From: Climacium dendroides
Lineage: Eukaryota; Streptophyta; Bryopsida; Hypnales; Climaciaceae
Direction of reading: 5' to 3'
Length of the DNA stretch: 64,000 nt
NCBI GenBank assembly: GCA_950106755.1
Contig: OX467083.1
Span: forward strand, 471,501-535,500
This document shows, one piece after another, positions 1 through 64,000 of the stretch. Position numbers and translations under genes: made by a program. Below the pieces are notes generated by a model. It made no database searches. It saw only the letters and a program-made list of their open reading frames with translations, and was not told where the DNA came from. The first letter of the stretch is position 1. The number at the start of each line of letters is the position of its first letter.

Positions 1-383
1 AAAAGAAATTAAAAAATGGAAATTAAATGAAAAAAATGAAAATACATATAGAAAGTGTAAGAAAGAAGGAAAAAAATGGGAAGAATAGGACAAGAAAGAA
101 CAAAGTAGAAAACAAAATCATGTTTGTATTCATATGTGGGTTAGCGGATTACAAGTCACAGCTATAGCTCTCGGCCATTCATACCTTCTCAATTTGACCA
201 TTCATACCTTCTCAATTAATATTTTGATGTCACAAAAAATTCAAATTTGACTAATGAGAGATACTCAGATACTACTATACTTCATCAATGTATAAACATT
301 TTTCATTCCAAATGCAAAAAATCATTTCAATCGTATCTAATGTAATTGAATACAATATAACTTTTGGAGAAAAGGTCGAATTC
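1..383. other. AT-rich stretch without a gene
   Basis: I see no open frame or repeat structure here. It ends exactly where the CACTA terminus begins. Confidence 0.6.
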
Positions 384-860
384 CACTAGAAGAATTCAGT
401 GTTTTTTTTAACATCAGAAAAAACGTGCCGTGGTGTTTTATTTAACAAGGACGGTGCCTGTAGTGACGTCTAAAAAAATCTGTTTAAAAAAACGGGCCAA
501 ATACGTGCCATGTTATGTGCTAAAACGCGCTTAAATTTTTTGTGACATCGAAAACAACAGGGTCACCCAAGAGTTTTTGAGAGTGCCATGTGGAGGGGTT
601 TTGGCATCCACGTAGGATTTTTAACGATGGGCAGGGACACGTTGGATAACTTTTTCATCCAACGACGTTCTGACGTGTCCAATGACGTGGACCCCTAAAA
701 ATCTGATGTGGAAAATAATTTCCGGTGCACGCAGCCTACGTGGCAGCTGACGTGGCACTTTTCTACGGTACATGCCGATGTTCTGTGTGATGTTCTTTAG
801 GACGTCACATTTGACAAGAGGATGTTTTAAATGACATCAGAGTCAACGAGAATATGCTTT
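384..860. repeat. CACTA terminal and subterminal repeat field of C1
   Basis: Multiple GACGTC/TGACGTG/TGACATC motifs occur in both orientations, for example near 463, 668-700, 740-755 and 808. The 8858-9330 block has the same motifs. This fits a transposase-binding subterminal region. Confidence 0.6.
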
Positions 861-1590
861 AGGAAACGAGCTGGGTGGACAATACTGTGGAATTTCTTCT
901 TTGCTGAAATCGCAGACATCGTCCACATACACGTCTATTGTAACATTAAATAGAGCAACCCGTGTACTGGGGTATGCATTGCTTTGCGCTTAGTGTTCCG
1001 TTCGACACGCATAGTGACAACTGCAGTGTTTTCTTGAACATTACAGAAGACATACAATGCGAGAGGAAGGATGATTTTTCGAACGAAATGAACAACGTGA
1101 ATCATAAACCTCAACATCAAAGATGATGTACTCTACAGTCCATATACATGAGTGAATGGAAGATTGAAATATGCCATTAGAAGATGAATTATGTGTCTTT
1201 GTAAGAGATGTCCAAGCATAGAAGCCTGTGTTTTCAATGGCATTGGGATTATAAGGCCACTTGCCAACTTCTGCACAAAATAGCTATGCACATGCCCATA
1301 ATCTAGTACTACAAAGAAATCCACAACAACATTAACTACAGCACCTTCGGTGAAAACGTGGTGCGTTCTACTCAATGTTCTGAATAACATGCTTGACCAT
1401 CATATGCGACGTTCAGTTGGACACGCTGTGGCAAACAAGGACTCACTTCTTCCGAGGTGCATTCGATTTCTTGACAACAACAGCCTGCATCGTACCACAC
1501 CAAGTCAAAACCAGCAATACCTACTCGTGCATATTTATTTTTGGGACTCTTATACAGCTACAACAAATGTCAAGGAATGCTACATTTGCA

Positions 1591-1842
1591 TTACTCTTTT
1601 AAGTTGCATACAGAAACAAATGAAAGTATGGGTGAATGGAATGTAGCCTTCCTAACCTTTTTAGTGGGTTGGGTAGGTTTAGGAAGACCCACCGCTTTGG
1701 GAATTGATGCCTTTGGTGTAGCCTTCGTGCCCTTCGCAGCTTGCGTGGTCCTCACAGCACGCCAAGGCCGGCTTGAGGACTCACCAAGGACTTCAATGTC
1801 TTCCTGTAATACCATCACACAATTATTATTCACTTTTGACAT
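1591..1842 (-). CDS. Small basic ORF in CACTA C1 (possible 3' exon)
   Basis: An 83-residue frame rich in Lys, Pro, Ala and Thr; the tract around KGTKATPKASIPKAVG looks nuclear and DNA-binding-like but matches no family I can name. The frame is kept intact in copy C2 (10065-10316) with only a few substitutions, though the copies are so similar that this is weak evidence of selection. It lies downstream of the coiled-coil exon on the same strand and could be its 3' exon. Confidence in the exon limits is low. Confidence 0.3.
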   Translation of the reverse strand: MSKVNNNCVMVLQEDIEVLGESSSRPWRAVRTTQAAKGTKATPKASIPKAVGLPKPTQPTKKVRKATFHSPILSFVSVCNLKE

Positions 1843-2179
1843 CCTCTAATCACCTACACTTCTTAGCCTTACCTGAGCACCATTGAGGCATTTGCTTTCC
1901 TGTAAGATGCACATAGTTATTGTAAAACATATCTGCACATTCAATGGAATGGGGGACTGAAAGGAAACTTCGACTTCTGCTTACATACTATTCTGATGTA
2001 TTTGCTTTGAAAAGAACAAGTTGAGCCCTAGAGTGCATCAGCGTCTGCCACTAGTGACGTTCACTTCGATGTCCAATTTGACACGCACTTGTAAAAAAAA
2101 TTGAAGCATTGCAAACAAATGCTACTATGCTACGACACCATCCTCATACAAGGCAATTCATGGAAATAACGTCACTAGC

Positions 2180-3435
2180 CTAACAAAGGGAGTGCTTCAT
2201 GTCGGTCACTTGGCACTTAAAATGGGAAGAGAGACGTCGCATCACCTGTTGCTCCGTGGAGGTCTCCATCGTGCTTTCTCTCCTCTCAGATGTTGCTTGC
2301 GCCCCGGAGTCTTTGACTATGGCGTACACATTTTCCACTCCTTGCTGACCTTCAGCAGTTTTGGAGATCGCAACTTCACCGGCGCCTTCTACTTGCTCCT
2401 CCTCAGCGTTAGCTACAACGTCGTGAACGACATCGTCTTCAACAGCCCACTTGTCGGAGTTAACGTCAACAAGAACATTGTCTTTGACATCGCTTTGGCC
2501 AGCTATGGGGACTGGCTCAACGACATCTACAGGAGTTGTGGGCTGCAACACGGGCACAAGACAGTCCTTCTGTGCCATTTTCGACGCCTCTGCCCTAGGT
2601 GACGTGAGAAGTAGTGGATTCCCTGCCCCGATAGGCGAGGATGGCTCCGTGACATCCAGGGTCCCCCCAGCACTTGCTTTACACTGACTTGCGAGGATCT
2701 TCCGTAGCATTTCCTCCATGCTTTTGTGGGACGTGCTCACGGTCTCACTAAGGCGACTTACACTGCTCTCAAGCTCATCCATCCGATTGCGCATCTCTTG
2801 CAGCTCTTTGCCATGGGGACTTCGACCTCTGCGCTTCTCTTCTTCCAGACGCTGCAACTCCTTTGCCACTTCTGTGTCCACCTCTGCATCAAATGGTGCT
2901 CTGTTCCGCAACAAAGTCTACAAGGGGAAGAAGAATATGCACTTAGAGTCCACATGCAACGATTACATGCTTGAATGCCACCCGACAAGGGGAAGAAGAA
3001 TATGCACTTAGAGTTCAGATGCAACGATTACATGCTTCAATGCCACCCCACAAAGGTCCTTCCACGTGCGAAGAAGAAGGTCGAGTCCTCCACATCTACC
3101 ATCATTTCTGACAGTTTTTAGAACAACAAACGCAACATGTGTGATGAAAGTGGTGTCGACATGGGCAAGTAGGTGGACGTCAGTTACTACATACTTACCA
3201 GCCTCGAGATGACTTCTCTCTCTACGGCCTTATACTGGGCTGTGCTGGATGCCTTCCCCTTAGAAATGACAGACATATGGGCTGACTTCTCTTGGGAAGC
3301 ATCGATAGCACAAGCCTCCTTCAATGCCTCCCACACATCATCATCCATTCCGATCGACTTGGGTTTTCCGCCATCAATCAATCGATTGAGCTTCCAACGA
3401 ACATGAATGAGCGCTTTTGTGATGAACGGCTGCAT
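2180..3435 (-). CDS. CACTA-encoded coiled-coil protein (En/Spm ORF1-like), two exons
   Basis: Two minus-strand exons are visible. The upstream one (3435-3187) has a segment around SIGMDDDVWEALKEA and a Lys/Ser-rich stretch like the plant Ptta/En/Spm transposase family. The downstream one (about 2914-2180) starts with a Glu/Arg-rich coiled coil (LQRLEEEKRRGRSPHGKELQ, then MDELESSVSRLSETV) and ends in an acidic Val/Asp/Glu-rich tail. In En/Spm elements such proteins bind subterminal repeats and assist the DDE transposase. No DDE transposase gene is visible, so C1 is probably non-autonomous or truncated. A fragment of the same exon recurs at 34950-35425. Family assignment is by motif resemblance only. 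Confidence 0.5.
2921..3050. repeat. 65-bp direct tandem duplication
   Basis: Two copies starting at 2921 and 2986 with the shared block CAAGGGGAAGAAGAATATGC. They lie in the apparent intron between the two CACTA exons. Confidence 0.8.
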
Positions 3436-3439
3436 CTAT

Positions 3440-4400
3440 TTCTCCAACACTCGCTCGGACTCTCCCTCTATACGCCAATCTGCAAGCCAGAGGACTTAGT
3501 ATAGCTACCTCTGCATTGTGTACGATATTGATGTGCCAAAGAATAACAAGAGAATTTACATGGACACCCCTATGTCTCCAGAAAACACTAGGGGATACAC
3601 ACTACACGTCCCTGTGGTGCGGACGACCATAGGGACCACCCCTCACTGTAGAGGATCCTGCACTGACGTCAGTCGTGACATTGTATTCGACGTTGCTGTG
3701 GACATTACAGGTGACATCCACTGCCCTGCCTCATGGCCAATGAGCTACCTTCCACAACATTTACAGTCTTCTGAACTACATGCAACAATGAACTACAAGG
3801 TCTATAGTCCTCTTCATTTCACAGAGAAGGACTGAATACAAACCTGTATATAGGCGCCTAAATAAGCGCCGTCTGTCTTTTTTGGGCTAACCCTCCCATC
3901 CAAACCTAGTGTCAAGGTCTTTCGCATATTTAAGGCCTTATTTGTTAAATTGAGACAGAATGGTAGTTTTGAGACTTTGAAAACACATGTTAAAGTTTTT
4001 TTGGGGAAGAAGTTGCAGGCTCAATGATAAAAAACAGTTTAGTTTTTAGAGTTTCAGGCACAATTGAGACAGTCAACAATTTCAAAGAAGTGCACAAATA
4101 AGGTGAAATACTTTACAACGAAAAATGTCCGGTTTAGGGTTTGAAAAGAAAATTCAATCAAATTCACACTTGGAAGTTGAATGTACTCAAGGATTTGAAT
4201 TCAAGTCGTGTAATTTTGCCCTGATTGGCTTATGTAGTTCTCAAAATTTAATCTCTTAATTTCTTATGAGTCCTATGTATATACGAAGTGACTGCTTAAA
4301 TGCAAAGCACTTCACTTTGATGAATATGGGGCTATAGGCATGATGTATACGCCGTATGTATAGTACAAGAGAAATAGCCTATAACCTCCAAAACTTCCAT
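3440..4400. other. Non-coding stretch with a possible MITE
   Basis: No convincing gene. Positions 3934-4332 begin with GGCC-T-TATTTGTTAAATTGAGAC and end with a degenerate inverted match (TTTGATGAATATGGGGC), resembling the better-preserved MITE at 34355-34595. No target duplication is evident. Confidence 0.35.
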
Positions 4401-4407
4401 TTTTTTC

Positions 4408-5328
4408 CTAAGCATCGCTATTGTCTACACAACTCTTTTGTATAGCCTCCAATGCCTTAAGGTCTGCTAGGCCTTTCAAAATATCCTTGCTTCGCGAAGC
4501 AGAATGCCATGCTCTTTCACCGAACTGTACACTTGAGACCTCCGTACTTCTAGCTCTAGCCTCACTGCGAAGTGGCTTGCAGGTACTAGGAGGAGCCTCG
4601 GAGGCGGAAAGGGATTTTGATCCTCGTAACGGCTTTGGCACCAAGAGTTTGACATTGGGTATGCACACAGTACTAGATCCACTGGACTTGGAGATCGAAT
4701 GCCACCGACGGTTTTGAAGAAACCTCTTTGTATGGATATTCTCTTGTGAGGGAAGCAATCGTCTCGCTCCAACATCCATTGTGGGGCGAGGCCAATTATC
4801 TCCAAGTTGAGGTACCCGAACATCACTTGTAGACTTCCAATTCACTAGAAAACCAGAGGAGTCGGTACTCTTGTTCAAGTTTGAAGGCACCATGGATGTT
4901 GTCAAACGTATAACATCGTTGAGTCTATGATATCTTGCACCAAGTTCGGAGATGAGGTGGAGTCTCCAACTTGTCACGGCCTCCGACCGCGGAGGAGATG
5001 AAAACGAATCGGTTGGAGTCGAAGACGCCCGTTTGAGCGGCGACGGGGAGCAGATGGGAGTCCTGAACGAGCCTTTACTTGGGGGATTGTCGACCACACC
5101 GTCCTCTACGTCCCCCTTCATGTAGTCTATGGCCGCGGATGCTGCATCCGTGGCGGAGTGCAGCAAGTATGGTTTGGATATGGGAATGGTGTCGCAACTC
5201 CCGTCCGCTGAGTTGTAGCTCCTATCCACTGACTCGTTGGAGGTTGAGATTGATTTCTCTGATCCAGAAAGGAGACTCTTTGTCAGCCTCTGCCTTTTCG
5301 GAGGACATTCACCAAAGGGCAGTCCAAC
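4408..5328 (-). CDS. Hypothetical Ser/Pro-rich protein, last exon
   Basis: A frame open for about 306 residues from a good acceptor (GCTCTAG at 5329) to a stop at 4408. It begins with a nuclear-localisation-like cluster (CPPKRQRLTK), then Ser/Pro-rich sequence with several SP sites (for example CSPSPLKRASSTP), typical of a phosphorylated nuclear protein, and ends with a short Ala/Leu helix. I recognise no domain. It is the last exon of a minus-strand gene whose upstream exons could include the FCP1-like exons at 5589-6564, 260 bp upstream. Function unknown; that it is truly coding is likely from its length and composition. Confidence 0.45.
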   Translation of the reverse strand, partial: VGLPFGECPPKRQRLTKSLLSGSEKSISTSNESVDRSYNSADGSCDTIPISKPYLLHSATDAASAAIDYMKGDVEDGVVDNPPSKGSFRTPICSPSPLKRASSTPTDSFSSPPRSEAVTSWRLHLISELGARYHRLNDVIRLTTSMVPSNLNKSTDSSGFLVNWKSTSDVRVPQLGDNWPRPTMDVGARRLLPSQENIHTKRFLQNRRWHSISKSSGSSTVCIPNVKLLVPKPLRGSKSLSASEAPPSTCKPLRSEARARSTEVSSVQFGERAWHSASRSKDILKGLADLKALEAIQKSCVDNSDA

Positions 5329-5588
5329 CTAGAGCAAGCACAAAATACAAGTGTCAGGGATGTACTTTTCAAGTAATCCTTTTGCAAGGCCGATAGCTCT
5401 TGACCAAGCGCCACAAGAAAAAAAACCAACTTCAAAATCAAATATTAGGTGTCAAGCTCTCTTCAATGGAGTTTATTATTTTACCACAAAGTGTATCGTA
5501 CATGATTAATTTACAACAAGTAGGTGGCATTTACAACAAGTAGGTGACATTTACAACAAGTAGGTCTCTACGCGGGGACTAGAGAAGT

Positions 5589-6564
5589 CTACTTCCTACG
5601 GCGACCTCGCCCTACCACTAATTTTATCCCAAGAAGCTCGTATCGAACACCTAAGTTTCTACTCGACTCTCTCATTTCTTCTACGATCTGTTGCATTGAG
5701 AGGTCACGGGCACCCAAAGGATTCAGGCCAATCCGTTTGTTTTGGACGTAACCCCGCAAGTCCCCGTCGTTGCAGTTCAAATGGAGGTGCCTGAGCTAGG
5801 ATAAGAATTCGTCCATAAGAATGTCGTCCCTCCGTTTCACGCGACTCCAGGTGTCCAAGAAGATGGAATTGCCATTCTCATTACAGACGCTCTCGGTAGG
5901 AGAGTCGTCAATGAGGAGGGTGTTATTCATTGAGAACGGATCCCCGCCACTAGGACTTGTGAAAAGGGTCTTCGACAATACTTTCAAGCAATGGACTTTG
6001 CCCCCCATATGAAAGTGCTTTCCCTCGGAGACCTCAATCTTGAGACATTGCTCTTGACTTAGAATGTCAAACGGGTACTTGACACCGTGGAAGAGATGTT
6101 CTACAATAGGTTCTGCATTGCGCCTCATCATCGTGGTCCACACTACCACCCTCTTCGCAATGTCAGAAACCTCACGGAGGAATTGCCCAACATTCGGTCG
6201 GGCAAATACAGCCTCAGTCCCAATTACTGTTGAGATTCTATGGTATAGAACATGGTCTTCGACTTGCAAGTGCTTTAACTTTGCAACAGAGGACTTTGAA
6301 ACCACTTGGCAGAGAACGCCGTTCAAGTCCAAGACAATGTTCAACCACTTTGGCCTGGTTTCTGGCCCTATCACTGGGACGTTCCTCGAGACGATGTCTC
6401 TTGCTGCTCCCTCCGATTCTACATGACCAGAGAAAAACAACAGAGAATGGAGTTACCTGATTAAATGCAGAGGCTGGACTTCCAAATTGCGGAAACACGA
6501 ACCGAATCCCACTAATCTCTTGGCTGCCATCAGGCAGAGCCTTCACAGGCAACGGATGGTGCAT
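5589..6564 (-). pseudogene. FCP1/SCP-like phosphatase (HAD family) with an in-frame stop
   Basis: FCP1-homology phosphatases dephosphorylate phospho-Ser/Thr, classically the RNA polymerase II tail. Exon 1 (6564-6457) ends at a GTAACT donor; an acceptor at CGGAG keeps the frame into exon 2. Visible signatures are the catalytic loop LDLNGVLC (normally DxDGT/V; the second Asp is Asn here), ARPNVGQFLREV, VVVWTTMM (motif II Thr) and LLIDDSPTES (the DD motif). A TAG near 5793-5795 interrupts the frame just before the C-terminal block NCNDGDLRGYV, which continues in the same frame to 5589. The Asn substitution occurs in some plant FCP1-like proteins but would impair the classical mechanism. I call it a decayed or captured gene. 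Confidence 0.7.
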
Positions 6565-6961
6565 GCTTTGATGTTTTTAGAGCTGAGGGAAAAAACATGA
6601 ATTGAATGCAATTAGATGCATATGCATAGTCTATAAAAGAAAATCCTCTCTTTATTTACAAAGAAAATGATACATGTTTTGATCTACGGCCGACTAAACT
6701 GTACACTCAGAACAGTATGCTACACTTAATTAGACGCATCCTCTCCGCGGACGGGTTCGCCGTCTGTGCGAAGAAATCGAGCCATCAAGGATTGGTGCTG
6801 CCATCCTGTCACGTAGCACGAATACAAATAAGATTTCATAATAGAACTACCACACTCTAACACTGCAATTTCCTAACAAAATAAAAGAGATCAAGCGTCA
6901 AAAGTTCTAATGACCTGTTTGACATACCTGCGAGCCAGGAGGCTTCTGCTGTGCCATCCGC
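6565..6961. other. No gene seen
   Basis: AT-rich intergenic or intronic sequence between the FCP1-like exons and the acidic pseudogene. Confidence 0.5.
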
Positions 6962-8551
6962 CTAGGTTTCACCGCCGATTGCGACATTTCTGCCTTGCCC
7001 ACTTGAGACATCTAGATCTTCATAAATGTCGTCGCCTTCTCCATAGTCAACACTATCTTCATAAGGTGAAGGGGAGGTGACACCCTCCCTAGTGGACGTA
7101 TCGACTTCATCTGCTGTCGTCTCAGCCATAGGAAGCGAGATGCTTTGCGTGTTATCATCGGGCCGATGATAACTCTCGGATTCCTGGGGAGTTCGAAGAG
7201 CCTCTGCATGGCCAATTGCTTCCGGAACTCGAACTCCAGAGTGCCGAGGCTCTGCAAAAGACGCACTTGCAATTTGTGATGCCGGGGTCGACTGAACTAA
7301 GTCGGTATCACCAGGAGGATTCGACACGACTTTATCATCGGGTCGACGATATGGTAGCTGCGGCACCAATTGCTGTGCTTCTTGAGGGATCTGAGGGGTG
7401 GAGGAAGGCTGCAGAGCGAGAGTGGAGATAGCGACGGGGAACGTCATTGCCTGGCTTGAAGGCCCACCCTACGTCTGAGCTTGCATGGCCATGATAGCAG
7501 CAATTTGCTCTTGAAATTTCAGGTAATCCGCTTGCCTTTGGACTTCTATTTGGGCCAGTCTGTCCTTAGCAGCTTTAATGTCTGCTTGTCTTTACTACTC
7601 TATTCTAGCCAACTCCGCCTTTGTTGCCTCTAGTTCCCTCTGAGTCGCCTCAAGCTCGACTTTTCGAGCGATTCTGCGTTCCCACATTTCCTAGTCCTGC
7701 TTCCACCAATCCTTTTCCACCTTCACAGGTCTACCATCAGAGGCAATGACGACTTTCTTCTCTCGGACCTTGGGAATGCCGTCGTCGTCGTCTTTATCCG
7801 ATTCATGCCTGTGGTCGATTTCCTCGTCGCTGTTGAGAACTTGGACTTCAGGCTCAGGCAACTATGCCTCCACTTCAGAGGCACCAAGAGTGCCGGTGAG
7901 GACAACATTGCCTTCCTCAATCGGGGGAGGAACGTTGTCGTCTTAGAGAGCATCATCCAAGACATTGTTGAAAGCCTTCTCCACAATCGCATCGACAACA
8001 GATTGCAGTGTGGCTTCCACGTCGGCTTCTTCGATGTGGAAGCGCGTAGGCTCAGGTCCTGTTAGCGCACTAACGTCCTCACGGTGCTTTGTGCGCAGCT
8101 CCGGAGATGGACTGTCGTCATCGCCTCCGTCCTCCGAATTGCCTTTGTCCTCTGATTGGCTTCCGTCCTCCGACTCAGCTTTATCCTCTGACTCGCCTCC
8201 CTCCTCGTCTGGATTGCTTCCCGGGGAGTTCCTACCCTCTACTTGCTTTTGGAGCTCCCACTCTTCGTCCGTCTCGACGTCATCGTCGCCTACACCTGGT
8301 TCTAAGACGACATCGTCTTCGGCTGACTCCTTTGAAAGAGAGACTCCGTCGTCACCTTCCTCTCTGAAAGGAGGCGCCTCCACCCTTTGAAATTCACAAT
8401 GGGATTTCGTAAAGTCCAGGGAGTAGGGCGAATTGGAGAAAAGAAAGTCGTTCATGTCCATTTTGTCAGCGACGTCGACCATTTTCATATGTATAGAAAC
8501 CGAAGATTTGTCGCAGAATCCATAGAAAAAAGCTCCAAACATCTGAATCAA
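6962..8551 (-). pseudogene. Acidic, coiled-coil protein gene with many in-frame stops
   Basis: One continuous minus-strand reading frame carries at least seven stops but no frameshift. It begins at an acceptor (TTGATTCAG near 8551). The N-terminal half is highly acidic with EDKAESEDGSQSEDKGNSED-type repeats; the centre is a Lys/Glu/Gln coiled coil (ERRIARKVELEATQRELEAT); the C-terminal part is Pro/Gln-rich. Several stops sit where glutamine is expected from internal repetition, for example RIE-stop-stop-RQAD beside QIEVQRQAD. Two 20-bp palindromes lie inside it. Upstream on the same strand is the methyltransferase-like exon at 8735-8857, so both may be parts of one gene cut by CACTA C2. No known family. 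Confidence 0.45.
7151..7352. repeat. Two ~21-bp palindromes inside the acidic ORF
   Basis: At 7151-7173 the sequence GTTATCATCGG-G-CCGATGATAAC is a perfect palindrome around one base; at 7332-7352 TTATCATCGGGTCGACGATA is near-perfect. On the coding strand they give HRPDDN and RRPDDK peptides. They match two intronic copies at 8584 and 8647. Confidence 0.8.
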
Positions 8552-8583
8552 AGGCAGGAGGTTCAGTTAGTACAATAGTTCAA

Positions 8584-8710
8584 GTTATCGTCGGGTCGAT
8601 GATACCTAGGCTCGAAATACAACATATTCAAAGGAAACGCCGAGGAGTTATTGTCGGGTCGATGATACCCACGCCCAGAATACAACAAATTATACATTAA
8701 CAAGCGCGAG
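8584..8710. repeat. 63-bp tandem pair, each with a 20-bp palindrome
   Basis: Two units start at 8584 and 8647. Each opens with TTAT(C/T)GTCGGGTCGATGATA and continues with an AATACAACA block. They lie in the intron between the methyltransferase-like exon and the acidic ORF. Confidence 0.75.
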
Positions 8711-8734
8711 GTTCATATGATTAAATGAATTTAC

Positions 8735-8857
8735 CTTGGAGGCCATCATGAACTTCGTTCCCGTGTAAACTCCAAGGATGTTTTCCTCAGGCGTTGCAAA
8801 AGACTGCAGCACATCGAGGTAGAACTCAAATCGGAGTTCGCTTGGAAACATCCTGTA
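8735..8857 (-). CDS. Partial amino-methyltransferase-like exon (motifs X and I)
   Basis: About 39 residues ending at a good donor (AAG|GTAAAT at 8734). The order SELRFEFYLDVLQSFATPEENILGVYTGTKFMMASK (given here only as landmarks: FATPEEN, ILGVYTGTKF, MMASK) follows the motif X-to-motif I layout of beta-class N6/N4 DNA methyltransferases, where the usual text is near TPGDxVLDPFxGSGT. The CACTA element C2 begins at 8858, right at the upstream side of this exon, so upstream exons are separated or lost. Short length makes this a tentative call. If correct it is a third methyltransferase-like gene in the window, distinct from those at 13-15 kb and 51-54 kb. Confidence 0.35.
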
Positions 8858-10697
8858 CACTAGAAGAATTCAGTGTTTTTTTTAACATTGGAAAAAACGT
8901 AACGTGATGTTTTATTTAACAAGGACGGTTCCTGTAGTGACGTCTAAAAAAATCTGTTTAAAAAAACGGGCCAAATACGTGCCATGTTATGTGCTAAAAC
9001 GTGCTTAAATTTTTTGTGACATCAAAAACAACAGGGTCACCCAAGAGTTTTTGAGAGTGCCATGTGGAGGGGTTTTGGCATCCACGTAGGATTTTTAACG
9101 ATGGGCAGGGACACGTTGGACAACTTTTTCATCCAACGACGTTTTGACGTGTCCAATAACGTGGACCCCTAAAAATCCGACGTAGAAAATAATTTCTGGT
9201 GCACGCAGCCTACGTGGTAGCTGACGTGGCATTCTTTTGCGGTACATGCCGATGTTCTGTATGATGTTCTCTGGGACGTCACATTTGACAAGAGGATGTT
9301 TTAAATGACATTAGAGTCAACGAGAATATGCTTTAGGAAACGAGCTGGGTGGACAATACTGTGGAATTTCTTCTTTGCTGAAATCGCAGACATCGTCCAC
9401 ATACACGTCTATTGTAACATTAAGTAGAGCAACCCGTGTACTGGGGTATGCATTGCTTTGCGCTTAGTGTTCTGTTCAACACGCATAGTGACAACTGCAG
9501 TGTTTTCTTGAGCATTACAGAAGACATACAATGCGAGAGGAAGGATGTTTTCTCGAACAAAATGAACAACGTGAATCATAAACCTCAACATCAAAGATGA
9601 TGTACTCTACAGTCCATATACATGAGTGAATGGAAGATTGAAATATGCCATTAGAAGATGAATTATGTGTCTTTGTAAGAGATGTCCAAGCATAGAAGCC
9701 TGTGTTTTCAATGGCATTGGGATTATAAGGCCACTTGCCAACTTCTACACAAAATAGCTATGCACATGCCCATAATCTAGTACTACGAAGAAATCCACAA
9801 CAACATTATCTATAGCACCTTCGGTGAAAACATGGTGCGTTCTACTCAATGTTCTGAATAACATGCTTGACCATCATATGCGACGTTCAGTTGGACACGC
9901 TGTGGCAAACAAGGACTCACTTCTTCCGAAGTGCATCCGATTTCTTGACAACAACAGCCTGCATCGTACCACACCAAGTCAAAACCAGCAGTACCTACTC
10001 GTGCATGTTTATTTTTGGGACTCTTATACAGCCACAACAAATGTCAAGGAATGCTACATTTGCATTATTCTTTTAAGTTGCATACAAAAACAAATGAAAG
10101 TATGGGTGAATGGAATGTAGCCTTCCTAACCTTTTTAGTGGGTTGGGTAGGTTTAGGAAGACCCACCACTTTGGGAATTGATGCCTTTGGTGTAGCCTTC
10201 GTGCCCTTCGCAGCTTGCGTGGTCCTCACAGCACGCCGAGGCCGGCTTGAGGACTCACCAAGGACTTCAATGTCTTCCTGCAATACCATCACACAATTAT
10301 TATTCACTTTTGACATCCTCTAATCACCTACACTTCCTAGCCTTACCTGAGCACCATTGAGGCACTTGCTTTCCTGTAAGATGCACATAGTTATTGTAAA
10401 ACATATTTGCGCATTCAATGGAATGGGGGACTGAAAAGAAACTTCGACTTCTGCTTATATACTATTCTGATGTACTCGCTTTGAAAAGAACAAGCTGAGC
10501 CCTAGAGTGCATCAGCGTCTGCCACTAGTGACGTTCACTTCGATGTCCAATTTGACACGCACTTCTAAAAAAAATTGAAGCATTGCAAACAAATGCTACT
10601 ATGCTACGACACCATCCTCATACAAGGCAATTCATGGAAATAACGTCACTAGCCTAACAAAGGGAGTGCTTCACGTCGGTCACTTGGCACTTAAAAT
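8858..10697 (-). mobile_element. CACTA transposon end copy C2
   Basis: A close duplicate of 384-2223 in the same orientation, starting exactly at CACTAGAAG and ending abruptly after CTTGGCACTTAAAAT. It includes the counterpart of the basic ORF (10065-10316, minus). The internal coding part and the other terminus are missing, so it is a truncated copy. It sits on the upstream border of the methyltransferase-like exon, and its broken end is 140 bp from the stop of the PUX11-like gene. Confidence 0.8.
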
Positions 10698-10836
10698 TTT
10701 TCGCCAAAAAAAGGTTCCTCCACCCACAAAGAGTCAAGTTACCTTGACATGCAACAACAAAAATTCAAGAGAAAGATTTCCAGAAGGGTCTTGGAGGCTT
10801 ACCGTTCTGAGATGCAGACTCGGAGCTAGTTTGATC

Positions 10837-11826
10837 TCAAGAAGCGGCAGCAGGACTGTCGTATACATATGGGGTCAAAAACAACAAGAACCTCCTTACG
10901 TAAGAGCCAGCAGGCGCGGTTGATTTACTTTGTGAACGACTGTCCGTAGCATTAGTTGCTGAAGCCCTAGAATGAGGTGGAGTATCCTTTAGATTACCAC
11001 TGTCTATTAGTATCAAAGCTGAGCGTGGACTAATGTCCAACTTAGATAATGTCATATCCATATCTGCACAAAATATGGACATTTGAATTAGAGCAACAGC
11101 CTCACTGTTCCAAATCTCAGTGAAATGATTCCGAGGATAGTTATTGACCCAAAAGCAGAGCAAGTAACAAAACAAGGGACAGAAACTGATTGCAATAGAG
11201 AGGATACAAATAGCCGAGAAATAATTAGCATCCTTACTTCCCTCCTGCAATCGTAGCATTAGGCTCTACTTCTTCACCTCATCCAACACCTGTCAAAAGT
11301 CCATCTCAAATTAGGTCAATCTCGGGTTTCTGGATGAAAGGTTGTGAATTGAAATCCTAGATACTGAAGTTACTATTATTTGTTAATTTGGGTGTTACTC
11401 AAACATCCCCAGAGGAGGACTTGAAAGTACACCCTAATCAAATTTCATTCGATTATTTCAATTACTCCAACGTAAAAGCCTTTGATGAAATTCTAGCAGA
11501 ATACGATTCCTCTACCCTAGAAACCTCAATTCAATTGCTTTTCCAGAAAGAACGCACCGCAGGATTCTGAAAAGTTGTCAACTCCAGCGATACTGACTCC
11601 TCATTCTCCCCTGTGGAAACACCAAAACCTTGAAACATTAGTTTGTAACTCCATCATTCATTAATTCATCCACTTTGGCAACAGACACGGAAACTCTACC
11701 TGCGATGAAGACGACGAGCACTAAATTGTCGGCCTGAGCGCGCACGATGGCCTCGGATATGGAACCCTGGAAAAACAAAGTCCCTGGGGGATCCGAGAGA
11801 TCCTGGAGCCTGGCAGCAGCCTCCAT
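10837..11826 (-). pseudogene. Shrunken plant UBX-domain protein (PUX11-like), four exons
   Basis: UBX proteins are Cdc48/p97 adaptors; the PUX11/UBXN4 type has a thioredoxin-like N-terminus. I read exons 11826-11700, 11610-11558, 11289-11208 and 11063-10837, whose GT-AG phases all agree and total 489 nt. Exons 1-3 give GTLFFQGSISEAIVRAQ, VVFIAG-GENEES and LRLQEGSKDANYFSAIY, matching the family's N-terminus. The last exon gives TLSKLDISPRSALIL, the end of a UBX domain. The middle of the protein, including most of the UBX domain, is absent, and one TAG lies in exon 3 (VKK-stop-SLM). I infer an internally deleted pseudogene or a mini-gene. Confidence 0.65.
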
Positions 11827-12448
11827 GCCGACGCAATGGGATGCAAGTGGAGTAGAGAACAGACGGCGGAGTGGAAGTGGGAAACGGGAGAAGTAAGATT
11901 TTGTGCAGGAAAGATGAAGCATGGCGAGTATCTTGGGGAGCACAACGATGAAGACGAAGAAGACGAAGAGTCGAAAGCTTTGGGGGCAAGTGAGACCTCC
12001 TGCCCAAGCTGCTGTCCATTAAAAAAATTCCAAAGGAAAAAAATTTGTTCGCTCTACAAAATTTTGCTTCAGATTTATTTTTGCTACTCCGTATTATTTT
12101 CCCAATCTTGTTTTGTGGTGTCAATTTTTCTCTCTAATACATTATAGAACATAAAGGTGATCTATAAAGTCTTAGGATGTAACCCTAAGGAACCCACATA
12201 TATTGCACCAAAAATTGTCAAAATTTTTGCCACCAATTAGATCAAAAGTGCCGTAAAGCAAATAAATAAATAAAATAATGAAAAATAAAATCAACCCCTC
12301 AAAATTGCACTAGTCTAATATGAAAATTTTTGAATTTTTTTTCACGAACATTGACCTTTAAGATTACAAGATTATAGCATTTGAAGTGAGGAGGAAAAAG
12401 AATTGCATACCCAATAAGTAGGCTCACCAAGACTTAGTTTGACTCTTC
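11827..12448. other. 5' flank of the PUX11-like gene and AT-rich DNA
   Basis: The first ~120 bp are GC-richer and resemble a 5' UTR or promoter. Beyond 12000 the DNA is AT-rich with no gene, up to the target-site duplication of the large element. Confidence 0.5.
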
Positions 12449-12457
12449 TTTGAATGA
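12449..12457. repeat. Left 9-bp target-site duplication of element 1
   Basis: TTTGAATGA, identical to 33147-33155. Nine base pairs is the usual Mutator-superfamily duplication length. Confidence 0.75.
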
Positions 12458-12600
12458 ACAGGGTTGCTAGCGTGTGAGCCTGTGAGCGTGAGCATGTGAG
12501 CCTGTGAGCGTGAGCATGTGAGCCTGTGAGCGTGAGAGCGGGAACTTTTTTGCTGGAAATTCAGATGAAGGACCTATGACCGTGGATCTTATGATTGTTC
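12458..12600 (+). repeat. Left terminal inverted repeat of element 1
   Basis: Begins ACAGGGTTGCTAGCGTG, then nearly three 22-bp tandem units (GTGAGCCTGTGAGCGTGAGCAT) to about 12538, GAGCGGGAA, and the subterminal block GACCTATGACCGTGGAT at 12574-12590. The reverse complements of these blocks occur in the same order at the other end and at 54.06-54.22 kb. Confidence 0.75.
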
Positions 12601-12722
12601 ATTTTTATAATTTTGAAGACAAAATCTTTCTGGATTGTTTAGGAAAAATGGTTAATAATTCAATCCAAATAAACCCAAACAATTGTACATGAATTATTAC
12701 ATATAAGTGGTTTACAGTATGA

Positions 12723-12822
12723 AGGTTTAGGGTTTAGGGTTTACGGTTTAAGATTTAGGATATGTAGTGGTAAGTTATTCTATACATGTGTTTAATGGTA
12801 TTGAATGTTTAGGGTTTAGGGT
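12723..12822 (+). repeat. Interstitial telomere-like TTTAGGG tracts
   Basis: Short runs of TTTAGGG at 12724-12752 and 12809-12822 with degenerate spacers. A degenerate CCCTAAA run is at 33441-33488. Too short for a true telomere relic. Confidence 0.7.
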
Positions 12823-12950
12823 TCACTCCAAGACAAAATTTGAAAATAACAATGTGTACAATGAATGTAACCATAAAACACACAAATCCACTCATATGAA
12901 AAAAGAAATACAAGAAACTATAACTCACAAGACATGTCTACCTTGTGAAT

Positions 12951-15156
12951 CTAGGCAACAGAGGATTCGGTTGAAGAATCATTGTTAGTAGAAGAATCAG
13001 AAGTCTCTCTACCTTCCGATGCACTTACATCTAAATACTCTAACACATTTAAAGCATAAGTGTCTTGTCGCTTCTTTGGTTTAGAACCACCAAACTCTAT
13101 AAATGCCGAGGCCATCTGCTCTGCATACACTAGCAAATGAAAAGACTTTTCCGGAGTCAAAACAAGTCTTCTTTTGCACAATGTTGCATCGTGGAATGTC
13201 ACTTTTTGGTGTCTGCAAAATCAAATTAAAATATGTTAAAATCATAAACACAAGCAACAAAATATTCACATTGAATGCACACCTCTAAAAACTTACTTAC
13301 TAGTGTTTTGATTCCGAGCAAAACTAAAGACCTCTACCTCCATTGCATCAAGATCTTTAATATTGTCATCCTCTTCCTCTTCTTCTTCTTCTTCTTCTTC
13401 TGTTGTCTCTTCCTCCTCAATCATCTTCTTCATAGGTAGCAAGATCGCGTTGAAAATGGCTTCATCCTTCTCCAAAGCTACAACATGTCGGCCCGTCCCT
13501 CGACATGCCGTAATTGATGCACCTAACAATAAACACATGCAATTCATTAGCAAAATTGGGGATTCAGAATTTTATAAATGAAAACAATTCCACTTGAGCT
13601 TAACCTTACCAGTTGCTCCTGTATTATCGAAGACAATGTCTCCTTCGCTTGTTGTTCCTTCAATGATGAATTGAAGAAGCCTTGCATCTTTCTCACGAGG
13701 ACCCCGCCACGGTATGCTTCCATTCATCAACATACTGTCAATGGTGGAATAGTTGATCAACGTATCGTCACGTTCAAGATCTACTTTGGCCTTCTTCATT
13801 GCTTCAGTCAACTTGAACTTGAACTGAGACTTCCGTCTCTTGTCAAGCTTCTTCACCAACAACGAGATTCCGAACTTCATTGTCTGCAAGTCCAAAATTC
13901 AATTAAACATTTATAATACATAATGTAATCAATCCCAAGCACAAAAATAAAACAACCACTAAATTGCAAGACATCCATACCGTGTTTGTCGGATTGAGGC
14001 CTGAAGTCAAGTGCATGCGATTGATTCCCAACCACTCTTTCAACTTTAAGAATGGATATACCTGAGTCAAACCAACCACCACGCCCCTTGCCTTTGCACT
14101 CCAGGAATGAAAAATGACAAAACAACCATTGTCTTGCAAATATTTCGTTGCAAATAAAATTGCCTGTTCAATCTCTTTGAACTCTTTATCACGGTTCCAT
14201 TCGGGCACATGGTTTTCTGGTACAGACACTTCTGGAACAGGGAGGTTTTCTTGAAGGTCAAACAAAATGAGATCAACTCCAGCCTTTTTGCTCATCTCAC
14301 CATTGAACATGCGAGTCTTGCCATCAGCCACCTACATACAAAATATCTATAAATGATTCCAAGAATTCAAAATAACAAGTTCATGCAATATGTTGATATT
14401 GTGACATGGCAAAAACTCAAATATAAAATACACACCTTCACCAAGAACTCCATAACTTCCCCATAGCATGATCCATTTCCCTTGCCTTCATTTTCCATCA
14501 CATCAATGATAGAGTTGTTGAGAATCAACTCCTCCGTGTTCACCTCCTCGTCATCTCCAATAGCAATCACTTGGGTGCCTTGTGTGACCATCTCTTCAGT
14601 GAGCTCTTGCAAGACCACCTTCCTCTTCACGCCACTACGTGTTCCAGACTCCATTTGCGATCCTTGGTCCACTGTACAAGATCCAGGCACTTGATCTCTA
14701 CCCTCCACCTTCTTCTTCCCTTTACCTTTATACTTCCCTTCCTTCTCTGCCTCCTTCTCCTTCTCAGCCAACTTTGCTAAACGCTCTGCTCCTTTCTTCT
14801 CCTTGTTAGCCTTCATGTCGTTTTCTTTTTTTTTCTTCTTCTCATCTGCAATTGTTCTGCGTAAAATAGCTTTCTTCTTTTGGGCATCGGGAAGGTCCGC
14901 AAATTTGGGCACCTCTAAATCAATCACCCCAAGTCCGTCAAATGATTTGCGCAATGTAACTTCTGAAGAGTGGGTGTACTCGAGTGGGCACTCCAAGTAC
15001 CATCCGCCACCAACCAAATTAGCTGTTGTAAACGTCCGGAGCTGAGTGGGTGAAAACATGCACTCTTTTGAACTCCGATCCACCCAAGACATAAGGAAAG
15101 GAGGTAGAGAGCCTTGTGAAATAGCGCCTTTAGAAACAAGCTCAAGATTGAAGTAC
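12951..15156 (-). CDS. Beta-class amino-methyltransferase-like protein of element 1 (intact, five exons)
   Basis: Exons 15156-14436, 14331-13981, 13883-13610, 13522-13297 and 13212-12951 join in frame at GT-AG sites with no stop, about 610 codons; the first exon starts at an acceptor, so an upstream exon is missing or lies across the insertion. Order: a conserved N-terminal block (FTTANLVGGGWYLECP), a Lys/Glu coiled coil, motif IV-like VDLILFDLQENLPVP, DNGCFVIFHSW, motif X-like PWRGPREKDARLLQF, motif I-like GDIVFDNTGATGA followed by GTGRHVVALEKDE, an acidic run, and LTPEKSFHLLVYAEQ. This IV-X-I order is that of beta-class N6/N4 DNA methyltransferases. The catalytic S/D-PPY is D-LQEN and the AdoMet DPFxGSGT loop is DNTGATG, so it may be a non-catalytic or altered enzyme. 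The paralogue at 51486-53692 keeps D-CQEN. Confidence 0.7.
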
Positions 15157-15330
15157 CTAGAATATGAGCACAATCATAAGCCAATGTTTGAAAAGATAGT
15201 AGCCTATATAATTTTTAGAATATTAGGTCTTGTATTTTATCAACTTCAACACTCATAAATGTTCTAAGAACTCAATTGAACATGAAATGAATCCCTTCCA
15301 AAATTACATTGAACTATGCTTCACCAAAAG

Positions 15331-15405
15331 GTGGGGTACAAGAAGGGAGGCAGAACACCCCTGTTGGGTCCGAAGGAGGTATTCATGGTCCCTTTTGATA
15401 CTCCA
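15331..15405. repeat. Hairpin P1 (GGGTCCGA core)
   Basis: Arms GGGGTACAAGAAGGGA and TCCCTTTTGATACTCC pair with a few mismatches around GTTGGGTCCGA. It lies 176 bp upstream of the first methyltransferase-like exon. Confidence 0.65.
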
Positions 15406-15748
15406 ATTTTTTTAGTTTTTTAATTTTTAGTCGGAAAAATGAACAATTTTCATTCATAAGGAGAAACACAACATAGAACCAGAGGAAAGGTCCCTAGAAA
15501 ACTTTTATTAACTTTTTTTAAATGAACATCAACAAGAAAAAATGAACACAAGGTAAATTCCAATTGCTAGTTTTGAGGATCAAAAAATATTGTCTCTTTA
15601 TTATTTTCTATTCATTTGCCTAAAAATAATTTATAAAAAGGAAATAAACATCTTGAAATAAGTAACCATTCAGAAATGATCCAAACTTATTATTCATCTA
15701 CCATATCATTTAAAAAAAAAATGATAAGTTCTCTTAGAAAACAAAAAA

Positions 15749-15823
15749 TGGGGGTACTGGTAGGGAGCCCTTGTACCCCCTTCGGATCCGACGAGGGTAT
15801 GAACGCTCCCTCCCAGTACACCT
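15749..15823. repeat. Hairpin P2 (TCGGATCCGA core)
   Basis: Arms GGGGGTACTGGTAGGGAGC and GCTCCCTCCCAGTACACC pair well around CTTCGGATCCGACGAGGG. Between the inserted CCGGA-rich element and the methyltransferase-like gene. Confidence 0.75.
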
Positions 15824-16299
15824 ACTTTTGGATTCCCAAGAGATTTGAAGAAAAATTACAAAAATTGAAAAATAATTTCTTAATTTTTATTTCACTTGTC
15901 AATTCCAACATTAAATTATATATTTGAAATCTTACCGGTATAGAACCCTCCGGACGGCTTGGTCCGATCCTTCGCGACTCGAGAATGAATCATGCTTTTT
16001 GAAGTTGTTGGTTCTTGTGACAACTCATATTTTTTATTTTTATTTGTTTACCTTTTTGAGCGAACCGGAAATTAGAAATAGGTATCCAGATTCATCTAGA
16101 GAGAAAAATAAATCCAAAAATAGTCACAAAAGGACCTTACAGAACTAATCCGGTTTTAGGTCAAAGCGGAACGGATTAGATGTTCAACCGGATAGTATTT
16201 CCAACCGGAATCTTGTTGACCGGATTAGGAAATAACCGGATGTCAAGAACCGGACCGGATATCCGACCGGTCATAAAGACAGTCCAGGGCGTCAGGACT

Positions 16300-16306
16300 A
16301 TATAAA
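16300..16306 (+). promoter_or_regulatory. Probable TATA box of inserted element A
   Basis: TATAAAG about 315 bp before the first ATG of the element's ORF, within CCGGA-rich sequence. Confidence 0.4.
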
Positions 16307-16618
16307 GTCTGGCCTTGCCCATTTTCAGGTCTTTGGATTTCCACGTGTTGTTGTGTCCTGATTTAGCGCTTGACGTTTCTATCGTTGACCACGGCAAGGG
16401 AGAGGAAGTACAAGAGGGTACGGAAGTGAGTGACGGGTGTGAGACGGAGAGATCTCCTCCGGACATGAGTGGGTGAGACCTTGAGTGTGAGCGGATACGT
16501 GAGAAGCTAAGAGTGTGAGCACGCCAGTAGGTTAGTTTATAGGCGGAGCGGAACATCTGAGTGTCGCGCGCTCCCTTTTTAGGACTGTAGAGAGTGAAAA
16601 CCGAGTAGAGCTACCCTC

Positions 16619-18295
16619 ATGCCGCGGCTGAACCGGAAGAGAGGTTCTAACACCCCGCCCCCGAGTGAAGTAAAGCTTAGAAAAGTGGTTCCGGTCATGC
16701 CAACCAAGGAACCGGAACAGGGAGAGTTTAGAGAGGATTTGTCGTTGATGGGTTGTCAGGGGTTAGCTTTGAAACCTTGGGGTTTCAAAGATGAGAGGAT
16801 GGTTAGAGAAATCCTGAGTGGCGTATCGAATTAGTTCGATAACACCCTGAGAGGGAATCCGGTCCAATGGACCGAGGCTTTGTGGCGGGACATATACGGA
16901 TTCCGGCCAGGAGGACTCGGCCTTGCCAACCGGAAGGATGATTTCGTCCAGGGCAAGTTTGGAAGCGTAGTAAACCCGAAGGACGGCTACGCGGTCGAAG
17001 ACTGCCTTGATGATCGGGAGCGACGCCTGCTCCAGTTCTTGGTTCCGGTTTTGCATCCGGAAAAGCCCACCAGGGTGACTATCACCTTGGCTAACACGAT
17101 TTTCGGAGCGCTGAGCGGAACCCGGAAAGTAGACTGGGGCCGGATCTTCTTTGATCTGGTGTCCCAGCTTACTACAAGAGTGGAGAGAAGTAGGGCTACC
17201 CCACTGTGCCCTTATGTGTACCACCTCTACCAGCAACAGGAACTGCTGACGGAAGTGGAGCTGAAGGTGTGGAAGGCCCAGGAGCGGACTATGAAGTACG
17301 GCGAATCCGAGTCCGACCAAGAAGCGGATTCCGGAAACGAAACCGAGGAGGAGGAAGAAGAAGAAGAGGAAGAGGAGGAACCGTATGTTCCCAACAAGAG
17401 GCAGAAGACCACGCCGACTCGGAATCGAGGAACGCCCCCGGGACATTCGCGTCCGCGCAGAAGTGAGACTCCAACCGGACCGGATGTGGCATCCGGATCC
17501 GGGACCAAAGATCCGTTCGACGAGTTGGTTGGAATCCTCTACGGAATCCGGGCGGATTGGGAAGTTAAGAAGCGAGCGCTCGGGGAGATCGCGGAATTAA
17601 TCGAAGCGGAACCGGACAGTCAATTGCCGTAGAAGGTGGCTAAAAGTGTTATCAATCCGGAAGAGCTCCGGAAGATGAAGGAGGAAAGCAAGCGGCAGCA
17701 CGATGAGGTGGACACCCTCAAGGCCGAACTATTCGCGTTGCTTGAGAATGCCACCGCGACAAAGGAGATGGCGGAGGAAATGAAGAAGTTGGCCGCGGAA
17801 GTGAAGGACATGCTTGGAGGACCCGGAGCCGCAGTCACCAAGGCGCGCCTGTTCGAAGAGGAGGTGCATAAGGACAAGAAGATATCCGGAACCAAAGTAG
17901 TGCACATCCTCACCGATTTTGAGGAGCAAATGGAGAAGCTCCTATCTAAGGCACGGGAGTCAGCGGACCGGATTGTGGAGAGTAGCCAGAAGTTGACAGA
18001 AATTTTGGTCCGGCTCTCAGAAATTTCTCTTCCGGACTTGTTTTCGGAAGACGTAGCTCATGAACCGGGAAAGGACAAGACGCCCCAGTCAAGTAGGGCA
18101 AAGAAGGAGACGCCCTCGACCGGACATCAGCCGATAGATTTGGACTCCTCGGAAACTGAGGAAGAACATCCGGTTCTACCTACGGATGGAGAACGGAACC
18201 GGAATCTAAATGAGGTCTTCGAGCAGTTGGAGAGACCTGATAAGAGCCCTACCATTGGATCCCGAGTGTATGAGACGGAACATGAAGGATTGTAA
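16619..18295 (+). pseudogene. Retro-element/transposon-type protein of inserted element A, two in-frame TAGs
   Basis: A single frame of about 559 codons interrupted only by TAG near 16832 and near 17630. The N-terminal half has conserved blocks NPKDGYAVEDCLDDRERR, HPEKPTRVTITLANTIFGAL and YVYHLYQQQELL, shared with the ORF at 47972. The layout (viral-capsid-like or plant-transposon-protein-like helical domain, then an acidic run of 15 Glu/Asp, a basic stretch, and a Lys/Glu coiled coil) suggests a gag-like or transposon accessory protein, but I cannot name the family. The C-terminus has PIDLDSSETEEE, a SUMO-interacting-like motif. The first TAG aligns with CAG (Gln) in the paralogue. No reverse transcriptase is visible in the element. 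Confidence 0.5.
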
Positions 18296-19072
18296 AAATA
18301 GGACTTATAGATAGGAACCGGAATAGAATCCGGTTAGGATAAGGTAGGACCGGATTGTCAGCGCTTTCAAAGGCGGAAATCATGTATTCACTTTTTGCTT
18401 TTTGCTTTTTGTATATAAAACAGTCTCTGAGCTGGAGACGGGGGAGAGTTCTTTTGGCATTTCCTTGTGTACTTTCCTTTAAACTAACTTTTGTGTATTT
18501 TCCCTGAGTATTGGTAAGAGTGCACTGAGTCAGAATAGGAAGGTGAGTACGGAGGTGTTGGTAGAGTTTCTCCCCTTGATGTATGTTTCCGGTTCTAGGT
18601 ACATGTGAGTAGGGTATGAAGAGTTAGGAGTGGATTCCAGTGCCTCAGCAGCTACAGAAGTTTAGCATTCCGGGTGAGAGATCCGTTGATCAGGCTAGGC
18701 GGATAGGGAGGGATTCCTTAGCTGCGCTAGAACTCCTGGGTGGGGAATCCGGTCGAGTATCCTGACTCCTGTGAGGTCTTGCCACCGTTGTGGGTGAATG
18801 GAAGAACTTTCGTGGGTGTTGGAACGGACAGATTCACTTGTAGCCACCGAACTTCATGCGGAACGGATCAGTGTCAACGTCGTTGTAGTATGAGAGGATC
18901 GTACGGGGGGTCTTTGTGTGACCTGTGATTCGGATTGCTATCCGGATTACTGTAAAGGATCAAACCGGATCCGTGTTAGTTAGGAGATCTGTGGATAGGA
19001 AAGTGGGTCTTCAGCCACTATAAGTCACGGAAGGAGTGGTGGGCCTACCACTTTCAAAAGCAAGCGGCGAAC

Positions 19073-19093
19073 CCTCTGATGGTAAAACAGAGG
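19073..19093 (+). repeat. Conserved small hairpin in inserted element A
   Basis: CCTCTG-ATGGTAAAA-CAGAGG. The same stem and GGTAAAA loop occur in copy B at 50846-50866 at the same distance from the 3' border, in otherwise diverged sequence. Confidence 0.55.
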
Positions 19094-19382
19094 TAAAACT
19101 AAACCGGGTACGGAAGGGTGGACCGGATCGGATCCGCCTAGGAGAATATATAAGACCGGAAGTTGTAGGGTCCAGAATTCAGAAGTCAGTCCAGAAATCG
19201 GGGAACTAGTATAACCGGAAGTAGGAAACAGTCCGGTCGAAGCTTTCCGGTTGGTTTTGGATGTTCCGGTCGTTAGAGGTAGAACCGGAAAAGTAGATTT
19301 AAGGGGTTTAATTGAGTTTATCTCCTTGTTAGAGTTAGCTACTTCACAGGATCTCGTGGGTTCGATCTTTAGGGTCATTTTG

Positions 19383-21353
19383 TTATGCTCTAGAGTGATT
19401 TTTGTGAGTATAATAGGGAAATTGCTTACTCTGTGCTGCGACAGTTCCCTTCAAAGTTGGGCCAAACGCATATTCCCATAGCTTCACCCTCCACCCCTGA
19501 ATGTACGCCGCTAGAGTTTCTGGGGGGTTGGGCAAGTCCATGTTGATGACTAGCTTGTCATTTGCCACAATGTCGTCTAAATACTCCTGAGCCGCGTCTT
19601 CAAGCTACATGAAACAAAACAATTAACTTTCTCATCCAAGAAATGCAACTTCCATTGAACAAAAATTTATTCATTTCAAATGCAGCAAAGGGCATGAAAT
19701 TGCATTCAAAATAACTATTCTTGACAACAACCATTTTATATGGTAAGGGACATTACCCCGGCCCACCAAACAATTTTTCCAAGAAAAATTGTGAATTTAT
19801 CTTCTGAGACTGGGGGCACTGGAAACTTCAATGCCTCTTTTGAAGCACCGGAAGAATTCCACCATTTTAAGACTTTGAGCTTATGAGCTGCAGACATTGT
19901 GCTTGTTGCAAGTAATTGTAGCTTTTCCAAAGTCATTTCAGGAACCTCATTTCTAACCCAATGCTCCTCCACCTACAAAATAACATTATGTTAATAAATA
20001 TGCATCTTTTTCGCAAAATAAGCAAAACAAATAACTCATTTGATTGGAATTTTTAAAATTACCTCTTCAAGAAATTATTTTCCAAGAGCAGGATCTGCAA
20101 TGGCTAGTAACTTGCCCATCTTTCCACGTAACTTTGAGACTTTTTCTTTTGCTGCAGATCTCATGGCGTCAGCAACTCCTCGGTTGGTTCTTTCTTCAGC
20201 AGGTGTCTTATTAAGGTAACGTCGAGCAGCAACGTCCGCAGCCTGAGAAATTTCATGCTGCAAATGATATTCATCACCAAAAATTTGTAAGTAATGAAAC
20301 TCAGAATTTAGAGCGCCTACCTTATTTTTTTGTAAAGAAAAAGAATGTAGTAGGCAAAATTGAACTCACCCTAAAATTAAATGATGTGAAAACTTCCACG
20401 GGCATGGAATACCACGCCTTTCTACCCATTTGATACACGCATTGCTTCCTTTCTGAGGGCCTCAACATCTTGTAGATCTTCTTTATCTCCATTTTCCCGT
20501 ACTTTTGCACACGGTACAACGTGTGTACCAAATTCGTCTTCACATGTGAATCTTCAGTGGACCTGAAATATTAAACTCAAATTTTCAATTCACACAGCAA
20601 TCACACAATCTATCATAAACCAACATGAATAAGATGAAATATAAATAAACAATGGAAAAATTAAGAAAAACAAATCACGTACTTGTTAATTGCATGCATC
20701 ACTTGCATCGTCATTTCCACTCTTCCTTTGGTTTCCAGCATGATGCAATCCACCGAAAAATGCCAATTCATGTCCAAAGGATACTTTCTTTGGATATGGC
20801 TCATCCATGCAATCTGTCGATGGTTGCCATCACATATGAAGAACTTCATATTCCTCATGAAATGCAACTCTGGCCTTGTTTCCAAAAATGCTAGGAACTC
20901 ATCATTTCTTTGTTGCCATAGGGGGCCCCAATTTTGAACCTCCTCCTTATTGAACTCTGCTCTCTCGCCGGCCTCATTGGTTGTCGAAACATAAAATGAC
21001 GTTGCTCCATCTCGATAACCATGAGCAAAGTCTTGCTCAAGTTTCTGTAAATCGGAAGAAAGTGTTGGCCTAACCATCGGCATTGGCACTAACCTGCAAA
21101 GCGGGATCTTCATGCGCGATAAGCTCTCTGGCTTAAACCTCAGCATCGATAATGTTGCCACAGAGTCGACCTTGTGAAAACGACGAAGCTCATCCTCAAG
21201 AAAATCTTTGTCTTCTTCCTCAAACTCTGTCTCCTCCAGTGCCTTGTCCCAAATCTCATCTCGACCCACTCCTAACATTACTTCACCTTCTATGTCTGGT
21301 TGTTGAGAGTCATCCGTTGCAGGTGTAACTTGGTGTTGCTGGTTTTGGGACAA
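19383..21353 (-). pseudogene. ParB/sulfiredoxin-fold-like protein of element 1, five exons, one stop
   Basis: Exons about 21353-20683, 20562-20370, 20257-20063, 19972-19757 and 19604-19383. The first has an acidic N-terminus, then IPLCRLVPMPMVRPTL, GYRDGATSFYVSTT and FFICDGNHRQIAW. The DGNHR motif and its setting resemble the ParB N-terminal/sulfiredoxin fold, which in ParB proteins binds CTP and works with palindromic parS sites, and in phages is often paired with a DNA methyltransferase. Later exons give WYSMPVEVFTSFNF, a helical RxxL-rich part, EVPEMTLEKLQLLA and YIQGWRVKLWE. TAA interrupts exon 3 near its end. The CCGGA-rich element borders the last exon, so the natural C-terminus is uncertain. 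The domain call rests on motif resemblance. Confidence 0.5.
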
Positions 21354-21715
21354 TATCAGTGGCGAATCTTCTCTCTATAAAATAAAAAACACCAAATAGT
21401 AGAAAGACACTCCTTGTCAATAGAATGTCAAACAAGAAGCTTAAATAAAATGTATTCATCATAAAATTATATGTGCAATGATGTATACAATAATAGTAAG
21501 AATTTATTACCAAAAATTCTAGCTATGCTTTTGGCCAGTTGATAAAACAAAATGCTAGTTATTTATGAATGAAATTTATTAATTCCATACAATGAATCAA
21601 TCTTAAATGTATTTAAATAGTGTACGTCATACATACATAGATACTTGACAAATGAAAATTTATATATGCATAGAATAAATTGCCACAAATTCATGTATAC
21701 TTTTCATTAAAAAAA

Positions 21716-22174
21716 TCATTCAATGTCTACATCATCTTGAAAGTTGGAACACTGGTAAATGATGACCAAGCGATTATATCGCAATTGTTTCTGTCCTGAA
21801 CAATCACAACGCACAGGACCCCAAGGACTAGAAATCGATGGGGACAAATCAGCATCAGAGCTGAATGAGGAAATGTCACAACCCTCTGTGTCAGAACTCT
21901 CTACTAAGAAAACAGGTTTTCTAGGATCACGAGGCTTTGGGAAACTAATTCGGCTTCCCTTATCTTGCTCAAGCTCATCAGCAGCACGATCACACGCATC
22001 CATAATATCATCAAAACTCACCACATCCACTTCAGGTCCTAAATTGTCGCTTTCTATCATTGGAAGTGGCCTTGGCGTCTGTGTAACTCGCTCCTCCACA
22101 ATCTCCTGGCCCAAGACTTCAGATTCTGCATGCGAAGATGATGCCATGCTAGGATTCATGGCCGTCGTGTCCAT
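21716..22174 (-). CDS. Acidic protein ORF1 of element 1
   Basis: An open frame of 152 residues, first gene of the minus-strand set. It is rich in Asp, Glu and Ser. The block EVDVVSFDDIMDACDRAADELE aligns with ELVSFNDVMEATEFAVDAFE of the copy-2 ORF at 44925, and later VFLVESSDTE aligns with IFLESLDTE, so this is a real conserved protein rather than a chance frame. No known domain. It lies about 360 bp upstream of the ParB-like gene on the same strand; it could be a separate gene or a 5' exon of it. Confidence 0.6.
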   Translation of the reverse strand: MDTTAMNPSMASSSHAESEVLGQEIVEERVTQTPRPLPMIESDNLGPEVDVVSFDDIMDACDRAADELEQDKGSRISFPKPRDPRKPVFLVESSDTEGCDISSFSSDADLSPSISSPWGPVRCDCSGQKQLRYNRLVIIYQCSNFQDDVDIE

Positions 22175-22199
22175 CTATAAAGCATTCCACCAAACAATT

Positions 22200-22960
22200 T
22201 AATATTTGACATAATAATTAATGCAAAGAAATATGAATCAAGGGATGCTCCTCTAAAAGCTTTGGAAAGCAAAAAAAATTAAAAAATTAAAAAATTAAAA
22301 AAAATTAAAAAAAATTAAAATCTAATTTTTCTAAGGCAAAGTATTTTTAAAGAACACTATAAGTGTAGAAGCCAAGTGTCACCTATGCATTTCAATTGCT
22401 TCATCTCTTATTCAAGGAAATAATTAAGGAATTACTTTGATTATTATAGTGATGGTATCTAATAACAAACTTTATCCTTTGAACTTATCCCAATATAAAA
22501 TGAAAGAAAAATGAGGAAAAAATGAGATACATGAATGAATCTAAGTAAAGAAATTTACAATTTAGTTATTTACCCTAAACTATCTAAATATGTTTTCAAA
22601 ATAATAAAGACAAAAAATCTGTAGAAGCCTTTCAAAATTTCATACTTTAATATAATTTATTCAATGTGAAATTAATATACAATATGCATGCATAAAATTA
22701 GTCATTCTTAAAATTTTCATATCATTTTCAATGTTTGTTTTAATAAATTATGAACAACTGAAATTACATGTAGACATAAAATTATGTATCCTACTATATG
22801 AATTATTGTAATTTCAGTGAAATCTACTCAAATAATGAACTATTACACATATTTGCATGATGAGGAACATGTAATAGAAAATATCATTAAAAAAATCAAC
22901 ATTGGAAGGAAAACAATAAAAAAAAGGATATAATTCTAGTTTGGGTCCTCTCATGTGACG
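22200..22960. other. AT-rich stretch, no gene
   Basis: Very AT-rich with an AAAATT run at 22270-22320. Likely the promoter-side flank of the acidic ORF. Confidence 0.5.
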
Positions 22961-22968
22961 GATTCATG

Positions 22969-23037
22969 TGGTGTCTTCAGATTCCGTTTAATGCCCGTCG
23001 GATCCGACAAGGGTTATGGAAGAACTTGAAGACACCC
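22969..23037. repeat. Hairpin P3 (GTCGGATCCGAC core)
   Basis: GGTGTCTTCAGATTC pairs with GAACTTGAAGACACC around the perfect 12-bp palindrome GTCGGATCCGAC. Upstream of ORF1 of element 1. Confidence 0.75.
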
Positions 23038-23104
23038 TCAAAATTAGTCATCGAAGTGGTACTTGTATTCTATTTTTTATTTGACCCTCTCATGTGACGG
23101 AATA

Positions 23105-23178
23105 CAGGGGTAGCTGCAGCTACTTACTTGACCCTAGTCGGACCCGACGAGGATGCACTGCGATGCTCCCACTACCCG
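23105..23178. repeat. Hairpin P4 (GTCGGACCCGAC core)
   Basis: Weaker outer arms (GGGGTAGCTGC against GCTCCCACTACCC) around GTCGGACCCGAC. Confidence 0.55.
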
Positions 23179-23650
23179 TAGATTCTGACTTTTGGAAAAT
23201 AGATCGATTCAAATTAAATAATTCGGCTATCTCCAAAAATGAAATTCTTGGAATCTCCATTATGGAGTTTTCTTTTGTATATTTGCTACTCTCACCAAGA
23301 GGGAATATCTTGATTCCAAAGTCATCCAAACTACAACTAACACATCCTGATTTTTGTACTCAACAATGCAAGAGGTCACAAATCATCAACAAACTTAGGA
23401 ACCTAAGGTCACCAAATCCAAAACTAACTGAATCAAGAATTCAAGGAAGTAGTTCATCACATTATGAAATGGACAATGCCTGAACCCTACCTATTTGTAA
23501 ACAAAGCTAGTCACCAAATCCAATCCGAACACACATACGCATCTTGGACGCATCCCAAACGCAAGACAAAACAATTTGACTTCTCATGAACTGACGCTGC
23601 AGACAGAGCATGCATTGGTACCGAGGGAGGAACGTCTCAAATGACAGAAA

Positions 23651-23728
23651 GTGGGGGTATCTGGAGCATTGCGAGGGAACCCTGTCGGGTCCGACGGAGG
23701 TCGACAGGTTGCTCAAGATACCCCCCAA
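23651..23728. repeat. Hairpin P5 (GTCGGGTCCGAC core)
   Basis: TGGGGGTATCTGGAGCA pairs with TTGCTCAAGATACCCCCC around CTGTCGGGTCCGACGG. Confidence 0.75.
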
Positions 23729-23729
23729 A

Positions 23730-24540
23730 ACGGCCGCGGCATACTTTCGTTCTTCCGGACTCACAGACTGGACCCCGCCTTGGCCAGTGACGGTGTCGAC
23801 ACAATCCCGCCTCATTCCCTCACTTTCCGACCTGAATGTAACCCCTCGACCGCCACCGCGCCTCGCGTCACATTGATCCCCAGGGCTCGCTGGAGGAGAG
23901 CTTCGGAAGGGAACGGGAACGCTAGCGAAGGAACTGGGGTCGACCTGGCGGAGCTGGACACTCGCCCCAAGATTGCTTTCGCCGCGGGAGTCGCCGCAAG
24001 ATCAACTGGGCGCTGCGTATCGATACAAGACCAATCTTCCACGTCCGCCACCGATCAAGGCGACGGACTTCATATGGACAATTCAATTCACAACGTTGAC
24101 AAGCAGGACACCCAGGGGGCAAGACCCGCTCGGGTAGCACGAGGTTCCGCAGACACAAATATCAATGCAATCGGAAGCCGGGAATCTTGACAGACAAGTC
24201 CGCCTAGCGTGCATCGAAAGACGGTCATCGTTGCGTCGATGGATCTTGCACCGATTCGCCCCCCCCTCCCCTCACGCCACGAGACCCTGAGGGGCGCGGC
24301 AACGGTCTTCAGGGAGTCTCAGACGTCATGAGATTCTCACGCGGACAACGCTAACAACGCAGACAGGGACACACTTCAACCAAGACAGATAGGGACACGA
24401 CACCCACCTTCCAACCGCACTAATAATCCAAGTTTCAAACTTTCGTTTCCCAAGCAATGGGCGAATCACGCCCCCCGGATGCCCACCACCACCACTCATG
24501 TCCAACGATCACAATAGTACTAGGCGACATCGCAAAGAAG
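23730..24540. other. GC-rich stretch, no assigned gene
   Basis: Much richer in G+C and CpG than its surroundings. Frames of 78-179 codons occur on both strands (for example 23651-24190 plus, 23812-24051 minus) but show no recognisable domain and no counterpart in element 2. Confidence 0.4.
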
Positions 24541-24795
24541 TCGGGACCCGTAGGCACCGAGCAGATCATGCAACACAGTCGGGACCCGAGGCACCGAGCA
24601 GATCACACAACCACGACATGGACATGCAACACAGTCGGGACCTAGAGGCACCGAGCTGATCACCCAACCGCGCTCGCACTCTCCATGAGGATCTCGTGTA
24701 GGCACCTAACAGATCACCGGACCGCACTCTCCCTGAGGATCCCGTGTAGGCACCGAGCAGATCACCCAACCGCACTCTCCCTGAGGATCCCGTAA
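24541..24795. repeat. Tandem repeat with GGCACCGAGCAGATCAC unit
   Basis: Five or more diverged units of roughly 38-60 bp, each with TAGGCACCGAGCAGATCAC and often CGGGACCCG or CTCTCCCTGAGGATCCCGT. Lies within the hairpin-bearing region of element 1. Confidence 0.7.
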
Positions 24796-24960
24796 AAGGT
24801 AGCAACAAGCTCTGAAGGACCCTTCCCCCAGGAAACTATAACAAGGCTGGTGAGCCAAGATCAATGCTCAGACTCAGACTACCAATGATCTCTCAGACTC
24901 TCAATAGTGGTCTCGAAGTAGGGGTTCACATCTGAATTTGCCTTCGGGGACAAAATACAA

Positions 24961-25030
24961 GGGTAACCGGAGATCACCGCAGGACCCCTGTTGGGTCCGA
25001 CGCTTGTCCGCAGGTACCTCGATCGACTAC
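24961..25030. repeat. Degenerate hairpin P6 (TTGGGTCCGAC core)
   Basis: Core CTGTTGGGTCCGACG with weak arms. Recognised mainly by the core and position. Confidence 0.45.
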
Positions 25031-25199
25031 GGGAATCAGTTCACAATGTAGTCCAAGCTACCTCCACACCCACTCAGATTGAACAAAAGAGAAGTTCATG
25101 CTATCTAGAATCGTACCTGCAAACTTGCATCTTGATTCTCGCGTTCCAATGCTTCCTCAAAATCTTCCTCTAGTGGGCGGCTTCGAGTTCTCCTACGAG

Positions 25200-26480
25200 G
25201 TTGACCTTTGCTGGGGCGCTACAAGGTCGACATCATCAGAAATTTTAAATTTCGACTATGCAATTTCAAGTTGTGAACGAATTGAGAATAAGAAAGAATG
25301 CCGTTTTGAATTCCAAGCAAGAGTAGATTGATCAAAGTTGCCGGAGGTGTGCTGCAAGCTTCACTTCGGGCTGCAGGCCTTGATACTAGTGGTGAGGGGT
25401 GGACTCTTGTGGCAAAATCGTCTCCAGACGTTGAAGATAGGAGAATTCCAAAAAAAGCTACTAGAATTCTATTTTCGAAATGGATGTAGCATGGCTTCTG
25501 GAAAGTTGCAACTAGACAACTGGTCCCGAGAAAGAGACGGTACAGTTGTAGAGTTTGGGTTTCCTTTAACCCAAAAGTGACATGAGATATTCGGGATCCA
25601 AAAACATCCTTGCTTTTGAAGCTATGCGGACCTAAATTTCTTCAAGTTATACAAATCTCAACCATACAATCTCGTAGTAAACATGTTTTAGATGACGTGC
25701 ACAAAACTTGAAGTCAATTGGTCGCATAGATTGCGAGATCATAATGATTAAGTGTTGAAAATGAATGCTGAAATTTTTCCCAAAACACATTTGGAGGTGA
25801 AATTTGATTTCTAAACCTACTGAAATGAAAGAAATTTACAGTACAAAGTGATTTAAAACTACTATACAAACACATTGGTGAAAAAAAAATTCATGAAATT
25901 GAGTCATGGTGTCTAAAAAACAGCTTCGAACTGCCAAAAAATAGTCAAAAAAAGTGCAAAAACCACATCTAGGGCTGAACCTCTCCCCACTAGAATGCTT
26001 CTCAGTCACTCAATTCTTCTTGGATTGACATGAAATTTTAGCCGCACAAACTAGACTTGTAGGCACAACTTTCCCAATAAGTTTTATTGAAAACGGACTT
26101 TGTACGAAGAAGATATAAGCCACCAAAGTTCACTGTACTCCAAAAATGACAGGGTTTAGAACTTCGAATTGCTCCCAAACATTCCAAACAACTTGGATTG
26201 ACATGAAAATTTTACCACAATAACTAGACTTCAAGAAAAACAAATCAAAACAAATTTCAATGAAAACAAATCATTAATGAAGAAGATACAAGTCCCTGAA
26301 GTTGCAGCCCTAAAATGCAATTTTGTGAACTTTTGCAAAGCTGTGCTCTTTGATTGGCTACTAAAGAAACAACACATCTTTGATTGATTTGAAAATTTAA
26401 CCACATAAACAAGAAGAATAAGTGCAACTTCTCCAATAAGTTTTAGTAGATTTGAACCTTGGATGGAGAAGTTATAGTAG
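25200..26480. repeat. Non-coding region with diverged ~170-190-bp tandem units
   Basis: Units starting near 26019, 26190 and 26378 share TTGGATTGACATGAAAATTTTA and an AACTAGACTT block. No gene is seen between 25040 and 26830. Confidence 0.5.
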
Positions 26481-26832
26481 ACTTAAAATTGTGTGAGGAC
26501 ACTTTTTGTCCTCCGTGACACTTTGGGACCCGAGGCTCGTGAACTCACCCATCTTTGCGATTCCGAGTTTCCCGCTTGATGGAAAAGAATGACAAAGTGA
26601 TAATAAACCACATAAGCTAGTAGGTTCTCAGATTGCACACCTAAGAGCTGAAACTTCATTTTGGAGAAGTGAGACGGCCTGGAATATTTTTTACATCTAA
26701 TTCCAACATATTGCAAAGCATTGAAAGGGTAAGAGTTGGTCCGTAGAATCTTACTAGTAAAAGTTGATCGCCTTCTGAGATGCCTTGCAAGCTTGTCATG
26801 CCCTCATCAGTTGTCTTCGTCCATTCTAACTC

Positions 26833-27069
26833 CTACACTTCTCGATCCATTTCTCCACCACTGCCTCCACTTTCAAAACGAAGATGTTTTTGAAGTTCTA
26901 TCTGCGACGACTGGCCTATCTTGGACGAAGTTTTCTTTGAGCGAGTCATTCTAGATCGTCTAAGTGACTTCTGAGATGAGAAATAAAGAGAAATACGTCT
27001 CTTCCATTTGTTTCTATGGTCTGGAACTACGTCTGTAAATCTATCACAATTTGTAAGCATGAATACCAC
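26833..27069 (-). CDS. Small basic ORF divergent from the element 1 transposase
   Basis: The frame contains LYFSSQKSLRRSRMTRSK followed by LQKHLRFESGGSGGE. The same protein pattern (NFFSSAKALKRSRMTR, then LRRVLRYETG) is at 40410-40751 in element 2, also divergent from a transposase. Conservation of sequence and placement supports a real exon; its true ends and start are uncertain (a candidate ATG is at 26949). It begins about 700-820 bp from the transposase ATG, so a shared bidirectional promoter region is likely. Function unknown; the Arg/Lys-rich start could bind DNA. Confidence 0.5.
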   Translation of the reverse strand: MVFMLTNCDRFTDVVPDHRNKWKRRISLYFSSQKSLRRSRMTRSKKTSSKIGQSSQIELQKHLRFESGGSGGEMDREV

Positions 27070-30000
27070 TACATAAGCCTCAGAGGTCTCAATCGATGAA
27101 AAGCATGGTGTCTATGTTAAACGCTGCAGATGGAAAGACATGAAAGAAGGAGATGTAGAGCCTATTTATTTAACGTTACCAACTAGGTTTGTTCACTCAA
27201 AGTCTCAAACGGCCTTGGAAGATTAGGGTTGGGAGAACTACCGCCTTTTTATTTGAATATTATGGACAGCCCACTTAACATTTGATGAGCCGTCTTCTAA
27301 TTCTAACACCTTATTAGATTCTGTATCTTTTACTCTAGGATATAAGACTGACACATTTGAATGAGCGATCTCTTTCACGCATTTTGTCAGAGCTGCCTTC
27401 ATTCATAAATATATTTTTTTAACAAACCTTTTATTGAACACGGCTACAACGGTAGACTCATAAATTTTTGTTTTTTGAATGAAACTTCTTCCAGAGTTGT
27501 GACATCCCATTTATTTCACTAAATTCTATTGAAAGCAACAATATTTGAACTAAATGACAGCTCTGCCATATGAATAATTTTTACACCTACTGACAACTAC
27601 ACTTCACCAAACAATTTGTACTTTTGGAATGGTATTGGTAGAATTGAAACAACATAATTTGTGTTTACTATATAGTACCTCACATCTTCTAGCTTCTGTC
27701 TTTATAGTTCAAGACTTCAATGTATCTCTTGCTTCTAAATCGTTTGTTTTGCACTGCTGTTTTATCACCATGGCTTGCATTAGAGTAGACGGTCATGCAA
27801 TTCCAGTGGTGTTTCCGTTGGCTGGTGGAAATCAAGCGAGAGTATCTAGTCATCTTCTACATGTATGTTTCAAGTTTGTTGAGTCTTCAATCTACATAGA
27901 AGAAGAGAGGAAGTCTGAATGTAGTGAGAACATGGAGTTTGTTCCTATTACAAAGAGTGAGGATGAGGATGGAGTTTGTTGGTTCCTTCCTTTAGGCAAC
28001 TATAGAGCTTATGGTCTTCCTTTGTCCATTCAAAATACATCCACGCAGATGGTCAATCGCCAATCCGATAACTCCACTGTAGATATGCCGTATGTCACAA
28101 GTGCAATCTCTCCTCGACCTCTTGAGAGCGAATTTCCAAGTCCTAATCCAAGTACTTTTCTATGCGCTGTAAAGATTGAGAAATTGGACTCTGTAATAGA
28201 TTTGTCAAGTGAATCAGAAGGAGAGTCACCTGACGTTACTGTCCGTAAGAAACCGCCATCCATTGGAAATAATGTTGATAGTCGTGAGATTTTTCATTCC
28301 TTTTCGGACACCCAAACCAATACTTCTACACAGTCTCCATTGTCTCGTCCTCCATTATATCCGCCTACACTTGATAGGAAAAGCATAATGGAATGCTTGA
28401 AGAATTTGAAGAGCATGCATAGATCTAGGAACGAACTGTCCACAATAGATTTGAATGCCATCAAGCACCATCAAGTTGGGTTTCTTCCACCAATCTTCAA
28501 TGGGGATGTCATCTTCGAGTTGCCTCCATGCCGCACGTGGCCATCTTCATCGGCTGCTAGGAATTTGGAGGGGATGAACAAACGTTATGATGGACATGTG
28601 TGGTGTAAGGTACAAACTACCAATATTCATAACCCTGATAAGTTGAAATTCCGGAAGTCCTATTGCGTTGGTCATCTTGTTTGTGTGAATCCTGATTGTG
28701 AATATGTGAAGAGAGCTAGTAAGCGCAATGAGACAGAGTGGAGTGGATATACAGTGTCTCCATTTGTAGTAGGCGACAATCCTTCTAAGGATTGTACGTT
28801 AGTTTGCAAACTTTGCAAAGAGACTCCAAAGTGTCTAAAGCAATGTAAGGCTAGAATATACTATTGCTATAGTGAGGTTCCTAAAGTGACAAGGGTTGCA
28901 ATTCATCTTGGATATCATTCTCATCCAGTAGCAAAAGGCATGTATAAAGATTCTGTAGACAAGATTTGCGAACTCATTGCAGAGCAAGTGGCAAAAACCC
29001 CTACTGCCACAAACTCTGCCATTGCTCTCTCTGCAAGCAAAGATTTCCTCACGACATATTTGTTTCGTAATGGAGAGGGAGAGAAAGAGATGTTGAAGGA
29101 TGAAGAGCTAAAAGTGGTTATGGATCGTTTCCAGTACCTAAGCAGTCCCAACATTAGAAACGTCATATCCTCATTTCGCTCAAACAACTATGGAGGCATC
29201 ATCGACAATATAATGATGATGAAGAAACAGTCAAAATTTGAATTCATTCACGACGGCGTCTTTCCTGGCCAAGGAAAGGAGAAGGTGTTCATTTTCAAGA
29301 TGCTCACTGAGGGACTTGGAAGTGGTGTGGACCTAGTGAAACGCATGCAACTTGGTGGAAATCTTCAGAATGCATGGATGATGTTCGACCACGTCAAGCG
29401 TGTAAAAGAGTGGACGACAATGGCTTGCCATGTGTATGATCCAGATTACAAGAGGGTCATGACCATTGGAATTTGTGATATGCAATCAGAAGATACCGAG
29501 ATTCAGGTTCTCTTTTGGAAGTGCTTGAATGCTGTAATGTCGCGACACGGAGTTGAAAACCCGAATTTTAAAGGATTTATGGCTGATAGTGCTATGGCCA
29601 ATTGGAATGCCGTACGAATTGTATACGGAAGTGGTTTTGCAGATCAGAAAATGGAGAACAGGGAAAGAACATGCTTATTGCATTGGAGTACTTCACTCCA
29701 AAAACACACACAGAAGTACATTAAAGAAGCGTTTCAACAGCAGCACACTTTACTTTGTAAACAGTACAAAGATGCAAAGTCCATGGAGGAAGCAAAAAAC
29801 AAATACTTGGCAATTCGGTCATGGTGGTTGTCGTCAGGAGCCACTACTAAAGATGCTCTTCACTACTTAGAACATTAGCTTGCCTTTTGGCATTTTCGAT
29901 ATAGGCAATAGGGAGGATTCATGCAAATGGTAAGTCAATTTCCTTGGACACCTTCTATCTTTGAAATTCCATTCGCAAATTTTATTTATTTTTAATTCAA

Positions 30001-30243
30001 AAAAATTTAGAAAAATAATTCATATTTATATAATTTACTTAGAATGTCGATTCGATTTCCTAAATCATTCCTTTAAGAAAAATAGAAATGTTAAGGACTG
30101 ATTCAAAGTTGGTGTATAAAGAAGGACAATAAATACATCCATCAAATAGGAGTTGTATACATTAGATGAATTTTAGCATCTTAGAAAAAATTATCATTTT
30201 TTTTCAAAAAATTTCACAAAAAATTAGTGTACAAATCTAAAGT

Positions 30244-30324
30244 GGAGGTAAGAGGAGGGACCTTCAATACCCCCTTCGGATCCGACGGGGCTATATTGGA
30301 TCCTTCTAAGTACCCTTACTTTGG
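30244..30324. repeat. Hairpin P7 in the transposase intron
   Basis: GGAGGTAAGAGGAGGGACC pairs with GGATCCTTCTAAGTACCC around CTTCGGATCCGACGGGG. Confidence 0.7.
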
Positions 30325-30528
30325 GTTCATGTTTGAGGAATTCGGACAAAAAATTGAAAAAAATTGAAAAAAAAATGTGATGATTGTTGGGGTGACATAA
30401 AATCCCTAATTTAGATGTAAGGGGTTCATTTTTTGCCTCCAATAAAACATTGAGTAAAGGTGTTTTGAATTTGTATTTTTGTTTCAGGTTTAGGAAGAAT
30501 TTTGAATTTTACCCCCTAAACCAAAAAC

Positions 30529-30604
30529 GAGGGTAGTAATAGAAATACCTGAGACCCTTGTCGGATTCGACGGGGGTATTTGAAGTCCTTATTAACACCA
30601 TCAC
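30529..30604. repeat. Hairpin P8 in the transposase intron
   Basis: Core TTGTCGGATTCGACGGGG with arms GGGTAGTAATA and TATTAACACC-type pairing. It ends 109 bp before the exon 2 acceptor. Confidence 0.6.
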
Positions 30605-32109
30605 TTTATATTTATGGACTTATAAATATTCATTTGTATCTCTGAGGGTTTTTGAAGATGGTATGAAATATTGAATCACCAAAGCGTAATATTTGAGTGG
30701 TTTCATTTTCAGGATTTGAGTTTGGAGGAACTTGCAGATATGCCTTCATGCAATTTGTCAGAAACTGTGCACAACAAGTGGCTTCAAATGTCTGGGAACA
30801 AAGGAAACAATCTCTTTGACGCCACATGTGATGACAGTATTTGTGCATGGATGCAAATGACAAATTACCGAGCGTACTTGAAGGGACACGCTTCTGGATC
30901 TGGTCCGTCGAAAGGAGAGCTAAAGTTGAGAGCAACAAGACGTAGTGGTGATCCTAAGAAAATTGCAGAGGCTTTGAATTCATTGCCTGGTTCTGAAGGT
31001 GTTGGAACTCGCATTCCACATTTAGAAGGAGAAGAGGTTTTTGGGAGCACAAAGAGGAAGTTAGACGTTCCCATTGGCGATGCAGGGGACTCGCATAGAC
31101 CTGATAAAGTTAACTTTTCCCAACCTCGTGTTCGGACATGGTCCACGACAGCGTCAATAGAATCTTCAGGAGATAAAGGTAAGCAACCTCAAGTGAACAC
31201 TCCGACACATGTTACGGTTACGTTTGAAAGTGATTGTGATACATCGAAATGGCACATTGCAAGGATTAGTCACAAGTCCAATGCAAAATGTTATGCTCAA
31301 CAACGAGATTCAAACATCACTTGCAAGGCAAAGATTGCCAAAGGTCGGAAGGGAACCCCTGCTCCAACCTATAGTGGAAGAAAGATAGATTACGGGACCA
31401 AGAAAGAAATAGTGGCAGACTTTTGGTTCTGTGCAGATGACATTGAACGGTGCGTCAAGGGTAACAAACGGAGGTGGGTTATAGAGTGGCCGGCGGTTCC
31501 TGAAGTATGACCAATCTTAACAGGAACAAATCTTACCCGAGAGGAGACGTTATTGTTGCAGCATGCTGGATTTCGACTTCAAGAGCGTTCTGTGTTATCT
31601 CCTCGACGACTATTCAGTATGTCTAAAATATTTGAGACTGTGGTATATGACGAACCAGTTCCAAAAGACGCACACGTATATCCAACTGTACGAAACAGTC
31701 GTACTATTCGCCGAATTACAAATGCACCTACAATTGAACAACGCAACAAGTGGGAGAGTGCTGGCAACATCAAAGGAGAGATATTGGGAGTGACGTTGTT
31801 ACCATTTCCTGGTTTAGGAGCGATTGTTTCACTACAAACTAGGGTTGAACCAAATTCAAATGTATATCGAATTACTGTGGGCATGTATCCATCGTGCACG
31901 TGTCCTAACTTTACTTCTATGGCAGTTTCAGCAATAGGAGGTCGACAGCAGTATGTGAATTGCAAGCATTTGTATTATCTTTTCCGGTACTTTTGCAAAA
32001 TGGACATAAATGAGGACAAGTTCATCCATGCACCAAGCTATAGCTTCAACGAGTTGAAGCTTATTTTAGTTAAGGTGGGGATAATAAGAATGCTAGAATA
32101 AGAGCAGGC

Positions 32110-32940
32110 ACTAGTTGAAAGTACTGTAATGGTATGATAGAAGACAAAATTTCATAGAATTCTAAATATTTTCTATTTACTAAGGAAGTTATCATTTTCT
32201 TACAAAATTTATCATTTTGTTCATTTCCTCTTTCCACTTGTAGTTTGGATTTCATTAATATTGATTCCAAGACTTCAATCATTATGTTTTTATTTGGAAG
32301 TTTGATTGCTTTGTCATTATTTTTTGAAGTATACTATGTGTTCATTGAAGTAAATTTTTTTATGTTGGTGATCACTTCATTAAAAAGGATTAATGCAGCA
32401 AGAGGTCCAAGAGACTTAAACATGAAGGCATGGATTCTTTATCTCTACTTTTTTTGGATCATTGTTGCAAACTATAAACCACACTTATGCAAGCATTCAT
32501 GGTAGTTTGTTAGCACAGAATATCGATGAGTGCTGAAAATAGAGAAGAGTGCCTAAACCAATGTTCCCCAGCTCCTATTCATATGTCCCATACCGATTGG
32601 CATTGCGGATTGCACCAATATAAAAGGTGTAATATCCGGTAGTCAGGTGTTGTAGAGGACTATTTAGGGAATAGACTTTCTCAATCATCTTGAGGAGAAT
32701 TATATTCCCAACACTCCTGTGATTTTGTTTAAAAAATTAAATGAAGCTTATACAAAGGATTCAAGTAGCACTTAATATATTTTTTAATCCACAGTCATAG
32801 GATAAGTGGTTATAGGTCCTAAATTTAGCTTTAATAGGAACTAAAACCCATTTTTTTTCTGAGGTACGCTTTCTCCTAAAATCCTAAACAATGACTTTCA
32901 TTCTCACCATGCGGTGGATTTTTCTAAAAGAGAATAATAA
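32110..32940. other. 3' flank of the transposase, no gene
   Basis: AT-rich. A copy of the subterminal motif (ATCCACAGTCATAGG) is at 32789, ahead of the main one at 32960. Confidence 0.5.
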
Positions 32941-32959
32941 ATTTCCAAAATATTTACTC

Positions 32960-33146
32960 ATCCACGGTCATGGGGTGCACGGATATAGGTCCCAAATTCA
33001 ACATAAACAACCAAAAAAATTGAATTTTTTGAATTCTTTTAGCAAAAAAAAATTTTATTAAACCAAAAATGAGAAATTTCTGGCTCCCCGCTTCCCGCTC
33101 GCTGCTCACAGGCTCACGGCTCCAGGCTCGCACGCTAGCGTCGTTG
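32960..33146 (-). repeat. Right terminal inverted repeat of element 1
   Basis: Read toward the end: ATCCACGGTCATGGG, then after an AT-rich spacer TTCCCGCTCGCTGCTCAC, GGCTCACGGCTCCAGGCTCG, CACGCTAGCGTCGTTG. This is the reverse complement of the block order at 12458-12600, with spacer differences. Confidence 0.75.
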
Positions 33147-33155
33147 TTTGAATGA
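33147..33155. repeat. Right 9-bp target-site duplication of element 1
   Basis: TTTGAATGA, identical to 12449-12457. Confidence 0.75.
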
Positions 33156-33900
33156 GAATATTGTACGAAAACATACTTGGGGGGAAGAAAAGACCAATAC
33201 ATTTCATATCATGTCATTTAATTCAACTTGTCAAATTTTATCCTTCTATGAATTTCTTCCATTTTGCAATCCTCCTTTGTGCCATTTTCACGGAATAATC
33301 GCCATTTTCTTGAAATTTTTCATATTGGTGAATATTTGAGTGCTAATAGATACAAGTTATGGATTGTTAAAATGACATTATGACTCCACTCTATGGATAA
33401 TTTTGTAAGAACCAACTTACCAAGATTTTTAAAGTACAAACCCTAAATCCTAAAACCCAAACTCTAAAATGTAAAATCTAAACCGTAAACTAATTTCTAC
33501 TTCAAAGAACCAACTTACCAAGATTTTTGAGATAAATTTCTATACAATAGCTAGCATGTAAAGTACTTCCTAATTTTTTCAAAATACTTTTATTTAGTAA
33601 ATTAAATGCCCAAGAATAATGTTCTCACATATATTTTATTTTAAAAAAAATTCTTTTTAAGAAGTAGAAATGAAGAGGGTTTTGGTACTAGTGTTATAAG
33701 TTGTTTAGTGGCAAGGGGAACATAATGACCTTTGATCTAGGATTTCATGATTTAAAAAGATTATATTTCTACTAAAGAGGTATATTTTTGGCCCTTATGT
33801 CAAAAAAATTTATGAAATGTACTCAAATTGAATTTATAAGCACAAATCCATTCCTCGCTCTATAGACATTTGCCCTTTGGGGCTTGAAGGAAAGGCATCA
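33156..33900. other. AT-rich flank, no gene
   Basis: Contains degenerate CCCTAAA-like words at 33441-33490. Nothing else seen. Confidence 0.5.
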
Positions 33901-34335
33901 ATTCATCAATCATTCTAGTTATGGCTTCAATTTTAGTTAAAATATATTTTAATTGTTGCAATAGTAAAAAAAAAACTACAAATAAGATGCAAACTCATTG
34001 CAAATGGACCTTTCAAGTTTAAGAATTTTGTATTGCATAACTATTCAATTTGAATTTTTTTTTGTCCTCTATTGTCGATCAATTAGTTTGAATTCATACT
34101 AGACACCAATATGTAGTGTGTTTGGCAATGGGTATTTAAATGTAGTAACGTACATAGCAAAAAAAACAAGTTTAATTCTAATAACAACCTTTTGGTCAAA
34201 TTTGGTTTAGCCAATTTTGAAGTGACCTTTGAGATTTAAGTGTTGGCATATATAGGTCCACTTTGCAACTATAGGATACCTTCGTAGCACCTTCGTAGCT
34301 AAAATTGAAGCCACAACTAGAATGATTGATGGAAT
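33901..34335. mobile_element. MITE-like foldback, ~435 bp
   Basis: Inverted repeats of about 38 bp: 33901-33938 starts ATTCATCAATCATTCTAGTT and 34296-34335 is its reverse complement with only a few differences. No coding capacity inside. Confidence 0.7.
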
Positions 34336-34354
34336 GAAGCTCATACAAAAATAA

Positions 34355-34595
34355 GGCCATATTCGTTAAAATGAGACAAAGTGTAGTCTCAATTTTATCT
34401 TGGACTCGAAGATAAATTGTTGTAACTATTCAATTTTGAGACTATTCGATAATTTGAGACTTTCATATATTAATATGTACAAAAACCTTTGATTGCCCAA
34501 GGTTGCACTCTCATTTTATCTTTGACTCAAGGATTAAATCACTATAATTGTTTTAGGGTTGAAGTCTCAAAATGGTCATTTTAATGAATATGGCC
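34355..34595. mobile_element. MITE-like foldback, 241 bp
   Basis: Ends GGCCATATTCGTTAAAATGA and TCATTTTAATGAATATGGCC are inverted repeats, flanked by ATAA on both sides as a possible 4-bp duplication. Confidence 0.7.
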
Positions 34596-34949
34596 ATAAA
34601 TGATAAAATGAAGCAAGAACAAAAATAACCAAATTTCAAAGTCATACTACTAAAAAAATTCTATTTGTAAAATTTAAAATGTAAAAATTTATATCATATT
34701 TGACATGTGTCAAATGTTGTCACAAATGTTTAAAGTGAAATCAAATGTTAAAAGCCTTGAAATGAAAATTTTAAAAAATAATGATAGAAAGGTGATTGAA
34801 ATGGATGAATTGATAAAGCTTTTAATTTGCTTATATTGGCAAAATGGATTTGAAGTTATATGAAGACAATATTTTGGAATTTTTGTAAATAGTAAATAAT
34901 TAGAATTAGGGAGAATTTTTCCTTCATTCATTAAATTAAATGAGTTTAT

Positions 34950-35425
34950 GGCGTTAGCTACAACGTTGTGAACGACATCGTCTTCAACAGCCCGCTTGTC
35001 GGAGTTAACGTCAACAAGAACATCGTCTTTGACATCACTTTGGCCAGCTATGGGGACTGGTTCAACGACATCTACAGGAGCTGTGGGCTGCAATACGGGC
35101 ACAAGACAGTCCTTTTGTGCCATTTTCGACGCCTCTGCCCTAGGTGACGTGAGAAGTGGTGGATTCCCTGCCCCGATAGGCGAGGATGGCTCCGTGACAT
35201 CCAGGGTCCCTCCAACACTTGCTTTACACTGACTTGCGAGGATCTTCCGTAGCATTTCCTCCATGCTTTTGTGGGACGTGCTCACGGTCTCACTAAGGCG
35301 ACTTACACTGCTCTCAAGCTCATCCATCCGACTGCGCATCTCTTGCAGTTCTTTGCCATGGGGACTTCGACCTCTGCGCTTCTCTTCTTCCAGACGCTGC
35401 AACTCCTTTGCCACTTCTGCTGTTG
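34950..35425 (-). pseudogene. Fragment of the CACTA coiled-coil exon
   Basis: Nearly identical to 2420-2880, with the same LQRLEEEKRRGRSPHG and SSVSRLSETVSTSHK peptides, but truncated on the 3' side at about 34950 and joined to unrelated AT-rich DNA; the start is also different (after 35425). It shows a third copy of this CACTA family existed here, perhaps part of the element whose terminus is at 36814. Confidence 0.7.
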
Positions 35426-35617
35426 GTAAAGTACTTTGTAGAGGATGGATGAAACACTAAATTGGATTAGAATGTGGTAGAATACCTTCTCTACATAAGT
35501 ACCTACCAATTGGATCAATTGAAAAGTGAAAATAATGTTTATTTTATCTAAAAAAAAGTACGTTATATAAATACATCCTCAAAAAGTACTTTTCTGACGT
35601 ACTTTGTAGGGGGGCGT

Positions 35618-36115
35618 AATGTGCTTTCACCCTATGGAGACTGCAAGTCACTCCCAAATTGTTTGGGCCATCCCTAAACCCAGGTGGGAAAGTACTTCCT
35701 GGCACTCCCCACAGGACCATTCACCCCAATTTTTTTGGAGGAACCCCCGAACCCCAACTCAATGGAATGAACTTGGCCATAACACCCCCATGTTCTCCCC
35801 ATTTAAATTTTTTCCCAACTCCCTAAATCCAAAAAGCACTGGGAAGAATTCACTGTGGGGACTTCAAATTACTCCCAAGTTGTTTGGGCCATCCACGAAC
35901 CCCCAATGGAAAGCACTTCTTCGCACTCCCCGTACTACCATTCACCCCCATATTGGGGTGGGACCCCCAAGCCCCAACCCAATGGAATGAATTTGAACTG
36001 GACACCCCTATATTCTCCCCATTTAATTTTCTCCCCATTTAATGTTTTCCCAACTCCGTAAATCGAAAAAACATTGGAAGGAATTCACTATGGGGACTGC
36101 AAGTCACTCTCCATT
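35618..36115. repeat. ~225-235-bp tandem repeat, just over two units
   Basis: Units begin near 35635, 35857 and 36093 with GGGGACTGCAAGTCACTCCCA; each includes GTTTGGGCCATCC, CCCAATGGAATGAA and TTCTCCCCATTTAA. Confidence 0.8.
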
Positions 36116-36539
36116 TTATGGGGCCTAATTTGCAATCCCAAAGCCAATGGAATAATGTCACATTGATCCCGACACTCCCAAGTAATCCCCATTTTCTGTT
36201 CTCAAAACCCGTCTCCAAATAATATTGCGTAACTTCACCTCTGTGATAAGGTTATCCCAATGAGTCTCCATTTTTATTTCCCATCTTTCATGTTTTAGGA
36301 CCTAAAATATTTAATTCTGTACATCCTTTTTATTTTGGCATACCCTAGACTTGTAACACCAAAACACATTTGGGATGTCATTACATGTATCTATGTCACT
36401 TTAATCCTACCTTGTACCCATGACTTCACATCCTCCCAGAAAGCCTGATTTTTTACACCCTCAAGCTCTTTCCTATACTGATCAGGTGTTTTCCCTATAG
36501 GGCAGCACCCCCCCTGCCCTCTCAGTGACAACAGTGCAC

Positions 36540-36814
36540 CTGCCCGTAGTGAAAGACGCACCAGTGGCTGACGTGGCCGATTCGCGTTTTTTTTGACGTC
36601 ATCTGAAACGTCCTTTGTTTTTTTTGACATAGTGAAAAACACGTCCGTTCAAAGTGACATCCCTATATTTCATGACGTCTATTATGACGTTTCAGATGAC
36701 ATCACAAAAAATTGTCCCTGATCTGCGCGTTCGTCCAAAAACGTAGTGACGTCAAAAATAACGGGTGATGTCACAGCGTAACGCAGTCAAAAACATGGTT
36801 TTCTTGTAGTGTCG
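36540..36814 (-). mobile_element. CACTA terminus inserted in the copy-2 transposase
   Basis: Read on the minus strand the end is CACTACAAGAAAACCATG, a classic CACTA terminus, followed inward by GACGTCA/TGACATC subterminal motifs. It cuts the copy-2 transposase right after HAGFCLQER. The opposite end could not be placed. Confidence 0.7.
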
Positions 36815-39030
36815 TTCTTGGAGGCAAAATCCTGCATGTTGTAGCAACAATGTCTCCTCCCGATTTAAGTTAGTTCTGGACAAGATAGGCCAAACCTTCG
36901 GCACCTCCAGCCAATCAAGAACCCACTTCCGCTTTGTCCCTTTCACGCATCGTTCAATGTCATCCCAACAAAACCAGAAATCAGCCACCACCTCTTGCTT
37001 ACTCCCGTACTCTTCTTTCCGACCACGGTAAGTAGGAGCTAGAGTACCCTTCTTCCCTTTTGCAATCTTGCTAGTGCACTTGATGTTTGATCTATGTTGT
37101 TGAGCTTAGCATCTTGCATTGGATTTGTGGCTGATTCTAGCAATGCGCCATTTGGATGTATCACAATTGTTTTCAAATGCTACCGTAACATGTCGAGAAG
37201 TATTTAGCTGAGGTTGTTGACCCTTGTCTCCAAAAGATTGAGAGGCACTTGCGGTGGACCTCGTTTTCACACGAGGTTGAGAGAAGTTGATCTTGTCCGG
37301 TCTATGCGAGTCTCCTACATCACCAATGGGCACATCCAACTTCCTCTTAGTGCTTCCAAAAATCTCTTCTCCTTCCAAGTGTGGCACTTTGGTTCCCACA
37401 CCCTCTGCTCCAGGCAATGTGTTCAACGCCTCCGCTATCTTTTTGGGATCTCTACTTCTTCTTGCAGCTCTCAACCTCAGCTCTCCTTTGGACGGCCCTG
37501 ATCCTGCTATGTATCCTTTCAGATATGCACAGTAGTTTGTCATTTGCATCCAAGCACAGATACTATCATCACATGTGGCATCAAACAAGTTGTTGCCTCG
37601 CTTTCCGGACATTTGTAGCCACTTGTTATGCACCGTTTCGGATAAATTGCACGATGGCAAGTCCAGCATCTCATCCAATGTCAATTTCTACAAATTCAAC
37701 ATGTAATAATGAAATGGTTAGTGGTAGTTATTCTCCACCATTTCAATTTCCAACTTCATAAGAATTATTTTGCACTGCCATGGTAGTTTCAGAAGGCACT
37801 TGAAGGATTTTCAATGAATCTGATCGGTTTAGGGTTATCAAATACCACCTAAAATACTGAAGCATATTTATCCCTCACCTAAATCCTATGAATGAATTCA
37901 AGAAAATATTTTTACTGTGGTCATTCCAAAATAGGACTTCTGTCTCCCATTTATTGAAATGCGGGGGTCCTACTATCACCTCGGATCCAACTATCGGATC
38001 CAACAATTGTTTGTAAATTGTCCTCAAGACCCCCCAGTTTTGGTGCCGCAAAGAAGAGTTCTTTCTATATTTCATAAAGACTTAAAATTAAAGAAAAAAA
38101 ATGACAACAGGGTTCGAAGTCCTAGTAGAAAACTAGCGTCAGGTACTTCAACGCTTACACAATTTGGAATTCCAGGTTCACTCACCATGTCCATGAAGCC
38201 TCCCCATTGACGATACCGAAAATGACAGAAAGCCAACCAATGATCTAGTTGATGTAGAGCTTCTTCGTTGGCAGCTCCAGATGACCACCATGAGCGTATT
38301 GCAAGGTAACGGACCTCCACTTGCTCCATATTTTGTGAATCTTTGTATTGTTTGCATAAACAGATATACTGCTATTGAAATGCTTCCTTAATGTACTTCT
38401 GCATGTGCTTGTGAAGAGAAGTACTCCAATGCAACAAACATGTTTTCTCGCGATTCTCCATTTCAACATTGGCAGATCCAGTGCCGTAGACAATGCGAAC
38501 TGCATTCCAATTGGCCATAGCACTATCTGCCATGAATCCCTTGAAGTTAGGGTTTGGCACTCCGTGGCGATGCATGACCGCATTCAAGCTATGCCAAAAT
38601 TGTACTTGAACTTCGATATCTTCGGATTGCATATCGCACATAGCAATTGTCATTACTTTCTTATACTTAGTATCGTACACGTGGCAAGCTATAGTAGTCT
38701 AGTCCTTCACGCGCTTGACGTGGTCAAACATCAACCACGCATTTTGCAAATCCCCATCCGGTTGCATCCACCTTACTAGGTCGACTCCACTTCTTGGTCC
38801 CTCGGTAAGCATCTTAAAAATGTAAACCTTTTCCTTGCCTTGGCCTGGAAAAACATTGTCATGTATGAACTCAAACTTTGACTCTTTCTTCATAGTCATA
38901 ATGTTGTCGATTATCCCTCCTCGATTGTTTGAACGGAAAGAAGAGATCACGTTGCGAATACTTGGACTACTCAAGTATTGGATCTTCTATGAGTGCGCAT
39001 CTTCTGGTTCTCTATTTGGCTAGTCTTGTG
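36815..39030 (-). pseudogene. Truncated MULE transposase of element 2
   Basis: Collinear with 29100-31570 of element 1. Exon 1 pieces give YLSSPSIRNVISSFRS, GQGKEKVYIFKMLTEG, GFMADSAMANWNAVRI (second catalytic Asp) and LLHWSTSL; after an intron holding hairpin P9, exon 2 starts at 37687 and runs to the CACTA junction at 36814. Stops: TAG for Trp near 38700, TAG for Gln near 38370, one TAA where element 1 has Tyr near 37107, and one TAG near 38990. The zinc-finger N-terminus and the SWIM finger are missing. Confidence 0.75.
37962..38037. repeat. Hairpin P9 in the copy-2 transposase intron
   Basis: CGGGGGTCCT at one end and CCTCAAGACCCCCC at the other, with two GGATCCAAC cores (CCTCGGATCCAAC and TATCGGATCCAAC). 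Same intron as P7/P8 in element 1. Confidence 0.55.
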
Positions 39031-39039
39031 AGTTCGCTG

Positions 39040-40400
39040 TTGAACCAACCGTAAGCACCATGTCCTTCTTGTACATACATTAAATTTAAAGATGCAACAA
39101 TTTCTATAAAAATAATTAAATGTTTGTGGCTTTTAAATTACAATTAATATTTGACCATAAATTAGAGCAAAGCGTACCCCAACATTACTAACTTAGGTCA
39201 AGAAACTAATCATAGCATAAGCGGTGACGGTAGTCTGGATTTCCCAGCTGCACTCATCTTAATGAGTGTGACTTCTTTTTACCAGAGCCCAAGTAGAAAA
39301 TGGTGACATTAGGTATAGATCAAAATATCCCTAACTATAGGTTCTCAATTTCTGAATTGGAATAGTCTTTGAAGGTCAACTAAAATTGACATCTAAATTT
39401 TATTTGAAATACCTAACCAATAGCAAAATCATTTTGAATAAATTTCAAATACAAGCATACATCATTGTTTCAAAAAAGACTAATATAATCCTAAATGTTA
39501 TGTTCTATTATTATCCAAAAACAAAGAATTTGACACTACAGAATAGTGGCAAAGTGTATTTGAAAATAGACATTCCAGAGTTGCCACCAAATCAATTCTC
39601 AATAAGTATTCATGTTTATGATTAAAAAAAAATATTCATAACCATTCCATGTATATGGAAATAAAAAACTACGCTGAATTTCTTCATTCATGGAAGTTTC
39701 AATTTTTTCAAGGTTGTTCATATTGCCCATGTTTTGGAACAAATATCCTATCATGCAATAATATTCAAACCTATTGTCAGTAGTTTAGAAAACTATGGCG
39801 CCTAATTATTTAAACTCTCATGCTGGATTGGGAATATCTCCAACTATGTCACTGCATTTGCAGTTTTCTCTTGGACTTGGCAATTCCTCTCTGTCAAGTA
39901 CATTGAATTCAAGAACGGATGAATGAATTATGACTTTGGGATTCCCGACTTGTACCACGCTTCTATCATTCCAAAAAGGCGGCTCCATAAAGAGTCTTTG
40001 GGATTTGTGTCTCTCGGAACTTGTGCATGAGAATTTGGACGTCATCAAAATTCATAATGATTGTAGTACATTGTAATTAGATTCCTAAATGCTGACAGAG
40101 CCCCCATTGTAGGTGTACGATGTACATGTTTTTCTTTGGCGGCACAGCCTTGAACCTAGCACGCGCGAATGCGGAATTTATTGAACTAGGTTTCATCAAT
40201 TGAACATTATGATTGGCGGCTCATTAATCACTTGCAATGCCAAATTGAAGAAGACACCTTTGTGGCATTGGCGTCATTGTCCAGTTTCCTCTCTTCCTTT
40301 CGTGGTGTAGTTCACGGCGCTAGTGTTCCCATTCTCTTCCTTCCTGTCGCATGTAGAGAGCAGCGGTTCTCGTTAGTTAGATTGAAGTACATCAAGAGAG
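39040..40400. other. Divergent promoter region of element 2, no assigned gene
   Basis: Between the truncated transposase and the small ORF. A minus-strand frame at 39818-40048 may be remains of the transposase N-terminus but I cannot align it. Confidence 0.4.
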
Positions 40401-40409
40401 AAGGCAAAC

Positions 40410-40751
40410 GTGGCTCGCAATTTCTTTTCATCGGCGAAGGCGTTGAAGCGATCTAGGATGACAAGAGGAGGGAGAGTCCCACTGAAAAAGGTAGACTCCA
40501 CACCTGCTGATCTACGGAGAGTTCTTCGCTACGAGACGGGGAGCACTATTGGAGAGGAGGATTCGCGTACTAATGGCGGGGAGGTAGAGCAAGTGGTTAC
40601 CATGGAGAATAGAAGTCAGCAGCATGGAGGAAGAGTAGCGGATGTCTGTACTGTAAAAAGTTTATGGACTACCTCGATTCATTTCAATTTCCTTTTGAGC
40701 TTAGGGTTCAGGAAAGGGCAACCGAGGATTACTTGGTCTTGGCAATGTTGA
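40410..40751 (+). CDS. Small basic ORF of element 2
   Basis: Contains ARNFFSSAKALKRSRMTRGG then LRRVLRYETGSTIGEED, matching the element 1 ORF at 26833-27069. A candidate ATG is at 40458. The conserved portion ends near 40600; the remainder (to 40751) may be intron read-through. Divergent from the transposase, same direction as the downstream acidic, ParB-like and methyltransferase-like genes. Function unknown. Confidence 0.5.
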   Translation: MARNFFSSAKALKRSRMTRGGRVPLKKVDSTPADLRRVLRYETGSTIGEEDSRTNGGEVEQVVTMENRSQQHGGRVADVCTVKSLWTTSIHFNFLLSLGFRKGQPRITWSWQC

Positions 40752-40759
40752 TGGTATCA

Positions 40760-41335
40760 ATGCAACATAGTCATTTCGCGAAGAGAACAAGTTTCAGCGC
40801 TATTTTTATTTGATAGCATACATCGGAGAGTCTGAAAGAGCATTGATCACTATACTTCTATAGGTGAGGTATACATCTAGTCAGTGACTGCTCTAGAATT
40901 CAGGTGTTAGTACAGACATTCTGTGCTTGGCACTTCGAGTCTACACGAAGTCACTTTCTGCTGTTGAGTTTACCAGACATGAGTGTGGGGGCAGTGGATT
41001 ACATGCAATCTACATATGAAAAAATATGATATGACCTTACTTTTCCATGGTTAGAAACTTCCTATGAAACCTTGTACATTCTTTAAGGGGACTGCAAATG
41101 TATAGGCTATTGAAATTCTTTTCTCGCACTTTATAAATATTTGCTTGCAACCCTATTCGATAATTAATTTATTTAGGCACCAGCGTGGTGTAGAGTGAAC
41201 TCGTAAATTTGGCTTAAGCCCATCTGGAAATTGCCGAATATTGACTAAGTTGTGGGGTTAGATCATGAACATGGTAGTCGCTGCCTCTGGTCCACCCGCC
41301 ACATTACCTGGATGCTTAAAAGTGAATCTGTGAGT
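40760..41335. other. No gene seen
   Basis: Unique-looking intergenic sequence inside element 2. Confidence 0.5.
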
Positions 41336-41339
41336 TTGG

Positions 41340-42370
41340 GAGGTGGGAGCTCCCTTCGGGGCGTCCGAACCGAGCCTCATCGGTCAATTATTTGATTGGA
41401 TGCACCACCCTAAACCGCGGCCTTGTTGCTTTCGCTAACATGCAAATCCAAGCCTTTCAGTAGGCGTTACTGGAATCTGCCCGTTCCGAGGTGGAAGTTC
41501 CCTTGTCTCCCGAACCGAGCCTCATCCGTAATTTTTTTTGATCGGATGGATATTCCATCCGCGGCCTTGTTGCTTTCACTAACATCCAAATCCAAGCATT
41601 CGGTAGGCGTTACTGGAATCTGCCCGTTCCGAGGTGGGAGTTCCCTTGTCTCCCGAATCGAGCCTCATCCGTAATTTATTTTAATCGGATGCACCATCCA
41701 TCTGCGACCTTGTTGCTTTAACAAACATGCGAATCCGAGCATTCCATAGGCATTACTGGAATCTGTGAGTTTGGGAGGTGGGAGCTCCCTTCAGTGGGCC
41801 CGAACCGAGCCTCATCCGTAATTTTTTTTGGACCAGATGCACCTGCCATCCGCGGCCTTGTTGCTTTCGCAAACATGCTAATCCGAGCATTCGGAAGGCG
41901 GAAATGGAATCTGTTAGATCCGAGGTGGGAGCTCGTTCGGTGGGCCCAAACCGAGCGTCACACTTAGAATTGTTTTTGGACTGGATGCACCATCCATCTG
42001 CGGCCTTGTTGCTTTCGCAAACATGCTAATCCGAGCATGACGAAGGCAGAAATGGAATCTGGTAGATCCGCGGTGGGAGCTCGTTCGGTGGGCCCAAACC
42101 GAGCGTCACATTTGGAATTTTTTTTGGACCGGATGCACCATCCATCCGCGGCCTTGTTGCTTTCGCAAACATGCTAATCCGAGCATTCGGAAGGCGGAAA
42201 TGGAATCTGTTATATCCGCGGTGGGAGCTCCAGTTTTGTGGGCCCAAACCGAGCGTCATCTAAAATTTTTTTTGGACCGGATGCACCTGCCATCCGCGGC
42301 CTTGTTGCTTTCGCAAACATGCTAATCCGAGCATTCGGAAGGCGGAAATGGAATCTGTTAGATCCGCGGA
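41340..42370. repeat. Tandem array of ~146-bp units, seven copies
   Basis: Repeat landmarks CCGAGC(C/G)TCA occur near 41367, 41513, 41655, 41801, 41948, 42096 and 42247, so the period is 142-151 bp. Each unit has CGGATGCACC, CGCGGCCTTGTTGCTTTCGC, AACATGCTAATCCGAGCATT and GGAATCTG. No ORF is shared by the units. Confidence 0.9.
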
Positions 42371-42832
42371 GTTCCTGAGTTCCAGAGGAAGACTCTCATG
42401 CCGCGGCATTATAGAAGGAGAATCTCATGTACGCTACCTTAGCTTGTGCGCATCGTGTCTTCGGGTTCTGTGGTTTGGGTCCTTACTCGTGATTTCAACG
42501 CAGCCATCGATTCTAAAAAACTGGTGTGGAACTTGTACAATCTGACTTGAGCTCACGGCGGTTGGAAATTACAGCAACCACAAATGACGAGGAACACAAG
42601 GAGTCGTGCGACGCAAGGTGCACGTGAAACAAGTGTCGCTCCAGCACTTGCAAGAATGAAGAGGGTACGATTTCCTTCAGTTTGGTGACTTAATGTCGCA
42701 ATGCAATGGTTTTGTGGTTTTCTGCATCACTCGTCTCGTCTGTCGTTGAGGATGCTGACGGTGGTACCTTGAGTGTGGTGGTGGTATTTCAGTGCCAAGT
42801 TCCATTCCGATTGTACAGTACAATTTGAATTT

Positions 42833-42906
42833 GGGGGGGTCCTGGTGAGTGCTGCCAGACAAGCCTTGGATCTGAGGCTGATTTGGCAGCACTCACTAGG
42901 ACCCCC
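42833..42906. repeat. Hairpin P11 (array, first)
   Basis: GGGGGTCCTGGTGAGTGCTG pairs with AGCACTCACTAGGACCCCC; centre CTTGGATCTGAGG. Confidence 0.9.
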
Positions 42907-43123
42907 GGTTTTTTTAAAACCTGATCGACCTCTGAAGCATCCGAACTCGGCCTTGACCTAGTATGTCTCTCTGTCTTCAGTTAAATCCATCCGCACGCTC
43001 CACTCCTCATGGTGCCGTTCTGTGAATTCTATCCAATTTCAGCCTTGAGACCATACAATCTTGAGAGTGGAAACAATCCAATTCGTTCAGTCTCCTTCTG
43101 ATCGTACAGAACATTTTGAATTT

Positions 43124-43197
43124 GGGGGGGTCCTGGTGAGTGTTTCCAGACAAGCCTCGGATCCGAGGCTGGTCTAGCAGCACTCACCAGGACCCCC
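43124..43197. repeat. Hairpin P12
   Basis: Arms GGGGGTCCTGGTGAGTG and CACTCACCAGGACCCCC are exact complements; centre is the perfect palindrome CCTCGGATCCGAGG. Confidence 0.9.
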
Positions 43198-43528
43198 ATT
43201 TTTTTAACACTAAAAAGATTTCAATGTATCCGTCCTTCCTATGTGTGGACCTTGTACGATTCTCCTATTGAGTGAAGTGAAGCCGCAGCCTGATCTCATG
43301 GTGTTGCCCTTCCGCCAAATGAGCCTGGAGACCATACTCCTCGTCAAAACCAGATCACTTTGATTTCTCAGAAGGGGTTGGTGAGGTGATCAAATCAACA
43401 CCCGCTAATCCCTTGTCGGCATAGACTTGGTTGAGACTAGGACGATATGTAGTTGTATCAGAGTTGCAACTTTTGTTCTTGATTAATGAATACGTCCTTT
43501 CCATTGTAAAGTAAAATCTGTAAGAATT

Positions 43529-43602
43529 GGGGGGTCCTAATGAGTGTTGCTAGACCAACCTCGGATCCGAGGCTAGTCTGGCAGCACTCACCAGGACCCC
43601 CC
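43529..43602. repeat. Hairpin P13
   Basis: Same design with GGGGGTCCTAATGAGTGTTG and CACTCACCAGGACCCCCC; centre CCTCGGATCCGAGG. Confidence 0.9.
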
Positions 43603-43913
43603 TTTTTTGGATAATTCTCCAATTCTAGGCCCGCTACAATTTCCATGTTCAATGAAATGGAGCCAGAGGTTGCACTCCTCGTACTGCTCTTCCGCTGATT
43701 CCTTTCAGTTTCAGCCTTGCGACCATTCTCTCCCGCAACCAGAAAACTTTGATTTCTCATCAACTACTGGCGGTGTCTTCAAATGAACACCGAGAATCCC
43801 TAGTTGGCATCTTTTTTCGGTTGAGAGTAGGATGGTATGTAATCGTCTTTGAGCCCCTACTTCCAATCTTGATTCTTGAAACAATCCTAAGAAAATAAAA
43901 ATTTGTGAAATAA

Positions 43914-43962
43914 GGGGGGTCCTTGAAACAAGGCTGGTCTGGCAGCACTCATAAGGATCCCC
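43914..43962. repeat. Hairpin P14 (core deleted)
   Basis: Shortened copy: GGGGGGTCCTTG and GGCAGCACTCATAAGGATCCCC remain, but the left stem and core are missing. Confidence 0.75.
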
Positions 43963-44113
43963 TATTTTCTTAACAATATACCTTTATTTGAAATCTCTTA
44001 AGGTCCAACGGATGAGTGGCCCATTTTTTTATCATGTGTTCGTATCATTCCCAGGAGACTATAATTTCGTATTTTTGTATCATTTGGAAATGAAGCCTAA
44101 TGTTTGAATTTTA

Positions 44114-44185
44114 GGGGGCCCTGGTAGGTGTTGCCAGACAAACCTCAGATCCGAGGTTCACATGGCAGCACTCACCAGGACCCCC
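44114..44185. repeat. Hairpin P15 (array, last)
   Basis: GGGGGCCCTGGTAGGTGTTG pairs with AGCACTCACCAGGACCCCC; centre CCTCAGATCCGAGG. Confidence 0.9.
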
Positions 44186-44924
44186 ATTTATTGGATTAAG
44201 GTTGAGGATATGCACGCTTTGGAGATTATTTTTGAAAATTCACCACTGATTATTCCTCTTATTACTGGTGTTTGAATGCATTATAAATGTAGTAGTGATT
44301 ATGACTCTCATGCTGCGGCATTATTCTGTTTCCCTGTTGGGTGTGGCAGTATTTCATGATCCTAGTGATTGTCACCGTGTATTCATATCCTGTTGATTCT
44401 TTTAGTATTTAGTGATCCTATTGATTCTTAGTGTTTTTGGTGATCCTCATGATTCCTACATTGTTTGGTGTTCAAGGTGATTCATACAGTGTTTGTTGTG
44501 TTTGGTGTTTAAGGTGATTCATACAGTGTTTGTTGATCTTGTTCATTCTGACAATGGTAGGTGATCTTGATGATTCTTATAATGTTTGGTGATCCTTGTG
44601 ATTGTTTGGACTGGATTTAGAGATTAATAGGAAAGATTAAAGCAGACCTTCTTGGTATGTACTCGTAGATCTTCACATGCATTGGTCAATTTCCTTTATC
44701 TGATTTGGACTTGGAAAAGTTTATTTCAAAGCCTAATGCACTCAAGCAATATGATTGTAGTGTTTGATGATTTGGCTTATGGATTCCTAACTTTGAAAAT
44801 GTTTCATTCCAAAGAAGGTCAGACATGGGCAAAATGTCTCTTCATCAACGACAGCACCTCCTTACGTCCCAGGCACTCATGAGGCAGAACCATCACACAG
44901 GCTCTTTCACTGCCAAAGGAAACT

Positions 44925-45350
44925 ATGGCGGATTCCAGCGATTCTGATGAAGAGAAACACATTGAGGAGCAAGAAGTTGAGGATGAGGAGTTGGTGAGTT
45001 TCAATGATGTCATGGAGGCAACTGAGTTTGCTGTTGATGCATTTGAAAGTTCTAAACTCAGTCGAGTGAGTGACACCCAATCACCAAGACATGCATGTCA
45101 CCTCACGTCTGCCCAGAAACATAGACATCTTCAATTTATCCTTGAGAAGGCTAGAAACAACCCAAACAAGTGTATATTTCTCGAGAGTTTGGACACTGAG
45201 TACACCTTAGACACGGAAGTGTCCATCACCATTGATGGGCCACTGATGGAGGAGACCTTTGATTGTGCACGTAGCGCATTTCATGGTTTAGGAGAACCCA
45301 TCATCATTCTTCTGAGCTCTGACTCAGAGGAAGATGTAGAGATAGATTGA
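44925..45350 (+). CDS. Acidic protein ORF1 of element 2
   Basis: 141 residues, fully open, starting MADSSDSDEEKH. The block ELVSFNDVMEATEFAVDAFE aligns with the element 1 ORF. It ends PIIILLSSDSEEDVEID, a strong SUMO-interacting-like pattern (hydrophobic run followed by Ser/Asp/Glu). It is 215 bp upstream of the ParB-like ORF and on the same strand. No recognised fold. The first ATG of the acidic stretch (44925) is the likely start. Confidence 0.65.
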   Translation: MADSSDSDEEKHIEEQEVEDEELVSFNDVMEATEFAVDAFESSKLSRVSDTQSPRHACHLTSAQKHRHLQFILEKARNNPNKCIFLESLDTEYTLDTEVSITIDGPLMEETFDCARSAFHGLGEPIIILLSSDSEEDVEID

Positions 45351-45564
45351 TCCCATTGTATTGGATTTCCTTTAAAGACATATCGCGTCAAAGCGTGTCC
45401 TATAATATGCATGTCCTTTGATCTCTAAACTCTGCCCTCAACTGCTTGACTACTCATGCAATCATTTGTTTATTGAATCCCACTACGGTTTTGTTTGAAC
45501 GGGATTTTAGATTCCTCGATGAGAGTATAGGCATGTTGTTTAATTTCATGGGTGAACCTCGTAG

Positions 45565-47575
45565 ATGGATGGGACTCCTACAAACACTTGGCACAAGGAG
45601 ACTATTCTAGAAACGCCGAAGACCGATGATTCAATGCAACCACCCATTACAGGTGAAGATGAAGGTGAAAATGAAGGAGATGCGGTGGATGAGGACGTTA
45701 TCGATGATCTATTGTTGGATGATGACAAAGACTTGTTGGAAGACGATCTCCGACAATATCACAAGGTGGACTTAGTGAATACCATTGCTTCATTGAGGAT
45801 GAAGCCGACTCACCTCTTCCGACTACAAATCCCACTTTGCCAAATGGTTCCTATGCCCATGGTAAGGCCGACTCTGTCATGTGATCTTGATTTCTTGGAG
45901 CATGAGTTTAGTAAAGGTTACCAAGATGGAGCGGCAGTTTTCTATGTCACAACAACGGATGAAGGTGGACAGAGCTCACAATTCACAGAAGAGGAGATAG
46001 AGAAGTGGGATCCGCTGTGGAAGGCAAAGAATGACATCTTCAATGCTAGTGTGAACTCCGAACCTGAGCTGAGGTTTCTGAATAACCTTAAGTTCTATGT
46101 TTGTGATGGTAATCACCGACTCATCTCATGGATGAACTACATTACCAAAAAACACTCCAAAGACGAGGAGTGGCATTACGCGGTGGACTCCATTGTACTA
46201 GATACCAAGGGCAAGACCAAATTGGTCATGCATGTCATACATGACATTAACAAGTAAGTCTCTTCTCTACCTCATTGGAACTTTAATGTTTGACTTGTTT
46301 TCATTGATTTGAACTATGTGACAAGTGCTGGGTACAGCACTAATTGAAATTGCTTCTAAACGCATTAGGTCCATAGAAGATTTGCATGTGAAGACCAATT
46401 TGGTGCACACATTATACCGGGTTTAGAAATATGGTCTCCTTCCTATTGAGCGGTTCAAAGAGATGCTGAGGCCGTCGGAGCTCCGACTGTATAGTGCTTC
46501 TAAAGCTAAAAAGACTTGGTATTCTATGCCACTGCAAGTCTTCACGTCGTTTGTTTTCAGGGTGAGAATCTTTATGAATGCTTCTCCCTTCATATGTATT
46601 ATGTTTTTTGTACCTTCTTATTATACAATCATTAATGTGAAATTTTTTCCTGTCCCACTTCTGCAGCAAGAAATTGCCCAGTCTGTAGATGCAACAGTGC
46701 GGAGGTATAATGAGATGACTCCAAAGGATGATAGAACTGAGGAGGGACTGGTGCATGCTATGAGATCCGGAGCACATGAGAAGACTAGTAAACTCAATGT
46801 GAAAATGTCTAAGTTGGTTGCGGTGGCGAATCCAGCTAACAAACAAGGTTTTCTAGATGAGGTGATTTCATGACCCACATCATAATTTGAATCCATTGAT
46901 GTCATTGGGACATTGAAATGTAATAGCCTTTGCTTTTTTTTTGTTGGCCAGATTGAGAAACATTGGAGTTCCAATGAGGTTCCGGAGATGACTCTAGAAA
47001 AACTCCAAATGGTGGCCACTTGCAATACCTCGGCAGATCACAAGATAAAATTTCTGAAGTGGTGGAATTCCTCTACGCCATCACGGGATTCGAGACATAT
47101 TCCGCCTAGGCCGGTGTCAGAGACCTTACTCGGTCCTTTCTTGAACCGTTGTGTTTGGTATGCAGGGATAAGTGATTACCTATTCATGTAATTCAAATTG
47201 AAAGCCATTACAGGTCGTACTTACTAGGATTTTGAAAAATTCAAATTACATTCACTACATATTATATGATTTCTAACATTTCTTCTCCTTCCACAGATTG
47301 AAGATGCAGCCGTGCAATACTTTGAAGAAGTTGTCAAGTAGGACAACATCATCATCAATATGAAGGTTCCACTTCAGCTAGAAACCTTACCGGAATACTT
47401 GGAAGGCTGGAGGAGGAAAATCTGGGATCAAGGGTTCTTGGCTCATCTTAGAGGAGCGAAGTACTTCAAAAAAAGCGACAACTTCAACACTTATGAGGGG
47501 TCCCAACAAGCAGTGAAGAGGGTCCTTTTTTGGTATGTCTTGTGGGAACCCAGAATTCGGAAACGGATCAAATAA
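45565..47575 (+). pseudogene. ParB/sulfiredoxin-fold-like protein of element 2, five exons, two stops
   Basis: Exons about 45565-46253 (donor GTAAGT), 46369-46561, 46667-46861, 46952-47170 and 47297-47575. Exon 1: acidic start, LLEDDLRQYHKVDLV, LCQMVPMPMVRPTLS, GYQDGAAVFYVTTT, KFYVCDGNHRLISWM and AVDSIVLDTKGK. The order of a substrate-binding loop, DGNHR and a following strand is like ParB/Srx domains. TAG near 46425 aligns with Gln in element 1; TAG near 47340 is the second. Exon boundaries match the paralogue closely, which shows selection on the protein before decay. Start taken as the ATG at 45565; an upstream exon is possible. Confidence 0.55.
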
Positions 47576-47971
47576 TGCAAGAAATAGGTGCGAAAAATAA
47601 AAAAAAATAAAAAAAAATAATAGTTAGAATGTGATTTTTGGACCAGATAACTTGAATTAGGAAATAAGCGTTCCGGCACCACCCGTAACCGGAACTTATC
47701 CGGATCTGGAATCCGGGCTCATCGGGAACACAGGAACCTACCGTATAGGTCCCGTAGCTACAGAAGTAGGATACCGTTGAGACAACGGACCTGTAGCCGT
47801 TGTCCTTAAGACCGTAGAGAGATAGTGTAGTACTTAAGCCGTCTTCCTAGGGTTTCCTCTTCCCTTTTCTGTTCTTTGTATCCGAGAGTGTTTGTGTGAG
47901 TAGTTGAGAGAAAGAGTGGTGAGTTAGGGACTGAGGTAGAACTACTTTCCCTTCGTTCTCACTTAGATCTT

Positions 47972-49930
47972 ATGGCATCCGGACCAGTACGGAAGACAGC
48001 GGTATCTGCCCGGGTTATCTCTCCGGCCATTCCGGATAGCCCGGAACTACTCAAGCAGTTAGAGGAGGACTTGACTAGGTTAGGATGTGTCGGTTTACTA
48101 CACCGACCGTGGAATCTCAAGAGTGAGGAGATGATTCAAGAGCTACTTCACGGTGTTCCGAATCAGTATGAGCTTACTTTGAGAGGACGACCAGTCGCGT
48201 GCACCGAGGACATCTGGGCGGATGTTTATCAGTTCCGGAAGAGTGGGAACGGTTTAGCATCGAGGACGGACCGTTTTGTAGCCGGGAAGTTCACCGGGAC
48301 TACAAACCCTAAGGATGGCTTTGCTATCAACGAGTATAAGGACGAGAGACATAGGCGGATCCTAGAGTTTCTGATTCCGATCTTATATCCGGAAAAGCCA
48401 ACGCGGGTTACCATTACGGTGGCCAATACTATCTTTGGGGCTATGGAGAACCGGATAGTGCACTGGGGTAGGATCATAGCCGGGATAGTGGCTAAATTAG
48501 CGGATCACGTGACACAAGCTAAGGCGAGTCCAGTTAGCACGTATTTGTTTCATCTATACCATCAACAGGAACTTTTGAGTGCGGCGGAAATAATTCAGTA
48601 TGACACTGGAAAGACGCTCTTGTCATACGGCCTTTTCGGGGAGGAAGCGGAGGATCCGGTCGAGTCTGAACCGGAGGAACTTCCCAAGGAACGTCTGACC
48701 GACCCAAGGACCAAGAAGAGGAAGTCAACCGATCCGGGGTCGAGAATCAAGCCACCGACAATGGAGAGGGGGGAGTCCAGCAAGGGACCTGAGATGGAAA
48801 CAGAATCCGCATTTTTCAATGCGGGGCTCGAGTGGATACGTGAAGCCAAGGTACTTCACGACGGATTGTCGGATTTGGTGATAGATACCGCAGAAGTATT
48901 GAAGGTGGATCCGGATCAGATCGTGAAAGCTGTCAAGCGACTGCCCAAGCCGGAGGACCTGAAGAAGAGGGATGAGCGGATCCAGGAATTGGAGGCGGAA
49001 CGGAATCTACTCCATGCCCGGGTGAATTGGGCGGAAGGAGAAATGGTAGCTGCGAAGGAGAAAAAGAAGGAGGCTCTCGCACTGGTCAAGAATCTAACCA
49101 GGGCAGTCAACATCAAAGCCAACATCATCACGAAAGCTGCCTTGTTTGACTCAAAGATGATATCAGAAGGCCACATTACCGGAACCAAGGTAGTTACCAT
49201 CCTCGTAGACTTCACCGCGAGAATAGAGCGAGTTTTCAAGGAGATCCAGAAATTGCTGGCGGCCATCGACCCAAACCATGCGATGGATTTCTCCACCTTT
49301 CCGGAACTTCCTTTTGTCGCAGGTACCCCAGGAAAGCCAATGGCGGATCAGGCAACCTGGATGGAGGGCCTGAGGGGGATACTCACACCAGCCGAGCCTT
49401 CCGCCAGTAAGATACGGATGACGGAGTTGAATTTGAGGCCAGCAGCCTCGGAACCGGAACCGGAACCGGAGTCTAGCGCGAAAACGGTTCCGGTGCCATC
49501 TAAGTTCTCAACTCCGGAAGTTCCCAAGGCACAAACAATGCCAAATTTGATGACCAGATCATTCAAGGTTCCGGGACAGTAGGTTAGGGGAGATCTCATC
49601 AACCAGATCGGTGGAATGACCAATCCGGCTCGGACTAATCCGAAAGGATTTGTGCACATGCAAGAGACCACGCCAGAAAAAGGAAGCGAACCCGCGACAT
49701 TGGAGGATACAACACCAGAGAAGGAGAAGGAAGTCCAAGTTATTGAAGATTCTGACGAGGAGAGTGCCCACTCCACTTCCAGAACCGAAGACGACAGCGA
49801 TCCGTCTCCAGCAACGCGCCATATCCAAACTCGGGCCACAGCAAAAACTACGCCAGCCAAGAACACGAAGGGGACGCCTACCAGCCAAGCGGGGAGTCGT
49901 TCAAAGAAAGGACGGAAGCCAAGACATTAG
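47972..49930 (+). pseudogene. Retro-element/transposon-type protein of inserted element B, one internal TAG
   Basis: Open from the ATG at 47972 to TAG at 49580; the same frame then continues open to 49930, giving about 652 codons with one stop. Conserved with copy A: NPKDGFAINEYKDERHRR, YPEKPTRVTITVANTIFGAM and YLFHLYHQQELL, followed by a coiled coil (LEAERNLLHARVNWAEGE). The post-stop part has VQVIEDSDEESAHS (SUMO-interacting-like) and a basic tail (GSRSKKGRKPRH). Possible roles include a gag-like structural protein or a transposon accessory protein; no polymerase, protease or integrase is visible, so it is probably non-autonomous. Confidence 0.55.
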
Positions 49931-50845
49931 GATTGGTAGTAGGAAAAGAAGTATAGGATCCGGAATGGGGTTCCGAACTTGGATCCGGTTTCCGGAATTT
50001 TAGGCGGATAGTAAGGAAATCCGGTTATCTCGGACGGCTGTTAGCAATCTGTCCGGATATCTCGGGAGATTCAGGGATTGGTGGCCTGGATTTCCGGGTT
50101 TCCTTTTCAAGCTTTTAGGAGTTGACTTTGGGGTTTTGTGTTAGTATTTTAAGGGCAGGCAAGTTAGTTGTCTGCCATTCCATTCCATCCTACTCCATTG
50201 GATTTTAGTGCTTTCACGTATGTATTACAATTTTCTTTTCTTAATCTAAGTCATCCAGGATACCTTTAGCTGCACTTTTTGCTTAGACAGGGTCTTTTTG
50301 AGCTGGGTGTATGCATGGGTGTATGATCTGGTACTGGAGAAAGAGAAGGGAGGGAGAGAAGGAATCCGGATCTTGAGCTACGGATCGTCTGGGAGTGGAG
50401 CTAGTGAGAAGGAATGCAAAGCTGAGTAAGGGAGTGCAAGTGCAACGTGCTTTTAAACTGCCGGAACAGCAATCCGGAGTAGAGGGTAGAGGTCCGTGCG
50501 AGTCCGGAACCAGGAGGGTTCTGTGCAGAGTTAAGCAACCGCCAAAGGAAAGGATCTCCCGCTACTTCGGAAAGTCTACCAATCTCCCCCTTGGTAAATT
50601 GTCTTCTCCTTGAGATTCTATTCTTTTGGATCTATAAGTTCTAATCTGTTGTTGTAGTAAGAGAGGTGTGAAAAGTGCTCTGTGTGACTTGATTCCGGAT
50701 CGGCCAATCCGGAAACTGTGAGAGAATACTCCTCCCTCCTCCTATAACTGTGTTGTCTTGGGTGTGTTGTTTAGTAGATTTAGAGTACAGAGAGGATAAT
50801 TGTACAAGTGGTGAGTCCCCACCCCTTTCTAGATCAAGGGCGGAC

Positions 50846-50866
50846 CCTCTAAGGGTAAAACAGAGG
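50846..50866 (+). repeat. Conserved small hairpin in inserted element B
   Basis: CCTCT-AAGGGTAAAA-CAGAGG; counterpart of 19073-19093. Confidence 0.55.
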
Positions 50867-51243
50867 CAACAAAAACCAGTGACGGAAGAGAGACGGAACT
50901 CAGATCCGGGTGTGTCCGGGTCCGGAACGGAATCCGAAATGTACTAAGTTTCCGGAACGAGATAGGGTAAGTGAAATAAGGGAGATTAAGTGAATAGTCA
51001 CAATCCGGATACTTCTCATTCAATCGATATCTTACTAGAAGTTCCCTGAAACGATAATTCGTGTCATCTTACAACCATTTGTTGTTGTAAGGATACTTAC
51101 GGCTAATAGCGCGTACGACATGTCTTCAACTAGATAAAGAAATATTCATTTCAAAGTGATAATTTCAACTAAGAGTATCCTTTAACTTGGCCTAAAACAC
51201 GTAGTTGAACAACTAAACTTCTTTGAGGTATAGAATGGAAAAA

Positions 51244-51324
51244 AAAGGGGAGCTAGGCCTCTCACTACTTGTAGAACTTGCCTTGGATCCAAGGCATCCT
51301 CGAGAAGTAGTTGGTGGTCCCCCA
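51244..51324. repeat. Hairpin P10 (CTTGGATCCAAG core)
   Basis: Arms GGGGAGCTAGGCC...CTACTT and AAGTAGTTGGTGGTCCCCC pair around GCCTTGGATCCAAGGC. It ends about 160 bp before the methyltransferase-like exon, as P1 does in element 1. Confidence 0.75.
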
Positions 51325-51485
51325 TTTCTATCCTTTGGAAGGTCTAGAACTTAATTTTCTAATCTTCTATTTTTTGAGACATAAGAAAACTTGCTTTCAA
51401 GCAGATGTACGCATGATTGAAATTTTTTATGGTCTAATTTGATTTTTAAAATTATTCCTTACTTTTTTTTGTTATCATGATGCAG

Positions 51486-53692
51486 ATATTTCAAGTTTGA
51501 ATTGGAAGGAAAAGGAGCCATCCAAAGGGCAGACCTTCCTCCATTCCTTCCGGTCTTTCTAGATCGCAGTTCCGCAAGTTGCATGTACACAGCAAATCAA
51601 CTTAAAACATTTACCACAGCTCATCTAAGTGGCGGTGGATGGTACATTGATTGCCCAATATCGTACACGCATCCATCGGAGGTACACCTCCGAAATTCTT
51701 TGGAGGGCATTGGAGCGGTGGACATGGATGTCGATGAATTTGCAGACCTTACCGAAGATCAGAGGAGGAAGGCAATTGCAAAGAGGGACCACGTTGATAA
51801 GAAGAAAACAGTCCGTCTCCAAATTGCTTTAGATAACAAGCAAAAGAAGGAGGCAGAGCGTTTGGCAAAGCTGGAAGAAAAGGAGAAGGAGAAGCAAAAA
51901 GAGAAGGAGGAGAAAGCCAAGGCAGGGGGGAAGAAAAACGATGATGGTGATATCATTGTTCCATCATCATCAATAGCCGATCAGAACTCGCAGTTGGTGG
52001 AGGGAAGTTAGAGTGGGATGAAGAGGAAGGCTGTGCTTGCCGAGTGGACAGAGGATATGGTGACACAAGGCACGCAGGTCGTTAGACTAGATGATGATGA
52101 CGTGAAGTTGAAGGAGCTCATCTTGAACGCATCTATTATTGACATCATGGACAATTTGGAGAGTTCACCACCAAATTCTTATATTGAGGTCATGGACTTC
52201 ATTCGAAAGGTATGTGGCACCATAAAATTCAGTTTGTAACTTCAATGGATTTTCTAAATAAAAAATGGTCTCATTTTGAACTTTCTAATAACATGAACAA
52301 TTACTCCATTGTAGGCAAATGCAGGTAAACTTTGCTCACTAAACGGTAGAGTGAGCCAGGAGCCTTTGGTGGACCTTATTATTTTTGACTGCCAAGAGAA
52401 CCTACCCGTACCACTCATCTCTGAGAAGGACATTCCGTCATGGAACGCAAACCCAATGTGTGCGGGAATGCAAAATGCATTTCACTTTGCCGAGGACAGC
52501 TTACAAGACAATGGCTGCGTTATTGTATTTCACTCGTACAACCTTCAATCACGGCGTATGTTTGTGGAATTGAAGAACGTCTTCAAGAAGTTGGTGATGA
52601 AGAAGGAGTGGTTGGCATTCAACCAATTGGACCTAGCTTCGGGTATTACATCTGGTCAGACGGTAAGTTTTTTTGAATTTACTATGTGCATGCCAATTGT
52701 CTTGTAGGCATTCTTCTTTCTACTGAACATTCTTTCTATTTTTGCAGACTATGAAGTTTGGAGTCACCCTTTTTGTGAAGGATCTGGGTGAGAAAAGGAA
52801 ATCAACCTTCACGTTTAGGCAGACTGATGCCATGACGAAGGCAAAGTGGAATCTTCAAAAGAAGGACATGGTGATCAATTATATCACTGAGGAAACAATG
52901 TTAGTTGACAAAGAATAAAAAATGCCTTGGCGTGGGCCGCGAGAGAAAGATGCAAGGTTCCTTCAATTTTTCATCGAAGGCTGCTCGGATGAAGAAGATG
53001 TAGTTTTGGACTGCACCGCAGCTACGGGTGAGTTGTCGCTTTGAAATAGGAGCTTCAAACTGAAATGTTTATTTGTGTGTATAATTATTGAAGTCCTAAT
53101 GCCTACACGCTTATACTACAGGGGCATTCATTACTGCATGTCGTGGCACAGGGTGGCATATTGTGGCTTTGGAAGAGGATGAGAATATCTTCAAGGGGGT
53201 TCTCTTGCCAATGAAAAAAGCCACTCCACTGCAAGGAGTGACACAAGCTCCAGCAGAAGTTTTTGCCGCTCTTGATCTAGATGCCGTGCACGTGGAACCA
53301 ATGGTGTTTACACACAACATTAGACCTAGTAAGTAAGTTTCACTCTTGAAAGACAAGTATATTTTTGTATTAAAAAAGTATTGCATTTCATGAATCAATA
53401 TGACTAACGTTGCACTGTTTGTATTTGAAGGAACGAAGGAGTGACGGACAAACATCGTATGAAGAAGATCCGAAGACTTATTTTGAGTCCAGAGAAGTCT
53501 TACGATCTTCTAGTGTATGCCGAGAAGATGGCATCACAGTATGAACGATATGGTTGCAAAGAGCCTAAGCCTTCCAAACCCAGATACGCTGCAAACGTAG
53601 TTCATTTTCTAGACATTTCAGCTTTTGAAGGTGAAAAGACTCCAGAGTCATCCTCAAGTGAGGTTTCTATGACGAACTCCACTACCACTTAG
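51486..53692 (+). pseudogene. Beta-class amino-methyltransferase-like protein of element 2, five exons, two stops
   Basis: Exons 51486-52209, 52315-52662, 52748-53027, 53122-53332 and 53431-53692 with introns at the same places and phases as in element 1. Order: FTTAHLSGGGWYIDCP; a long Lys/Glu coiled coil; VDLIIFDCQENLPVP (motif IV position); DNGCVIVFHSYN; PWRGPREKDARFLQFF (motif X-like); VVLDCTAATGAFITACRGTG and HIVALEEDENIF (AdoMet-loop-like); LSPEKSYDLLVYAEKM. TAG at 52009 and TAA near 52916 break the frame. The Q-E-N at the DPPY position and T-x-A-T-G in the AdoMet loop agree between the two diverged copies, so these substitutions are a family trait and not decay. Confidence 0.65.
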
Positions 53693-54049
53693 ACTCATAA
53701 GATTGCCATATCTGATGAGTTTAACTGGACTCATTTATTTCTATGTTGATTTGGTTTTGTGTATTTCTGGCTACAAGTTGCATGCATTGTATTTATTGTT
53801 TGATTTTGAACGTACACTGGAAATGAAGGAATGAAAAATGATCTCTAATGGTAAACCATCAATAGTTGATAAAATACAGTTGGTACATCTTGGGCTCATT
53901 TAATTTCCTTTGCATTCTTAGAACACTTCATATGTGATCCTAAACAAAAGAATTTTGTTTTACGTGAAAAATGTTCTCCACAAAATTGGTAGTGCCTCTA
54001 AGTGTCCACAAATGACCCTCAACTTATATACCCACAAATGTTTATGAAA

Positions 54050-54220
54050 TCCACGGTCATAGAACCTTGGTTGATTCCAAGTTCACGGTCATGGGTTTGT
54101 CACACCTTTCCCCCATCAAATACAGATTTGATGATAGATTTCTTCATCGAAAATACTTCCCGCTCACAAGCTTACAAGCTCACAGACTCCTGCTCCAAGC
54201 TCGCACAATAGCAACCCTGG
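54050..54220 (-). repeat. Right terminal inverted repeat of element 2
   Basis: ATCCACGGTCATAG at 54051, a second CACGGTCATGGG, then CTTCCCGCTCACAAGC, AGCTCACAGACTCC, and TCGCACAATAGCAACCCTGG. On the opposite strand the end reads CCAGGGTTGCTATTGTGCGA, matching ACAGGGTTGCTAGCGTGTGA at 12458. Confidence 0.7.
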
Positions 54221-54228
54221 ATTTAAAG

Positions 54229-57200
54229 CACTACAAAATATGTAGACATGTTTAAGATAAAAAAAATTATAATCATTATATATTCAAAAATTATAAATAA
54301 CCCAAAAAAATAGCAATGATGATAGAGGGATTAAGAAGCAAAAAGTAGCAAAAAAGAAGAAGCAAAACTAAGTGACATTATGATTGCAAAATATGACTAC
54401 AAAATATGACTAGGAGGCAAGAAGAAGAAAAATCTAAGATGGAAGAAAAAACAAAAGTTAAAAAGCAAGAAGAAGCGAAATCTAAGATGGAAGAAGTAAA
54501 ACCTAAGATAGAAGAAGAAGCAAAAGTTAGGAGGCACAAAGAAGCAAAATCTAAGAAGGAAGAAGGAACAAAAGCTAAATAGGAAGAAGAAAAACCTAAG
54601 AAGCAAGAAGAAATAAAAAGAAATAAGAAGAAGAAAAACCTAAGAAGCAATAAGAAACAAAACTTAAGAAGGAACAAAAACAAAAAAGAAGGAACAAAAA
54701 CAAAAAAGAAGGAACAAAAAAGAAAGAAGAAGGGACAAAAAGAGGAGTGACTACAAATAGTGGTGACTAGGGTTTCAAACCCCTATTTTGTGGTGGCTAA
54801 GGTTTCAAAACCCTAAATTAGTGGCAATTACAAAAAAATGACTTTCAAAAAATATGACTACAAAAAAATCCTACGTGGAAAAATATGACTAGGTACTTTC
54901 TAAACATATTTGTAGTCTAGCTCTTTCACTTTTTATAGAACTTTTTCGATTTTTTATGACATTTCATACCTTATTTATATATATATTAGAATTTTAGTGT
55001 AAAAGTAGCTTCTAAATGCATTAAAGTGTCCAAAAAGTAAAAAGATACTTTAGTAAGTAGCTACAAACTAATAGAAAAGGGCAAAAATGCAAAAAAAAAG
55101 TTAAAGTAAAAGTTCTAGAAAGAAAAAGATAAAAAAATTAAAGAAAAAGGAGAAAGATAAGGAAAAAGACAGAGAAAAGGAAAAGACAAGGAATCTAGGG
55201 TTTCCGGAGGTGCACAGAGAAGTCACGCCGATTGCGAGCGTTACACCCGTTCTGATCACCCCCGGGAATTCACAATTAAATTCCTTTTCTTCTCTCACTC
55301 TCGCTCTCTCTCCATACTGTTCATATTTTTCGTCTCAATAGTGCGTTACCTGTGCGTTTTCCTTGCGCGTGTAATTTTAGTACTTGCAATATATATATTA
55401 GATTTGTGTCACTGTACAATCGTGTAAAAATTTGTGTCTCAATGCTGAATCTGGTTTTGAGGTTTGAGTGTCTTCTAAATTCGGTTTGAGAAATTTGTTT
55501 CTGGATTTGTGTTTTTTTTTCTCTTTCAAATTGGAGAAGCGGAAAGAGAGGCCGGGATCAATCGGTGCATTGGTGGATTTGTTTGGAGTTTGAAGGGACT
55601 GATTGTGAAGTTCGGATCGATTGCTTGTCCGTGTTAATTTGGTTGTGGGTGAGTTGCGGCGGTCAGATTTGGAGACGACGGCACCCCAGTAGCGATCAGA
55701 AGGATTGGTTGAGATCACGGTGAGTTGGACTTCACCGAATTGGTGTTACAAGCTAATCAAAAATTGGAGTCACAGGAGGTGATTGACGTGGTTCTGGTCG
55801 CATAACTAGGCTGTGATCGTTTGATTAGTGCTGATACTCAATTGATCCAGAATGTCAAGAAACAAAAAAATCAATTGTAAGATTCTCCATGAAATTCGTT
55901 CGATTTTGGAGCTGCAATTGAGTTAGGGATTCGGATTTACGGTGAAGACCAACAATCGATTATTGAAGCAAAATTAAAAATTTTGGTAATCACAAGATCA
56001 CCCAAGTTGAGAGAATTTGGTGAGGTTTCGGGAGAATTCGGGAGACATTGAATTCCAATTCTCATTAGTGATTGATTGATCCAAGTAATCGGGCATTTAC
56101 AGTGAAAATTTGTGAATCATGATGTTTTGACTAATTGATTGCCAAATTGATAGCGAGAGAATTTGTCGAGGCGTAGACGGACACGGCCAAAGCAGGTTCC
56201 GACGCAACGCAGCTCGCAGACAGGCGCCTGTGGCGGATTCACCGGTCCGCCTCGACTTGCCGATACCCCCTCTCTGATTGATAACTGGCCCGGCTTTGCC
56301 GATTGATACCCGTGAGGAAACTAGTGAGGGTATCAACCGGGTAAGAGTCTTGGAGGGTATCAATCAGGGTATTGATCGGGTACCGTGGTCTTGGGTGTTT
56401 TAACCTAATCGTTCAATTAAAACAAATTTAAAATAAGGTCCAAATTTTTCGAACGGCCCTTTGGGCCGTACCACTAGTTTGGGTAGAGATTTAAAAATAG
56501 GTTTAAGAAGCCAATTTCAAAATTGCATATGCATGTTTTAAGTGAAAATTTTACATGGACTGTAGGTAGAGCATACTAATTGAAGTGTTCTAGCTCTATT
56601 GTCCTTGGTTGCTGCGTGTAATTGCAAATCTTTGTAAGCATATCCTAAACTTTTAAACTCTAAATCTTTTTGAAATATTAAAAAAAATGTATATTTGTAC
56701 TACGTTCAAAGTACTATAGTGGGCTGTACTAAAGTCTAAGTCTTGCATTGCATCCATACATAAGTCAGTCCAACTTGACATATTGTCCAGATATATTGTC
56801 CTGAGCCCTAGAACACTAGACAAGACAGGGACATGCATGCTGAGTCTTTTATCTTATAATGGACTGTTTCTTGGGGTATTTAGTGGGAATAAAAGTGAAT
56901 TTTCATTCTATTTTCAAAACTCAAGTACATAAGTGACATTTTGAACACGCAACACTGACCTTACATAGATCATTCCCTAGCGTTCGAACTCAGTAGTATT
57001 TGGGATTGGATTCCAAAAACCTAGCTACAATATTCCCTAACCAAATTGTTTTTGGACTACCCTAAATCTTACTATTATGGAGATGCGATTGCAAAATATG
57101 ACTAAAGAAAAAATATGACTAGAAAATATGACTGGACGTTTCCTAAATATGTTTCCAAACGTTTTCTATGAAATATTTTGGTGTTTCCAATAGTCATATA

Positions 57201-57350
57201 CTATACGGCCATGATGTATAAGGCTAAAATATGACTCGCAGTCATATTTGTAGTTATATTTTTTTTACCTTCAAAAATATGACTACAAGCAGTCGTCAGT
57301 CATCCTCAGTCATAATTCTATAGTCATAAAACACTGCCATTGTTGTAGTG
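54229..57350. mobile_element. CACTA-like non-autonomous element
   Basis: Left end CACTACAAAATATG and right end (minus strand) CACTACAACAATGGCAGTG. Both ends are followed inward by repeated AAATATGACTA words (54380-54415, 54850-54890; 57095-57140, 57225-57310), as expected for subterminal repeats. Target duplication not clear. No transposase ORF inside; 55090-56400 is unassigned sequence. Confidence 0.5.
54417..54750. repeat. Purine-rich low-complexity tract
   Basis: Degenerate repetition of GAAGAAGAAAAACCTAAGAAG-like words. The Phe/Leu-rich frames on the opposite strand are artefacts of this. Confidence 0.85.
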
Positions 57351-58887
57351 TTAAGCAACTCATGGAGGAGGCTACTACTAAAGTAAACCCTTAAATATTC
57401 TCCTTTTCAATTAGTTCTCCTAATTATCAACTCTAAATTCTAGCCAAACCATATAATAGATTCAAAACATTAAGGTTAGATTTCCATTCAAGTTTAGTTG
57501 CAAAAACTTGTAAAGTCAATCCATAGCTTTCTAAGGGTATATTAAATTTCAAAAATTCATAAAAATTGAAGGAGTTAGGCTTGGATGAAGTTTGGGAACA
57601 AAATGGATGAAGATTAGCCAAATTCATCCAATCAAGACAAAAATAAAGTAGTAAAAATCTGAAGTCCAAAAGTGAAATTAGGAGTGAATGTTAAATTAGA
57701 AAACAAGCAAGACTAGCAAATGAAAATTTTAATATATCACCTAGCAGTCAAAATTCATCCATAGATAACTTTTACTAAAAAAGCTCAAACTTGAAGTAAC
57801 TTAGCAAGATAGATGGCTAAAATCAAGCTCTTTAAGAAACACATATTAGAAGTTTAAAAATAGTAACTGATTAGAAGTAGTTCTATGCCTTCATTAAAAT
57901 TAAAAGATGATTGAACTAAAAAACTTTGAAGATAATCCAAGAACAAATTTAGATTTAAAACTTTGTAAAAGAATCTTAGAGAAGATCAAAAATAGATTAA
58001 ACTTTTAAGAAAATATAAAAACCTAGAGGATATAGAGGGATGAAGTTTGGAATATAAAATGGATGAAACCAAATGGAGTTTGTCCGTCCAAGATCAAATT
58101 TAAAATTTTGACATTAGGTGTTAACACAAACCCTTAGCAAAAATCCCAAGTCAAGTTAAACCTAGGAGTCACTAAAAAAAGGATGGACAAAGTTTATAGT
58201 GCCCTTTCAAAGGTCGAACTTCATCTGCTCATAACTTTCTCTAAAAGTGTCCAACTTCAATGAACTTTATGTTTTTAGAAAGGACATGAGCTAATCTCTC
58301 ACTTATAATAGATAAATTAGGACTATAGATTCTTGTTTTTAGAATCACCATAGCTTTGCTTGGCGTTGGAAACTAGCCAAGTTGTGTTACTTTCATCTTT
58401 GGATGGTCCTTTTGCAAGTTTAGGACATGTTAGGTAGTTGAAAAAGATTCATTCATTAGAAGGCACAATGAACAACACCTAGACACCTATTTAGCATAAC
58501 ATTCCACACTAACTTAAAATTTGGTTGTCTTTGTGAAATTACCAAAAATGGACAATTAAATCCCCACACACTTTCACTTTCAATGTATTGATGTGTTGTT
58601 AGTTATTATGTCACTTTACACTTTTAACTACATTAGAATAAAAAACAAGTGCAATTGGAAACCCTACTAGATTCCAATTGAGTGGCCACACATGTCTTCT
58701 ACGTTATCTGAGAGAACGACCCTGTTACATCAGAAGATGTGACATACCTTGTTGATGTGATATTAAAGAGGGCCGAGTGCAACAACACCCGCACAATTGT
58801 TCGGGGTTCAGATTAGACGAGCAGCGTCAAGGGTATCAGGCATTCGCGAGGAGAACAACTACTGTACCGTTTCCGCAAAGGAGGGAA
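57351..58887. other. AT-rich intergenic stretch, no gene
   Basis: Many stops in all frames, no conserved blocks seen. Confidence 0.5.
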
Positions 58888-59144
58888 CCCTCGACACTAA
58901 GTCCCCGGCGATTTCAAGGAAACGCCGGGCAGGCCATGCCTGCCCGCCCAAAAAAATAAAAAGAGCCCCCTGTATTGAACCGATTTTTCAGAATTTCTGC
59001 ACTCCCCGGAAGTAATTCGGGGCCTCTGATTGCAAATATGAGTTCAGAATTTCAAAAAAATAAAAAATAAAAAATTTCAGTGTTTTCTACGGGCAGGGGC
59101 AGGCAGGCGTTTTGGCAAATCTGCCGGGGACTTAGTGCCGAGGG
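58888..59144. mobile_element. 257-bp foldback MITE
   Basis: Ends CCCTCGACACTAAGTCCCCG and CGGGGACTTAGTGCCGAGGG are inverted repeats that continue inward through GGC..AACGCC and GGCAGG blocks. Non-coding. Near the 5' side of the OSB/PPR locus. Confidence 0.8.
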
Positions 59145-61300
59145 AGGGAGACCAGAGCAAGCGTCGAGCAGGAATGGACATGGTGAGAGTGGTTGGGGAC
59201 TCCTTGATCTCAAGCTCGCGAGCTTTTGCAGAGCAAGAGTGCTGCATGCTGCACGTATGGCTGTTGTGGTGAATTGAGGGCTCAAGGAGGGAGATTTCTC
59301 GTACTGTTGTGTTAGGATGACTGAATGTTGGAAGTAGTACTGCGATGCCCGCTTGTCCAGGATTTGTAGTGGGATTCTGACTTGTTTCTCTGCTCGGGCA
59401 GTTGGTTTGGAGCCATTTTAATTTGAGCTCGTGGGAGTGTGTTGGAAATTGTAGGACGGAGGTGAGATGCCAGCTGGAGAAAGGTTGTATCGACCTTTCC
59501 TGCTCTTACTACAGGAGAGTAGAGTAGCGCTTGTTCCTTCGGAGCTTGTGGAGCGCGCGAGTAATTAATTTGCTGATTGATGATATCTTGCTGCGCAATT
59601 AGTGCAGTGCAATTCAAATAGCAGGTCCTCTAATTCATCCCTGTTTTTTTTGGCTTAGGAGCAGATATGGGAGTTTCACAGAAATGAGCCGTTTCCCGAA
59701 CTAGGGTTTAGGATTTTCGCTTGAGGAAATATATTCAACTTCGAATTGGGAACTCGTTGCTGTCCGTGGCAATCAGTATATCTATAAGTTATTCAATGCT
59801 GATGACTGCGTGATTCCAGTCTTCGAACCTCGAAAGAAGCATGGGCCTGCAAGAGAAGAACACTGATTCATGTCTTTCCGGATTAGTACTTATTCCCGGC
59901 AAAGCTAGAAAGAACTGCTCAAAGTGTGTACTATAGATGTGGAGTGAGCTGCAACAGAGTTCAGTGGCAGCAGCCTGGATTTAGGGCCGGTAAGATGTAC
60001 CGAACCGATTGAGAACTCACGTTTGTGTTGCAGAGTCGAAAGCGACTTTGCTATCACCTTTGTTTGCTTCACATTTGAACGATGTGCTGAAAATGGCCAA
60101 ATCGGTGCCACATATGCTGATTCCTGTCATATTCACCCAATACGAGGTATCGTCATATGTCAGAATAGGAGTGCACGTGTGCACCATGGGGCAGGAGATT
60201 GGGCAGCGCGAACAGCAGGGAGGAAGTCAAAGTTGTGTCAGACTGGTAGGGAACGAGACAAGTCGAAATCACATTCCGGGAACTGGATTGAGCGATCTGG
60301 CTGGGTTGGGGATTGGGTTCTGACCCCTGTCGCGGTTCATGGATGTGTTATGACTAATTCTGATAGGTTTTCATGCATATTTCTATATATGTCATTCAAA
60401 CGATCTAATTTAATTAGTCTTGTCATTTATATAAGGGAAAACTGTAATTTAGTTTGAACCTAAGTTTTTGATGACCCTCTTTGAAGCGATGGTAATTTTC
60501 AATAGTCAAGTCCGTTGACTGGGGTTGTATACTAATCAATGGGTGTATGTTGGATTCTTGCCTCAGCAATTGATTGATCCCGTAGACGGAGCTGCTCCTC
60601 GTGAAGCTGCAGTGGAGGTTTGCCGTCCTTGGGCAGCTTGTCTTGCTTCATCTGGCCGCCGGAAGCGTCAGGTATGCGGTTTTGCTTGCGGACTTTATTT
60701 AATGTGTTCGGGTTTTCGGGATTGGAGGTAGTAGCAGATTTTTCGCACATGTAGTTTTCTCAATTTGATGTGTTTCTGTCCACAGGTTCAATTCTGAGGT
60801 CCATTCCGGCGTTGGTCTTTGTGATGTTCTTCTTAGTAACAGTTAGTGTGAATTGGTTTCTGTAATGCAGGCAGATAGTGATGGGACTGCCACCTCAATT
60901 GGTGTCGTGGGATTTAGATTGTAGTCAACAATTGCAGTGCAGGAGAGAACTGAGAGGCTTTTTGTCGGTGCGTGGACTAGGTGGTGCACAGGTGAGTGAA
61001 TTAAGCGGTTGGATGACTTGTGACATGGGTTGGACTACTGTGGTGGTGGTCATGCTGACAACAAATGTGTCGAAATATGAGGTCTCCTTTACATCAATGT
61101 TTGATAAAGAGGTTGTCACATTTTTCCAACCGTAATTGGGTATGAGCCTGGTTGACGGAACCCTAAACCCCGGTATTGATGGGAAGAGTGTGCTTTGAAT
61201 GGTACGAAGTTGCTTATCAACAGAGTGTTGACGTTTGTGTACCCAGGGTATCTGTGCAATCTCAGTCTTCAGGTCTCCATGGCCTATCTACCCTTCTTTA
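59145..61300 (+). other. Possible 5' exons and introns of the OSB-like gene
   Basis: Short GC-richer blocks with acceptor/donor-like edges, for example 60569-60671 (ending before GTATGC), suggest 5' exons, but I could not chain them or find the OB-fold strands with confidence. No other gene seen. Confidence 0.35.
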
Positions 61301-61493
61301 TCCCTGCCCTTGTCCTCTCACGTACGAGGCAATGGACCAATCCGGTGTTCACCATTTTCATCAGTTTGGAAGAGATCATCTTCGAATTCCAATGCTTCAG
61401 GTATGTATCATATGCCTATCGTCACAGAAAGAGTTTGCCTCTCCTGGTGAGAATGTGACTGACATGGGTAAATGCATGTTACGGTGGATTCAG

Positions 61494-62014
61494 GTGAACT
61501 ACAGTCGGTTGAAGAACTTTGGAAAGAGTACTTCGCGGATCCTACGCAGTGGTGGGACAACAGAGCTGACAAGGTATGACTAGATGAAAGAAAGCGGATC
61601 CAATACTCGGCTCAACAAGTGACGGGACGTTTCTTGCTTGTGCAAGGCCATGGGCACTTGAGGGCACTTCGTAAAGCAACAAGTATGAAATTGCGTTGTT
61701 TGCTGTCATTGAGTGGAGTGAACACTGCTCAGATCATTGCAGTGTCATCAACAAATATTCCTGGAATATTGATTGTTAGATGCAAGATGAATATGAGACA
61801 GTTTTGTAGGTTCTGATCATGGGTTGTGGTGCCTACAGAGGAATCCTAGATCACCTGACTTTAGACATAAGGTGGCAAGGAAAGCACTTTGGATATATGG
61901 CTGGTCAACTCCACCATGGGTAAAGGCAATGCTCAACTTGACAACTGAAGGGAGAATGCAACCTCCTGTTGATTATCGCTCCAAAGATTCTCAAGACACA
62001 ACAGAAGGAGACAG
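61494..62014 (+). CDS. OSB-type (organellar single-stranded DNA-binding) C-terminal exons, PDF motif
   Basis: Exons 61494-61573 and 61839-62014. They read SVEELWKEYFADPTQWWDNR then ADK|RNPRSPDFRHKVARKALW, joining in phase 0. This is the PDF motif of plant OSB proteins, which bind single-stranded DNA in mitochondria or plastids and restrain recombination. The preceding exon (ending at 61400 before GTATGT) joins in phase and gives a Ser/Asn-rich linker, as in OSB proteins. The second exon ends at ACAG|GTAACT and would splice in frame to the PPR exon at 62323; read straight on, it stops at once (GACAGGTAA). Confidence 0.7.
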
Positions 62015-62322
62015 GTAACTTTAGGAATTGAGTTGGCTACCTTGTCTAGTGACTAGAGTAGGTAGAAATATGTGATTTTGGGTGAGTTTAAGGATTTTTG
62101 TGTGTGCAATATGCTCTGTTCTTCCTTTTGGTTATTGGGTGCACTTAAAGTGGAATGATTTGCAGTGAATTGCTATGTGTGTGAGAGATATTAAGAATTC
62201 AAATGGATGAATGCAAATTTGTGGATGTTGAAATATGTGAGTACTGGGCATTAGTGGTCTTGCACCCTTTCGCTGTTCTTCTTTCGAAGTGATATCTATT
62301 GAAGAATCTATTGATGAATCAG

Positions 62323-64000
62323 GCTATCTAAGGGCTACAATGGAAGAAGATGCATTGTGCCTAGTACTGCAAGAGAGTCGAGGCATATTGTACCGGGTGG
62401 TGGCGGTAGTATGTCCTTGAAAACTGCAAGAAGCACGACTGAAGCAATTGGTAATTTGAAGAATGGACTAGAACAAGGCATGGCCATCGACTCGTTTATG
62501 TATGTTGAAGTTTTGAGACGGTGCTTGAAGGAGGAAAACCTTAATGTTAATGTCGCGAAGCAGGTTCACGATTACATCAACCAGAGTGGAATGGAGCAAA
62601 ATAGATATGTGGCAAACAACCTAGTGAGCGTGTATATCAGGTGTGAAGAATTGGAGGATGCACGTGGAGTGTTTGATAAACTTGTGAACAAGAACGTGTT
62701 CAGTTGGAACATTATGATTGGAGGTTATGCAAAGCACAATCATGCTGACAAAGCAATGGAACTTTTCAATCAAATGTGCCAAAGCGGGGTCCAGCCAGAT
62801 GCATTTACTTTCTCGAGCATCCTGAAGGCATGTGCCGATCTATCAGCTTTGCAGTGGGGCAAAGAAGTTCATGCGTATGTAAGGCATGCTGGGCTTGAAT
62901 CAGATGTGCGTGTGGGCAATGCGCTTGTTCGCATGTATGCAAATTGTGGCAGTATCGATGATGCCCGAGTAGTTTTCTGGCGAATGGAGGAACACGACGT
63001 GATCTCATGGAACATAATGATCGGTGGGCTTGCACAGCATGGATTTGAGCAGGAGGCATATGAACTCCTTCTCCAAATGCAAAGAGAGGGCTGTGTACCA
63101 AACGTAACTACCTATGTGAGCATTCTGAGTCTGCGTGCATGCGCAGGGGCTTTGGAGTGGGTGAAGGAGGTTCACAGGCATGTCCTGAAAGCGGGACTTG
63201 AGTCGGATTTGCGTGTGGGCACTGCGCTTGTCCACATGTATGGAAAGTATGGCAGTTTGGATGATGCTCGGCTAGTTTTCGACCGGATGGAGGATCGTGA
63301 TGTGATCACGTGGACCGTGCTGATTGGTGGACTTGCACAACATGGATGTGGGCAAGAAGCATATGAACTGTTTATGCAAATGCAAAGGGAAGGCTTGGAA
63401 CCCGATGCATTCACGTTTGCGAGCATTCTGAATCCGTGTTCAAGCGCAGGGGCTTTGGAGTGGGTGAAGGAGGTTCACAGGCATGTCCTGAAAGCGGGAC
63501 TTGAGTCGGATTTGCGTGTGGGCAATGCGCTTGTCCACATGTATGGAAAGTGTGGCAGTTTGGATGATGCTCGGCTAGTTTTCGACCGGATGGACGATCG
63601 TGATGTGATCACATGGACCGTGATGATTGGTGGACTTGCACAACATGGGTGTGGGAGTGAAGCATTTGGACTGCTTCTTCAAATGAAACAGGAAGGCCTG
63701 GAACCCAATGCATTCACGTTTGCGAGCATTCTGAATCCGTGTTCAAGCCCAGGGGCTTTGGAGTGGGTGAAGGAGGTTCACAGGCAGGTCCTGAAAGCGG
63801 GACTTGAGTCGGATTTGCGTGTGGGCAATGCGCTTGTCCACATGTATGGAAAGTGTGGCAGTTTGGATGATGCTCGGCTAGTTTTCGACCGGATGGAGGA
63901 TCGTGATGTGATCACGTGGAACGTGATGATTGGTGGACTTGCCGAACACGGATGTGGGCAAGATGCATATGAACTGTTTATGCAAATGCGAAGGGAAGGC
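62323..64000 (+). CDS. PLS-class pentatricopeptide repeat protein (partial, runs off the window)
   Basis: One open frame from an acceptor at 62322 (ATCAG) to the window end without a stop; a good internal ATG is at 62411. PPR proteins bind organellar RNA, one base per repeat, and PLS-class members usually guide C-to-U editing through a C-terminal E/DYW domain, which would lie beyond the window. Repeats are clear from VAKQVHDYINQSGM onward: ANNLVSVYIRCEELEDARGV, NVFSWNIMIGGYAKH, then repeated KEVHRHVLKAGLESDLRVG, NALVHMYGKCGSLDDARLV, DVITWTVMIGGLAQHG. The wording closely resembles moss DYW-type PPR proteins. The later units are nearly identical at DNA level with a 303-bp period. Confidence 0.9.
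63141..64000 (+). repeat. 303-bp tandem units inside the PPR gene
   Basis: The word GGGGCTTTGGAGTGGGTGAA recurs at a spacing of exactly 303 bp (near 63146, 63449, 63752). One unit is one P-L-S triplet (101 codons). High identity points to recent expansion. Confidence 0.9.

Follow-up and report, generated by a model that had tools for sequence, protein, structure and literature searches.

Fusions of a ParB-like domain with a DNA methyltransferase-like domain are already published from a eukaryotic transposon. Sola1-1_Ec32, a giant Sola element of Ectocarpus, is described as being about 21.5 kb long and as encoding a ParB-methyltransferase protein of 1104 aa, and the same source cites green and red algal cases (PMC12477816; Iyer 2011; Petroll 2025). 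The moss element that we describe here, from Climacium dendroides, resembles Sola1-1_Ec32 in that its accessory gene lies opposite the transposase and is predicted to combine ParB-like and N4/N6 methyltransferase-like domains in one protein of similar length (1121 predicted codons). It differs in that the Ectocarpus transposase belongs to the Sola superfamily, and palindromes go unmentioned in the passages of PMC12477816 on this element; the likeness is drawn from the published description, not from a comparison of sequences. A preliminary description of the locus stated that no Mutator-like element (MULE) with such content had been described. This holds as far as the literature was searched, where we found no MULE with a ParB-methyltransferase gene (the words 'ParB' and 'moss' are absent from the text of PMC6446971), but for MULEs alone, given the Ectocarpus element.

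A second related system is that of the Arabidopsis MULE VANDAL21, whose accessory protein VANC21 acts on silencing and binds a short motif of 9 bases, found in dense arrays in noncoding DNA of the VANDAL21 family (PMC5735166). In place of 9-base arrays and a protein with known anti-silencing activity, the moss element has long palindromes and a predicted ParB-methyltransferase protein. In phages and plasmids, ParB-methyltransferase proteins have a ParB/sulfiredoxin fold near a DNA methylase, as predicted for the moss element, whereas the moss gene has introns and lies in a eukaryotic transposon. VANC has a fold different from that of the ParB-methyltransferase protein.

Relatives of the moss protein are present in the moss Ceratodon purpureus. 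The annotated protein M758_1G295400 (P0121) shows 30-33% identity along its length with an identical domain order, its layout being that of the gene predicted below, while KC19_7G101700 (P0122; 661 aa), which matches P0121 at 59%, is without the ParB part. Their methyltransferase motif IV reads DTPF or DQPY, as opposed to DLQE, DCQE or DCPE in the moss elements. A PDB sequence search with P0121 gave a best E of 0.053.

A single transposon with one pair of ends

The window, the whole 64,000-nucleotide stretch of DNA that was analyzed, contains the element with both its ends (copy 1) and a diverged relative (copy 2):

12449-12458, no strand: left 10-bp target-site duplication, TTTGAATGAA
12459-33146, no strand: whole element, copy 1, 20,688 bp (sister-copy alignment, paired ends)
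12459-12539, + strand: left terminal repeat with 22-bp tandem units, AGCCTGTGAGCGTGAGCATGTG
16015-19443, + strand: nested 3.4-kb insertion, not part of the element
27629-29929, + strand: transposase exon 1, with Cys/His-rich region and D residues judged by eye to be catalytic; carries stop codons in the window copy
30713-32101, + strand: transposase exon 2, with NLSETVHN motif and C-terminal SWIM-like CxC...CxH
33104-33146, - strand: right terminal inverted repeat
33147-33156, no strand: right 10-bp target-site duplication, TTTGAATGAG, differing from the left in its last base
36812-54221, - strand: copy 2, diverged related element, inverted
45565-46254, + strand: copy 2 ParB-like exon
51487-53690, + strand: methyltransferase-like exons of copy 2, with DCQE at motif IV

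The composite unit is a single DNA transposon. Twenty-four near-identical loci, among them the window copy and an exact duplicate of it at a distance of 77 kb, share one arrangement: the left end is followed by the methyltransferase exon, then by the ParB exon and the transposase exon, and the right end closes the unit. Because all of these loci have both ends, chance is excluded as the origin of the paired ends. The preliminary description, which had proposed one transposon with the transposase and ParB/methyltransferase genes between one pair of ends, was thereby borne out at 24 of 24 near-identical right-end loci, and it had placed the transposase, an acidic ORF, the DGNHR protein and the methyltransferase-like protein correctly. 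It had named two findings that would speak against it, namely copies in which these genes never lie within one pair of ends and structure searches with neither fold; we found 24 shared units and support for the ParB fold. Gene order is identical across many diverged copies, with the ParB-methyltransferase gene opposite to the transposase, and both copy 2 and the C41 locus reproduce the layout. Copy 2 is truncated at its transposase end by a CACTA-like terminus at 36799-36811. No transposase match was seen in the 8 kb of L089, a stretch upstream of the C39 ParB gene and separated from it by 4 kb.

The ends could be placed precisely. All 17 copies that were read have a target duplication of 10 bp: 14 pairs are exact (that of C1:23.24M as read by eye), two, including that of the window copy (TTTGAATGAa/TTTGAATGAg), have one mismatch, and one has two. 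The flanking repeat TTTGAATGA reported earlier is indeed exact, but the sister copies rule out a 9-bp duplication. Since they carry 10-bp duplications, the element extends from 12459 to 33146 and the duplications occupy 12449-12458 and 33147-33156; position 33146 is also the exact end point of the alignment with three sister copies. The previously noted inverted ends were confirmed as short, imperfect terminal inverted repeats, whose outer 30 bases agree at 21 of 30 ungapped positions. The number of 22-bp tandem units at the left end varies among copies.

The window copy is broken, with stop codons in the transposase and in the ParB-methyltransferase gene; transposase exon 1 is open in the sister copy on C34. 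Without the nested insertion, which is missing from the C3 copy, copy 1 measures about 17.3 kb. Two gag-like ORFs (16880-17632 and 17636-18295) lie within this insertion and are ruled out as cargo of the element by its absence from C3; in copy 2, a related ORF sits elsewhere and in a different orientation.

The element is probably Mutator-like. MULE transposases commonly contain a SWIM zinc finger, and MULE terminal inverted repeats are often long but absent in some groups. By eye, the transposase shows the residue pattern D...D..CxxH...NLSETVHN, which we take to be a MULE-type motif, and CTC...NCKH is visible; the SWIM profile PF04434 scores 12.8 bits (E 0.088), below its cut-off of 19.6. Yet the Mutator profile PF10551 found no match in the catalytic segment at E up to 10, and none of the 41 genomic places that it does match is the transposase. 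An hhalign comparison with four MULE ORFs of this genome returned a probability of 0.3 per cent, and the AlphaFold model of the transposase had a pLDDT of 33.8. The Mutator label given earlier is thus backed by the motifs and by the 10-bp duplication, which falls within the 8-11 bp of Mutator-like elements (PMC6446971), and not by a profile match.

The predicted ParB-methyltransferase gene

Opposite the transposase, we predict the following exons:

21716-22174, - strand: acidic ORF, either a gene in itself or the N-terminal exon of the ParB-methyltransferase gene; copy 2 counterpart at 44925-45350
20683-21374, - strand: exon 1, predicted ParB/sulfiredoxin-fold domain containing the DGNHR motif (predicted splicing, fold comparison)
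20370-20562, - strand: exon 2 (predicted splicing)
20063-20257, - strand: exon 3, internal stop codon in the window copy (predicted splicing)
19757-19972, - strand: exon 4 (predicted splicing)
15936-19604, - strand: exon 5, interrupted by the nested insertion
14436-15156, - strand: exon 6, linker and charged region (predicted splicing)
13981-14331, - strand: exon 7, containing motif IV of the methyltransferase part (DLQE)
13610-13883, - strand: exon 8, with motif X and the first part of motif I
13297-13522, - strand: exon 9, remainder of motif I and motif II
12951-13212, - strand: exon 10, up to the stop codon (predicted splicing)

The ParB-like and methyltransferase-like ORFs, which had been taken for separate proteins, are predicted to be exons of one 10-exon gene of 1121 codons. 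We rejected two separate genes on the basis of splicing phases and the layout of the Ceratodon protein; predicted splicing, the Ceratodon gene model and orientation point to both domains being encoded in one protein opposite the transposase. Exon 5 measures 3669 nt here and 236 nt in C3, the nested insertion accounting for 3,433 bp. Both domains are constrained between two diverged relatives, as judged by low dN/dS.

For the exon 1 domain, structure comparison supported a ParB/sulfiredoxin fold, in agreement with the ParB-like protein proposed earlier; we liken its DGNHR to the ParB/sulfiredoxin motif. Partition ParB proteins proper are further marked by a helix-turn-helix and by binding of CTP and parS. 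The exon matched no ParB family among the Pfam, NCBIfam and PHROGs profiles. When viral contigs were searched with the ParB alignment, 78 stretches fit a pattern and none was confirmed, so that these contigs gave no sequence-level relative. A search for fused proteins, which scored the 7,990 candidates with most words in common, led nowhere. In BFVD, the DNA methylase of Mycobacterium phage Vincenzo came up as a structure match at rank 12 (E 0.019).

The second domain is predicted to have a methyltransferase fold; it retains motifs I and X as well as the permuted order. Catalytic motif IV of permuted N6/N4 DNA methyltransferases is (D/N/S)PP(Y/F/W). In the five elements read, it is DLQE, DCQE (three) and DCPE, none with the aromatic residue of DPPY/F/W; two of the five are closely related to each other, namely copy 2 and L084. 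Methylation by the element protein is therefore doubtful, although the domain is constrained, and the earlier suggestion of epigenetic self-marking by methylation is weakened. We consider it unlikely that the fusion protein is an active N6-adenine/N4-cytosine methyltransferase which, guided by the ParB-like domain, methylates the element's own copies. The retained motifs, the constraint and the DTPF and DQPY of the Ceratodon relatives would fit such an enzyme, and this reading has been proposed for the Ectocarpus protein (PMC12477816). The altered motif IV argues against it, as does the PF01555 score of the element's own protein, which at 16.4 (E 0.0092) falls below the cut-off of 26.7; the Ceratodon relative scores 30.4.

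Palindromes and a proposed role of the fusion protein

Palindromes of about 72 bp recur in the noncoding DNA of the elements, and within the window such sites are confined to the elements:

15327-15404, no strand: palindrome around 15369, intron 5 of the ParB-methyltransferase gene; z -3.1
15750-15823, no strand: ~72-bp palindrome centred at 15786/15787, intron 5; z -7.6
22961-23044, no strand: gapped palindrome at about 23003, in the region separating the divergent genes; z -4.9
23106-23179, no strand: palindrome at about 23143, in the region separating the divergent genes; 22/35 symmetric, fold z only -0.3
23648-23731, no strand: gapped palindrome at about 23690, in the region separating the divergent genes; z -5.6
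30244-30317, no strand: palindrome around 30281, transposase intron; z -3.8
30524-30607, no strand: palindrome around 30566, transposase intron; z -2.1
42834-42907, no strand: copy 2 palindrome around 42871; z -11.5
43126-43197, no strand: copy 2 palindrome with core GCCTCGGATCCGAGGC; arms 32/36 matching, z -10.7
43529-43602, no strand: copy 2 palindrome; arms 31/37 matching, z -11.0
44113-44186, no strand: copy 2 palindrome around 44150
51251-51324, no strand: copy 2 palindrome at about 51288, in the intron preceding the methyltransferase part; z -3.9

One 16-bp palindrome core occurs 396 times genome-wide, compared with 0 for a reversed control, and clusters near element genes. For 12 of the 24 listed clusters, none of the listed element genes lies close by, which speaks against a link with the protein, though weakly, since each list holds 145-150 of 909-1,274 candidates; two of the 12 clusters near listed genes are copy 2 and its 77-kb duplicate. 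The palindromes have only their centre and G-rich ends in common. The centre, TCGGATCCGA, is largely kept, with deviations in L035 and L037, and the stems vary, remaining paired at equal length with different sequences. Such variation resembles a hairpin constraint more than a protein site, a counterpoint to a protein-site reading. Two of 14 folded sites gave no fold (z -0.3), and L082, L083 and L084 yielded no palindrome.

These palindromes look parS-like, and the fusion protein would likely bind them. We give an even chance to the overall reading of a ~17.3-kb DNA transposon, likely Mutator-like, whose ParB-fold/methyltransferase-like fusion protein likely recognizes palindromes spread across the element's own noncoding DNA. 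The ParB-like domain might load at these as ParB does at parS, and the methyltransferase-derived domain, with its altered motif IV, may mainly hold or read DNA or recruit partners. Copies of the element could in this way stay accessible to its transposase or be shielded from host silencing, comparable to VANC in Arabidopsis VANDAL elements. More tentatively, and with well below an even chance, a plant transposon superfamily could have turned a ParB-parS partition pair into a self-recognition system. Every subfamily would then have parS-like 72-bp palindromes of its own and a ParB clamp to match, fused to a methyltransferase domain without its catalytic motif that merely grips or reads DNA; by spreading over all copies of its element, the protein would let them escape host silencing.

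The palindromes could instead form hairpins, as RNA or as DNA, or be very small foldback repeats, serving expression or replication of the element, with the ParB-like protein acting elsewhere. That differing stems of equal length remain paired, and that several palindromes lie within introns, fits this alternative, which we nevertheless hold to be improbable: the sequence of the centre is largely conserved, beyond what pairing alone would require, and the sites in the window keep to the elements.

With a fusion gene and palindromes that its protein would likely bind, the element makes self-recognition by a plant transposon testable on a defined protein and DNA pair. No target site is named for the algal ParB-methyltransferase transposons in the passages concerned (PMC12477816); the moss elements offer a candidate, with hundreds of palindrome copies clustered at the same elements and near-identical copies that are recent. 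Such self-recognition, if true, would connect a DNA clamp known from bacteria with an altered DNA methyltransferase and with transposon counter-defense.

It is very improbable that the fusion gene was picked up from the host in the manner of Pack-MULEs and is a passenger without a role for the element. MULEs do tend to take up host gene fragments (PMC6446971), but the constant gene order in many diverged copies, the low dN/dS and the two Ceratodon relatives speak against mere capture. Finally, two unrelated nested elements mimicking one composite, a notion invited by the 3.4-kb insertion in the window copy, are refuted by the common ends and target duplications, by the whole gene set within one pair of ends at 24 loci and by the layout repeated in copy 2 and at the C41 locus.

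Ends, target duplications and copies of the element

Two related elements lie in the window, each with an acidic ORF beside or near its ParB-methyltransferase (ParB-MTase) gene:
12459-33146: copy 1, with the ParB-MTase gene on the minus strand and the transposase on the plus strand
21716-22174 (-): acidic ORF of copy 1, either a gene of its own or the first exon of the ParB-MTase gene
36812-54221: copy 2, a diverged, inverted relative
44925-45350: counterpart of the acidic ORF in copy 2

The left terminus of the element starts with CAGGGTTGCTAGCG and the right terminus closes with CGCTAGCGTCGTTG, and 21 of the 30 outermost bases are identical between the two ends. In a survey of the 412.6-Mb genome (123 contigs; window at C2:471501-535500), the left end was found at 28 places (93-100% identity), some matches lacking the outermost bases, a part in which the number of 22-bp repeats differs between copies, and the right end at 24 (92-100% identity). 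Comparison of the match lists showed that all 24 right ends pair with a left end and enclose the MTase, ParB and transposase exons in constant order, which bears out the preliminary description of a single element with inverted ends and yields the further copies that a genome search was to find. These 24 loci include partial ParB matches at C35:5056976 and C2:34254667, and the window copy plus an exact duplicate 77 kb away. By coordinates, 16 loci are 17.1-17.3 kb long, one measures 16.5 kb and the remaining seven range from 20.7 to 41.6 kb; the excess length of the window copy is a nested insertion, and we infer the same for the other long copies.

The flanking duplication, first described as 9 bp, is 10 bp long in all 17 copies with both ends read, the window included. 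It is exact in 14, has one mismatch in two (one being the window copy) and two mismatches in one; the exact CTGCAATGTC repeat of the C1:23.24M copy was scored by eye from the flanking sequences, the others by script. An empty site was also located: the two flanks of a copy on contig C3 are adjacent in window DNA, at 25726-25888 (81% identical) and 25875-26329 (75% identical), and this DNA serves as a paralogous empty site for that copy.

Within C2:482449-514669, both ends, the MTase and ParB exons, the transposase and a copy 2 palindrome core each have a counterpart at exactly +77,220 bases, and the stretches L001 and L002, like L009 and L010, are identical in every base; the stretch was either duplicated recently as a segment or doubled in the assembly. 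The DNA into which the C2:51.17M copy is inserted, read at its left flank, is also present near 19066-19090 in the nested insertion of the window copy, suggesting that the family transposed after this insertion type had spread.

A predicted ParB-MTase gene opposite the transposase

In the C3 copy, the ParB-like ORF and the MTase-like ORF are predicted to be linked by ten exons, with GT-AG borders and phases that agree, giving a frame of 1,121 codons that contains a single internal stop. The same model in a copy on C34 has no stop before its end, with AT instead of GT after exon 4; as the transposase frame of this copy is likewise open, there is a copy in which neither frame is interrupted. In the window copy, exon 3 contains a stop, exon 5 is interrupted by a 3,433-bp insertion and the transposase frame has stops as well. 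Among annotated full-length proteins the closest is P0121 of Ceratodon purpureus (1147 aa), on which the assignment of the genome to a moss was based; it aligns along its length to the predicted fusion at 30-33% identity and, judged by this alignment, stands as a separately derived gene model for such a fusion. On the predicted splicing in C3 and the P0121 model, two separate genes were rejected: both proteins of the preliminary description are present in the element, as one predicted ten-exon gene rather than separately.

Gene order was scored genome-wide on the best 150 of 1,007 first-look candidates for the ParB exon, 150 of 909 for the MTase exon and 145 of 1,274 candidates for the transposase exon. 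Among the 150 listed ParB exons, at least 61 are followed 1.5-6 kb downstream by a listed MTase exon of the same strand (controls 1 and 0), and at least 56 have a listed transposase 5-16 kb upstream, divergent (controls 2, 1 and 2). Without the first 26 entries, the window's own family, these values are at least 38 and at least 35 of 124; without two further partial members, at least 36 and at least 33 of 122. On C41, a transposase with 68.6% identity in its exon 1 diverges from the ParB match at C41:468341. No transposase match was found in the 8 kb searched upstream of a ParB gene on C39, a stretch that begins 4 kb from the gene.

Profile PF01555 scores 30.4 bits against P0121 (cut-off 26.7) and 16.4 bits, below that cut-off, against the window family's own protein. 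The motifs are permuted, with IV ahead of X and I. Motif IV is normally DPPY/F/W; it is DLQE in the window family and DCQE in copy 2 and the related elements L083 and L084, DCPE in the related element L082, and DTPF and DQPY in the two Ceratodon relatives. L084 and copy 2, close relatives among the elements read for motif IV, give dN/dS values of 0.06 (ParB core) and 0.14 (MTase core), synonymous sites being saturated in most other pairs. The MTase-like domain is thus maintained as a protein, with doubtful catalytic activity.

The element is probably Mutator-like. Its duplications of 10 bp fall within the 8-11 bp range of MULEs (PMC6446971), and to that extent the proposed Mutator identity stands. 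PF10551 did not match the transposase, although 41 other genomic places match. A SWIM-like finger scored 12.8 bits, below its cut-off. Profile comparison of the transposase gave no class assignment, and its AlphaFold model reached a pLDDT of only 33.8. A ParB-MTase gene in a transposon is already known: in Ectocarpus Sola1-1, a gene for a ParB-methyltransferase protein of 1104 aa lies opposite the transposase, the placement seen in the moss element, and green and red algal cases are cited in the same paper (PMC12477816). As far as the literature was searched, apparently new features are the occurrence in a likely land plant, a vehicle that is probably Mutator-like, the large number of copies, the change in motif IV and the palindromes.

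Palindromes and a proposed loading mechanism

A scan that required 22 or more matches between 35-base arms and a centre with 35% G+C or higher detected eight palindromes in the window; all of them lie within copies 1 and 2, and the 25.9 kb outside these contain none. The core TCGGATCCGA, with at most one mismatch, occurs at 12 sites in total in the two copies (38.1 kb; one site falls in the nested insertion) and nowhere else in the window, while 200 shuffles of two-base blocks gave a mean of 0.8 and a maximum of 4. When 14 sites were folded as 84-base stretches against 60 shuffles each, z was -3.1 to -11.5 in 11 (one of them, at 37993, lacking symmetry about its centre), -2.1 in one and -0.3 in two. 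The clear palindromes have arms of about 36 bases and G-rich ends in common and, for the most part, the centre too, and their stem sequences vary yet remain paired; they are located in the intron of the transposase, in intron 5 of the predicted ParB-MTase gene and in the space that separates the two genes. Palindromes of the same build are present in the genomic stretches L035, L036, L037 and L090, with centres more than one base away from the core in L035 and L037; L082, L083 and L084, stretches that take in mainly the ParB-MTase gene, yielded none.

The genome contains the exact core GCCTCGGATCCGAGGC at 396 places and the reversed pattern at 0. The first 50 places listed (C1 and part of C2) form 24 clusters, of which 12 have a listed element gene within 15 kb (mean 0.48 and maximum 4 under random placement) and eight a ParB exon within 5 kb (mean 0.09 and maximum 2); the copy 2 ParB exon, known from the window, was added to the gene list, and two of the 12 clusters are those of copy 2 and of its duplicate 77 kb away.

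ParB proteins load on palindromic parS sites and then spread. A ParB-fold protein and many palindromes in one element suggest, by analogy, ParB/parS-like loading, in which the predicted protein would load at the element's own palindromes and spread. Because motif IV is altered, we favour a role of the MTase-like domain in which it would hold DNA or recruit rather than methylate, and the epigenetic self-marking by methylation considered earlier is weakened. For what the bound protein might do, the closest worked example is VANC of the Arabidopsis VANDAL elements, which binds motifs in its own element's noncoding DNA and induces methylation loss (PMC5735166).

Other features of the window

Related gag-like ORFs occur in both elements (16015-19443 and 47972-49582; 52% identity over 148 residues), differing in position and orientation. 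The insertion at 16015-19443 is bounded by TG...CA and shows a duplication of 4-5 bp, but no pair of repeats was detected for it. At 36799-36811, the terminus TTTTCTTGTAGTG, which we take to be CACTA-type, adjoins the copy 2 transposase, truncated at that point, and a terminus search of the window found no partner. Stretches like VIDLSSESEGE and IILLSSDSEED, by their appearance candidate SUMO-interaction motifs, occur in both acidic ORFs (21716-22174 and 44925-45350) and in the N-terminal part of the transposase. A repetitive reading frame at 62357-64000, open at the window end, resembles a pentatricopeptide-repeat protein.
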